Shown here: one piece after another, positions 1 through 64,000 of the stretch | Numbering within the stretch: position 1 is the stretch's first letter | Layout: the number at the start of each line of letters is the position of its first letter | NCBI GenBank assembly: GCA_905221605.1 | Contig: CAJNDS010002525.1 | Location: 269,001 to 333,000 of the forward strand | DNA: 64,000 bases | Reading direction: 5' to 3' | Source of the DNA: Symbiodinium natans | Taxonomy: Eukaryota; Sar; Dinophyceae; Suessiales; Symbiodiniaceae | The notes under the pieces: model-generated | What the model saw: the letters and a program-made list of their open reading frames with translations, nothing else | The model's database searches: none | Told to the model about the DNA's origin: nothing | Translations under genes and position numbers: made by a program

Positions 1-12890: not shown

Positions 12891-13739
12891 TCTCGGGTAC
12901 GTTTGGTCCCCAAGGGACCTTGTCTGATCTTGGCCGCACTGGTACAGGTTCTGGAACCTTAAAGGATCGAGGCAGGGGGCTTTGGCATGATGCAAGGATC
13001 TAGGCTTAGGGTGTAGGGTGTAGGGTGTAGGGTTTAGGGTTCAGGGTTTAGGGTTTAGGGTTTGGGGTTTAGGGTTTTTCGGTTTAGGGCTTAGGGTTTA
13101 GGGTTTGGGGAAACCGACTTCGCCCATGTCATTGATTTTTGCTGAGCAAGGTTTATAATGGCCATCCCTTGTTCAGCAGAACCCTGCTGAACGCCTGGCT
13201 CCATGCCAGGCCTATTGCCACCTTGCCATCCCAGGAACATGTAGAAGGGACACTCGTAGTGATTTCGCGCAGCATTCTCAGCGAAATAGCCCAAGGAAGC
13301 AATCCTTGGTTAGGGCTTTTGGGGTGTTCGAGCGCTGCATCTCGACATGTGCTTCAAGGGAACTGGCCTAGAAAAAACGAAAGCCAGGTGGAGCTGGCAC
13401 CAGAGACGACCTACCAAGGCCAGTCAGCAACCAAGCTTCTCAAGCTTACAAGCCCTTCGCCCTCAACATCTCTGAATGCAAAAAAACTGAAACTTAAAGC
13501 CTACTGTACTTTATCCCCCCCTAAATAACCCCCCCCCCCCCCTCCCCCCCAAAAAAAAAGAGGAAAACCCACACCGTGATTCCCTGCAGTCCCCGCGGCG
13601 CGAAGGTGACCATCGATGAGCACACGGCGGGAAGGTGCGGGTCGTCGTCGCAAGCCTCGACAGCCTCTGCAGCGAACCTTGAAGCTGGGTTGGGAGGTTC
13701 ACGGGCTTAGGGTTTAGGGCTTAGGGTTTAGGGTTTACG

Positions 13740-13832
13740 GTTTAGGGTTTAGGGTTTAGGGTTTGGGGTTTGGGGTTTGGGGTTTGGGGTTTGGGGTTTG
13801 GGGTTTGGGGTTTGGGGTTTGGGGTTTGGGGG
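13740..13832. repeat. TTTAGGG to TTTGGGG switching array
   Basis: A run of TTTAGGG units switches abruptly to about ten homogeneous TTTGGGG units. The homogeneity of the variant block indicates local amplification after a single A-to-G change. Confidence 0.8.
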
Positions 13833-14377
13833 TTCAGGGGCTTAGGGTTTAGTAGTCTCAGATTCTATAGGGTTTTTGGGCCCTAAACTCTGATCCCTAA
13901 ACCCTAAAACCTTTGCACGCATGAAAGGGGCTCCGAGTCTCCAGGGTTCAGGATCTATATATAGGGTTTGGGGCTTAGGGTTTAAGATGGCTATGTATTC
14001 CAAGATGCGTCAAAGCCGAGCCGATCAACTTGGTGATGGAGCCTCCGGGAATGCAAAGAATCCGAGTTTAGGCTTTAGGGTTTCAGGGGTCAGGGTTTAG
14101 GGTTTGGGGTTTAGGGTTTAGGGTTGAAGCCTTATAAGCCCTAAACCCTAAGCCGGCCAGGGCGTTGTGGACCCTGAACCCAGGAACCATCACACTGAAC
14201 CTTCTGAACCCTCGCAGCACCAAACCCCCTGAAGTTTAGGGGTTTAGGGGTTTAGGGTTTAGGGCTAGGGTTTAGGGCTTAGGGTTTAGGGTTTAGGGCT
14301 AGGGTTTAGGGTTTAGGGTTTAGGGTTTAGGGTTTAGGGTTAGGTCTAGACTCTGCAAATCCGCAATCTCATGGAAA

Positions 14378-14518
14378 CCGGTTGGAATGTTCCCGCCCAT
14401 TTACTAACAGTCCTTAGTAGGGATTCGAATAGGGGGGGGGGGGGGGGGGGGGGGCGTACTATAATCCCTATTAAGGACTGTTAGTATAGGGGGGAACGTC
14501 CCAACCGGGAAGTCCGAA
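14378..14518. repeat. MITE-like inverted-repeat element, family C, with 23-nt G tract at its centre
   Basis: CCGGTTGGAATGTTCCCGCC, TACTAACAGTCCTTAGTAGGG and ATTCGAATAG pair with CTATAATCCCTATTAAGGAC, TGTTAGTATA and GGGGGAACGTCCCAACCGG. The middle is an uninterrupted run of 23 G. Related copies: 51137-51234, and single arms near 2225 and 56630-56677. Confidence 0.75.
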
Positions 14519-15020
14519 ACCCTTTCAACAGATCCAGGATACTTCCGGGAACGGCGCAGGAACAAACAAAAACAAAGCGAAGCGCCTGCAAGGTATGATA
14601 ATGATAAGATAGAAGTTCCAGGAGCCCGACCGACACCCTTCTGTAACTTAAGCCTTGAACGAACCATGCAAACCACAAAGCCCGAAAGCCTAAACTTCAC
14701 CTTGAAAGCCGAATGAGGGCTGAATCTGCAGAAGTATGTTTGAGCCCTGACATACACCACACATCCTGCGATCCTACCTTGGCGGTTGGGTTCGAGCCTG
14801 GGGCTTTGGGCTTGTAGGGTTTAGGGTTTCGGGTTTAGGGATTAGAGTTTCGAGTTTCGGGTTTATGGTTTCGGGAACAACTGAGACCGTGAACCCTGGG
14901 ACGGTAAACCTGGAGCAGCCCTCTAGGCCTCGGTCGTTGTGCGAATAGATACCGGTCGCAGGCTAGTTGGGGGCTTCACGGGTATACTGAAATAGGCGTC
15001 TTTTGGGATGGGGGTGGGGG
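14519..15020. other. Left host flank of the integrated element
   Basis: Host-type sequence with TTTAGGG and TTTCGGG repeats, ending in a G-rich stretch that abuts the terminal inverted repeat at 15021. No gene seen. Confidence 0.7.
15015..15020. repeat. Candidate target-site duplication, left copy (TGGGGG)
   Basis: TGGGGG immediately precedes the left terminal inverted repeat and recurs at 46552-46557 directly after the right one. Polinton-type integrases typically generate 6-bp duplications. The low complexity of the G tract means chance agreement is possible. Confidence 0.55.
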
Positions 15021-15513
15021 AAAAATATGTAAAAGGGGGTTTCACAGGCTAAGGCTTCAGGGTTATATCGCTACCCACTTGCCCCCCAGCTCTGCTTTTT
15101 CTTGACCCTGCCCCCTTATTTAGTTCTATGTTCTTTCGCTACCTGTTGCATTTCCTAAGCCCAGTTTCCCCGTATTTCCCGCCGAATTTTTAGCCCCAAC
15201 TTTTTACCATCCCCTCATTCGTTTTCTCTCGTTTCCCGCCTTATCCATTATCCATAGGGGATTCTAAGGACAAGCTACCTCATTCATTCCGCAAAACCTA
15301 CAAATAACAACACCCCTAAAATTTAATCTATCCACCTTATGCGTTCCTATATTCTTAAAGTCCTTCCCATATGCTTGTTTGAATGTTTGTTGTTGTTATG
15401 ATTTATAGCAACAATAAACCTAATTTCTTCCCCATATCTCCCCCTTCTTCGTTTCAGTCTTTTCCCAACTTCTCAAGCTTCTGGGGCTTCCCGTGTTATA
15501 GTTAGTCCTTTTG
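15021..15513 (+). repeat. Left terminal inverted repeat, 493 bp
   Basis: Starts AAAAATATGTAAAAGG and ends GTTAGTCCTTTTG. Its reverse complement is at 46059-46551 with the same length; I find only two adjacent mismatches (ATATGCTTG here against ATATCATTG in the partner). Non-coding. Near-identity of the arms implies recent integration or homogenisation. Confidence 0.95.
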
Positions 15514-15554
15514 TTGTAAGTTTTATGAAATACAGCAACCCATAGATTTTTTAA

Positions 15555-16364
15555 TTAAGAGCCTCCTGATTGAACACTTGAACGCCTTGAACTCGTTCTG
15601 CTTCTTATATACTCAATGGTTTCTTGACTTCTACGAGAACTAACAACGCTTTGAGGCGGCGATGGTTCATCAACATATTCAATAGTCCTATCACTCCGCA
15701 CAGAACTTTGAACTGTTTCAGGTGGAGATGAATGAATGTATTCGCTTAATGCTTCTTCTTCAACGGGCAATAATGCACTTCTGTTCGAACTTCTACGAGA
15801 ACTTGATGATTCCGATGAAGGCTCATAAGATTTTTTAACATTCATAGGCAAACTGTTATCACTCTCTTCGCTCTTTTGTTGTTCAAAAGGTGTTTCACGA
15901 TCTAAATCATCTTCCTCAATTTGTTGCCTTCTGTTTCGCATTTCTTCTCTTTCTTCTTTGAACTCATCATCTCCAAACATGACATCATAAACTCTTCGCA
16001 TTACTGACTTTTTCTGTGGTTGTTCGCGTTCTCTTTCCCCGTCGCGTTCCTTTTCACTTATCTTTACGCTCTCTTCGCTTTCAATCTCGGGTTCTTCTTT
16101 AACTTCTTCTTCTGGTGTTCTCATACTTTCGCTTTCTGTTATGCTTGGCGTTTCATTGAATACATCTGTTTGCGTTCCCTTCTCTGGGTTCTCATTTAAT
16201 AATATTGTCTTCCTATCATATTTCCCTAAATCAAAATCATCAAAATCGACCTCATCTAATAATATCCCTTGTTGTGTTCTTCTTTGTCGTTCTGGTAATA
16301 TTCTTAATCTGCTTGTTCTCGCTTCTCGTTCAATTTGTTCAAAAGTCGGGCGTAACCGTAACAT
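15555..16364 (-). CDS. Putative virion-associated protein with LRPT N-terminal motif
   Basis: 269 residues, start ATG at 16364. I do not recognise a family. The N-terminus reads MLRLRPTFEQIERE; the rest is highly charged and Ser/Glu/Arg-rich, and looks disordered, with SSSRRSSNRS and SRRSSVQS-type clusters near the C-terminus. The adjacent 259-residue protein carries a similar LRPTYDEL near its own start. It is the outermost gene beside the left terminal repeat and the last of a five-gene minus-strand run ending upstream in the minor capsid gene, so a structural or core-associated role is inferred. An ATCTA promoter-like core lies 16 nt before the ATG. Confidence 0.75.
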   Translation of the reverse strand: MLRLRPTFEQIEREARTSRLRILPERQRRTQQGILLDEVDFDDFDLGKYDRKTILLNENPEKGTQTDVFNETPSITESESMRTPEEEVKEEPEIESEESVKISEKERDGEREREQPQKKSVMRRVYDVMFGDDEFKEEREEMRNRRQQIEEDDLDRETPFEQQKSEESDNSLPMNVKKSYEPSSESSSSRRSSNRSALLPVEEEALSEYIHSSPPETVQSSVRSDRTIEYVDEPSPPQSVVSSRRSQETIEYIRSRTSSRRSSVQSGGS

Positions 16365-16455
16365 ATAATATAAAATAAGATAGATTTTGTTAATTTATTT
16401 TAGATAAATTAAGAAATTCTTCAATTTGAAAAATTGAGCAATTTGTTTTATATGC

Positions 16456-17235
16456 TCAAACTGGTAAAAAAGATTTTGCTATTGCTGTTGCTCCTGCTTT
16501 TGCTAATGTTTCTACTCCTGCTTTTGCTCCACTCACTAATATGTCTTTTGCTGTGCTTGATGAACTTGTTGAAGGTTGTATTTCTGTTGTTGGGGTTTGT
16601 TTGCCTCTAATTCTTTTTGATACTTTGCTTAGTCTAACTCCTCTCGCATCTCTTGAAGGTGGCACACTTTCTAACGGTGGCATTTCATCGTCATCATCTT
16701 CTTCTAATTCATCTTCTAAAATTACGCCGTCCGGTATTTCTTGGTCGCCCACTTCTCTTAATTCACTACTTGCTTCATTGGCTGTTGATGATGACGTATT
16801 CCTAATAAATTGGTTGTGTCGTTCTAATTCGGCTCGTATTGCGTCAATCTGTTCTATGGCTAAACTTGGCACTTCACTTTCCGAAGGCGTTGAACCTAAA
16901 TCTAAAAATGGTGTTGTTGCACCACTTGGCATTGATGAACTTACTGATGTCTGGGCGTTTAGCATTCCTACCGATGTCCCTCTTGCTATTGCCGTTTGTC
17001 TCAGTTGTGTTTGTCTCATTTCTTCTTTTAATTTGTCTTCTTCTTGTTTCTTCAACCCCAAAAAATCAACATTATCTAATTGACTACCGAACTGATTATT
17101 TCTAAATAATGTTGCTCTTCTGTCAATTATTTTCTCTATTGGTGGTCTGTTAGGGTCGCCTTGGCTTTCAATCATACCGACTAACTCATCATACGTCGGA
17201 CGTAATTTTAATTCAGATTTTAACGTTTTAATCAT
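16456..17235 (-). CDS. Putative virion-associated protein, LRPT motif and glycine/alanine C-terminus
   Basis: 259 residues, ATG at 17235. Near the N-terminus is KLRPTYDELVGMIESQ, similar to the start of the neighbouring 269-residue protein. The middle is acidic (EDELEEDDDDEMPPLE), then basic (SKRIRGKQT), and the tail is small and hydrophobic (SGAKAGVETLAKAGATAIAK, then SFLPV), which could be amphipathic or membrane-active. I do not recognise a family. Position in the virion block and ATCTAA 13 nt before the ATG suggest a late, structural role. A membrane-lytic or capsid-binding tail is one speculative reading of the C-terminus. Confidence 0.75.
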   Translation of the reverse strand: MIKTLKSELKLRPTYDELVGMIESQGDPNRPPIEKIIDRRATLFRNNQFGSQLDNVDFLGLKKQEEDKLKEEMRQTQLRQTAIARGTSVGMLNAQTSVSSSMPSGATTPFLDLGSTPSESEVPSLAIEQIDAIRAELERHNQFIRNTSSSTANEASSELREVGDQEIPDGVILEDELEEDDDDEMPPLESVPPSRDARGVRLSKVSKRIRGKQTPTTEIQPSTSSSSTAKDILVSGAKAGVETLAKAGATAIAKSFLPV

Positions 17236-17254
17236 TAATATTATTATTTTAGAT

Positions 17255-17575
17255 TTAAATTATTTCTTTCATTATAGTTTTTAATTCATCTTGGCGTTTC
17301 ATCAGTTCCTCTTTCGTTCTTACTGGCATTGATGGTCTCTCTAATTGTCTATTGATATCATCTAACTGGCCTTGATATAGCGATTGCTTCTGATGTTTTA
17401 TCCAATCGTTCCTTAACGCTACGTTCTTAGCTCTGTTTTCCGCTTCTTCTATTCTTAACTTCATGTCTTCGAGTTCTTTCTTCCGACTTGCTACTCCGAT
17501 TGATTCTTCTAAATCATAGTATTGTTCTACCATAGGCATACGTCTCATCTCTGGTTTGCTCTTAAAAATGCTCAT
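17255..17575 (-). CDS. Small coiled-coil protein of the virion block
   Basis: 106 residues, ATG at 17575. Almost entirely predicted-helical, charged sequence (KELEDMKLRIEEAENRAKN, then QLDDINRQLERP), so a coiled coil is likely. The N-terminus MSIFKSKPEMRRMPMVEQYY is loosely like the LRPTYDEL starts of the two downstream proteins. Function not recognised. Co-oriented with the minor capsid gene; TATCTA lies 14 nt before its start, and its stop overlaps the promoter-like motif of the next gene. Confidence 0.7.
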   Translation of the reverse strand: MSIFKSKPEMRRMPMVEQYYDLEESIGVASRKKELEDMKLRIEEAENRAKNVALRNDWIKHQKQSLYQGQLDDINRQLERPSMPVRTKEELMKRQDELKTIMKEII

Positions 17576-17613
17576 ATTATATTCAATAGTAGATAATAAT
17601 TATTAAATATAAT

Positions 17614-18228
17614 TTAAAACATGCTTGTTTTAAACCTTGCTATTTTCTCGGCTTTCTCTTGTTGCTTCAATTTCTTCATTTCGTTGTATGACTGTTGTAA
17701 TAGCTCGCTTGCTGTTAATTGTCGCTCTGGCTGTTTCATTACGACGGGTTGTTTTGGTATTGCTTTAGTTTTGACGCTCGGCTGAGCCTCGCGTGCATTC
17801 GCGACTTCAATTTCTTCGCTATGTTGCATTATTTCGTTTTCTTTGTTTTGATATTTGCTTTTCATTTCTTCCTCTATTTCTTTTCTCATCTGTTCCTTCA
17901 GTTTAGACCCATACGAGTTTTTCTGTTTATTAACGGGCAATGTTTCCGAAGGCTGACCTTTACAATTTCTCGGATGTGAATGTTTTAAGCTCTTGGGTAA
18001 CATCTTTTTATCACAGTCGGGACAATTTACCATCTCTACGACCTTTACTGTTCTCGGTAGTTTTTTCGCCGTTGCTTTTGGTTTCGGTTTCTCTTCCGCT
18101 TCTTCTTGCTTTGCTTCCTCTTGTTTAATTTCTTGTGGTTCGGTCGCTTCTTCAATAATATTTTCAACCACCTTTTCATTTGCTTCTTCATTTTGACTTT
18201 CTTGAACTTCATTATTAATCGTTTCCAT
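17614..18228 (-). CDS. C2HC zinc-finger protein with charged linkers
   Basis: 204 residues, ATG at 18228. A Glu-rich N-terminal third is followed by a basic KPKPKATAKKLPRTVK segment and one finger, CPDCDKKMLPKSLKHSHPRNC, whose Cys-x2-Cys-x12-His-x4-Cys spacing suggests zinc binding. The remainder is charged and helical. Similar single-finger proteins occur in Polinton-like viruses and large DNA viruses, but no specific role is assigned. It sits directly downstream of the minor capsid gene and has TTTCTA 10 nt before the ATG. Confidence 0.75.
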   Translation of the reverse strand: METINNEVQESQNEEANEKVVENIIEEATEPQEIKQEEAKQEEAEEKPKPKATAKKLPRTVKVVEMVNCPDCDKKMLPKSLKHSHPRNCKGQPSETLPVNKQKNSYGSKLKEQMRKEIEEEMKSKYQNKENEIMQHSEEIEVANAREAQPSVKTKAIPKQPVVMKQPERQLTASELLQQSYNEMKKLKQQEKAEKIARFKTSMF

Positions 18229-18258
18229 ATATTCTATATAGAAATTTTATATGTTATT

Positions 18259-19095
18259 TTAACCTTTAAAAAATGTTATCGTGAATGAAACATCCACCTC
18301 GTTTAAATTAATATTTTGGTTAAGATGGTCAGTAAGACGAAAATTTAATCTTCTTAATAATTTGTTAGAGACGTCAATATAATCAACAACGCTCAACTCG
18401 GAATCATTAATGACCCCTAAGTAAGGAACATTAACGGGAATCTTTTTAATAATACTTGAGTTACCCGCTACTGTTAATTGGTTATAGTTGCTAATTTCAT
18501 TACAATGCAAATAAACATTTTTAACAGGTGTTAAATCAATAAAATTAGTTGTATAAGGTGCTACATTAGTATAAGCGTCGGTTGCTGGGGTTGTGTTGCC
18601 AATCACGCGGTTTAAAGAATATAAGTTATTAACATCAACAGGGTCACTAAACAAATTTGCCACTGGCGCAACTTCCCCATCAGTGAGAAGAACAAAAATA
18701 ACTGTTGCATAATTAGAACTGATTGTAAATTTGTTAGTTGATGTGTTGTAACTTAAAGAATATGTGTTAGGTCTGTCGTTTGTATCCACTAATAGATTAA
18801 TCGCTATTTGTATGGTTTGTGCTAAATCTACCGCTGTATAGTTACCTTCGGGAATTGTTACTTTACGGTAAGTAATACCCGCTATAACACCAGGGGGTAT
18901 AACTTGATGTCTCCAATAAATATTGTTATTTGTGCTGTTTATTGAATACCAAGAATGAGGAATGCTTACCTCATGTATTTGACATAACATATTATCTTCT
19001 AATTGGACAGTTTCAGGTAAGTCAATAACAAATTCGGACGAAGTGCCACTTACTTTATAACTACTATCGATATATACCTTCTTGAACTTAAGCAT
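18259..19095 (-). CDS. Minor capsid (penton-like) protein
   Basis: 278 residues, ATG at 19095. The N-terminus has VYIDSSYKVSGTSSEFVIDL followed by a Pro-Glu-Thr and SIPHSWYSIN, the start typical of Polinton and PLV minor capsid proteins, which fold as a single jelly roll and form the vertices. The rest alternates short hydrophobic strands with polar turns, as expected for a beta protein. It is divergently arranged with the lipase-like gene (44 bp apart), and TTTCTAA lies 11 nt before the ATG. Family call rests on the N-terminal pattern and context, so it is firm for minor capsid but not experimentally tested. Confidence 0.82.
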   Translation of the reverse strand: MLKFKKVYIDSSYKVSGTSSEFVIDLPETVQLEDNMLCQIHEVSIPHSWYSINSTNNNIYWRHQVIPPGVIAGITYRKVTIPEGNYTAVDLAQTIQIAINLLVDTNDRPNTYSLSYNTSTNKFTISSNYATVIFVLLTDGEVAPVANLFSDPVDVNNLYSLNRVIGNTTPATDAYTNVAPYTTNFIDLTPVKNVYLHCNEISNYNQLTVAGNSSIIKKIPVNVPYLGVINDSELSVVDYIDVSNKLLRRLNFRLTDHLNQNINLNEVDVSFTITFFKG

Positions 19096-19139
19096 TATTA
19101 ATTAAATTAGAAATAAATTATAAGTTATTTTATAAAGGA

Positions 19140-19781
19140 ATGTTTAAACATAAAAGAAGAAATGAAGGTGTTTTATACGAATCGCCCAATACAAGAAATA
19201 AGATTAATGATGAAGTTAGGGACGAATTAGCAGGAACCGAAACGTTCTTAACCGATACGCAAGGTTTAAGACTTGCTTATGAAAACCCAGAAGGGATTTA
19301 TCAAAATGGTTCTATTTTATACATAGCCGGAACTAAAAGCGGGAGAGATATTTATGATGATTTAAAATTACCGTTGTATCAAACACAACAAACAAAAAGA
19401 TATAAGGACGTTGATAAATTCATTAAAGACGGAACTATACAAGTTGATGGTAAAAAACTCACAGGTATTACTGACATTATCAGTCATAGTTTAGGTTCGG
19501 CGGTGGGACAACAAATAAATAATGATTATGGCAATATTTTTAGAAGTAGAAGTTATGGTTCGCCTTTTGTTTCAAGTCAGAGACCAGAAGATACGGGGAC
19601 AAACCTAAGAATAAGAAAAGCGGGCGACGTTGTTAGTATGTTCGATAAAGGCAGTTTAACATTAAACAGAGGAACGTTAGACCCTTTACAAAATCATTCA
19701 TATCAAGATATAGGTAACGTTAGTAATAAACCAGGAAACTTACCAATAACGCAAGAAGAATTTATGGAACAGTTTGATTAA
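19140..19781 (+). CDS. Lipase-like alpha/beta hydrolase (class 3 type)
   Basis: 213 residues, ATG at 19140. It contains IISHSLGSAVG (nucleophile Ser117), where the usual GxSxG first Gly is Ser; SYGSPF follows; then AGDVVSMF (Asp163) and QNHSYQDI (His186). Order and spacing fit the Ser-Asp-His triad of class 3 lipases or phospholipases. No signal peptide is visible. In virions such enzymes may breach host membranes during entry or exit; that role is inferred from its location among capsid genes. The protein is short for the family, close to a bare catalytic core. Confidence 0.75.
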   Translation: MFKHKRRNEGVLYESPNTRNKINDEVRDELAGTETFLTDTQGLRLAYENPEGIYQNGSILYIAGTKSGRDIYDDLKLPLYQTQQTKRYKDVDKFIKDGTIQVDGKKLTGITDIISHSLGSAVGQQINNDYGNIFRSRSYGSPFVSSQRPEDTGTNLRIRKAGDVVSMFDKGSLTLNRGTLDPLQNHSYQDIGNVSNKPGNLPITQEEFMEQFD

Positions 19782-19805
19782 AATCTTTTCTAAATAATAT
19801 TAATA

Positions 19806-20000
19806 ATGTTTGCTTATAAAACAACATCATACGAGAAGGTAGAGAAGCCAAAGTCCGAGAAAAAGTTTAAACAAAACAGTTACGAGGAAATACGAAAAAT
19901 CGTAGAAGACGGCGGAGAGATGAAGCTGAAGGAGACAATTAAAACAAGGAAAGACAATAATAAAACTGAAAATAAAATTAAGTTTAATTTATTTGATTAA
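19806..20000 (+). CDS. Small basic protein of the virion block
   Basis: 64 residues, ATG at 19806, very rich in Lys and Glu (KSEKKFKQNSYEEIRKIVED). No recognised domain. It lies 24 bp after the lipase-like gene and 44 bp before the major capsid gene, and has TTTCTAA 12 nt before the start, which supports it being real. A small core or scaffold role is possible but unproven. Confidence 0.65.
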   Translation: MFAYKTTSYEKVEKPKSEKKFKQNSYEEIRKIVEDGGEMKLKETIKTRKDNNKTENKIKFNLFD

Positions 20001-20021
20001 ATTTATTATAAAAATATTAAT

Positions 20022-20028
20022 TATCTAA
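20022..20028 (+). promoter_or_regulatory. Late-type promoter motif of the major capsid gene
   Basis: TATCTAA ends 16 nt before the major capsid ATG in AT-rich DNA. The same (A/T)TCTA core is found 9-16 nt before nine other virion-side genes: 16381-16385, 17249-17254, 17590-17595, 18239-18244 and 19107-19113 on the minus strand, 19787-19793 and 22433-22439 and 25813-25818 on the plus strand, and 25641-25646 on the minus strand. A promoter or transcription start signal is inferred. Confidence 0.55.
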
Positions 20029-20044
20029 TCATAAATATATAAGT

Positions 20045-21487
20045 ATGGAAACGTTCGCACCCGAAGATATCCTTATTGATAATTTAAGCTTTAAATTAAA
20101 CAAAGGTAGTTCATACATTCAAGACCGTCGTTCTGTGTCATTCTGGCCGACTGGTTCAAATATCTATAAAAGCAATAGCGGTAATCGTGTATTAAAATTT
20201 TCATTAAACGGCGAAGACAACACATGGTTAGACCCTCAATCAGTTCGCATTTTCTTTACATTACAAAACTTAGACCTTGGCGATTATGATAATAAACTTC
20301 GTCCATTATCACCCGCTTATTCTTTCTTCAGACGAATGCGAATTATTGCTGGTAATCAAGTTGTTGAAGACTTTGATAATTATAACCGAGTTCATCATAT
20401 GTTCTCTAAAATGATGTCTGCAGGAGCACGAAAAGACGAAGCAAACGAAAGTTTCGGATATAGATATGATGACGAAGTAAGAACATTATATGCCGACGGA
20501 GTAACACCCGAATTAAAATATGAAGTTAACGGTTATAATTGCCAAGGATTTAAAAACAAAATGACAGTTTGTTTCAAACCATTATGTGGCCTCTTTTCAC
20601 AATTTAAATATTTACCATTAAAATATATGGGAAACTTAACAATCGAATTAGAACTCGTAACGAATGCAACTGATTGTATTATTGATTATAATGATGATAC
20701 CGCGAACACTGCCGTAGGCAATCGTTTCGTAAATAATGTTAATCCCGCAGACGCGGGACAAGAAAACGCAAGATACAGAAATACAAGTATTCAATGGGAA
20801 ATTAATAACGCTCGTGTTGTTTGCGATGTCTGCACCTTAGATAATAACTTAAATAATGAATATGTTAAGCATCTTTTAGAAGGTAAAGGATTACCCATTA
20901 CTTATACCACTTATATTACTCAATCACAAGCATTAACAGGAAACGACAATTTTAGCGTTCAAGTTATTCGTTCAGTATCTAAATTAGTAGCATCGTTTGT
21001 TACATTTTACAAGAGCGGAGACCCAAGCACAGGTTTCGAATACTGCGATAAAGAGTTCTGTCGCTTCTATCATCCACAACAGGCATCGTTTCCCGCGAAC
21101 GAAGGAATATATGACCCCGATTTGGATTTAGAATTTCAGATTCAATTAGGTTCTAAATTGTATCCAGAATACCCTTGTGCTTCGATTACCGAGTGCTACT
21201 ATCATTTACGAAAGGCATTAAACTTACCAATGTTTCATCAACATTCATTATCAATTGATTTTAAACAATATCGCGATAGACAATTTGTCTTTGCTTTCTC
21301 CTTTGAAAAAGTGCCGGATAGTAGTTATACAGGAATTAATACACGTGCAGGGCAACAAATGTTATTAAAAGTTAAACCCGCCAATGCTTCAATAACTAAT
21401 ACGAATATGCCAGATAGTGTTTATTTAACCCTATTGAGTGAGCAAATTTTAGAAATTAAGGATTTAGGGCTCAAGGTATTCGATTAG
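20045..21487 (+). CDS. Major capsid protein (double jelly-roll type)
   Basis: 480 residues, ATG at 20045. Features of PLV major capsid proteins include an N-terminal segment with VSFWPTGSNIY, a strand with VRIFFTLQNLDL, the LSPAYSFFRRMRIIAGNQVV block, and an aromatic-rich C-terminal jelly roll with LSIDFKQYRDRQFVFAFSF. Length suits a compact double jelly roll forming pseudo-hexameric capsomers. It is followed by three 14-bp tandem repeats that include its own stop codon. The 3' part (residues 216-480) is repeated after the N gap at 29780-30577. Confidence 0.85.
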   Translation: METFAPEDILIDNLSFKLNKGSSYIQDRRSVSFWPTGSNIYKSNSGNRVLKFSLNGEDNTWLDPQSVRIFFTLQNLDLGDYDNKLRPLSPAYSFFRRMRIIAGNQVVEDFDNYNRVHHMFSKMMSAGARKDEANESFGYRYDDEVRTLYADGVTPELKYEVNGYNCQGFKNKMTVCFKPLCGLFSQFKYLPLKYMGNLTIELELVTNATDCIIDYNDDTANTAVGNRFVNNVNPADAGQENARYRNTSIQWEINNARVVCDVCTLDNNLNNEYVKHLLEGKGLPITYTTYITQSQALTGNDNFSVQVIRSVSKLVASFVTFYKSGDPSTGFEYCDKEFCRFYHPQQASFPANEGIYDPDLDLEFQIQLGSKLYPEYPCASITECYYHLRKALNLPMFHQHSLSIDFKQYRDRQFVFAFSFEKVPDSSYTGINTRAGQQMLLKVKPANASITNTNMPDSVYLTLLSEQILEIKDLGLKVFD

Positions 21488-21517
21488 GTGTATTCGATTA
21501 GGTGTATTCGATTAGGT
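21476..21517 (+). repeat. Three tandem 14-bp units overlapping the capsid stop codon
   Basis: GTATTCGATTAGGT three times in a row. The first unit encodes the last codons and the TAG stop (21485-21487) of the major capsid gene; the other two are 3' untranslated. The second assembled copy is at 30566-30607. Confidence 0.9.
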
Positions 21518-21580
21518 GTATTGAAAAACTATATAAAATGTTATAAAGAAATAATACTTTATAATATATTATAGGATAGT

Positions 21581-22411
21581 ATGCCGAGAAAACAAATAGA
21601 TTATAGCAATACTCATTTTTACAAAATTGTTTGTAAGGATACAAACATAACCGAGTGTTATGTAGGTCATACGACAGATTTTGTTAAACGGAGATACGCG
21701 CACAAAAACATTTGCTACAAAGAAGAAGACAGACATTATAACATATACTTGTATGAGTTTATTCGTGAAAATGGAGGGTGGGATAATTGGGAGATGATTA
21801 ATATTGAAACAAGAAGTTGTAGAGACAGTTTAGAAGCAAAGACAATTGAGCGCGAACTCACCGAACAATTGAAAGCAAACTTAAACAGAGTTAAAGCAAT
21901 TGAAACAAAAGAAGAAAAATCAGTAAGAAAGAAAATCTGGAGAGACAATAACCCAGAATATAACAAACAATATTACCAAGACCATAAAGAAGAACATAAC
22001 GCTCGCTCTAAACAATACCGAGAAGACCACAAAGAAGAAATTCAAGAATGGAAAAAGAAGCATTATGAAGAAAACAAAGAAGACATTTTAACAAAACAAA
22101 AAGAAAAGTATGAAGAGAACAAAGAAATAATTTTAGAAAGAAACAAGAAATGGAGAGATGAACACCGAGAAGAACAAAAAGAATACCATAAGCAATACAG
22201 AGAAAACAACAAGGAAAAGGTAGCAGAAAGAAAAAAGAAATGTGTAGAGAAAAAGAAAGACGAGTATTTACAGAAGAAGCGTGACTATTACCAAAGTAAA
22301 AAAGAAAAGCAATTATGTGAATGTGGTTCAATGGTTAGTTCATGTGAGAAATCAAGACACCTTAAATCACAAAAACATCAAACATATCTAAAACAACAAC
22401 AAGAAATTTAA
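21581..22411 (+). CDS. GIY-YIG endonuclease with charged repeats and C-terminal zinc finger
   Basis: 276 residues, ATG at 21581. A GIY-YIG-type nuclease core occupies roughly residues 10-100: HFYKIVCKD then CYVGHT, Arg in FVKRRYAHK, and the acidic ERELTEQL helix. Residues about 115-245 are Lys/Glu-rich imperfect repeats of NKEYNKQYxxxHKEE type, probably a long helix. The tail CECGSMVSSCEKSRHLKSQKH is a putative zinc finger. Such enzymes act as homing or mobile-element nucleases in Polintons and large DNA viruses. It sits between capsid and fibre genes and lacks the TCTA promoter motif. Residue 72 is Met here and Ile in the second assembled copy (30671-31501). Confidence 0.8.
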   Translation: MPRKQIDYSNTHFYKIVCKDTNITECYVGHTTDFVKRRYAHKNICYKEEDRHYNIYLYEFIRENGGWDNWEMINIETRSCRDSLEAKTIERELTEQLKANLNRVKAIETKEEKSVRKKIWRDNNPEYNKQYYQDHKEEHNARSKQYREDHKEEIQEWKKKHYEENKEDILTKQKEKYEENKEIILERNKKWRDEHREEQKEYHKQYRENNKEKVAERKKKCVEKKKDEYLQKKRDYYQSKKEKQLCECGSMVSSCEKSRHLKSQKHQTYLKQQQEI

Positions 22412-22450
22412 TATAACATTCTAATAATAATTTATCTAATTATTATTATA

Positions 22451-24808
22451 ATGGTTCTTACTTTAAACAACACAAATACACTTACAGCAGATAATGTTAT
22501 TGTTGGTGGAACAGACATTTCTTTGTTATATGCCACAAAAACAGAATTAGGAGACATCAACACCGCGAATTCTTCAAACATACAAGCAAACACCGACTCT
22601 ATAGCAGTTTTAAACACAAAACAACTACAAAACTTTCATAATATCAGTTCTTTAACGCACTTATTAGATACGGAGTATCAAACAAACACCACCTTAACGA
22701 GCACATTTTACAATAAAACAGAAATAGACTCAACCTTTACGAATTATTACACACAAACTCAAATAGACACAAATTTATCAACAAATTACCAGACCAACAC
22801 CCAATTAGGAACAAATTATTATAATAAAACCGAAGTAGACGGATTAATAGCAGGAGGAGGAGGAGACACTTATACAACAACAGAAGTAGATAATTTACTT
22901 GCTTTAAGAGTTCCAGTAAGTGATTTTACCAATAGATTTAGTGCTAATCCTATTATTGATTGTTCTGCCCCTACTGTTATTCATAGTGGATTAACATTAA
23001 ATAATTCAACAATAAATATTTCCCCAGTAGCAGGATTATTATTTAGTAATCAAACCGGAGGAGGTGATAAAGTTTTAGCAGAGTTTAAGAACGCTACGAG
23101 TTATATAACTTTGCAAGGGGATAAGATATTTTGCAATAATACATCAGACGATGCAATTAAACAACTTGATTTAACTAATAATAATGCAGGGTATAAAATG
23201 AGTGGGAAAATAGAAACGCCAACAGGTGGTTTAGTAGTGGAAAATACAGCAGACGCTAATTTATCATTTACCGTTAGAAATACTGATAATTATATTACTT
23301 TTAATAATGATAATATCGATTGTTATAATTCAGTTGGCGATACTGGTAGAATATTAAACTTAAATAATAATGCTAATCAATATGTTAAATCACATTCCTT
23401 ATTAGTAGATACAGGAACGGAAACATTAACAAGCGGGTATAATTTGGATGTTGTTGATAGTGCGATTATTAGACAGAATTTAAAAGTTGATGGTAATTTA
23501 GATTTAACAAATGATTTAAATTTTGACGGTGAAAATTGTAATATATCTAATAACTCAGGACTTACATTTTATAAAGATACAACAGATGCGTCGAATGTTA
23601 TGACTGTAAAAAATGCACAAGGATATTTAAAATTTAATTCATTTAATATTAATGCTTATAACACAAGCAACGACAGTTCATCATTGCTTTTATTAAATAC
23701 TGCTAACGGTAATGGTGTTTATTGTTTAAGTTTAGGCATCGGAGCAATTCAAGGAGCAAATAAACTAAATGTAAGTGGCGGGAATGCTAATTTTGGTGGC
23801 ACTTCATCATTTCAAAACATAGCAACTTTTAATAGTGATATTTATATTAATAATTCAGGGAGAATATTTCAAAGAGCAGACGTTAATAATTCATTAAATG
23901 TAATATCAACAGAAGAAATTAATTTTTCATTACAATCAAATAGAACAACCGACCCAACAACAGGAACAATAGCACTACAATTAAACGACACTAACGGAAT
24001 TACTATTAATAGAGCAGTTACAAATAACTTAACTTTTAATAGTATTGGTAATATCGTTGGTGAGGCAGATGTTATTAGTTGGGGGCGCTTTATGTTTCAA
24101 AATAGTAGTGAGTTTAAAGAAGTATTGGACGGACAATATAAATTGTTTGTTCGAAATGGAGACACGTTAGGCGACATTAATTTAACTGTTGGATTAGAAA
24201 GTAGCACACCAGAAATTAAAATAACTGATGGAAAAGTAAAAATGAATAACTTAGAAATAACACAAGAGACAATAAGCACCGTAGACCAAATACAATTTTT
24301 AAATACTGACGCAGGAGGTGAATATGCATTTTATTTTGGTAGTGTTTCAGTATCGAATGATGTGTTTTCAATTTCACCAGGTGGCATTCTCGTTAATGGA
24401 GATATTGAATATACAGGGTCTTTAATTCCAAGTTCCGATAAACGTTTGAAAAAAGATATTAAGGAACTTAACCAAAAAAAAGCAGTGGAATTAGTTAAAT
24501 ACATTGTTCCAAAAACATATCATTTTATTGACGACAGACAAAAGGGTAAATCATGTTGTGGTTTTATTGCTAATGACTTTTTAAGTAAAAAAGTCCCAGA
24601 TGAATGGCAAAATATAGTTAAAGAAGGCAAAGACGGATATTTAAAGTTTGATTATACTTCTTGTGTTCCTATTTTATGGAGTGCATTACAAGCAACAATA
24701 AATGAAGTAGAAGAATTAAAAGATTTAGTAAAAACAATGAAAAAGGAAATGGCAACGATGAAAGGAGAAATAACAAAGTTGAAAAAGAAAATTAAGGATG
24801 ATGATTAA
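22451..24808 (+). CDS. Trimeric fibre-like protein with C-terminal S74 self-cleaving chaperone
   Basis: 785 residues, ATG at 22451. The N-terminal 160 residues hold repeated FYNKTEID, YYTQTQID and YYNKTEVD units typical of phage and viral fibre shafts. A long Asn/Ser/Thr-rich beta region follows. The C-terminus begins SSDKRLKKDIKELN at residue 661, matching the peptidase S74 intramolecular chaperone, which trimerises fibres and then cuts itself off using a Ser and Lys dyad; a terminal coiled coil (VKTMKKEMATMKGEITKLKK) closes the protein. A host-binding spike role is inferred. TATCTAA lies 11 nt before the ATG. It converges on the packaging ATPase gene. Confidence 0.82.
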   Translation: MVLTLNNTNTLTADNVIVGGTDISLLYATKTELGDINTANSSNIQANTDSIAVLNTKQLQNFHNISSLTHLLDTEYQTNTTLTSTFYNKTEIDSTFTNYYTQTQIDTNLSTNYQTNTQLGTNYYNKTEVDGLIAGGGGDTYTTTEVDNLLALRVPVSDFTNRFSANPIIDCSAPTVIHSGLTLNNSTINISPVAGLLFSNQTGGGDKVLAEFKNATSYITLQGDKIFCNNTSDDAIKQLDLTNNNAGYKMSGKIETPTGGLVVENTADANLSFTVRNTDNYITFNNDNIDCYNSVGDTGRILNLNNNANQYVKSHSLLVDTGTETLTSGYNLDVVDSAIIRQNLKVDGNLDLTNDLNFDGENCNISNNSGLTFYKDTTDASNVMTVKNAQGYLKFNSFNINAYNTSNDSSSLLLLNTANGNGVYCLSLGIGAIQGANKLNVSGGNANFGGTSSFQNIATFNSDIYINNSGRIFQRADVNNSLNVISTEEINFSLQSNRTTDPTTGTIALQLNDTNGITINRAVTNNLTFNSIGNIVGEADVISWGRFMFQNSSEFKEVLDGQYKLFVRNGDTLGDINLTVGLESSTPEIKITDGKVKMNNLEITQETISTVDQIQFLNTDAGGEYAFYFGSVSVSNDVFSISPGGILVNGDIEYTGSLIPSSDKRLKKDIKELNQKKAVELVKYIVPKTYHFIDDRQKGKSCCGFIANDFLSKKVPDEWQNIVKEGKDGYLKFDYTSCVPILWSALQATINEVEELKDLVKTMKKEMATMKGEITKLKKKIKDDD

Positions 24809-24838
24809 TAATATTATAGCAAAATAATATTATTAATC
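24803..24838. terminator. Convergent-gene hairpin between fibre and ATPase genes
   Basis: Perfect 14-bp arms GATTAATAATATTA and TAATATTATTAATC with an 8-nt loop TAGCAAAA. The hairpin contains the stop codons of both converging genes (TAA at 24806, TTA at 24833). A bidirectional 3' end signal is inferred. Second copy at 33893-33928. Confidence 0.65.
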
Positions 24839-25627
24839 TATAACTAATTTAGCATCAAACCTTTTATAAAACATATCATTTACGTCTGCTTTCATCAAGT
24901 TAATGAATAAAAAACTATACGGTTCTTCTGTAGCTAAATTATACACTTCCAATAATAATTTCTTTGCTTCTGCAAGATTTTTAGTATCTGCTACAGAAGA
25001 TTTTTTAATCAATACGGCGCTTAATTCCTCAACCATTGTTTCTATTTCTTTGTAATTCCTTAATCTAAAGAAGAACAACTGACGACTATTGACACGAATT
25101 ATTGGAGACAGTGCGTTAAATTTTTGTGTTGCAGTGATAATACATATCGCTTTATGTCGTCCCCTTACATATAATTGATTTAATAATGGACTGTTGCGTG
25201 AAAAACTCTTTGAATCAGCAAAATCATCAACAATAATTAATATTGAATGCAATTGCTTGTGTCCATTCTTCTTTTGATACTCAGTTATTTTATGTTGTCT
25301 GTTTATGACTTCTTCTAATTCCGAGGGGTTGTATTCATCAAACATACATTTTTCTTTCTCTAAATCCACCTTCAAATCGTTCTGAATATACCTTTTAACA
25401 GGAGTCCAGTTAGGGTCAATTGAAACAGAGGGCGACCATACATATATTCTTGCGAAAACATCGCGATAAATGTCTAATATCATTGACTGTAATAATATGC
25501 CTTTACCACTTCCAGAAGGGCCAGTTATTATTTGACTGAAAGGTAATCTCGGGGCTACTTCATATTTAGATTGTTTGAACTCGTATTCTTTGACATTAAC
25601 AGGTTTAACTATCGGAATGTTTGACAT
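24833..25627 (-). CDS. FtsK/HerA-type genome packaging ATPase
   Basis: 264 residues, ATG at 25627. Walker A is ITGPSGSGKG (residues 34-43) and Walker B is ILIIVDDFAD (residues 129-138); ICIITATQKF follows as a likely sensor region. This is the A32-like packaging ATPase universally found in PLVs, Polintons and virophages, which pumps genomic DNA into preformed capsids. It diverges from a 51-residue ORF 39 bp away, and TTTCTA lies 13 nt before the ATG, in line with late expression. An identical second copy is at 33923-34717. Confidence 0.9.
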   Translation of the reverse strand: MSNIPIVKPVNVKEYEFKQSKYEVAPRLPFSQIITGPSGSGKGILLQSMILDIYRDVFARIYVWSPSVSIDPNWTPVKRYIQNDLKVDLEKEKCMFDEYNPSELEEVINRQHKITEYQKKNGHKQLHSILIIVDDFADSKSFSRNSPLLNQLYVRGRHKAICIITATQKFNALSPIIRVNSRQLFFFRLRNYKEIETMVEELSAVLIKKSSVADTKNLAEAKKLLLEVYNLATEEPYSFLFINLMKADVNDMFYKRFDAKLVID

Positions 25628-25666
25628 TATTATTAATACATAGAAAATTATATCGTTATTTAATAT

Positions 25667-25822
25667 ATGTATAACTACAAAAACTATATAGATGTAATAG
25701 ATGAGATAGAGAAATTAGACGAAGTAATAAAAACACCAAGATACAGAATGTGTTGTCGTAGTTTGTTAGAGTTCTTGAAAGCCGTTTGTTATTATCTTAA
25801 AAATATGAAAAAATCTAAATAA
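25667..25822 (+). CDS. Small ORF, 51 residues, unknown
   Basis: ATG at 25667, TAA at 25820-25822. The product starts MYNYKNYIDVIDEIEKLDEV, then has KTPRYRMCCRSLLEFLKAVC followed by YYLKNMKK; a helical, possibly membrane-associated C-terminal half with three Cys. It is tucked between the divergent ATPase and the 114-residue gene, and its stop overlaps the ATCTAA motif of the latter. Function not recognised. Preserved in both assembled copies, which may not be independent. Confidence 0.5.
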   Translation: MYNYKNYIDVIDEIEKLDEVIKTPRYRMCCRSLLEFLKAVCYYLKNMKKSK

Positions 25823-25827
25823 TATTA

Positions 25828-26172
25828 ATGGAAGAGAACAGCGGAGGGTTTCACATTGATAAAAGTAGTGTTGATTGTAACTTTTGTAGATGTGGTAAAA
25901 AGGCATTGTATAAACAAACTAAAACAACAACAGATAAACAGGGTAACGTCGTAGTTAATCAGGTAGAGAATCGTTCTTCTTGGAAAGTTGGCAGGAATAC
26001 GACGCCCGACGGAAACGCTATATTCAAAACAAACATGAAAGATAATGAAGATGTTGATACAGTAGATACAGGGTTCAGGTCAAGAAAACCAACACCCGAA
26101 GAAAGAATAGAAATATTAGAAAAAGAAGTAGAGGAGCTAAAAAGGAACTTAGGATTAAACAGTATGGAATGA
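25828..26172 (+). CDS. Small Cys-containing protein with C-terminal coiled coil
   Basis: 114 residues, ATG at 25828. CNFCRCGKK near residue 17 could bind metal. The middle is polar. The end, TPEERIEILEKEVEELKRNL, is a clear short coiled coil. Family not recognised. ATCTAA lies 9 nt before the ATG, grouping it with the virion genes. Copy at 34918-35262. Confidence 0.65.
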   Translation: MEENSGGFHIDKSSVDCNFCRCGKKALYKQTKTTTDKQGNVVVNQVENRSSWKVGRNTTPDGNAIFKTNMKDNEDVDTVDTGFRSRKPTPEERIEILEKEVEELKRNLGLNSME

Positions 26173-26198
26173 CATTAAAGGTTTGTTTTTATTAGATT

Positions 26199-26339
26199 AT
26201 GACACAAGAAAACGCGTTTTCGGTATTATGTTTAAAGAAATGTTGTTCTTTAAACATGACAGTTGCCCCCAAGCACAGAGCCCCATTGTTTCACATTGAA
26301 CGGACACATGAAAGGGAAGTAGTGCGACACGTTCAATAG
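26199..26339 (+). CDS. Small ORF, 46 residues, uncertain
   Basis: ATG at 26199, TAG at 26337-26339, filling most of the gap between two better-supported genes. The product has KKCCS and a basic, His-rich end (HIERTHEREVVRHVQ). An 11-bp hairpin (26228-26257) lies inside, so the stretch may instead be a structured non-coding or regulatory sequence. Confidence 0.3.
   Translation: MTQENAFSVLCLKKCCSLNMTVAPKHRAPLFHIERTHEREVVRHVQ
26228..26257. other. 11-bp hairpin
   Basis: Perfect arms ATGTTTAAAGA and TCTTTAAACAT, loop of 8 nt. Not at a convergent junction, so less likely to be a terminator; it could be an operator or RNA structure. Second copy at 35318-35347. Confidence 0.45.
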
Positions 26340-26402
26340 CATCTCATAAGCAGTTGCTTAATTCGTTTGATTAAATCTTAAGGAACTCATACCCCATTGC
26401 GT

Positions 26403-26432
26403 TTAATAATAATAAATTGTTATTATTATTAA
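26403..26432. other. 13-bp hairpin directly before an ATG
   Basis: Perfect arms TTAATAATAATAA and TTATTATTATTAA with a 4-nt loop, ending one base before the ATG at 26434. It may control expression of the downstream gene or mark the end of the upstream unit. Second copy at 35493-35522. Confidence 0.45.
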
Positions 26433-26433
26433 T

Positions 26434-26667
26434 ATGAAGAATATAGTAGAATTTAAATTAACAAACGAACCAAACGAAGGTTATAATCAAGACATCGGTT
26501 TTTGTAAATTTTGCCATAGCTATGTTCCTAAATCGTATTTTATCGGTTGTTATGGCAAAATATGTAAAACGTGCGTTAGATGTCGGGAAAAACATTTAAC
26601 GGGTAATATATATGGGAAAACTTCTAAACATTTACCAGAACAAAATCTCGATAGCAAAAGTGGCTGA
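26434..26667 (+). CDS. Small zinc-ribbon-like protein
   Basis: 77 residues, ATG at 26434. Cys pairs in FCKFCHSYVPKSY and ICKTCVRCREKH resemble a treble-clef or zinc-ribbon site. The last 19 codons overlap, in another frame, the start of the 100-residue gene. Function not recognised. Copy at 35524-35757. Confidence 0.55.
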   Translation: MKNIVEFKLTNEPNEGYNQDIGFCKFCHSYVPKSYFIGCYGKICKTCVRCREKHLTGNIYGKTSKHLPEQNLDSKSG

Positions 26668-26914
26668 AAAATGCGATTATTATGTTACAGGTATTGATTT
26701 AGATTGTTGGACGAGTTTAGGATGGGAACAAAGATTATTAAAATATGAACCCGAAACATTTAAGTTTATTTGGGCACAGATTGACTTAAGAAAACCACAG
26801 ACAGAAGCACACATTAAAAGTATAATTGAACACTTGAAGCCGAAAGGGTGGTGTATTCAACACGTAAAAGAACCCTTGAGCGATGCCGATATTGAGGAGA
26901 TTATCAGGGTCTAA
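26612..26914 (+). CDS. Unknown protein overlapping the zinc-ribbon gene
   Basis: 100 residues from the ATG at 26612, which lies inside the upstream gene in the +1 frame (56-bp overlap). The conserved-looking body is TGIDLDCWTSLGWEQRLLKY then FKFIWAQIDLRKPQTEAHIK. If translation began later the overlap would vanish, but no later ATG is near; alternatively the two frames form one protein by +1 frameshifting. Family not recognised. Copy at 35702-36004. Confidence 0.55.
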   Translation: MGKLLNIYQNKISIAKVAEKCDYYVTGIDLDCWTSLGWEQRLLKYEPETFKFIWAQIDLRKPQTEAHIKSIIEHLKPKGWCIQHVKEPLSDADIEEIIRV

Positions 26915-26938
26915 AGGGTAGAATACGTAATAACGTAT

Positions 26939-27277
26939 ATGACCGAGGGTAAGGTGAGCACGGACATGATTTATAACACTGTTATAGAAAATCACAATAT
27001 GACTCAATTGAAGATTAACGAAATTTTAGGTATTGTTCAACAATTGGTTAAGGATAATGTTAAGAAACCAAGCAATTATGAAAAAAACACAACGACAACA
27101 CCAGTTGATAAAAGCGAGAAAAGCGATTGGAGCAAGAAAAGGAAAACTTACATGGAAAGACTGAATAAGGGCGAAATCAAAGTCCCAAAAGAAGACACAT
27201 TGAAATATTATGATATCGAATTCAACAAAGAACAAGAAAAGTATCAATTTAAAACACCCGCTAAAAGCGAGGAGTGA
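26939..27277 (+). CDS. Small charged protein, unknown
   Basis: 112 residues, ATG at 26939. An N-terminal helical segment (TQLKINEILGIVQQLVKDNV) is followed by a Lys-rich linker (KSEKSDWSKKRKTYMERLNK). No recognised domain. CTAAAGGGTAGAATACG upstream resembles the early-type motif. Residue 46 is Asn here, Thr in the copy at 36029-36367. Confidence 0.6.
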   Translation: MTEGKVSTDMIYNTVIENHNMTQLKINEILGIVQQLVKDNVKKPSNYEKNTTTTPVDKSEKSDWSKKRKTYMERLNKGEIKVPKEDTLKYYDIEFNKEQEKYQFKTPAKSEE

Positions 27278-27284
27278 GATGTGA

Positions 27285-27309
27285 TTTAATATTATTTGAT
27301 AATATTAAA
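27285..27309. terminator. Convergent-gene hairpin
   Basis: Arms TTTAATATT and AATATTAAA with a 7-nt loop, between the converging genes ending at 27277 and 27315. Probable bidirectional 3' end signal. Second copy at 36375-36399. Confidence 0.55.
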
Positions 27310-27314
27310 ACTCA

Positions 27315-27692
27315 TCAAGGATAAATATGATATGAAAAGTTATTTAATTTATAAATGGCGATTGTTTCTTCAAGTTCTCCGAGGGTTGTTTTAAATACAA
27401 ACCAATTATTTTTATCTTCGTTTTCGATGGGTATGTATGTCCTTAAATACCATTCGGTATAATGTGAACATCCAGTTATTATATCTTTTATTATCTTCCC
27501 GCGTATATCTTTACAAACTTCATCATTTACAACATATTTAAATATTACTTTACATGAGTGGTCTCTATACAGTTCGGGGTTATCAACTGTAAATATACAT
27601 TCACCCATCGAGAATTTAGGATGAACATGTATAGGTTTAGGATTTATTAAAGGTCGTGTTGTTGTTTGTTGGGTAGATGTTGAACTTCCCAT
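27315..27692 (-). CDS. Putative N-myristoylated protein, unknown
   Basis: 125 residues, ATG at 27692. It begins MGSSTSTQQTTTRPL: Gly2 with Ser6 matches the eukaryotic N-myristoylation pattern, suggesting membrane attachment in the host cell. The rest looks like a small beta-rich domain with four Cys. Family not recognised. The upstream motif TTTAAAGGTAAAG (27711-27723, minus strand) is weakly like the early-type motif. Copy at 36405-36782. Confidence 0.6.
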   Translation of the reverse strand: MGSSTSTQQTTTRPLINPKPIHVHPKFSMGECIFTVDNPELYRDHSCKVIFKYVVNDEVCKDIRGKIIKDIITGCSHYTEWYLRTYIPIENEDKNNWFVFKTTLGELEETIAIYKLNNFSYHIYP

Positions 27693-27761
27693 GATTAAGG
27701 TTGTAACACGCTTTACCTTTAAAACGTGTTAAACTTAATTATTAATGTAACCTATTAATAG

Positions 27762-28322
27762 TTAGGTTTGTTTGAGAATACTTTTGTTTGTTTTACATGC
27801 CAATATACTTTCAGCTTGTTTTTCCATTATATCAAATATTTCTTCATGAATATCATGTTTGAAGAACTTATAATCGTGAGGCTTACATCTTGTATTCTTC
27901 TTAAATAAATATATGTCTATGACAATTTCAAGTATTATATAAACTTCACTATACATCTTGTTGTTGTAAAAGAATAAATCACCGAAACAAGTAGCACGTT
28001 TGTTAAAATATTCAGCGCAAAAGTGCAAGTCATAAAAATTATCATATATGGTTTTAATGTGCTCCATTGTATTAGTATTGATATATTTACGAAAAAGATT
28101 TGGGTCTACTCTAAAATCAAAACAACAACGTTTTATTTCTTTCTGGGTTAAGTCTAAGGGATACATCCGAGCAAACAGATATAGGTCATCATAAACATCA
28201 TTGTCAATAATATCAGAACAAGTTAGGAATTCCTTAATATTGTCATTGACATTATCAGGAAAGCACAACTCAAGGTTTTTTAACTTTTGACAGTTAGGAC
28301 AATTGTAAATACAAGCCTTCAT
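27762..28322 (-). CDS. Cys-rich unknown protein, early-type promoter
   Basis: 186 residues from the ATG at 28322; the frame is open a little further upstream but only to a TTG codon. It starts MKACIYNCPNCQKLKNLELC, a Cys cluster likely to bind zinc, followed by an acidic helical body rich in Asp, Tyr and Phe. Family not recognised. It diverges from the integrase gene, and the shared spacer carries GACTTAAAGACTTGA (28343-28357, minus strand), the same 15-mer found before the DNA polymerase gene. Copy at 36852-37412. Confidence 0.6.
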   Translation of the reverse strand: MKACIYNCPNCQKLKNLELCFPDNVNDNIKEFLTCSDIIDNDVYDDLYLFARMYPLDLTQKEIKRCCFDFRVDPNLFRKYINTNTMEHIKTIYDNFYDLHFCAEYFNKRATCFGDLFFYNNKMYSEVYIILEIVIDIYLFKKNTRCKPHDYKFFKHDIHEEIFDIMEKQAESILACKTNKSILKQT

Positions 28323-28342
28323 CTCACTAACATAATAAGTCG

Positions 28343-28357
28343 TCAAGTCTTTAAGTC
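28343..28357 (-). promoter_or_regulatory. Early-type motif before the 186-residue gene and integrase
   Basis: GACTTAAAGACTTGA on the minus strand is identical to the 15-mer before the polymerase gene (43306-43320), and both continue with similar GACTTAT or GCCTTAT. It sits in the 81-bp spacer shared with the divergent integrase gene. A replication-class promoter is inferred. Second copy at 37433-37447. Confidence 0.5.
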
Positions 28358-28403
28358 GTTTTTAAGTCCTTTTTTATCATTGCTTCTTTTCTCTACTCTT
28401 TAT

Positions 28404-29336
28404 ATGAGTTTAAGCAAGGAAGAAATATTAAGCAATATATATTATGACTTAGAACGTGGTTATGGTAGCATTCAGAGTTTATACAAGGAAGCTAACAAAG
28501 ATGGCGCAGGTGTGAGTCTTCAATTTGTTAAAGATTGGGTTAAAAAGCAACCTAACAAGCAAAAGCAAGGATACAAAAATTTTAATAGCTATTCTGCACC
28601 TTTTAGCAGATTTGAATTTCAGATTGATATTATGGATATGCAAAGCTTAATGAGAGACACAGGAACAAAAGATAAATTGAGATATGCCCTTTTATGTATT
28701 GATATATTTAGCAAAAAAGTTCATGTCGTCCCATTAAAAAGTAAAGATGGTGTTGATGTATATGATGCGGTTTTAGAGTGTTTCAAAACGTTAGGGCATC
28801 CGATGAGTATTTATTCAGACGATGAAGGTAGCTTCAATTCTAAAAAACTTCAAGATTATTTTAAAGGCGAAGGTATTAACCATATAGTAACATTGACACA
28901 CGCTAACGTAGCCGAGAGAGCAATAAGAACCTTTAAGAAAATGATAGGAGACAGAGCCGAATTTACTAAACAAAGTTGGTCTGAAATGTTGAAACCAGTA
29001 TTAAAGAAATATAATAATATGATGGTTCATTCGAGCACAGGATTTACACCGAATAAAGCACACGAAGACGACAACGAAGTAAATGTAAAGGCTAATTTAG
29101 TGTTGAAAGAAAAATATTTAAGAAATTATCCTAAAATAGAAGAAGGGGATAAAGTCAAAATATACGACAAAGGAAAAGGAAATTATAGTTCGAGGAAGGA
29201 GACCCGTAGTCGGTGGCATCCACAAATTTATACAGTTGCCAAAGTAGATAGAGATACCACATTAAATAAGTTCTATATTTTAGAAGGTAAAACTAAACAG
29301 TATAATAGGCATGAACTATTATTAGTGAATGAATAA
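28404..29336 (+). CDS. Retroviral-type (rve) integrase of Polinton type
   Basis: 310 residues from ATG 28404; the frame opens earlier but only at a TTG inside the divergent gene. The core has Asp75 (FQIDIMDMQ), Asp140 (IYSDDEGSF) and Glu171 (NVAERAIRTFKK), with 30 residues between the last two rather than the usual 35, because the loop before AERAIRTF is short. The C-terminal SH3-like part (GDKVKIYDKGKG then RWHPQIYTVAKV and RHELLLVNE) is typical of Polinton integrases. It would insert the linear genome and produce 6-bp target duplications. Copy at 37494-38426. Confidence 0.9.
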   Translation: MSLSKEEILSNIYYDLERGYGSIQSLYKEANKDGAGVSLQFVKDWVKKQPNKQKQGYKNFNSYSAPFSRFEFQIDIMDMQSLMRDTGTKDKLRYALLCIDIFSKKVHVVPLKSKDGVDVYDAVLECFKTLGHPMSIYSDDEGSFNSKKLQDYFKGEGINHIVTLTHANVAERAIRTFKKMIGDRAEFTKQSWSEMLKPVLKKYNNMMVHSSTGFTPNKAHEDDNEVNVKANLVLKEKYLRNYPKIEEGDKVKIYDKGKGNYSSRKETRSRWHPQIYTVAKVDRDTTLNKFYILEGKTKQYNRHELLLVNE

Positions 29337-29359
29337 AACATCTTAAAGACAAGAAAAGA

Positions 29360-29679
29360 ATGATAAGTAGAGATATGACAAGATATGAGAACGGTAAAAT
29401 TTATAAAATAGTTGATAATGGCTATAACATGTGTTATATTGGTAGCACTTGCGAAAGTTTAAGTCAAAGAATGGCAAGACATAGACATCATTATAATTCA
29501 TATTTGAAGGGAAACCATGGAAAAACACGTTCGTTCGATATATTTGACACTTATGACATTTTAAATTGTAAAATAGAATTAGTGGAGAATTATCCATGTA
29601 ATAGCAAAGATGAGTTACTACGACGAGAAGGTTTTCACATACAAAATACTGAGTGTATTAACAAACATATAGCAGGAAG
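29360..29679 (+). CDS. GIY-YIG endonuclease, 5' part, cut by the assembly gap
   Basis: First 106 codons of the gene whose full version is at 38450-39082; sequence then runs into 100 Ns. Identity with the full copy as far as it goes. Best treated as the truncated end of a contig rather than a broken gene. Confidence 0.85.
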
Positions 29680-29779
29680 NNNNNNNNNNNNNNNNNNNNN
29701 NNNNNNNNNNNNNNNNNNNNNNNNNNNNNNNNNNNNNNNNNNNNNNNNNNNNNNNNNNNNNNNNNNNNNNNNNNNNNNN
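29680..29779. other. Assembly gap of 100 Ns
   Basis: Exactly 100 unknown bases, the conventional filler for a gap of unknown size. It separates the two 8,990-bp repeats. Any reading frame drawn across it, fusing GIY-YIG to capsid, is an artefact. Confidence 0.98.
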
Positions 29780-30577
29780 AATGATGATACCGCGAACACT
29801 GCCGTAGGCAATCGTTTCGTAAATAATGTTAATCCCGCAGACGCGGGACAAGAAAACGCAAGATACAGAAATACAAGTATTCAATGGGAAATTAATAACG
29901 CTCGTGTTGTTTGCGATGTCTGCACCTTAGATAATAACTTAAATAATGAATATGTTAAGCATCTTTTAGAAGGTAAAGGATTACCCATTACTTATACCAC
30001 TTATATTACTCAATCACAAGCATTAACAGGAAACGACAATTTTAGCGTTCAAGTTATTCGTTCAGTATCTAAATTAGTAGCATCGTTTGTTACATTTTAC
30101 AAGAGCGGAGACCCAAGCACAGGTTTTGAATACTGCGATAAAGAGTTCTGTCGTTTCTATCATCCACAACAGGCATCGTTTCCCGCAAACGAAGGAATAT
30201 ATGACCCCGATTTGGATTTAGAATTTCAGATTCAATTAGGTTCTAAATTGTATCCAGAATACCCTTGTGCTTCGATTACCGAGTGCTACTATCATTTACG
30301 AAAGGCATTAAACTTACCAATGTTTCATCAACATTCATTATCAATTGATTTTAAACAATATCGCGATAGACAATTTGTCTTTGCTTTCTCCTTTGAAAAA
30401 GTGCCGGATAGTAGTTATACAGGAATTAATACACGTGCAGGGCAACAGATGTTATTAAAAGTTAAACCCGCCAATGCTTCAATAACTAATACGAATATGC
30501 CAGATAGTGTTTATTTAACCCTATTGAGTGAGCAAATTTTAGAAATTAAGGATTTAGGGCTCAAGGTATTCGATTAG
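29780..30577 (+). CDS. Major capsid protein, 3' part (second assembled copy)
   Basis: Encodes residues 216-480 of the major capsid protein with no amino-acid change against 20045-21487; four silent differences. Its 5' part would lie in the gap if the duplication is real. Confidence 0.85.
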   Translation, partial: NDDTANTAVGNRFVNNVNPADAGQENARYRNTSIQWEINNARVVCDVCTLDNNLNNEYVKHLLEGKGLPITYTTYITQSQALTGNDNFSVQVIRSVSKLVASFVTFYKSGDPSTGFEYCDKEFCRFYHPQQASFPANEGIYDPDLDLEFQIQLGSKLYPEYPCASITECYYHLRKALNLPMFHQHSLSIDFKQYRDRQFVFAFSFEKVPDSSYTGINTRAGQQMLLKVKPANASITNTNMPDSVYLTLLSEQILEIKDLGLKVFD

Positions 30578-30670
30578 GTGTATTCGATTAGGTGTATTCG
30601 ATTAGGTGTATTGAAAAACTATATAAAATGTTATAAAGAAATAATACTTTATAATATATTATAGGATAGT

Positions 30671-31501
30671 ATGCCGAGAAAACAAATAGATTATAGCAAT
30701 ACTCATTTTTACAAAATTGTTTGTAAGGATACAAACATAACCGAGTGTTATGTAGGTCATACGACAGATTTTGTTAAACGGAGATACGCGCACAAAAACA
30801 TTTGCTACAAAGAAGAAGACAGACATTATAACATATACTTGTATGAGTTTATTCGTGAAAATGGAGGGTGGGATAATTGGGAGATTATTAATATTGAAAC
30901 AAGAAGTTGTAGAGACAGTTTAGAAGCAAAGACAATTGAGCGCGAACTCACCGAACAATTGAAAGCAAACTTAAACAGAGTTAAAGCAATTGAAACAAAA
31001 GAAGAAAAATCAGTAAGAAAGAAAATCTGGAGAGACAATAACCCAGAATATAACAAACAATATTACCAAGACCATAAAGAAGAACATAACGCTCGCTCTA
31101 AACAATACCGAGAAGACCACAAAGAAGAAATTCAAGAATGGAAAAAGAAGCATTATGAAGAAAACAAAGAAGACATTTTAACAAAACAAAAAGAAAAGTA
31201 TGAAGAGAACAAAGAAATAATTTTAGAAAGAAACAAGAAATGGAGAGATGAACACCGAGAAGAACAAAAAGAATACCATAAGCAATACAGAGAAAACAAC
31301 AAGGAAAAGGTAGCAGAAAGAAAAAAGAAATGTGTAGAGAAAAAGAAAGACGAGTATTTACAGAAGAAGCGTGACTATTACCAAAGTAAAAAAGAAAAGC
31401 AATTATGTGAATGTGGTTCAATGGTTAGTTCATGTGAGAAATCAAGACACCTTAAATCACAAAAACATCAAACATATCTAAAACAACAACAAGAAATTTA
31501 A
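30671..31501 (+). CDS. GIY-YIG endonuclease (second assembled copy)
   Basis: Same 276-residue protein as 21581-22411 except Ile for Met at residue 72 (30886). GIY-YIG core, Lys/Glu repeats and terminal zinc finger all intact. Confidence 0.8.
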   Translation: MPRKQIDYSNTHFYKIVCKDTNITECYVGHTTDFVKRRYAHKNICYKEEDRHYNIYLYEFIRENGGWDNWEIINIETRSCRDSLEAKTIERELTEQLKANLNRVKAIETKEEKSVRKKIWRDNNPEYNKQYYQDHKEEHNARSKQYREDHKEEIQEWKKKHYEENKEDILTKQKEKYEENKEIILERNKKWRDEHREEQKEYHKQYRENNKEKVAERKKKCVEKKKDEYLQKKRDYYQSKKEKQLCECGSMVSSCEKSRHLKSQKHQTYLKQQQEI

Positions 31502-31540
31502 TATAACATTCTAATAATAATTTATCTAATTATTATTATA

Positions 31541-33898
31541 ATGGTTCTTACTTTAAACAACACAAATACACTTACAGCAGATAATGTTATTGTTGGTGGA
31601 ACAGACATTTCTTTGTTATATGCCACAAAAACAGAATTAGGAGACATCAACACCGCGAATTCTTCAAACATACAAGCAAACACCGACTCTATAGCAGTTT
31701 TAAACACAAAACAACTACAAAACTTTCATAATATCAGTTCTTTAACGCACTTATTAGATACGGAGTATCAAACAAACACCACCTTAACGAGCACATTTTA
31801 CAATAAAACAGAAATAGACTCAACCTTTACGAATTATTACACACAAACTCAAATAGACACAAATTTATCAACAAATTACCAGACCAACACCCAATTAGGA
31901 ACAAATTATTATAATAAAACCGAAGTAGACGGATTAATAGCAGGAGGAGGAGGAGACACTTATACAACAACAGAAGTAGATAATTTACTTGCTTTAAGAG
32001 TTCCAGTAAGTGATTTTACCAATAGATTTAGTGCTAATCCTATTATTGATTGTTCTGCCCCTACTGTTATTCATAGTGGATTAACATTAAATAATTCAAC
32101 AATAAATATTTCCCCAGTAGCAGGATTATTATTTAGTAATCAAACCGGAGGAGGTGATAAAGTTTTAGCAGAGTTTAAGAACGCTACGAGTTATATAACT
32201 TTGCAAGGGGATAAGATATTTTGCAATAATACATCAGACGATGCAATTAAACAACTTGATTTAACTAATAATAATGCAGGGTATAAAATGAGTGGGAAAA
32301 TAGAAACGCCAACAGGTGGTTTAGTAGTGGAAAATACAGCAGACGCTAATTTATCATTTACCGTTAGAAATACTGATAATTATATTACTTTTAATAATGA
32401 TAATATCGATTGTTATAATTCAGTTGGCGATACTGGTAGAATATTAAACTTAAATAATAATGCTAATCAATATGTTAAATCACATTCCTTATTAGTAGAT
32501 ACAGGAACGGAAACATTAACAAGCGGGTATAATTTGGATGTTGTTGATAGTGCGATTATTAGACAGAATTTAAAAGTTGATGGTAATTTAGATTTAACAA
32601 ATGATTTAAATTTTGACGGTGAAAATTGTAATATATCTAATAACTCAGGACTTACATTTTATAAAGATACAACAGATGCGTCGAATGTTATGACTGTAAA
32701 AAATGCACAAGGATATTTAAAATTTAATTCATTTAATATTAATGCTTATAACACAAGCAACGACAGTTCATCATTGCTTTTATTAAATACTGCTAACGGT
32801 AATGGTGTTTATTGTTTAAGTTTAGGCATCGGAGCAATTCAAGGAGCAAATAAACTAAATGTAAGTGGCGGGAATGCTAATTTTGGTGGCACTTCATCAT
32901 TTCAAAACATAGCAACTTTTAATAGTGATATTTATATTAATAATTCAGGGAGAATATTTCAAAGAGCAGACGTTAATAATTCATTAAATGTAATATCAAC
33001 AGAAGAAATTAATTTTTCATTACAATCAAATAGAACAACCGACCCAACAACAGGAACAATAGCACTACAATTAAACGACACTAACGGAATTACTATTAAT
33101 AGAGCAGTTACAAATAACTTAACTTTTAATAGTATTGGTAATATCGTTGGTGAGGCAGATGTTATTAGTTGGGGGCGCTTTATGTTTCAAAATAGTAGTG
33201 AGTTTAAAGAAGTATTGGACGGACAATATAAATTGTTTGTTCGAAATGGAGACACGTTAGGCGACATTAATTTAACTGTTGGATTAGAAAGTAGCACACC
33301 AGAAATTAAAATAACTGATGGAAAAGTAAAAATGAATAACTTAGAAATAACACAAGAGACAATAAGCACCGTAGACCAAATACAATTTTTAAATACTGAC
33401 GCAGGAGGTGAATATGCATTTTATTTTGGTAGTGTTTCAGTATCGAATGATGTGTTTTCAATTTCACCAGGTGGCATTCTCGTTAATGGAGATATTGAAT
33501 ATACAGGGTCTTTAATTCCAAGTTCCGATAAACGTTTGAAAAAAGATATTAAGGAACTTAACCAAAAAAAAGCAGTGGAATTAGTTAAATACATTGTTCC
33601 AAAAACATATCATTTTATTGACGACAGACAAAAGGGTAAATCATGTTGTGGTTTTATTGCTAATGACTTTTTAAGTAAAAAAGTCCCAGATGAATGGCAA
33701 AATATAGTTAAAGAAGGCAAAGACGGATATTTAAAGTTTGATTATACTTCTTGTGTTCCTATTTTATGGAGTGCATTACAAGCAACAATAAATGAAGTAG
33801 AAGAATTAAAAGATTTAGTAAAAACAATGAAAAAGGAAATGGCAACGATGAAAGGAGAAATAACAAAGTTGAAAAAGAAAATTAAGGATGATGATTAA
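31541..33898 (+). CDS. Fibre-like S74 protein (second assembled copy)
   Basis: 785 residues, identical in translation to 22451-24808, including the SSDKRLK self-cleavage region and the upstream TATCTAA motif. Confidence 0.82.
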   Translation: MVLTLNNTNTLTADNVIVGGTDISLLYATKTELGDINTANSSNIQANTDSIAVLNTKQLQNFHNISSLTHLLDTEYQTNTTLTSTFYNKTEIDSTFTNYYTQTQIDTNLSTNYQTNTQLGTNYYNKTEVDGLIAGGGGDTYTTTEVDNLLALRVPVSDFTNRFSANPIIDCSAPTVIHSGLTLNNSTINISPVAGLLFSNQTGGGDKVLAEFKNATSYITLQGDKIFCNNTSDDAIKQLDLTNNNAGYKMSGKIETPTGGLVVENTADANLSFTVRNTDNYITFNNDNIDCYNSVGDTGRILNLNNNANQYVKSHSLLVDTGTETLTSGYNLDVVDSAIIRQNLKVDGNLDLTNDLNFDGENCNISNNSGLTFYKDTTDASNVMTVKNAQGYLKFNSFNINAYNTSNDSSSLLLLNTANGNGVYCLSLGIGAIQGANKLNVSGGNANFGGTSSFQNIATFNSDIYINNSGRIFQRADVNNSLNVISTEEINFSLQSNRTTDPTTGTIALQLNDTNGITINRAVTNNLTFNSIGNIVGEADVISWGRFMFQNSSEFKEVLDGQYKLFVRNGDTLGDINLTVGLESSTPEIKITDGKVKMNNLEITQETISTVDQIQFLNTDAGGEYAFYFGSVSVSNDVFSISPGGILVNGDIEYTGSLIPSSDKRLKKDIKELNQKKAVELVKYIVPKTYHFIDDRQKGKSCCGFIANDFLSKKVPDEWQNIVKEGKDGYLKFDYTSCVPILWSALQATINEVEELKDLVKTMKKEMATMKGEITKLKKKIKDDD

Positions 33899-33922
33899 TA
33901 ATATTATAGCAAAATAATATTA

Positions 33923-34717
33923 TTAATCTATAACTAATTTAGCATCAAACCTTTTATAAAACATATCATTTACGTCTGCTTTCATCAAGTTAATGAATAA
34001 AAAACTATACGGTTCTTCTGTAGCTAAATTATACACTTCCAATAATAATTTCTTTGCTTCTGCAAGATTTTTAGTATCTGCTACAGAAGATTTTTTAATC
34101 AATACGGCGCTTAATTCCTCAACCATTGTTTCTATTTCTTTGTAATTCCTTAATCTAAAGAAGAACAACTGACGACTATTGACACGAATTATTGGAGACA
34201 GTGCGTTAAATTTTTGTGTTGCAGTGATAATACATATCGCTTTATGTCGTCCCCTTACATATAATTGATTTAATAATGGACTGTTGCGTGAAAAACTCTT
34301 TGAATCAGCAAAATCATCAACAATAATTAATATTGAATGCAATTGCTTGTGTCCATTCTTCTTTTGATACTCAGTTATTTTATGTTGTCTGTTTATGACT
34401 TCTTCTAATTCCGAGGGGTTGTATTCATCAAACATACATTTTTCTTTCTCTAAATCCACCTTCAAATCGTTCTGAATATACCTTTTAACAGGAGTCCAGT
34501 TAGGGTCAATTGAAACAGAGGGCGACCATACATATATTCTTGCGAAAACATCGCGATAAATGTCTAATATCATTGACTGTAATAATATGCCTTTACCACT
34601 TCCAGAAGGGCCAGTTATTATTTGACTGAAAGGTAATCTCGGGGCTACTTCATATTTAGATTGTTTGAACTCGTATTCTTTGACATTAACAGGTTTAACT
34701 ATCGGAATGTTTGACAT
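33923..34717 (-). CDS. Packaging ATPase (second assembled copy)
   Basis: 264 residues, identical in translation to 24833-25627 with intact Walker A and B. Confidence 0.88.
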   Translation of the reverse strand: MSNIPIVKPVNVKEYEFKQSKYEVAPRLPFSQIITGPSGSGKGILLQSMILDIYRDVFARIYVWSPSVSIDPNWTPVKRYIQNDLKVDLEKEKCMFDEYNPSELEEVINRQHKITEYQKKNGHKQLHSILIIVDDFADSKSFSRNSPLLNQLYVRGRHKAICIITATQKFNALSPIIRVNSRQLFFFRLRNYKEIETMVEELSAVLIKKSSVADTKNLAEAKKLLLEVYNLATEEPYSFLFINLMKADVNDMFYKRFDAKLVID

Positions 34718-34756
34718 TATTATTAATACATAGAAAATTATATCGTTATTTAATAT

Positions 34757-34912
34757 ATGTATAACTACAAAAACTATATAGATGTAATAGATGAGATAGA
34801 GAAATTAGACGAAGTAATAAAAACACCAAGATACAGAATGTGTTGTCGTAGTTTGTTAGAGTTCTTGAAAGCCGTTTGTTATTATCTTAAAAATATGAAA
34901 AAATCTAAATAA
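34757..34912 (+). CDS. Small 51-residue ORF (second assembled copy)
   Basis: Same sequence as 25667-25822, between the divergent ATPase gene and the coiled-coil gene. Confidence 0.45.
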   Translation: MYNYKNYIDVIDEIEKLDEVIKTPRYRMCCRSLLEFLKAVCYYLKNMKKSK

Positions 34913-34917
34913 TATTA

Positions 34918-35262
34918 ATGGAAGAGAACAGCGGAGGGTTTCACATTGATAAAAGTAGTGTTGATTGTAACTTTTGTAGATGTGGTAAAAAGGCATTGTA
35001 TAAACAAACTAAAACAACAACAGATAAACAGGGTAACGTCGTAGTTAATCAGGTAGAGAATCGTTCTTCTTGGAAAGTTGGCAGGAATACGACGCCCGAC
35101 GGAAACGCTATATTCAAAACAAACATGAAAGATAATGAAGATGTTGATACAGTAGATACAGGGTTCAGGTCAAGAAAACCAACACCCGAAGAAAGAATAG
35201 AAATATTAGAAAAAGAAGTAGAGGAGCTAAAAAGGAACTTAGGATTAAACAGTATGGAATGA
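34918..35262 (+). CDS. Cys-containing coiled-coil protein (second assembled copy)
   Basis: Identical 114-residue translation to 25828-26172. Confidence 0.62.
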   Translation: MEENSGGFHIDKSSVDCNFCRCGKKALYKQTKTTTDKQGNVVVNQVENRSSWKVGRNTTPDGNAIFKTNMKDNEDVDTVDTGFRSRKPTPEERIEILEKEVEELKRNLGLNSME

Positions 35263-35288
35263 CATTAAAGGTTTGTTTTTATTAGATT

Positions 35289-35429
35289 ATGACACAAGAA
35301 AACGCGTTTTCGGTATTATGTTTAAAGAAATGTTGTTCTTTAAACATGACAGTTGCCCCCAAGCACAGAGCCCCATTGTTTCACATTGAACGGACACATG
35401 AAAGGGAAGTAGTGCGACACGTTCAATAG
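35289..35429 (+). CDS. Small 46-residue ORF (second assembled copy)
   Basis: Same as 26199-26339, with the internal hairpin at 35318-35347. Coding status uncertain. Confidence 0.28.
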   Translation: MTQENAFSVLCLKKCCSLNMTVAPKHRAPLFHIERTHEREVVRHVQ

Positions 35430-35523
35430 CATCTCATAAGCAGTTGCTTAATTCGTTTGATTAAATCTTAAGGAACTCATACCCCATTGCGTTTAATAAT
35501 AATAAATTGTTATTATTATTAAT

Positions 35524-35757
35524 ATGAAGAATATAGTAGAATTTAAATTAACAAACGAACCAAACGAAGGTTATAATCAAGACATCGGTTTTTGTAAATT
35601 TTGCCATAGCTATGTTCCTAAATCGTATTTTATCGGTTGTTATGGCAAAATATGTAAAACGTGCGTTAGATGTCGGGAAAAACATTTAACGGGTAATATA
35701 TATGGGAAAACTTCTAAACATTTACCAGAACAAAATCTCGATAGCAAAAGTGGCTGA
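35524..35757 (+). CDS. Zinc-ribbon-like protein (second assembled copy)
   Basis: Identical 77-residue translation to 26434-26667, with the same 3' overlap. Confidence 0.53.
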   Translation: MKNIVEFKLTNEPNEGYNQDIGFCKFCHSYVPKSYFIGCYGKICKTCVRCREKHLTGNIYGKTSKHLPEQNLDSKSG

Positions 35758-36004
35758 AAAATGCGATTATTATGTTACAGGTATTGATTTAGATTGTTGG
35801 ACGAGTTTAGGATGGGAACAAAGATTATTAAAATATGAACCCGAAACATTTAAGTTTATTTGGGCACAGATTGACTTAAGAAAACCACAGACAGAAGCAC
35901 ACATTAAAAGTATAATTGAACACTTGAAGCCGAAAGGGTGGTGTATTCAACACGTAAAAGAACCCTTGAGCGATGCCGATATTGAGGAGATTATCAGGGT
36001 CTAA
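35702..36004 (+). CDS. Unknown overlapping protein (second assembled copy)
   Basis: Identical 100-residue translation to 26612-26914. Confidence 0.53.
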   Translation: MGKLLNIYQNKISIAKVAEKCDYYVTGIDLDCWTSLGWEQRLLKYEPETFKFIWAQIDLRKPQTEAHIKSIIEHLKPKGWCIQHVKEPLSDADIEEIIRV

Positions 36005-36028
36005 AGGGTAGAATACGTAATAACGTAT

Positions 36029-36367
36029 ATGACCGAGGGTAAGGTGAGCACGGACATGATTTATAACACTGTTATAGAAAATCACAATATGACTCAATTG
36101 AAGATTAACGAAATTTTAGGTATTGTTCAACAATTGGTTAAGGATAATGTTAAGAAACCAAGCACTTATGAAAAAAACACAACGACAACACCAGTTGATA
36201 AAAGCGAGAAAAGCGATTGGAGCAAGAAAAGGAAAACTTACATGGAAAGACTGAATAAGGGCGAAATCAAAGTCCCAAAAGAAGACACATTGAAATATTA
36301 TGATATCGAATTCAACAAAGAACAAGAAAAGTATCAATTTAAAACACCCGCTAAAAGCGAGGAGTGA
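36029..36367 (+). CDS. Small charged protein (second assembled copy)
   Basis: 112 residues; Thr at residue 46 (36165 C) where 26939-27277 has Asn. Confidence 0.58.
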   Translation: MTEGKVSTDMIYNTVIENHNMTQLKINEILGIVQQLVKDNVKKPSTYEKNTTTTPVDKSEKSDWSKKRKTYMERLNKGEIKVPKEDTLKYYDIEFNKEQEKYQFKTPAKSEE

Positions 36368-36404
36368 GATGTGATTTAATATTATTTGATAATATTAAAA
36401 CTCA

Positions 36405-36782
36405 TCAAGGATAAATATGATATGAAAAGTTATTTAATTTATAAATGGCGATTGTTTCTTCAAGTTCTCCGAGGGTTGTTTTAAATACAAACCAATTATT
36501 TTTATCTTCGTTTTCGATGGGTATGTATGTCCTTAAATACCATTCGGTATAATGTGAACATCCAGTTATTATATCTTTTATTATCTTCCCGCGTATATCT
36601 TTACAAACTTCATCATTTACAACATATTTAAATATTACTTTACATGAGTGGTCTCTATACAGTTCGGGGTTATCAACTGTAAATATACATTCACCCATCG
36701 AGAATTTAGGATGAACATGTATAGGTTTAGGATTTATTAAAGGTCGTGTTGTTGTTTGTTGGGTAGATGTTGAACTTCCCAT
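36405..36782 (-). CDS. Putative N-myristoylated protein (second assembled copy)
   Basis: Identical 125-residue translation to 27315-27692, beginning MGSSTS. Confidence 0.58.
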   Translation of the reverse strand: MGSSTSTQQTTTRPLINPKPIHVHPKFSMGECIFTVDNPELYRDHSCKVIFKYVVNDEVCKDIRGKIIKDIITGCSHYTEWYLRTYIPIENEDKNNWFVFKTTLGELEETIAIYKLNNFSYHIYP

Positions 36783-36851
36783 GATTAAGGTTGTAACACG
36801 CTTTACCTTTAAAACGTGTTAAACTTAATTATTAATGTAACCTATTAATAG

Positions 36852-37412
36852 TTAGGTTTGTTTGAGAATACTTTTGTTTGTTTTACATGCCAATATACTT
36901 TCAGCTTGTTTTTCCATTATATCAAATATTTCTTCATGAATATCATGTTTGAAGAACTTATAATCGTGAGGCTTACATCTTGTATTCTTCTTAAATAAAT
37001 ATATGTCTATGACAATTTCAAGTATTATATAAACTTCACTATACATCTTGTTGTTGTAAAAGAATAAATCACCGAAACAAGTAGCACGTTTGTTAAAATA
37101 TTCAGCGCAAAAGTGCAAGTCATAAAAATTATCATATATGGTTTTAATGTGCTCCATTGTATTAGTATTGATATATTTACGAAAAAGATTTGGGTCTACT
37201 CTAAAATCAAAACAACAACGTTTTATTTCTTTCTGGGTTAAGTCTAAGGGATACATCCGAGCAAACAGATATAGGTCATCATAAACATCATTGTCAATAA
37301 TATCAGAACAAGTTAGGAATTCCTTAATATTGTCATTGACATTATCAGGAAAGCACAACTCAAGGTTTTTTAACTTTTGACAGTTAGGACAATTGTAAAT
37401 ACAAGCCTTCAT
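36852..37412 (-). CDS. Cys-rich unknown protein (second assembled copy)
   Basis: Same 186-residue protein as 27762-28322, start ATG at 37412. Confidence 0.58.
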   Translation of the reverse strand: MKACIYNCPNCQKLKNLELCFPDNVNDNIKEFLTCSDIIDNDVYDDLYLFARMYPLDLTQKEIKRCCFDFRVDPNLFRKYINTNTMEHIKTIYDNFYDLHFCAEYFNKRATCFGDLFFYNNKMYSEVYIILEIVIDIYLFKKNTRCKPHDYKFFKHDIHEEIFDIMEKQAESILACKTNKSILKQT

Positions 37413-37493
37413 CTCACTAACATAATAAGTCGTCAAGTCTTTAAGTCGTTTTTAAGTCCTTTTTTATCATTGCTTCTTTTCTCTACTCTTTAT

Positions 37494-38426
37494 ATGAGTT
37501 TAAGCAAGGAAGAAATATTAAGCAATATATATTATGACTTAGAACGTGGTTATGGTAGCATTCAGAGTTTATACAAGGAAGCTAACAAAGATGGCGCAGG
37601 TGTGAGTCTTCAATTTGTTAAAGATTGGGTTAAAAAGCAACCTAACAAGCAAAAGCAAGGATACAAAAATTTTAATAGCTATTCTGCACCTTTTAGCAGA
37701 TTTGAATTTCAGATTGATATTATGGATATGCAAAGCTTAATGAGAGACACAGGAACAAAAGATAAATTGAGATATGCCCTTTTATGTATTGATATATTTA
37801 GCAAAAAAGTTCATGTCGTCCCATTAAAAAGTAAAGATGGTGTTGATGTATATGATGCGGTTTTAGAGTGTTTCAAAACGTTAGGGCATCCGATGAGTAT
37901 TTATTCAGACGATGAAGGTAGCTTCAATTCTAAAAAACTTCAAGATTATTTTAAAGGCGAAGGTATTAACCATATAGTAACATTGACACACGCTAACGTA
38001 GCCGAGAGAGCAATAAGAACCTTTAAGAAAATGATAGGAGACAGAGCCGAATTTACTAAACAAAGTTGGTCTGAAATGTTGAAACCAGTATTAAAGAAAT
38101 ATAATAATATGATGGTTCATTCGAGCACAGGATTTACACCGAATAAAGCACACGAAGACGACAACGAAGTAAATGTAAAGGCTAATTTAGTGTTGAAAGA
38201 AAAATATTTAAGAAATTATCCTAAAATAGAAGAAGGGGATAAAGTCAAAATATACGACAAAGGAAAAGGAAATTATAGTTCGAGGAAGGAGACCCGTAGT
38301 CGGTGGCATCCACAAATTTATACAGTTGCCAAAGTAGATAGAGATACCACATTAAATAAGTTCTATATTTTAGAAGGTAAAACTAAACAGTATAATAGGC
38401 ATGAACTATTATTAGTGAATGAATAA
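37494..38426 (+). CDS. Retroviral-type integrase (second assembled copy)
   Basis: 310 residues from the ATG at 37494, identical in translation to 28404-29336 with the same Asp, Asp, Glu residues. If the repeat is an artefact, this is the copy physically linked to the polymerase side. Confidence 0.88.
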   Translation: MSLSKEEILSNIYYDLERGYGSIQSLYKEANKDGAGVSLQFVKDWVKKQPNKQKQGYKNFNSYSAPFSRFEFQIDIMDMQSLMRDTGTKDKLRYALLCIDIFSKKVHVVPLKSKDGVDVYDAVLECFKTLGHPMSIYSDDEGSFNSKKLQDYFKGEGINHIVTLTHANVAERAIRTFKKMIGDRAEFTKQSWSEMLKPVLKKYNNMMVHSSTGFTPNKAHEDDNEVNVKANLVLKEKYLRNYPKIEEGDKVKIYDKGKGNYSSRKETRSRWHPQIYTVAKVDRDTTLNKFYILEGKTKQYNRHELLLVNE

Positions 38427-38449
38427 AACATCTTAAAGACAAGAAAAGA

Positions 38450-39082
38450 ATGATAAGTAGAGATATGACAAGATATGAGAACGGTAAAATTTATAAAATA
38501 GTTGATAATGGCTATAACATGTGTTATATTGGTAGCACTTGCGAAAGTTTAAGTCAAAGAATGGCAAGACATAGACATCATTATAATTCATATTTGAAGG
38601 GAAACCATGGAAAAACACGTTCGTTCGATATATTTGACACTTATGACATTTTAAATTGTAAAATAGAATTAGTGGAGAATTATCCATGTAATAGCAAAGA
38701 TGAGTTACTACGACGAGAAGGTTTTCACATACAAAATACTGAGTGTATTAACAAACATATAGCAGGAAGAACACAACAAGAATTCAGAGATGCTACAAAG
38801 GAACATAAACGTGAAACAGACAAAGCTTATAGAGAAAACAACAAGGAGAAGCTTAAAGCATACAGAGAGGAGCGAAAGGAACATTATCAAGAATATAATA
38901 GAAATTGGAAGCAGGACAACAAAGAACACGTTCAGAAATACAATAGTGAGTGGCGACAGAACAACAAGCAAAAAGTGTCTGAAAAGGCAACGTGTGAGAA
39001 ATGCGGGGCAATTGTAAGAAAATACGACATGAAGACACACCAACAGACTAAGAGATGTATGCAACGCGGGAAAACGGCTTAA
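38450..39082 (+). CDS. GIY-YIG endonuclease with C-terminal zinc finger
   Basis: 210 residues, ATG at 38450 (an in-frame ATG five codons later, before TRYENGKIYKI, is an alternative). The core is GKIYKIV then MCYIGST, followed by RMARHRHHY and the Glu of RREGFHIQ. A Lys/Glu-rich linker leads to CEKCGAIVRKYDMKTHQQTK with a final Cys, a putative zinc finger. Shorter than, but built like, the other GIY-YIG gene at 21581. CTTAAAGACAAGAA sits 5 nt before the start, an early-type motif. Probably a mobile-element nuclease; its precise role is not known. Confidence 0.8.
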   Translation: MISRDMTRYENGKIYKIVDNGYNMCYIGSTCESLSQRMARHRHHYNSYLKGNHGKTRSFDIFDTYDILNCKIELVENYPCNSKDELLRREGFHIQNTECINKHIAGRTQQEFRDATKEHKRETDKAYRENNKEKLKAYREERKEHYQEYNRNWKQDNKEHVQKYNSEWRQNNKQKVSEKATCEKCGAIVRKYDMKTHQQTKRCMQRGKTA

Positions 39083-39100
39083 AGAGTAGAAGCCTTATAG
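39076..39100 (+). promoter_or_regulatory. Early-type promoter motif before the 131-residue gene
   Basis: GGCTTAAAGAGTAGAAGCC followed by TTATAG, 9 nt before the ATG at 39110. It closely matches the stretch before the polymerase gene (CTTAAAGACTTGAAGCC then TTATAG) and overlaps the stop codon of the GIY-YIG gene. Confidence 0.5.
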
Positions 39101-39109
39101 AATAATTGG

Positions 39110-39505
39110 ATGACAAGCTTTTTTGTGCATAATGGCAAAAAGTCAGTGATAGACGACGAATTATTTGATATACTATGGAATTCGGTAGAAGATGCGGGAA
39201 GCTTTACCACAGACACCGAGAAAGAAGAAGAGCCCACGCGGGAACAGAAGCGTAAGGCATTAAATGACAGTAACAACGCAAAAAATAAGGAAAACGGATA
39301 TTTTAGAGACTATTTTCAAACAAAGCTTAAAGTCGGTTGGACATGTGATAGATGCGGTGCGTGTATAAGCACAAAGGCGAATAAATCCCGCCATTACCTA
39401 ACTCAAAAGTGTAAGTCACGACAGTTAGAAAAAAGACAAGACGAAGCAAGAGACAAAATTTTAAAATCAATAACGTTTGGGCATGTTCCAATGCCAATTA
39501 AATAA
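39110..39505 (+). CDS. Orphan zinc-finger tail protein
   Basis: 131 residues, ATG at 39110. An acidic, Lys-rich N-terminal part precedes CDRCGACISTKANKSRHYLT and a closing Cys. This resembles the tail of the adjacent GIY-YIG protein, but no nuclease core is present. It may be a DNA-binding regulator, or a remnant of a GIY-YIG gene that lost its catalytic domain. It converges on the polymerase gene. Confidence 0.65.
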   Translation: MTSFFVHNGKKSVIDDELFDILWNSVEDAGSFTTDTEKEEEPTREQKRKALNDSNNAKNKENGYFRDYFQTKLKVGWTCDRCGACISTKANKSRHYLTQKCKSRQLEKRQDEARDKILKSITFGHVPMPIK

Positions 39506-39531
39506 ATATTGATAATTGTTTTTATCAATAT
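39506..39531. terminator. Convergent-gene hairpin before the polymerase stop
   Basis: Arms ATATTGATA and TATCAATAT with an 8-nt loop, between the zinc-finger gene stop (39505) and the polymerase stop (39541). A T-rich stretch follows on the plus strand. Confidence 0.6.
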
Positions 39532-39540
39532 CTATTTTTT

Positions 39541-42500
39541 CTACTTTATGCTAAAAAACCCATATGGCAAACTTTCTATGTTATTTATGTAATACCTTTT
39601 ATTATCATAACTGCTTAGAGCTTGTTTTGTTTGTTTTATGCTATATATCTGATGATTTTTTGAACGTATGCTGTTAAATGTTACGCTGTTATCTATACAT
39701 TCATTGTTTAAGGTGTCTTCGTATCTTTTATAATTGAATTCTTTCTTAACTTTATGTTTTACTATGCCTTTGCTTTTCTTTTCTTCATTCTGTTCATTAT
39801 GTATCTTGAATGCATAAGATTTAGGCTTTAATCCTATGAAGCTTGTTATTATCTTGCCGTCGCATTCATCTTTGAATTTTCCTAATACCTTCTTATTTTT
39901 TGGGTCATAGCATTTATGATTTTTATCATAGCCGCTAAAGTCCATGTGATTACTTATTTCTTGGAAGTCTTCATATATATCATCTGTTTTAGTATGTATA
40001 ACGAAGCTGTCAGTATCAGTATATATTAATCTTATGTTGTCTTCGTATTTCTTTTTTAGAACGTCATAATAAAACGAATACATATGTAACTTAGATAAGT
40101 CTAAGATACACATACCCGCATATATAGGCTTATTTAATAATACTGTGTGTTTTAGCTTTTCAACTCCTACGAGATTTTCATTAATTATATGTCTATGTTT
40201 AAATGTAGGACTATTAACACATTTTTGATAACGTTGAGGTGTATTAACTAATTCAAAATCTATATGTTCTCTTACGTTTTCCATTGTTTTACCGTAGCAA
40301 GCGTTATTCATTAATTTATACATATCTTTTTCAAAATCTGATGTTGCCTGTTTTCTTTTGTTAGTGTTAAAATCAATCCATGGTTTTAGCCATGCCTTTT
40401 GTTTGAAAGATATTGTTCTCCAAACACGCTTTATTTTCAAGCCTTGTTTCAGATAATACTGTAAAATCTTAACGTGACATACATATCTATTTTTATCATA
40501 TACATTTAAGATTAGCTTGTTTGTTTTCTCATCTGTAGGCTCTTTATTGTGATTATATGATTTATATATTCCCTTCTGTGTTTCCGATAACATGTCTGCG
40601 GTAACATTCATTATTTGCGGTGCTAATGGGTAATCCTTATGTTTCTCATGGACTTCGTCGGGATACTCTAAATCAACATCTACAATAAAGCCGAGAGAAC
40701 CGTCAGTATAATTAATTATTTCTTCTTCGGTTAAGGGCTTATCTTCAAATTTAATATCTTTGTATGGCAATTTTTGACACATGGCTAAACCATATAAGTT
40801 ATTAGCATCTAAGTAATTTATATATGATGATTCCTTAGATTTATCATAATCTTCACCCATGTATTTATTGTTTGCGTCTGCTTTTCTTAATGATGTTTGA
40901 CACATGCCACCTCGAAGTCCTTTTTCAAACATTTTATAAATCTCTTCATCTTGAACCAGTTGTAAGCAAACACCTGTTTTTAAAAGCATCGCGTCCCAAC
41001 TAAAATTAGGTAATGTGTAATAATGAGCTGGGTCTAAGCCGTAATCTTCTAAACATTTAGTTCTAAAGTTTTCAAAGACGTCTGTTAATAAAAACACATC
41101 TGTTTGCAAATATAAGTCGTGGTATTCTCCCAAGTCTTTTATGTTAAAATGGTTCCATATGTGTTTTGCTCTGTCATATTCTTTTTGTTCTATGTTCTGT
41201 TCCGTAAGCTGACTATAAAAATCTTCAATTGATGGTAGGGATGTTTCATTAAATTTCTTAAAATCTGTGAAGTAATCATATGGATAAACGCCCTTATCCG
41301 TTAATAAATCTAAATCCTCATCTGATGTTATGTATTTGCTTGTTCTGCTGAATTTGAAGTTTTCCGTCCAATTTTCGCGCTTATCATTTTCTTCATATTT
41401 TGTTAGCTTAACAAGCTTATCTAAGGAAGAAGATAAAAAACTGAACGTATCTTTAAACTCAAGCTCTTTAAGACAAAAGGTTATGAACTTTTCGCTGTTT
41501 TGTGCAATTACGTTTATTTCTTCTTTTTCCGTGTCTAACTTATCCAAGTTGGATATAATTAAGTGCGCGTCATAATTCTTAAGATTATGAAAGAAAACTG
41601 GGATTTTGAAATCTTTAAAACAAAAATCAAGATTACATTTTAAGTGTGCTGGACCTCTATATTGTCCTGTAAAATGACAATGGTCTCTTACCTTCTTTTT
41701 TCCGTCCTTTTTGTTATCAAAACAACCGTTACAAATATGACACCTTTTGGCTTCGTCGTATTCTTTTTGTTCTTTGTCTGTTAAGTCATTCATTGATAAG
41801 GGATGTTTTATTACATACATGATTTCTTCCCTTATCTCATTCATGGTTTCGCAGAATTTGTTCATGCAATCTTCACCTCTGTATAAGTAAGGCTTACATT
41901 CATCGGTTATTGAATTAACAACGTTTAACATAAAACCCGATGGTTTATGTTCCTGATATGTCCCTTTTATACCTTCATCTGTTTGTGTTGTTAAACATTC
42001 AAAATCACCGTATATAACATATGGACATTTAAGCTTTTTATAGTGGTTCTTGAAAAATGTTTTATCCTTTTCTGGCATCTCTACGTTTTGAATGTTATTT
42101 GCCATACATCCTTTTATAGTATGTTGCGTTAGTAAGTTTTCTTTCTGAAAGCCTTTCTGACAAAATTGACAATGAAACAGTTTTGTTTTATGTTTGTTTG
42201 TCTGAGAACTCATTAATCTCGAATAATCCTTTATCAAAACATAATGACTTTTATCATCCTTTTCTAAGCGTAACAGATTTACATGACATGTTGGTCTTAA
42301 CTTTTTTGTTATTCTGTCTGCTCTTATCTTTTGTTTATCCTCGTCTATAACATAAACATTTATTGAAATACTACCTTCATTAATCTCTTCAAAATAATCT
42401 ATATCATCATTAGAAGCTGGAAAATTAACATCATCCCATTTTAAGAAAGAGTCATTGTTTTTCAACTTATTATAATGATACATTCTTTCGGGATTGTGAT

Positions 42501-43284
42501 TTTTAAAGATATTGTAAAAATAACATTGAACGCAATATTTGAAACAATAATCGTCATCGTTTTTAATGTTGATACATGCCTTCTTTAATGATATCCACTT
42601 AGGTAATTCAATATAAGACCCTGCTCTTGTAGGGTCATATTTGTCATAATGGATTGTTATTTTCATTATCTTTTTTATTGTTAATCCTGAACGTTTTAAT
42701 TGTGAGTTTTCTATTTGTTCCTCAATGTCGCCCGCCATGTTGTTTATGGCTTTGTTTAAATCTTCTTCGTTTAATATGTTGTATCTTCTGCTTCTTATTG
42801 TGTGTCTTACTTCATCCTCTTCTGGATGATTAAATGCGACATCCACTTCTATTAACACTTTCATTTGTTTTTCTTTTTTCAAGTATTCGGTTAATCTTTC
42901 TTTTTGGTATTTTAAATAAGATAAACCACGATAACCGTTCAAATTAATATTAGTAATCGAATATGTGTTCGCGTATCTTTTTAGTGCTTGTCTTTCGTCT
43001 GTGATTTTTGCTTTTCTTCTTATTGCGTATGATTTAAGGGCTTGTCTCGTTTTTGCTTGTTGTCCTGCTCTGTGTAGTATCTCATAACGTTTAAAACCTT
43101 GAGTTTTAGCAATTGAATTCAATTTGTTGGTTAATTTTGTTGAGAAGGGTTGTTCTTTATTATATCTGTATTCATTACCATTAATCACTACTTTTTTTAA
43201 TTCTTTATTACCTCTCTTCTTTATTTCACCGATATTACTACTCAAAACATACTTCATCACGTCGTTTAAACGGGGTTCTACCAT
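39541..43284 (-). CDS. polB: Protein-primed-type family B DNA polymerase
   Basis: 1,247 residues, ATG at 43284. Exonuclease motifs: GDFEC (425-430), HNLKNYDAH (566-574), YLQTDVFLLTDVF (725-737). Polymerase motifs: YLDANNLYG (824-832), KLMNNACYGKT (990-1000), YTDTDS (1088-1093). Before them are a C2H2-like finger (HCQFCQKGF to about 393) and, between the first two exonuclease motifs, an HNH-like Cys/His block (CHICNGC, then VRDHCHFTGQYRG and HLKCN, 515-551), as in other Polinton polymerases. Insertions between motifs suit protein priming on a linear genome with terminal repeats. No stop or frameshift is present. The 5' spacer carries an early-type motif. Confidence 0.93.
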   Translation of the reverse strand: MVEPRLNDVMKYVLSSNIGEIKKRGNKELKKVVINGNEYRYNKEQPFSTKLTNKLNSIAKTQGFKRYEILHRAGQQAKTRQALKSYAIRRKAKITDERQALKRYANTYSITNINLNGYRGLSYLKYQKERLTEYLKKEKQMKVLIEVDVAFNHPEEDEVRHTIRSRRYNILNEEDLNKAINNMAGDIEEQIENSQLKRSGLTIKKIMKITIHYDKYDPTRAGSYIELPKWISLKKACINIKNDDDYCFKYCVQCYFYNIFKNHNPERMYHYNKLKNNDSFLKWDDVNFPASNDDIDYFEEINEGSISINVYVIDEDKQKIRADRITKKLRPTCHVNLLRLEKDDKSHYVLIKDYSRLMSSQTNKHKTKLFHCQFCQKGFQKENLLTQHTIKGCMANNIQNVEMPEKDKTFFKNHYKKLKCPYVIYGDFECLTTQTDEGIKGTYQEHKPSGFMLNVVNSITDECKPYLYRGEDCMNKFCETMNEIREEIMYVIKHPLSMNDLTDKEQKEYDEAKRCHICNGCFDNKKDGKKKVRDHCHFTGQYRGPAHLKCNLDFCFKDFKIPVFFHNLKNYDAHLIISNLDKLDTEKEEINVIAQNSEKFITFCLKELEFKDTFSFLSSSLDKLVKLTKYEENDKRENWTENFKFSRTSKYITSDEDLDLLTDKGVYPYDYFTDFKKFNETSLPSIEDFYSQLTEQNIEQKEYDRAKHIWNHFNIKDLGEYHDLYLQTDVFLLTDVFENFRTKCLEDYGLDPAHYYTLPNFSWDAMLLKTGVCLQLVQDEEIYKMFEKGLRGGMCQTSLRKADANNKYMGEDYDKSKESSYINYLDANNLYGLAMCQKLPYKDIKFEDKPLTEEEIINYTDGSLGFIVDVDLEYPDEVHEKHKDYPLAPQIMNVTADMLSETQKGIYKSYNHNKEPTDEKTNKLILNVYDKNRYVCHVKILQYYLKQGLKIKRVWRTISFKQKAWLKPWIDFNTNKRKQATSDFEKDMYKLMNNACYGKTMENVREHIDFELVNTPQRYQKCVNSPTFKHRHIINENLVGVEKLKHTVLLNKPIYAGMCILDLSKLHMYSFYYDVLKKKYEDNIRLIYTDTDSFVIHTKTDDIYEDFQEISNHMDFSGYDKNHKCYDPKNKKVLGKFKDECDGKIITSFIGLKPKSYAFKIHNEQNEEKKSKGIVKHKVKKEFNYKRYEDTLNNECIDNSVTFNSIRSKNHQIYSIKQTKQALSSYDNKRYYINNIESLPYGFFSIK

Positions 43285-43296
43285 ATACCTATACCC

Positions 43297-43320
43297 TATA
43301 AGGCTTCAAGTCTTTAAGTC
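43297..43320 (-). promoter_or_regulatory. Early-type promoter motif of the polymerase gene
   Basis: On the minus strand GACTTAAAGACTTGAAGCC then TTATA, ending about 12 nt before the polymerase ATG at 43284. Its first 15 bases are identical to the spacer at 28343-28357 and the whole resembles 39076-39100. Confidence 0.55.
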
Positions 43321-44311
43321 CTTTTGGGTGGTGTTTTTTCTGGGTTTGGGTGTGGTTTGGGCTGGGCTTGGCGCGGCTTGGGTGGTGCTGGTGGTCGGCG
43401 GTTAGGGCGACTGCCCGATAAATAAAGCATACTAAAACCCTAAACACCGCCAAAAAAGGGGCATTGAATATTTTAATAAAACGAAAACAAAAGAATGTGA
43501 AATGCCCCTTTTTTAAAACATAGTCCTAACCTAACATAAACCACAACAACCCTTCTAAACCGAAAGAACTAAACCACAACAACCCTAAAAAGACTAAACC
43601 CTAAAACTCTAAGCGCGTCCCAATGAGAGGAAGAGCCGACACTTTGGAGACTTCTGCGTCTCAATGATAGGAATAGCCGACGTTGTCCGCGTTTTTAGGG
43701 TTTAGGGGATTAGGGCTTAGGGTCTAAACCCTAAACTGAAACCCTAAACTAAAAACCCTAAACTAAAACCCTAACCCAAAGGAAGGGCGCACCGTTGCGT
43801 CGAACTCGTCGTGGTGAGTGTTCTGCATGTAGACGTCCACCTGTCATTTTCTTAGTCAAAGTTTTCTTTTCTTATTCAATATCCCTCGGGCGAAGTTGGG
43901 GATTTATGATTTTTTGGTGTAGGGTCTATGATATATTTTATTTTGTGATTTTGGGTGTATTTTATATGGGAATTTGTGGGTATTTTGGGCGAATATTGCT
44001 TTCGGGTCTTTTTTATGCATATGACTACTTGATATTTGTTATTTTGGGGTTTTGGGGGGTTTAGGATGTAGGATAGAAAGGATTCTGGGATTTGGTGATG
44101 CTTCTATTTGGGAATTTGTGGGTATTTTCGGGTGGATATTATTTTTGGGTCTGTTTTGTAAATATTGTATATCTTAGGTTTAGGGGTTTAGGGATTATAA
44201 TGCAGAGCTTTGATGTGACACCTGCTTTTTGTGTCTGCGGTCGCACATCTCAGTCCCTTGCTGTCATCAACTGCATAGACGACAACAATCCAAGCACCGT
44301 TCCCGTGTAGC
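43321..44311. other. Host-like segment inside the element, first part
   Basis: Composition changes just upstream of the polymerase gene: G-rich text, AAACCCTAAA-type repeats, a 14-bp inverted repeat, and paired direct repeats (GCGTCCCAATGAGAGGAAGA / GCGTCTCAATGATAGGAATA, and GGGAATTTGTGGGTATTTT twice at about 43969 and 44109). Short open frames here are repeat translations and unconvincing. It looks like host DNA carried within the element. Confidence 0.6.
43452..43514. other. 14-bp inverted repeat
   Basis: AAAAAAGGGGCATT (43452-43465) and AATGCCCCTTTTTT (43501-43514) around a 35-nt AT-rich loop. Located between the polymerase promoter and the host-like segment; could be a transcription end signal or a small element's ends. 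Confidence 0.55.
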
Positions 44312-44609
44312 GAAGTCCCCCTACTTTGGGCAGTAAAGTCCCCCTACTTTGGGCGGTAAAGTCCCCCTACTTTGGGCGGTAAAGTCCCCCTACTTTGGGC
44401 GGTAAAGTCCCCCTACTTTGGGCGGTAAAGTCCCCCTACTTTGGGCGGTAAAGTCCCCCTACTTTGGGCGGTAAAGTCCCCCTACTTTGGGCGGTAAAGT
44501 CCCCCTACTTTGGGCGGTAAAGTCCCCCTACTTTGGGCGGTAAAGTCCCCCTACTTTGGGCGGTAAAGTCCCCCTACTTTGGGCGGTAAAGTCCCCTATT
44601 TCGGGTGGT
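44312..44609. repeat. Thirteen-copy 23-bp tandem repeat
   Basis: Unit AAAGTCCCCCTACTTTGGGC followed by GGT. The first copy has GA and CAGT variants, the next eleven look identical, and the last (44588-44609) is diverged and one base short. Each unit contains AAAGT and ACTTT, able to form a tiny stem. It lies just after the 3' end of the ubiquitin-like gene. Confidence 0.95.
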
Positions 44610-44653
44610 CTGACTGGCAACGGTGGCGAAATCGCGTAAAGGGAACTACGCGC

Positions 44654-45841
44654 TCAGAACGCGACACACGAAGCATCGTTGGTCTTGAAGTGCTCATCTG
44701 CCGGGGTTGAGATTTCACGTTTGATAAGCTCTTTCTTCACGTCTTCCATGAAGCCGACAGCATTGATGACCATTTCCCCGTTCCTGAAGACGCCATAGTG
44801 GTCGATGAACATCTCGAACAGTTGGATGGTCATGTCCCCCTGCAATGCCTCGATAGCCTTGATGCAGTCACCCATTGAGCACATCTTCGGGAAGACAACG
44901 GACAAGGCTCTGTGAAGCCTCTCCTCGCTTGTGCCTCTGCGCTTGCCCTCCGAAACCTTCAGAATGTCAAGGAGCAACTGGAGGTTCTCCACCGACAACT
45001 GTTTCAATGCCAACTCGATGAGCGGGAAGTTCACGTTGGACTGCAACAACTTTATCTCTGCCATGGACTGACGCATCTCAGTGAGGTAGGTCTGGAAGCT
45101 CTCGGGGAAGTCACACGTGGGCGTAAAGACAACCTTGTAGTCATCGTTGATTTTCTCTTTCAAAGCCGCCTTCGCAGCATCTGGTTTCAGATGCGACTTG
45201 ATGGTTCGACGGAAGCCTCCTCCAACTCCGCGAATCGAAGCGTAGACCACCGAGCCGTCCACGATACCAACCTCGCGCAAGCTTTTTCTGGCGTGGTAGG
45301 TCTCAAAGAGATTCACGTCGCCGAAGGTGAACATGATGTCCTTGCCCTGCTTCTGGGAAATCGCGGCATCCTCAAAGAAGCGGTCGCGAAGGTGACCAAT
45401 GCCACGCATCAACGAAATGCTCATGGAGTATGTCCGCCCCTGAAACACGATGTTCACCGTCACCTTTGCCTCACGGCTCTCCTTCGTCTTCGCCTTCTTC
45501 TCCTCGATTTTCTGCTCCTTCCTCTCTTTGGTCTCCTCCTTCTTAATCTCGCGAAGGTGCTTGCGAAGCTCCATGCTGACGATGGTCTGCTTTGCCTTCA
45601 ACGTCTCCATCTGCTTGTCGTAGCGTTTTTTCAAGGTCTCCTTCTCATCGAGGCTCATCTCCTTCACTGCCTTGGTGAGTGCATTCTCCTCGTCTGTGTT
45701 GAAGTCGTCGCTCTCCTCGTCGTCAGTGACATCGGGGGAAATGGTAGGAATTGGGTTCTTCTGGTCTTCTGGGTCATCACCACTGCCGCCCGCGGAAGCA
45801 CTCATGGAAAGCTCGGGGACAATCTCGGACAAAGTCGCCAT
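44654..45841 (-). CDS. Ubiquitin-like-domain protein, putative captured host gene
   Basis: 395 residues from the ATG at 45841. Residues 1-60 are acidic and disordered; 60-125 form a long charged helix (KKEETKERKEQKIEEKKAKT); about 126-208 resemble a ubiquitin-like beta-grasp (VTVNIVFQGRTYSMSIS, then VVYASIRGVGGG), ending in Gly residues reminiscent of a ubiquitin C-terminus; the remainder is a helical domain that I do not recognise. Base composition and codon choice are GC-rich, unlike the AT-rich viral genes. It lies inside the right terminal repeat, so it is cargo. A role in modifying host protein turnover is speculative; it could also be a passenger. Confidence 0.7.
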   Translation of the reverse strand: MATLSEIVPELSMSASAGGSGDDPEDQKNPIPTISPDVTDDEESDDFNTDEENALTKAVKEMSLDEKETLKKRYDKQMETLKAKQTIVSMELRKHLREIKKEETKERKEQKIEEKKAKTKESREAKVTVNIVFQGRTYSMSISLMRGIGHLRDRFFEDAAISQKQGKDIMFTFGDVNLFETYHARKSLREVGIVDGSVVYASIRGVGGGFRRTIKSHLKPDAAKAALKEKINDDYKVVFTPTCDFPESFQTYLTEMRQSMAEIKLLQSNVNFPLIELALKQLSVENLQLLLDILKVSEGKRRGTSEERLHRALSVVFPKMCSMGDCIKAIEALQGDMTIQLFEMFIDHYGVFRNGEMVINAVGFMEDVKKELIKREISTPADEHFKTNDASCVAF

Positions 45842-46058
45842 GCTCAAGTGGTAGAAGCAAAGCGAACGAAAGAATGCGGGGATTGTGCTTTGAAAGCCGA
45901 ATTGCTACCATTGTAAAGCAAATGTGCTCATGCTCACGAGTTGCTTGTCAATGTCAGAACTGAAAGCATCGACTGACTGAAACGTTAAGACATGCCAGAC
46001 GTGCCTCTTCGAAGTTGTTGTAGTCGTTGAGCGTCTTCTTCAAATATGAAACCTTTAC

Positions 46059-46551
46059 CAAAAGGACTAACTATAACACGGGAAGCCCCAGAAGCTTGAG
46101 AAGTTGGGAAAAGACTGAAACGAAGAAGGGGGAGATATGGGGAAGAAATTAGGTTTATTGTTGCTATAAATCATAACAACAACAAACATTCAAACAATGA
46201 TATGGGAAGGACTTTAAGAATATAGGAACGCATAAGGTGGATAGATTAAATTTTAGGGGTGTTGTTATTTGTAGGTTTTGCGGAATGAATGAGGTAGCTT
46301 GTCCTTAGAATCCCCTATGGATAATGGATAAGGCGGGAAACGAGAGAAAACGAATGAGGGGATGGTAAAAAGTTGGGGCTAAAAATTCGGCGGGAAATAC
46401 GGGGAAACTGGGCTTAGGAAATGCAACAGGTAGCGAAAGAACATAGAACTAAATAAGGGGGCAGGGTCAAGAAAAAGCAGAGCTGGGGGGCAAGTGGGTA
46501 GCGATATAACCCTGAAGCCTTAGCCTGTGAAACCCCCTTTTACATATTTTT
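46059..46551 (-). repeat. Right terminal inverted repeat, 493 bp
   Basis: Reverse complement of 15021-15513, from CAAAAGGACTAAC to CATATTTTT. Equal length, two adjacent mismatches found. The host G tract begins directly after one T. Confidence 0.95.
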
Positions 46552-46557
46552 TGGGGG
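46552..46557. repeat. Candidate target-site duplication, right copy (TGGGGG)
   Basis: Matches 15015-15020 and directly abuts the right terminal repeat; the G tract continues to 46563. Confidence 0.55.
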
Positions 46558-47881
46558 GGGGGGCGCTAACAAAATTCAATTTTTCTGGCTGTATAAGGAT
46601 TATGAAGGGGAGTAAGTGTAGTAGAAATTAGCAAGTATGTTCAAACCTAGCCCTGTTTAGGGTGCAACCCATGCCTGCTTCTACACCCTAGTTTGGGGTG
46701 TGCGGCAAAGTTTGAGTCTCGGGTAAACCCTGTCCCGCCTGAATACCGGGCACACGTCCCAGAACGTTTGTGGTTCTCTGCCCACACTTTTTGTCGCTCC
46801 TGCTCTTGGAGGCTTCTGCGTGCAGGGCCTATTGTGCTTTACAGTATAAGCTTATAGGGGTTTAGGATTCAGGGTTTAGGGGTTCAGCATCCACAAAGAT
46901 TATCAGTTTAACTGGGAATTTGGGCTTTAGGATTTAAGATGCGCAGCCGAACCCCTTTAGGGGCCCAAGTAACGTAGTTACATGAGCCCTGAGGGACAAT
47001 GAATGTTCTGAACCCGTGTCCGTCGCGCGGCAGTCGCACACCTGCGGCGAACCCAAGGCAGCCCAGACCCGGTCTCTACAGGGTTGGGGTTTAGGGTTAG
47101 GGTTGAGGGATAAGGTTTAAGGTACCCCGAAACCCTAAACCCCAAACCCTAAATCCTAAACCCTATTCCCTACCCCTTAAACCCTAAACCCTTTGTTTGG
47201 AGTTTGTGCTTCTTGATGCTTAAACACCCTGCCGCCAAGGGGCATAGTCCGACTTGATGTACTTGCAACAGCTTGTGAGCGGCAAGCAGCGATCGTGGAG
47301 GATGCCCCCCACCTCGACAGCATATGTCGGGGTTGTAATTTTCTTTGTATGCGGGGCTTAGGGCGATAGCCTTCTCTCTTCCAGCTACACTTGAAAGATA
47401 TCCGATGGGGTTTAGGGCTTGAAGGGCTTGCGGCTCGGGCTTATGGCTTTTCGGTAAACAGTTCAAATGGCGTCCTTTCACGCCCATTCTGATGATTTAG
47501 AACATGTTTTTCCCCCTATCCTATCATGTCCCTCCCCCCGTCGCCAAGACCAGAGTCAGCCAATTCTATCTCATTGTGTCCTTTGGTCCCTTCTCCGCTT
47601 CTCTTTCCTGCCTATCCAGTCCGCCACTGCCCGAAAAGAAAAAGCAAAGGTAAGAGCTGACAAAGGAAGATGCTTGGAAATGGACGGTGAGAGCTCTACA
47701 TACTCTCCGCTCATTTCCCCTGTGGTTCTGTCCTTGTACTTTGTCAGGTTCGTCTTCTCTCTTTCAACGAGAAGAAGAGCAAGAAAGGGCGCTCTCTGTC
47801 TCAACCCTAAACCCCAAACCCTAAACCCTAAACCGTCAAGGGTCGCAAGGACATAAGGACTCAGGCTTCGAGCCACCTCCC

Positions 47882-48048
47882 CACTGGAGGTTCAGGGGTA
47901 CTTAGTAACCAATTATAACCCACTTATAAGCCCCCTAAGTACCCTAAATAGGGTTGTAATTGGGCTATAAGGACAGTTATAACCCACCTATAATTGGGAT
48001 ATAAGGACAGTTGTATTTGGGTTGCTAAGTACCATGAACCTCCAAGTA
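47882..48048. repeat. MITE-like inverted-repeat element, family B
   Basis: CACTGGAGGTTCAGGGGTAC and TTAGTAACC pair with GGTTGCTAAGTACC and ATGAACCTCCAAGTA. The interior contains two related ATAAGGACAGTT repeats. The most complete member of the family in this window. Confidence 0.7.
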
Positions 48049-51039
48049 CCGGCCTCACCAATGCCCGCAAAGGCTGCCATGGAGAGCAGGACGTTCCTGG
48101 CACAAACCTCCGTGGCTCTTTGGGAGATTTGGGTTTAGGGTTTATAGGGTTTATAGGGTTTAGGGTTTAGGGTTTGGGGTTTGGGGCTTGGGGTTTGGGG
48201 TCTCGGAACTAGGGCAAAATCTCCGCATATGACTGTGAGAGGACTTGCTTTGGAGTGACGTCCGTGTCGTGCATGTGCCCGCTGCGGCACCTCTGTTCTG
48301 TGATCGGGACCCTCCCCAAAAGCGCCCTAAAGCCTAAACCCTAAGCTCTAAGCCCTAAACCCTTAACCCTAAACCCTAAAGCCTGAACCCTCAACCCTAA
48401 ACCCTAACCAAAAAGCCATCCTGACGATGCTCCCCTTAGGACCATATTGAACATTGAACCTTCCCGTGGGTTATAGCTCAACAAACCAACCCTAAACCCT
48501 AAACCCTAAACCCTGAAACTTCAAGGGGGTGGTAGGAGTTCATGGACCATATGCCACCCAGCGGCAGTGTTTGTTCCAGAACAGCTTCCACCAGCCCTGG
48601 CAGCCTCGCAGCATCGGGGACGCATCAAACTGCAACCTCCCGGTCCCCGGGTTTAGGGTTTAGGGTTTAGGGTTTAGGGTTTAGGGTTTAGGGTGACATT
48701 CCAGGCCTTCGCGCCCGAGAGGAAGAGTGTTCTGGCAAACCCCAACGACTCCTCGGCGCACCCGGCTCAAAGGAGGGCACAAAGCACAAAGCCCTAAACC
48801 CTAAACCCTAACCCCCAAACCCTAAACCCTAAACCCTAAACCCTAAACCCCAAACCCTCAATTGGGAGAGGGGTGGAGGGGTGGTGGGGGGGTGACTCCT
48901 CTAGCTCCAACTCCTCTACTTGATGGGGGGGTATAAGCCGAGACCCAAGAGTAATTCAGGAATAAAGGCGGTGCCCTTTTTCGCTAAACAGTGGCTTATA
49001 AGGGAACCTAAACCCTAAAGAAAGGAATACGGGCATGCTCTGGGTCCTGGTATGTGATGCCCTGGTGTTCAATTTCGCGCCAGGTCTCCACGGCGCATGT
49101 CGTCCTGGCGACGTCTCCAGGGGTGTTCCTGGGACAAAGCACCGGATTCAGCAAAACCTGACCCTTAAACCGAATCCAAAACCCTAGTCCTCAACCCTAA
49201 ACCCTAAACCCAAAAACCCTAAAACACTACAACCCTACAACCCAAAAACCCTACAACTCTACAACCCTGCAACCCTACAACCCTAGAACCCTAAAACCCT
49301 AAAACCCTAAAACCCGACCCCGGGGGCTGAACTCCAAAAGCCCGAGGCAAGAAGTGGCCCTTCAAGTGAGGCCTACTTGGAGGTTCAGGCGCAAGTAGGG
49401 TTTCGGGTTTAGGGTTGAGGGTTGAGGGTTTAGGGTTATAGGGTTTAGGGTTTAGGGTTTAAGGGGGCATTAGTACCCCGAATAAGGTTCTAACCCGATT
49501 TCTCCCCTGGTTACCCTGTAGACCTGTATTTTAAGGGTTTTATAGGGTTCGGGGTTTGGCGTTTAGGTCCAGCTTGGGAAAGGGGCTCGTTGAAGCGCGT
49601 GTGCGCTCTAAATCTTCTGACCTTTTAACCTAAAATCTCAAGTCCTACAAACCGTAAGCCCAGGTGCATCTACTAGTAACAACCCAGTATGCCCCATAGA
49701 CCCCGTCAACAACCCCGAACCCTGTCAACCCCTAAACCCTACACCAACCCCAAACCCTATCAACCCCTAAACCCTACACCCTAAACCTGTATAAACAAAC
49801 AATATGGCAAAGCCCCTGGACACCATAGCTTCAAACCGCGCTCCCAAACGAAACCTCACCAAGCGAAGCTCCGAGACTCCCGAGATCCCTTAAATCAGGA
49901 ATCGGTTTGGGGTTTAGGGTTTATGGATTTAGGCTTTAGGGTTTAGGGCTTGCTTAGAAGCTCTTTTGACTTGCAAGTCTACCTAATATCCTCTATAAAC
50001 CGGATGTCAGCCCCAAAACCCACCTTACTAACCCTACTTGCTAAGTCAAAAGGGCGTCCAGTTAAGGGCTGCTTTGTAATTCATCTTAGAATCCCCGTTA
50101 AACTTCCAGGAATCTGCCCTAAACCCCAATTCCTGAACCCTAAACCCTCAACCCCGCACGTTGAGGTCTTTGGGAGCTCTGCCCAAGGCACCGTTTCGTC
50201 TTCCATCTGTACGCCCACGGCTGCTGGATCGAGACGTTGAAGGCTTCCTGCAGCATTTAGGGTTTAGTCGGGTCTAGGGCGCAGGGTGCGCCAGAATGTT
50301 GCAAGTGTGGGCCACTACCCATGGACTCCGATATGCCTTATCATCATATCAGGGACGAGGGAGGGCTCCGAAAGAAGGGGGTATCCTCTTGGGGGAGTTC
50401 CTAGACCAGCTGCGAGCAAGAACGCCTGCGTGCAACTTTTTTCGGAGAAGCACTGATGAGCAATAGGAATATTTCTATGAACGCATCAATACAAGCCCAT
50501 GTGATCCCGTCCTTCTTCTTCTTGGTCGTCAATGCCGCAGGGCAGTCATAGCCCGCGGCACTAGCCACATACAGGCCCGCGGTGGATCTGGGATGAGAAT
50601 GATGCAGACCAACTGCTCATTGAATGGAATGCCACGAGAATCTTCCCAAAACCCTAAACCCTAAACCCTGTTAAGAGTTTATGGCTTTTGGGATTCAGAA
50701 AGTTTAGGGTTCATGAGTCCAACGTTCGCCAAGGAGCGCGTAGCCAGCGGACGCGGCAACTTCGCCGGCGCACCTACCTGAGGAGCTTCGGTGGCTCTAT
50801 ATTCCCTCTAACGCCAGTCCCCTAAAGCCCAAACGGCCTAAACCCTAAACCCTAAACTGAACCCTAAATTAAACCCTGAAGCCAAAACCGTAAACCCTAA
50901 ACCGCGAACCGTAAACCGTAAACCCTAAACTCTAAACCCACCTAAAGGCCTCTTAGAACTTAGAACCATCAAAAGACAAGCGTTGTAACTATTCCCTTGG
51001 TGGCCTGGGGTTGGCTGTTATTACACTAAGCCGTAGGGT

Positions 51040-51137
51040 TTAGGGTTTAGGGTTTATAAGGTTTAGGGTTTAGGGTTTAGGGTTTAGGGTTTAGGGTTTA
51101 GGGTTTAGGGTTTAGGGTTTAGGGTTTAGGGTTTAGG
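51040..51137. repeat. TTTAGGG telomere-type array
   Basis: About thirteen units, nearly pure after an initial TTTATAAGG variant, running directly into the family C element at 51137. Confidence 0.88.
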
Positions 51138-51234
51138 GGATGTTCCCCCTTTTACTCACAGTCCTTGATCGGGGGTTCTAGTACCCCCAGTTCTAATCCC
51201 TACCAAGAACTGTCAGTATAAGGGGGAACATCCC
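51137..51234. repeat. MITE-like inverted-repeat element, family C
   Basis: GGGATGTTCCCCCTTTTAC with TCACAGTCCTTGATCGGGG pairs imperfectly with AATCCCTACCAAGAACTG and TCAGTATAAGGGGGAACATCC. Same termini as 14378-14518 without the long G tract. Confidence 0.7.
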
Positions 51235-51830
51235 AGGCTAGAACCATAATAAGAAAACGTTTGAAGTAGCCCCTTGGGGGTTTATATAAGAGCTGGCAAT
51301 CTGGAGTTATAGAGTTTTCAAGGGAGGGGGGTTCAAGCGGGGGATGTAACCTAAAGTTTCCCTAATACTCCCCACCACTCCCTAAGGCTCCCCTAGGTTC
51401 CCCAGGTACACACCGCCCTTGAACCCCCCTCCCTTAAGAACCCTACAATGGAGAGTTGGCCTTACAGTTTAGGGTTTAGGGTTTAGGGTCTAGGGTTTAG
51501 GCCTTACAGCAAAGGTGCCCCAATTGATGCTCTTCTTTGTCGCGTTTTTTCTGCGGATGTGCTGGTAGTCGAGGTCCAGATTGTGGCAAGATTCAACCGT
51601 CAAGCCTGGGCAGGCAGGCCCCCCCCCCCCCCCGCAAAAAAAAAAAAAAAAACTAATCATACATGCTGTGTGGCGAGCATTCAAAGGTGGCACTGGCACA
51701 CTCCGCCCAGCATTTTCAGCAACTGCCGCATAAACGTGGACCCGAACCGGATCGTTTCCGTGTTTTGTTGGCAGTTCACACGGCTGAACTCTCAACAATT
51801 GGCCCTTTCTACACAATGCTAAGCCACTGT

Positions 51831-51948
51831 TTGCTTAAGAACCCCTTCCCCCAAAATATCATACATATATATATATACACATATACACACGTATGTCGTT
51901 CCTTATTAAGGTAATGTAAAGATTATTTGTTGGGGAGGTTTTTAAGCA
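51831..51948. repeat. MITE-like inverted-repeat element, family F
   Basis: TTGCTTAAGAACCCCTTCCC at the left and GTTGGGGAGGTTTTTAAGCA at the right, with a TA/CA microsatellite inside. Relative of 8291-8464. Confidence 0.55.
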
Positions 51949-54540
51949 GACAGTAGCAAGCCCAATCGTTATCTAGTTCAGGGTTGCGTATTCGGAGGTT
52001 CCTGCTGGAAAGCACACGGTCACTTCCAAAAAAAGATCGTCTGGTTAGGGTGTCGGGTGTCTGGATTAATGCTGGGACCCGCCCCCCTTGAGGAGTAGTG
52101 TGACCAGGCGCTTCGGAATGGTACATGGCCCTTCTGCCCCACACTGACCCCTGTAAACCCAAAACCCTAAACCCTAAACCCTATAAACCCTAAACCCTAT
52201 AAACCCTAAACCCTAAACCCCAAACCCTAAACCCAAAACCCTATAAACCCTATAAACCCTAAACCCCAAACCCTACTGTTTAGGGTTGCATGTCAACAGG
52301 CGCAGGAAAAGTCGAAGCTTTGCTTTCGCAGACACCGCTACCCGCAGAGAATGAAGGACACCTACGTCGGACTACGTGCAAGATGAGAAAGCTCCCTAAA
52401 ACCTAAACCCTAAACCCTAAACCCTAAACCCTAAACCCTAACCCTAAACCCTAAACCCTTTTGAGAAGATTTGGGCTCTGCTGCCAGTTGAGTCGCCTAG
52501 CTCGGTACCCAGCACATCCAGCTCCCATGAGACGCCCTGCGGCGGGGGTGGAGATTCTCAAAGAGGGTTGGTTTCGGGTTTCGGGTTTAGGGTTTAGGGT
52601 TTAGGGTTTAGGGTTTAGGGTTTAGGGTTAGAACCACGACATCTCAGACGCCCTAAATGCACGTCTTAGTGGATCCCGAATCCTAAACCCTAAACCCTAA
52701 ACCCTAAACCCTAATTATTCAACCACGGCTGCTTCAACGACTTCAGCTTCAACTTCAGCTTTCAGCCCGGCCATGCTCACAAGACTGGAACACCACCACA
52801 CCCTGAGCTGGCCGTCTCTGCTTCCAACGAAGCCTTGGGGACCACATGACCCCCAAAAGGGTGTATGCTTCACATACCTTAGGTAGTATAGGGTATATGA
52901 CGATAATTTTAGGGTTCACATATCTTTCATAGGACATCTAGTAGTACAGGGTATATATAACCCCAACTTTGGGGCACTTGGTCCCCTGAAGAGCCTCCAT
53001 ACGACCTGCACAGCGGGCGTAGCCGCGGAACCTGGGGGCAAGTCGCCATTTCTGCCAGCGTTGGCAGGGTGTTCAGCTCAGGCAATCCATGTGCCTAACC
53101 CCAAACCCTAAACCCTAAACCCAAAAAACCTAATGCTAAACCATAAACCCTAAACCCTAACCCTAGACCCTAAACCCTAACCCCTGAACCCCCTTGTGTG
53201 GTTACTATTAGAAGGGTGGCCCGAATATTGAGGGTGCCCAAAAAGGGGCCCGAATTTGAGTTTGAGAACTACCCATATGGAGCCACGCAACCTACTTGGG
53301 CCTCAGCGGCAAAGTCTGCACCACATAGGTACATGGATCCTTTGGGAGAAGAGAGCCCTGACACCCGATAAAGGCTTGATGGGCCAGAGGCCCACACAAC
53401 CCAAAAGCCTAGAGCCCTAAACCTTAGAGAACCTAGACAGCCTTAAAAACCGAACACCATGCATGCACACAAGCCCTAATCACCCCAAACCCTAAACCCT
53501 AAACTCTCAACCCCAAACCCCTAAACTCTGTAAACCCTAAACCCCAAGCCCTAAACCCTAAACTCTCAACCCCAAACCCCTAAACTCTGTAAACCCTAAA
53601 CCCCAGACTCTGAGAGATTCTGCAGATGGGAGGCCATTTCTGGTCGCAGCCTCGTACAGGGAGCTCCTGGAGCGCGGCCCTCCAATTCTTAGATTAAAGG
53701 GGTTTAGGGTTTAGGGTTTAGGGTTTAGGGTTTAAGGTCTAGGGTTTGGGGTTTAGGGTTTGGAGTTTAGGGTTTCGGGTTTAGGGGGTTTAGGGGGTTT
53801 AGGGTTTAGGGGGTTTGGGGTTTACAGGGTTTAGGGTCTAGGGGGTCAGGGGGAAAATATGTAGAGTTGAGGGTTTCGGATTAAAAGGTTTGGGGCAGCT
53901 AAGCCGCCTAAACCCGCAAAAAGACGGCAGCTAAGTTTGGGCGCCTGGCCTTGCAAACTCGACACGAACTCGATCGGTTCCAAGATAGGTATCCGAACCT
54001 CGCCTTGTAAACCTTATAAACCCGACAACACCTGAACCCTACACTCGTAGCCCTCTCCAAACCCGACAGGGCAGCTTAGGGTTTCGGGTAAGTTTAGGAT
54101 AGGGTTTAGGGTTTAGGGTTCAGGGTTCAGGGCTTAGGGCTTGGAGTTTGGGGGTCTAAGGGCGCTCCGCCATGTACTTTGCCGCACTGCCCGCTGAGCG
54201 GACCGTGCGCGTGGCTGCGGTTGCACACTCCATGCCGACGAGCTTCTTGTCCTGTCGGGTCGGGCCTAAGCACCCCTACTTAAACTTGGTTTAGGGGTTA
54301 GGGGGTTCGGGGTTCGGGGGTTTAGGGTTTAGGGTTTAGGGTTTGAAGCCCTAAAGCCTAAACCCGGAACCCGAACCCCTACCCAACAAAAAGGGGCGAC
54401 TACACCTAGTTTCTGAGTACCCTGGCTCTAAAAACCGTCAACCTTTCAATTATGGTAGGATTCTATATGGCCCAAAAGGTTAAAGGTTCCCTTCTCAGCT
54501 ACTAAGTACAAAGTAAGGGCGCAGGTAAACCCTACCCTTG

Positions 54541-54597
54541 TCACCCCAAACCCCAAACCCCAAACCCCAAACCCCAAACCCCAAACCCTAAACCCTC
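54541..54597. repeat. CCCCAAA variant array
   Basis: Six or so CCCCAAA units followed by CCCTAAA units, the mirror orientation of the TTTGGGG block at 13740-13832. Confidence 0.75.
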
Positions 54598-54708
54598 ACG
54601 TCCGGGGCCGGGCCTGACAAACCTTGAGGTCGCTTTCAATGGAGGCAGCGATGGTGCCGGCGTCCTCCGCATGTTGAAGAAGTGAAAATTGCTTTGAATT
54701 GATATGGG

Positions 54709-54792
54709 GATTGCCTAAAATAGGGGTACCTCAATGGGGTCCTTATTATAAGCAGATCCAACTATTTGGGGGACTGTATTTGGGGGTCTCCT
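54709..54792. repeat. Dispersed repeat, family E
   Basis: TAGGGGTACCTCAATGGGG and TCCTTATTATAAGCAGATCC resemble GGGGTACCATATTGGGGTCC and following sequence at 60393-60550. Non-coding. Confidence 0.45.
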
Positions 54793-54799
54793 ACTTTCG

Positions 54800-56150
54800 T
54801 GAACCCCCCAAGTTGCTTTGAAGGTATATCAACTTTTGGTGATATAACAAACTTTAACCGGTCAGATCACTACATGATTAAACCTCTACAAAATGCTAAG
54901 ATGCCAGCCTGTCATTTAGCATTCTTACTCGCAAAAGAAGCAATTGAGAATGGCTAAGAATTAGATTTAGCACATTAACGCCGTTGGATTTTGGTTGGTG
55001 GCAGCGTTCTTTCTACAACCGCAAAAACAAGTCAGCTGCCTTACCGTCTCCTTTAATTTAATGTGCCATTTCTTTCACCAGAAAGTTTTCAAACGGTGGA
55101 CGAAATATGGCGAATCCAGACGAGAAAACGAAGAGTCCATAGACAGACAACCAACAGATCCAACCGAATGTACTTTTGAGGATGATGGGTCAACAGTGAG
55201 TGGTGATGCTGCGTTAATTCTACGTGACAGCAAAAAGGGTGCAAGTTAGCCAGACTTTCAAATCCATAAACTTCCACGAATTTCAGCTCGGTAATGTGTT
55301 GCATGTCCGGTGCAATTTAATCAAGTTTTGAACAGGTTTAGCCAACCATTGTATCACTAAGAGGGTCAGGATAAACTCACTTCATATTCAGGTGGCAGTG
55401 GGGGGGGGGTCAAGTTCAACAAAGCATCCGGTTATTTCGGCTTTACTTCATCTCCTCATATATGTTTCATGTTGTCTGCTTTCTCACCAAACTTGAAATC
55501 AGTTCGTACACGTCGCGCCGCAAACTGTGCATTATTTTTAGAAATCAATCTCAAAAACTAGCATCCAGCTTAATTGTGGAATTGCAGTAGAATTAGTAAA
55601 TCCAGGCTCAAAACATGCATTTTCGAAACGATCTTACCTGAAAGAAATAGCCAAACTCTTCTACAAGTTTGCCAATGTTTTCAGTTATGTTGGTAATTAT
55701 CATCTGGGTATTACAAGCATTATGCATTGTAATGGCGACCTCTGATATTAAGTGTAGAGACCAACAAATCAAAGTTGATATGCTGTGGTTTATTCAAGCT
55801 GCAATGTATCCAACCTTACTAAATGTGCTTTATTTGGCTGCAAATCCAACAACATGAGTATATTGATTATTGGTATATTATCGTGAAGAATTATTCACTC
55901 ATCTTCAACAGACATATATATATATATATGTGTGTGTGTGTTCACATATATATATAGGTTTAGAAGTTTAGGTATAGTATTAAACGTGGAGACTTGCAGA
56001 TCCACCATATGGGATCATTATTCATATCGCATTGAAACTGCTTGTGATTTCTGGGCCGATGCGTTAACGTATTGTAAGAGTGAATGTCCCTTCTCCTTTC
56101 ATGTAAACATGCGGGCTGTTCTCTAATTGATGGTGCCTTTTGGGGGGTCC
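54800..56150. other. Low-repeat, AT-richer island of unknown content
   Basis: Almost free of telomere-like motifs, in contrast to everything around it. Several open frames of 60-85 codons occur: one at 54995-55249 with a hydrophilic C-terminal half, and one at 55669-55857 with a hydrophobic start. None has a recognisable domain. It may hold exons of a decayed gene or a degraded mobile element; I cannot decide. A TA microsatellite lies near 55914-55960. Confidence 0.4.
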
Positions 56151-59100
56151 CCATTTTTACCACGGAGTCCCTGTCTCCAGGGTACGTAATTACCTGTACA
56201 GACTTTTGCCATGAGATGCCAAGCCGAAGCCACCTTCTATGCCAGGGTTTAGGTTCCAAAGGAGTCGGGGCTTTCTTGACTTGTTTTGAGGATTGGGGAT
56301 TGAGGCTCACGTCCGTGATCTTGAACAATGGGGGGGCATCATGTGACAAGGACTTCGGGTTCCCAAACCATAAACCTCAAATCCCTGTCCTTGATGATTG
56401 TCAAGATCGTCCGAGCGCAGAAGGCGGATCTCTTGCCAGCCTCCCCCCACTTCTGTGGGAGGCCACCCGGCAAGGAACGGTCCTGAAAGTCCCCAAAACC
56501 CTAAACCCTAAACCCTAAACCCTAAACCCTAAACCCTAAACCCTAAACCCTAAACCCGAGTCTCCTGAGGAAGGTATAGGGCTTGAGGTTTTCAAGGCTT
56601 CCGGGGCTTGGTGTTGAGAGCTTATTCGAATCCCTATTAAGGACTGTTAGTATAAAGGGGAACGTCCCAACTGGGTTTAGGGTTTAGGGTTTAGGGCTTA
56701 GGGTTTAGGGTTTAGGGTTTAGGGTTTAGGGTTTAGGGTTTAGGGTTTAGGGTTTAGGGTCCTGATCCGGGAAGATGTGCAGCTGCAGCTCGCGCATGGC
56801 CGGATGCTTGAGCCTTGGCTGTAGCAGCTGGGATTGACTGGCTGGCTCGTAGCAGGGAATGAGGGAATTAGGGCCCTACATATACCCTTTAAGGGAGTCT
56901 ACCCTACTATGAGGGGCTACTCTAGGTTTTTAGTAGGGTTTACCAGATCTTGTAAGGGTCTAGGGGTCTGTAGCCTTTTCATGAATCAAAGCAACCTGGG
57001 GGGGGGTATTAAAAGAATCTGCCCGTGGCGTGGGAAGCAAGACGATGCCCTACACCTCAATAAACCCTAATAAGCCCTTACAAACCCTGGAAAACCCATA
57101 TAAACCCTTGCAAGCCCCCAGAAGCCCGTATATGCCCTTACAAACCCTAGTCAACCCATGAAAACTCTTAAGCCCCAATATGCCCTAGAAAAAAGCGCTT
57201 GCAGGCCCTAGCAAACCCTTATAAACTCCTATGCGCCCCCAATAATCAGCCCTTCCCAAAGCCCCGACCTTAACTCCTTGCAGCGACCACGTGCGATCCC
57301 CTTCCTTGAGTCTTAGCACCTGACCTCGCCCGATAGCCCTTAACTACTGAGGGTTTCATGGGGTAGGGTTAGATGTGGGGGAACTATGGCTATAACCGTA
57401 ATTAAGGTATATACTTCTAACCCTCCTCATCCTTAAAGTGGGGAGTAGTCTTAATCTGTGAAAGACGAGTTTTGCGCAGCTATTCGGGTCGAGGACTGCT
57501 GGGAGGAGCCTAAAGTCTAAAGCCTACCCCGAATTTCCGGGATGAGCTTGTCGATTTTCTTGTTCGGGGGGTTTTGGAGCTATAGGGTTTAGGGTTTTAG
57601 GGTTTAGGTTTGGGGTTAGGGTTTAGGAGTTGGCGTTTGCGATTGGGTTGCCGGTGGGGGGGGGGGGGGGGGGGGTTAATAGAGGAGCTACCGACTTTGG
57701 AGAAGACCCTGGAAAAAGTAAATACATTTTAGGTATAAGTAGCTATACTAGGAACGCAGAGCCAATCAAAGTATGAAAGTACAGTATTCCAAAACCCTGG
57801 GGGTGGGGAGGGGGGGGGGGTGACCCGTTGAAAGATGGATCGCGAGTTGGGGAGACTTCCTTACTTGCATTACAAACCCGAGAACGTTTAAGCCCCTAAA
57901 CCCAAAACATAAACCCTGAACCCTAAACCCTTAAATCCTAAACCTCTAAACCCTGTTGTCGCGTGGCCGAGCCGACGCTGCAGACAGGTGGCCAAAGGAA
58001 GGCCAAGGCTAGGTTCAGGCTTTATCAACCCTAACCCTAAACCCCAAAACCCCACAACCCCAAAACCCTAAACCCCCAAACCGCTAAACCCCAAACCCTA
58101 AACCCCCAAATCCCCAAATCCCCAAGCCCCTAGACCCTAATGAAGGACATCCCCTCGGAGTCTTTGGGTCTCTCTGGAGCTGGAGAGGGACTTTCGCGTA
58201 GGATGCCCGCGGTTGATGACGCCCTCCATGAGCCCATGTCCTGAACCACAAATGGAGCCCTAAACCCTAAACCCTAAACCTAAACCCAAAACCCAAAACC
58301 AAAACCCCAAAACCCAAAACCCAAAACCCTAGCCCTACACCCTACACCCTACACCCTAAACCCTAAACCCTAAACCCTAAACCCTATAACGTAGACACCC
58401 TCAACTAAACCCTGCAGCATCCCTGATTTCGGGTTGCTGCTGCGATCCTTCTCTGAAAGAGGCTGGGGGGGGGGCATCTGTGACAGCGGAAGCTGAAGGG
58501 AAGGCATGATCACATCATCGAAGCCCGAAGAAAGAGAACGTAACTTAGAGAACAGCCCATGCAGCTTAAACCCTAAACCCTAAACCCTAAAGCCTAAACC
58601 TACGTGTTCAGGGTGTTTGGGCTTGAGGTGCTGAGGTCCTGAGATGAGAAGAGGTCGCCAGCTCACCCGGTCCAGGTAGCCTCGGACAGGACAGACATGC
58701 TGAGCAAGGGTTCTCATCTTAAGGCAGCATACGTTCAGGCAGCATACCATCCCTAAACCCTCAACCCTCAACCCTAAACCCTCAACCCTAAACCCTAAAC
58801 CCCTCACCCGCGCCTCCTTGCAGCAGGAAGCGCGTCTTCGGATGCAGATCCAAATGTCGCGCGGGGATGCGAGCAGACAGAGCGGACCTTGGGTTTAGGG
58901 TTTAGGGTTTAGGGTTCAGTGGTGCAGGGTTTAGGCTTAGGGTTTAGGGTTTAGGGTTTAGGGGTTTAGGGGTTTAGGGGTTTAGGGGCTTAGGGTATAG
59001 GGGTATAGGGTGTAGGGCTATCAAGAAGAAGAGCAGGTCAACTATAGGCTTGGGTCTGGTTATAACCTTCTTTTTTTTGAGGGGGGGGGGGGGGGGTGTA

Positions 59101-60390
59101 TTTACAACCCTCCTTGTCATGGCCCCATGAATTTTCAGGTAGAGCTTCATGACTTGAGGGCTTTTGGGGTTCTTCGTGCCTTGGGTTAGGGCTTCGCTGT
59201 ATATTACCTTGTGGCGTCGGGCTTGGTTTTTGCATGGCCTTGGAATCCTCTGGAAGACTGCTCCTCGTATCCCTTGACTTTGGGACCCTAAATTCGCACC
59301 TGCAGCTTTTACCCTTTACCCTTTACCCTTTACCCTAAACCCTAAATCCTAAACCCTCTAGATCGTGTCTGGAGTAGGGCAAAGTGCGGTCTGTACAATG
59401 CGGAGCCGGTCAGCCGCATGTTGGAGACCAAGGAAGAAAGGCCGGAGTCCGCTTCGTTGGTCGCTGCACCTGAGGCCCAACACGCCTATACACCCTAGAT
59501 GACTTTATGAATACTAGGGTTTTGGGGGTTTAGGATTTAGGGTTTAGGGTTTAGGGTTTAGGGTTTTTTTTATATACCCCCCCCCCCAAAAAAAAAAAAA
59601 AAAGCCCATACTTGAGAACCCTTTGAGAAGGCAAGGGACCATATTAAGGGACCATAGAACTTGCCTTAGAGAGCCCAAGACGGCTAGACCCTGGGAATCC
59701 TGGAGTTTTGGGGCGAAGGGTTTAGGGTTTAAGGTTTAGGGTTTGCAGTGGCATTTTTCAACGCGAAACCCCGGACCAAGATTTAGAGTATCCCCCGTGT
59801 TCTTCGGGCTTCCATGGGAGTTGAGCACCCCCTAAACCCTACAGACTAAAGAGCCTAAACCCTAAGCCCCTAACCCTAAACCCTAAACCCTAAACCCGAA
59901 ACCCGAAACCCCCAAACACCTACCGAGGGGCGGCCAATCTTCACCGTGGTCTGCGGCTCTAGGTCGTCCAGTTCGTTTGGCCCCGACACGTCGCAGACTT
60001 TGGTGCCATTCCTGACGTTCACAAACAACTTGGGGATCAGGGGTTCAGGGTTTAGGGTTTAGGTTTAGGGTTGAGGGTTTAGGGTTGAGGGTTTAGGGTT
60101 TAGGGTGTAGGGTTAGTATTAGCACTGCCATTTGAAAGGTGAGCTGAAAGCCTCGACGGCATGGGCAGGCTCTGAGAGAGCCCTAAACCCTAAACCCTAA
60201 ACCCTCAACCCTAAACCCTAAACCCTAAACCCTACACCCTAAACCAGGGCACCCGAGGCTCAGAAAGAAGTCCAGGAAGGACCCCCGACGCTGGCACGCG
60301 ACGTGCACCCACTGCTTCAAGGGCACCTGAGCTTTGGGGGTTTAGGGTTCAGGGTTCAGGGTTTAAGGTTTAGGGTTTAGCGGTTTCGGA
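56150..60390. other. Host repeat-rich region, no convincing gene
   Basis: CCCTAAA arrays (56497-56557, 56675-56760 in opposite orientations around a family C solo arm at 56630-56677), CCCAAAAC variants near 58280, and G or A homopolymers. A CCCTTATAAACC-like degenerate repeat fills 57060-57240. No gene seen. Confidence 0.7.
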
Positions 60391-60392
60391 AA

Positions 60393-60550
60393 ATAAGGGG
60401 TACCATATTGGGGTCCTTGATATAAGGAAATCCTACTAGTTGGGGGTCTATATTTTCCGAAATTAGGGGGGTACCCTCTTGGGGTCCCTATTATAAAAGG
60501 GGATCCTACTATCTTGGGGGTCTTTTTTGGGGGTCCCCTGTTATCGTAAA
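60393..60550. repeat. Dispersed repeat, family E, two related halves
   Basis: Two similar halves, each with GGGGTACC, then TTGGGGTCC, TATAA and GATCCTACTA or AATCCTACTA followed by TTGGGGGTCT, side by side. Relative of 54709-54792. Confidence 0.5.
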
Positions 60551-60721
60551 CCCTGCCCCGCAGCCATAGGATGGGACACCCCTGTGATCTCTACAGGTTC
60601 CACAGCTTTCGGAAACCCTAAACCCTGCTAGGATACTTTAGGCCCAATTACAGCTGCATTTATCACCCAATTAAGTCCCTATTAGTGTACTTAAGGGGCG
60701 CATAGGGGTGATAGCTGCACT

Positions 60722-60817
60722 CCTCTACACCAAACCTACTCTCCGGAACCCCGTATGCACAACACAAGGGAGGGGCGCGCCAACCTTTTGCAGGAAATGC
60801 CGGGCAACAGTCAAGAG
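60722..60817 (+). repeat. Direct repeat flanking the retroelement 3' region, copy 1
   Basis: 96 bp identical to 61108-61203, then both continue into CCAACTGGCCCATCTAAGCC. Here a 47-bp inner unit (GGAAATGCCGGGCAACAGTC and on) is itself tandemly doubled. Possibly the split direct repeats of a tyrosine-recombinase-type retroelement. Confidence 0.65.
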
Positions 60818-61107
60818 CCAACTGGCCCATCTAAGCCGCAGGAAATGCCGGGCAACAGTCAAGAGCCAACTGGCCCATCTAAGCCCCGGCCCCACTACCC
60901 AGCTGCTCAGCAACCAGGGTGGGTGGGCGGGAAAACGCAAGGCAAACTCTGCAGACAAGACTGCAGTGTGACCAAACCGACAGTGCACAGGCTCAGCTGT
61001 TCAACTCAACTCGAGCACGCACACATACAATGTACACTGTATGGAGGAGTAGGTGTGGAGAGAGGGCCGGTGTTCTGCCAAACCCAACCGAACCGGGAAC
61101 ACCAACA

Positions 61108-61203
61108 CCTCTACACCAAACCTACTCTCCGGAACCCCGTATGCACAACACAAGGGAGGGGCGCGCCAACCTTTTGCAGGAAATGCCGGGCAACAGTCAA
61201 GAG
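61108..61203 (+). repeat. Direct repeat flanking the retroelement 3' region, copy 2
   Basis: Second copy of the 96-bp repeat, followed by an extra TCAAGAG before the shared sequence resumes. It lies between the RNase H end of the retroelement gene and copy 1. Confidence 0.65.
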
Positions 61204-61339
61204 TCAAGAGCCAACTGGCCCATCTAAGCCCCAAAGAACTGCCGGTTGGCTCTGCCCAGGCGCGCCCTATACCCCCAACAATCTGCGCGACTGCACAGCG
61301 CTACGCAGTACACTCGAAACAACGTGCCGAATTGAGGCA

Positions 61340-63683
61340 TTACAGCGAACTTGATCGCCCCAGAAACTTCGCCCAAGGCTCAAGAAGTTCACCCAAATCC
61401 AGACGCACTCGGTTCCAGACGCCAAATTTGGACTGCAACTCCGGGGATGGCGCCGGACTTTCTGGATCATTCAGCCGGCTCAGGCTGTCCGCCTCCACGT
61501 TCCTCTCGCCCGCCATATGCGACATGTCCAACGTCACACCAAGATCCAAGCAAGCGCTTGCTAGTGTCATCAAAGCGAACGACAAAGTACCCGAAGTAGA
61601 CAAGCCCTTGCTGCACGAGGCCACCACCGCCAAGTTGTCTCCAAACTGACGCAGGCGAACTGCGTGCGTGAACTTCCCACCAACTATCTTTGCACGCGCC
61701 AAGACGAGCGCCAGCTGCGCCAATGGCTCCAGCGCGCAAATCGCTTCCTGCAGCCTCTCTGGGCAGGCCCAGGCTGAAGGCAACTGACCACCCTTAATTT
61801 CCAAGTGGAACCACCGAAGCTGACCACCAGAGCAGAACCAGCCTCCCAATCCGGCCACGGACGCCCCGGCCCAGGCATCTGCTGCTCCGTTGTTAAGGAC
61901 AACCTCGCCAGCCCAAGAAAAAGAGTTGTCGCGGAAAGCCCTCTGCAACACTGACATCGCCGCCAAACAGACCTGGTCCAAGTCCAGATTGGCCGTCCAG
62001 ACAGAGAAGCGCACCCAGACTTTCCCGGTCAACACGCGAGGCTGCCTAAGCAGCCTCTTCGCCTCCACCACCGAGCCGACGGGCTGCTTGCCAATTTCGC
62101 AAAGCCTCCATCCCTTCTGGACATCGCTCGTCGACGCAGCACGTTGTACCACAAGCCCGTCCTCCAGCAAGAGAGACAGCTCTTCGAGCTGACCCCATTC
62201 CAGGCACTGCAAGCGCGCTCCAGGCCTGTTCAGTCGCTTGAACAGCGGAGCAAGGAAGGCCCTCCACACAAGTCGGACCTGAGTGGCCCAAAGCAAGAAG
62301 CCTAGCAGCTGCGCCAGAACGCGGCGAGGGACGCGACGTGGATGTAGTCGCCACCAGGCCAACTCCCGCAACACTTTGCCCTGCTTGTTCTCCGGCAGCG
62401 CCGCCCAGAATCCCGAGATCAGAGTCAGGCGCCAGCCCAAATACGTGAGGTCGTTTCCGAGGGCAAGCTTCTTCCACGACAGCGGCACCTCCAAAATCTG
62501 CAGGATAGCTAGCACAAGCACAACCAACATTGCGAACGCAGCCCGAGGCAGCAAAAGTAAGAAGTCGTCCACATACACCGCACCGAGGTGCTTGTGGCGA
62601 ACGAGCATGTGGATGAGCCGCATCAAAAGCGAAGAGAGACGGCTCCACCAGTAAGCCGACCAAGCGGCGCCAAAGTGATTTACCACGTACGCGTAAAATT
62701 CGCCCTCCAAAGAGAAGACAGAGAAACCCACGTCCTCTGCAGCAGTTCTTATGGACTTGTGCGCTCCCTTAACATCCACGCAGAATAAAACCCAAGCGGA
62801 GCAGTCCACTTCCCCGCCGCACCAAGCTGCAAACCGGTTGAGCGCTGCCGTGAATTAGTACAGGGAGGGAACCTCCGCTCTCTCACAGAAACGAGCAGCA
62901 GGGCTGGCGCCACTGGCCTTGGAGTCGCCGATCAATCTGTCCTCCTTGCCCGGAGAGGTCACCACACCCAGCTTGCCGATCGCCAACTCGCCCGGCGGAA
63001 AACGCTGCTGCACTGCGGGCAGACCCCCTTCAATGTGAACCATGTAACCCTGATCCAGCTCCTTCTGAACCAACTCGCGCACTCTGGAACGTTCCCTCTC
63101 CGCTGAAGCGTGATTGGCGGTGCACAAGCACAAGTCGCAAACATCGCACACCTCCTTGCATTCTCGGTCGGAGAGAAGCGGCCACACCCCCGATGGGGGG
63201 GATCGGCCGACGCACACCAGTGGGCGCACCACGTCTCAGCACTTCGCACAAGGGCACATCCGGATCATCCATACGCTTGGCCAGCGACTCCAATAAGTTC
63301 AGCTTGTACGGCGTGAGCTCAAAACGCTGCGTTGCCCAATCCAAATCCACATGTAACGCAGAGCAGACGGAAGCCCGCATGGTGTGCACCTCCTCATCTG
63401 AGAAAAACGGCCGCTCCAACACTCTGCCCGGTAGAGCTGCCGCCCTACGGCACGCATCTGCCGGCATTGAGCCCCAAATCGCACATCTAACACAGGCCAG
63501 AGGATCACATAGAGCGAAAGGAGGTGGAACCTGCCAGTCCAGTGTACTCAAGATGCCTCCCCCATCCTTGAAGAACACTCTATGATACGCAGCGCACGCC
63601 GCCGGGTCTGCAGGCTGGCAAGGTTCCTTGCTCACTAGCTCCAACACAGGCATGCTTCCCTCACTCCCCTCTACCAGGTCCAT
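61340..63683 (-). pseudogene. Decayed DIRS-like reverse transcriptase and RNase H gene
   Basis: Starts at ATG 63683 and reads through an N-terminal region rich in Cys and Pro. Near 63195-63201 the frame shifts at a C7/G7 run. The new frame contains RT palm sequence (GYMVHIEGGLPAV, VVTSPGKEDRLIGDSKA) to an in-frame TAA at 62855-62857. After that stop, in the same frame, come motif A (FCVDVKGAHKSI), motif C (YVDDFLLLL) and an RNase H part (LNNGAADAWAGA, HMAGERNVEADSLSR), ending at 61340. Family assignment to DIRS-like elements is from overall pattern; no tyrosine recombinase is seen here. One frameshift and one stop suggest a fairly young but inactive copy. Confidence 0.75.
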
Positions 63684-63704
63684 GCTAGGAGTGAGGAGCT
63701 GTCC

Positions 63705-64000
63705 CTAGTCGTCTTTGGCCAATTGCAACAACTTCTCGCACGCCGATCTCCCATGCTCACCGCTGCCGCAATACTCACACTGATGGAGGAATTTGCAATC
63801 TGGGAGTGTGCACTTGCCAGCCTGAAAAGCAAAACACAAGCCTTTCTGGCGCGCTTTTCCATCACGACCCTTGCCCCCACGCCCCTTGCCGCCAGCGCCA
63901 CGACCTTTCCCCTTTGACTCCGCACCGTAGGGGGAAAAGCGCTTCTTTTCCGACGGCAGCTTCGGGCGCGGCTGGAGCCACATGCGAAGGCTATCCCGCA
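63705..64000 (-). CDS. Gag-like zinc-finger protein of the retroelement, 5' truncated by window
   Basis: Open from the window edge to a TAG at 63705-63707. After a Gly/Lys/Arg-rich stretch (GKGRGAGGKGRGGKGRDGK) it has a CCCH finger, CFAFQAGKCTLPDCKFLH, then a CCHC-like knuckle, CEYCGSGEHGRSAC. This is a nucleic-acid-binding Gag or nucleocapsid arrangement. The reverse transcriptase frame begins 21 bp later in the same frame, so the stop may be a natural boundary, a readthrough site or decay. Confidence 0.65.
   Translation of the reverse strand, partial: RDSLRMWLQPRPKLPSEKKRFSPYGAESKGKGRGAGGKGRGGKGRDGKARQKGLCFAFQAGKCTLPDCKFLHQCEYCGSGEHGRSACEKLLQLAKDD

Follow-up and report, generated by a model that had tools for sequence, protein, structure and literature searches.

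The window, a stretch of 64,000 nucleotides of DNA, holds an element identified, from its genes and a structure model of its capsid protein, as a Polinton-like virus (PLV), in what is probably the genome of a dinoflagellate. With a modest preference over the other readings, it is interpreted here as a provirus of about 22.4 kb, a latent satellite that could be induced by a giant virus and that carries a captured host-like gene. Polinton-like elements are already known in dinoflagellates and have been reported by the thousand in Polarella; the features that are new here, within the literature searched, are the TCTA boxes on the capsid, packaging and fibre genes, a second putative promoter box and the 3′ hairpins (Table 1).

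Table 1. Positions of the features in and around the element (box spacing in nt before the ATG; a point marks features given no strand)
Feature	Position	Strand	Details
Candidate 6-bp TSD, left	15015..15020	.	TGGGGG, same as the 6 bases past the right TIR
Left TIR, 493 bp	15021..15513	+	491/493 bases match right arm; mismatches 15373-15374
ORF, 269 aa	15555..16364	-	TCTA box, spacing 16
ORF, 259 aa	16456..17235	-	TCTA box, spacing 14
ORF, 106 aa	17255..17575	-	TCTA box, spacing 14
ORF, 204 aa	17614..18228	-	TCTA box, spacing 10
Minor-capsid-type protein (mCP), 278 aa	18259..19095	-	TCTA box, spacing 12
Possible lipase-like ORF, 213 aa	19140..19781	+	SHSLG motif only; no TCTA box
Major capsid protein (MCP), 480 aa	20045..21487	+	Double jelly roll; TCTA box, spacing 17
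First overlap copy	20690..29679	.	Runs up to gap
GIY-YIG-like homing nuclease, 276 aa	21581..22411	+	No TCTA box
Tail-fibre-like protein, 785 aa	22451..24808	+	C-terminal S74 chaperone; TCTA box, spacing 12
Perfect hairpin, 15-bp arms	24803..24838	.	Convergent fibre/ATPase; reached in 0/1000 shuffles
A32-type DNA-packaging ATPase, 264 aa	24833..25627	-	PF04665 E 2.7e-10, above cut-off; TCTA spacing 13
ORF, 114 aa	25828..26172	+	TCTA box, spacing 10
Perfect hairpin, 11-bp arms	27285..27309	.	Convergent ORFs; 0/1000 shuffles
ORF, 186 aa	27762..28322	-	Second-class (putative early) promoter box
rve (DDE) integrase, 310 aa	28404..29336	+	PF00665 E 5.5e-7
Assembly gap, 100 N	29680..29779	.	
Second overlap copy	29780..38769	.	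Begins directly after gap; 6 mismatches
GIY-YIG-like nuclease, 210 aa	38450..39082	+	PHROG homing endonuclease E 0.003
ORF, 131 aa	39110..39505	+	Second-class promoter box at 39078-39098
Perfect hairpin, 10-bp arms	39506..39531	.	Convergent 39110 ORF/PolB; 3/1000 shuffles
Family B DNA polymerase (PolB), protein-primed type, 1247 aa	39541..43284	-	Endonuclease-VII-like insert
Second-class promoter box upstream of PolB	43298..43318	-	
Partly host-like segment within TIRs	43301..46058	.	44201-45900 GC ~0.5; 43401-43600 and 43901-44200 AT-rich
23-bp tandem repeat, 12.3 copies	44313..44596	.	
Cargo gene, intact, 395 aa	44654..45841	-	GC3 0.74
Right TIR, 493 bp	46059..46551	-	
Candidate 6-bp TSD, right	46552..46557	.	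TGGGGG

Extent of the element

The terminal repeats (TIRs) differ at two adjacent bases only, exactly as the sequence-only reading had stated, and the GC content drops sharply to ~0.30-0.34 over most of the interior, versus ~0.50 outside. Being of low complexity, the TGGGGG on both flanks, a hexamer that occurs at 39 of 32,469 positions on the plus strand of the flanking host DNA, is weak evidence for a TSD, comparable to the low-complexity GAGGG match termed spurious in PMC12220804.

An assembly gap lies inside this span, and the 8,990 bp that precede it recur directly behind it with 6 mismatches (four synonymous changes in the MCP and two amino-acid changes). Both copies stop exactly at the gap, the repeat starting within the MCP gene and ending within a nuclease gene. 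Since the same 8,990 bp flank the 100 N, the simplest reading is that two overlapping contigs were joined by a nominal gap, which would imply an element of 22,441 bp (31,531 - 9,090); the 31.5 kb spanned by the earlier coordinates is inflated by this overlap. The element had also been called complete, a description that holds by inference across the gap and that no single continuous sequence displays. The two TIR arms belong to different contigs; a single uninterrupted insertion is the likely reading. That the scaffold instead fuses halves of two different insertions from one family is unlikely: the overlap copies do differ at six sites, and near-identical family members exist (10 other mCP entries with at least 95% identity among the matches listed), but the candidate TSD, low in complexity as it is, agrees across both flanks. 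A genuine tandem duplication in an element truly 31.5 kb long would explain why the mismatches are so few, as expected of a recent event, and is nevertheless very improbable given that both copies terminate at the gap, that the repeat begins and ends inside genes and that its removal leaves a size usual for a PLV. An ORF of 405 aa at 29360-30577 was rejected as an artefact, its frame reading through the Ns. The overlap serves as a warning that element lengths and 'complete' calls in draft assemblies need a gap check.

Capsid, packaging and replication genes

The five hallmark genes all have intact frames, as first claimed; profile or fold backs the MCP, ATPase and integrase, motifs back PolB, and the minor capsid protein is recognised only through a conserved family. 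The MCP fold, A32 ATPase, rve integrase, PolB motifs and long TIRs together uphold the assignment to the Polinton-like viruses.

The structure model of the MCP has the double-jelly-roll (DJR) fold and resembles PBCV-1 more closely than it does mavirus or Sputnik; membership of the Maveriviricetes is not claimed. At E 0.001 the MCP has 618 relatives and the mCP family 331 proteins (the best 120 listed in each case), and both proteins have the lengths usual for their families. The AF2 model of the mCP (pLDDT 43) is too poor to test a single-jelly-roll fold, and its role is presumed from the earlier call, the position of the gene and a sequence pattern. The fibre protein matches PF13884 (E 1.1e-7) and a PHROG tail fibre (E 5.1e-13). 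Solved structures searched by sequence with PolB, MCP, mCP and cargo protein gave matches only at E of at least 0.08.

For the integrase, the PF00665 score (30.2 bits) falls just under the curated cut-off of 32.6, and NF033577 (E 7.9e-10) lies far below its own. The protein carries D75, D139 and E171, the putative catalytic residues. PolB contains six motifs in order between residues 427 and 1088, with wide PolA/B/C spacing, and these presumably correspond to ExoI-III and PolA-C. The Pfam matches up to E 10 include no PolB profile, so the assignment is by motif only. Its insert matches PF02945 below the cut-off (E 0.0018), and the sole match of PolB in the phage collection is an endonuclease VII.

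The first GIY-YIG-like ORF resembles the second (25% identity, E 8.8e-10) and has no Pfam match; the lipase-like ORF matches no profile. Pfam scans of 17 of the 21 element ORFs revealed no cysteine protease, a protein that PMC12721341 describes as typical of most polintons, and no RNA polymerase was recognised among the element ORFs.

TCTA boxes, a second box and 3′ hairpins

Nine ORFs carry an AT-rich TCTA box 10-17 nt upstream of the ATG, among them the two presumed capsid genes, the ATPase and the fibre. At spacing 8-20 the word occurs before 10 of 20 ORFs, compared with a mean of 1.29 and a maximum of 6 in 5000 Markov shuffles, and before 2 of 95 internal Met codons. Both the word and the spacing range were picked by eye before testing, and the choice of word is covered by a test of all 4-mers, where TCTA ranks first (z 8.2; best-of-all z in 1000 shuffles at most 8.12); the best 5-mer, ATCTA (z 7.9), does not exceed what shuffles give. 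Among the TCTAs within 100 nt of a start, 9 of 19 fall in the 10-19 nt bin, the antisense strand giving 2 of 9. TCTA is four bases long and the DNA highly AT-rich. The tenth match, before the integrase (spacing 8), looks like chance, and a TCTA 10 nt before the ATG of the cargo gene, in GC-rich surroundings, was also taken as chance. No box precedes the lipase-like ORF or the first GIY-YIG ORF, both situated among the capsid genes. PMC8547959 describes TCTA in AT-rich surroundings as the mavirus motif and the CroV late promoter, and PMC10945749 reports that CroV reactivated only the EMALE type bearing the motif.

A second box, CTTAAAGACTTGAAGCCTTAT, precedes PolB, ORF 39110 and ORF 27762 (for the latter as CTTAAAGACTTGACGACTTAT at 28335-28355 on the minus strand). 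Its core is also found before the second GIY-YIG gene, where CTTAAAGA lies 10 nt before the ATG. A degenerate 21-mer built from these sites occurs four times in the window, or three counting the overlap once, and in none of 100 shuffles; no known early motif of giant viruses has been matched to it. Seven IMG/VR stretches match the 21-mer, but not one of them codes for a protein related to the 17 window proteins compared, and the matches were put down to chance. Position 43317 and the inner edge of the right TIR share an 11-bp inverted match that might have marked the border of a nested transposon; this reading was dropped because the arm at 43317 lies next to the PolB promoter box.

Perfect hairpins are seen at all three convergent gene-pair ends. 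In 10 of 20 ORFs, the MCP, mCP and integrase among them, no hairpin of at least 9 bp lies near the 3′ end. According to part of PMC6723459, 16 Sputnik genes end in hairpin signals.

Host-like segment and cargo gene

The right part of the element is partly host-like in composition and contains 10 TTTAGGG units in 43301-46045; the AT-rich part has 4 over 28,280 bp. Its cargo gene has a 98% identical copy (P0121) and a 46% relative (P0122), and the 98% copy sits on another contig, which also bears a near-identical minor-capsid gene. If mobile, the cargo gene would be an example of host genes carried about by such a virus. A ubiquitin-like stretch was noticed in the protein by eye only. Weak matches in Pfam (E of at least 0.06), NCBIfam (E 0.0086) and PADLOC (Cmr1, E 0.0063; TnsB, E 0.02; in the acidic/coiled N-terminal part) were taken as chance.

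A single relative of the cargo ORF is named, the EukProt gene Skav226489. Together with the TTTAGGG arrays in the window (seen in the tandem-repeat listing and unit counts), it leaves the dinoflagellate host proposed earlier as probable. TTTAGGG is the repeat reported for dinoflagellate telomeres, interstitial signals being rare in Karenia (PMC6395649). Polarella was considered as the host and is not supported, though still conceivable: its assembly has 46% GC and abundant TTG repeats (PMC7245778), and the tandem-repeat listing of the window contains no TTG array. The window contains no tRNA and no Rfam match at the gathering score, and seven flank proteins have no Pfam match.

Proposed life cycle and alternatives

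The rve integrase would insert the element into the dinoflagellate genome, possibly with a 6-bp duplication; the element would copy itself from its long TIRs with its own protein-primed-type PolB and would build a DJR capsid with a phage-like S74 fibre. Its genes would fall into two promoter classes, those with the CTTAAAGACTTGAAGCCTTAT box and the TCTA set of capsid, packaging and fibre genes. The TCTA class is most likely the late one, transcribed by the machinery of a co-infecting giant virus of the Imitervirales, which would make the integrated copy a latent, giant-virus-inducible satellite. To our knowledge, no helper giant virus is known for the host. This arrangement hints at a virophage-like use of giant-virus transcription machinery, as has been proposed for mavirus with CroV. 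PMC13037468 reports Imitervirales from lysates of the dinoflagellate Karenia brevis.

A less probable account, still a serious one, is an ordinary dinoflagellate Polinton/Maverick that spreads within the nucleus on host transcription, its TCTA boxes and hairpins being conserved signals of its own unrelated to any giant virus. The element does encode its own integrase and polymerase, and many MCP and mCP relatives sit on large contigs, with 2,535 MCPs counted in Polarella by Bellas 2023 (part of PMC10120064). What argues against it is that the TCTA boxes of the AT-rich set are concentrated on the capsid and packaging genes and, with the hairpin ends, match the pattern reported in parts of the CroV/mavirus and Sputnik literature.

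A recently inserted, inactive relic is improbable in view of the intact frames, the family-usual lengths of MCP and mCP, the expected catalytic residues and the near-identity of the TIRs. Such a relic would fit the Oxyrrhis PLV, mostly silent (part of PMC12721341), and the Mavericks of the dinoflagellate Breviolum, less accessible and rich in 5-hmU (part of PMC11071213), observations that also count against the inducible satellite. The earlier impression that few copies are this well preserved is itself doubtful given the number of MCP and mCP relatives, with 95-100% identity in ten of the listed mCP entries, and PMC10120064 makes the case for many intact integrated copies in protists.

For the satellite reading, viability and activity are matters that we infer, and the TCTA boxes and 3′ hairpins offer a concrete mechanism: they predict which genes turn on, at which base transcription starts and which kind of virus is required. 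They bear on what polinton-like elements are: transposons, relics or giant-virus satellites. A further and more tentative possibility is that dinoflagellate proviruses wired to a CroV-like late switch, and lying outside the mavirus lineage, form an antiviral reservoir of the provirophage type that can be induced and whose members would also move host genes between loci.

Comparison with known systems

Relatives were absent from IMG/VR in searches with the MCP, PolB, ATPase, integrase or MCP alignment, and from prokaryote genomes with the MCP alignment. The element is a likely candidate for the Dino group of Bellas 2023. With the dinoflagellate Polinton-like elements ('Dino group' MCPs and the Polarella glacialis polinton, from parts of PMC10120064 and PMC12721341) it has in common the probable host group, capsid gene, unfused PolB, TIRs and low GC. 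By its printed coordinates in these sources the P. glacialis PolB has ~940 codons, compared with 1247 here, and neither account mentions promoter signals or cargo in the sections consulted.

The Oxyrrhis marina element OmPLV (part of PMC12721341) is likewise an integrated dinoflagellate PLV, of ~25 kb, with low GC, an A32 ATPase and GIY-YIG. OmPLV encodes a tyrosine recombinase and a helicase-PolB fusion and has neither a recognised mCP nor a TSD. In the present element the integrase is of the rve type and no helicase is recognised in PolB. Cryptophyte rve-type PLVs (PMC12220804, whose main text does not discuss promoter classes) share the S74 fibre, GIY-YIG nucleases and rve integrase with 6-bp TSDs, the TSD being only a candidate here. 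Mavirus and endogenous mavirus-like elements share the rve integrase, PolB, DJR MCP and the TCTA box in AT-rich DNA.

Terminal repeats and size of the element

The terminal inverted repeats (TIRs) lie where the sequence-only reading had placed them and pair with mismatches at a single pair of adjacent bases. GC content is mostly 0.29–0.34 within the element, compared with about 0.50 in its surroundings, and the interior holds a dense array of long ORFs. This interior is interrupted by an assembly gap, and the 8,990 bp that end at the gap are found again directly after it with six mismatches, the first four being synonymous in the major capsid protein (MCP) gene and the last two amino-acid changes. 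The repeat starts within the MCP gene and ends within a nuclease gene, and both copies abut the gap exactly. The simplest reading is that two overlapping contigs (two haplotypes or copies) were scaffolded across a nominal gap; the element would thus measure 22,441 bp, with its two TIRs on different contigs, and the extent first proposed (15021–46551) would be inflated by the overlap and the 100 N. The hexamer TGGGGG borders the element on either side, as would be expected if rve had integrated it at a single site, and occurs at 39 of 32,469 plus-strand flank positions. It is, however, of low complexity, and a comparable low-complexity target-site match in cryptophyte Polinton-like viruses (PLVs) is described as spurious (PMC12220804).

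Coordinates of features in and around the element
Feature	Position	Strand	Remark
TIRs	15021-15513; 46059-46551		493 bp; mismatches only at 15373-15374
Assembly gap	29680-29779		100 N
Repeat copies	20690-29679; 29780-38769		8,990 bp
Overlap mismatches (6)	21037, 21064, 21097, 21358, 21796, 27075		between the two repeat copies
Hairpin away from gene 3' ends	26403-26432		only upstream of an ORF
PolB	39541-43284	-	
Cargo segment	43301-46058		between PolB and right TIR
Interstitial TTTAGGG/CCCTAAA arrays	1-15020; 46552-64000		203 and 215 units
Dispersed repeat around AATCCCTATTAAGGACTGTTAGTATA	14437-14509; 51169-51241; 56603-56675		reference copy and two at 63% and 79%
Direct repeat	60719-60821; 61105-61207		103 bp, 98% identity
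Perfect tandem pair	60790-60885		48 bp, alongside the direct repeat
Open frame	61340-62854	-	504 aa

The telomere-like arrays fill the host flanks; in Karenia, interstitial signals are reported to be rare by FISH (PMC6395649). The open frame in the right flank gave no Pfam match; by eye it looks like a reverse transcriptase of the YVDD type whose end resembles RNase H, and it may be a DIRS-like retroelement lying close to the provirus. Within PolB, an endonuclease-VII-like zinc motif (residues 505–552) is inserted between ExoI and ExoII.

Upstream boxes and 3' hairpins

TCTA in AT-rich DNA is placed 10–17 nt upstream of the ATG in nine ORFs (15555, 16456, 17255, 17614 and 25828, named by their starts, and those of the minor capsid protein (mCP), MCP, fibre and ATPase), and the integrase carries a tenth, poorer match at spacing 8. 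With word and spacing range picked after inspection of the upstream regions, TCTA at spacing 8–20 precedes 10 of 20 ORFs (shuffle mean 1.29, maximum 6 in 5000 shuffles) and, as a control, 2 of 95 internal Met codons. It ranks first among 4-mers (z 8.2; best z of any word at most 8.12 across 1000 shuffles). The best 5-mer, ATCTA (z 7.9), does not exceed what shuffles give (99% point 9.4), so it is the 4-base core and where it sits that carry the signal. The same spacing scan found no TCTA box upstream of the lipase-like ORF or the first GIY-YIG ORF. In place of this box, PolB and ORFs 39110 and 27762 share a 21-bp box (0–2 mismatches) whose core, CTTAAAGA, lies 24–26 nt upstream of the ATG; this core is also seen 10 nt before the ATG of the second GIY-YIG gene. 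The two kinds of box would define two putative promoter classes.

The 18,668 bp of single-copy interior (1,746 bp intergenic) contain eight perfect hairpins (arms of at least 9 bp, loops 3–14): six entirely intergenic, one across the convergent fibre/ATPase stop codons and one overlapping the 3' end of ORF 17614. Seven of them are close to a gene 3' end, at -30 to +90 relative to it, which is a liberal range considering how short the gaps are. Each of the three convergent junctions has a hairpin (arms 15, 11 and 10 bp, matched by 0, 0 and 3 of 1000 shuffles). Ten of 20 ORFs have a hairpin near the 3' end; the other ten, including MCP, mCP and integrase, have no perfect one with such arms there.

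Cargo segment and relatives

The cargo segment is partly host-like, with GC of about 0.5 over 44201–45900 and 0.30–0.38 at 43401–43600 and 43901–44200, a 23-bp tandem array, and 10 TTTAGGG units in 2,745 bp, whereas the AT-rich part has 4 in 28,280 bp. Its gene is intact (395 aa, GC3 0.74). The protein search gave two relatives up to E 0.001: P0122, labelled Skav226489 (46% identical), presumably from Fugacium kawagutii, and P0121 (98%), on a contig of 217,343 bp. The contig of P0124, an mCP one residue different from that of the window, has this same length, so that both copies of the cargo gene seem to have a near-identical virus on their contig.

The window's own mCP is entry P0123 among the best 120 of 331 mCP relatives (two contigs, longest 501,614 bp). 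At least ten further entries among the matches listed are 95–100% identical to it, with longest contigs of unequal size; a single genome or sister assemblies may be their source. In another relative, P0080, the MCP continues straight into an S74 fibre end, through deletion, recombination or assembly error. GC3 is 0.19–0.36 in the 12 viral ORFs measured versus 0.56–0.70 in three flank ORFs, and the virus thus shows no drift toward host composition. The earlier view that few endogenous copies are so well preserved has to be softened, as many integrated copies are argued to be intact (Bellas 2023, PMC10120064); together with the 2,535 MCPs of Polarella and the dinoflagellate MCP cluster reported there, this places the element in an already known type. 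A dinoflagellate is the probable host.

Comparison with virophages

The TCTA boxes and hairpins suggest that the presumed late genes of the element may be expressed in a virophage-like manner, driven by a giant virus; the likeness would concern the mode of late expression, and membership of Maveriviricetes is not claimed. The shortness of the TCTA motif weakens this interpretation, and against it also count that integrated relatives are reported as mostly silent (PMC12721341) and are described in less accessible, 5-hmU-rich chromatin (PMC11071213). Lysates of the dinoflagellate Karenia brevis are reported to have yielded Imitervirales and PLV fragments (PMC13037468). The mavirus motif and the late promoter of the giant virus CroV are given as TCTA with AT-rich flanks (PMC8547959), the response to CroV is described as confined to the endogenous virophage type carrying this motif (PMC10945749), and 16 genes of Sputnik are reported to be terminated by hairpin signals (PMC6723459). 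The element thus resembles mavirus and CroV in its TCTA within AT-rich DNA, and Sputnik in the hairpins at its gene 3' ends.
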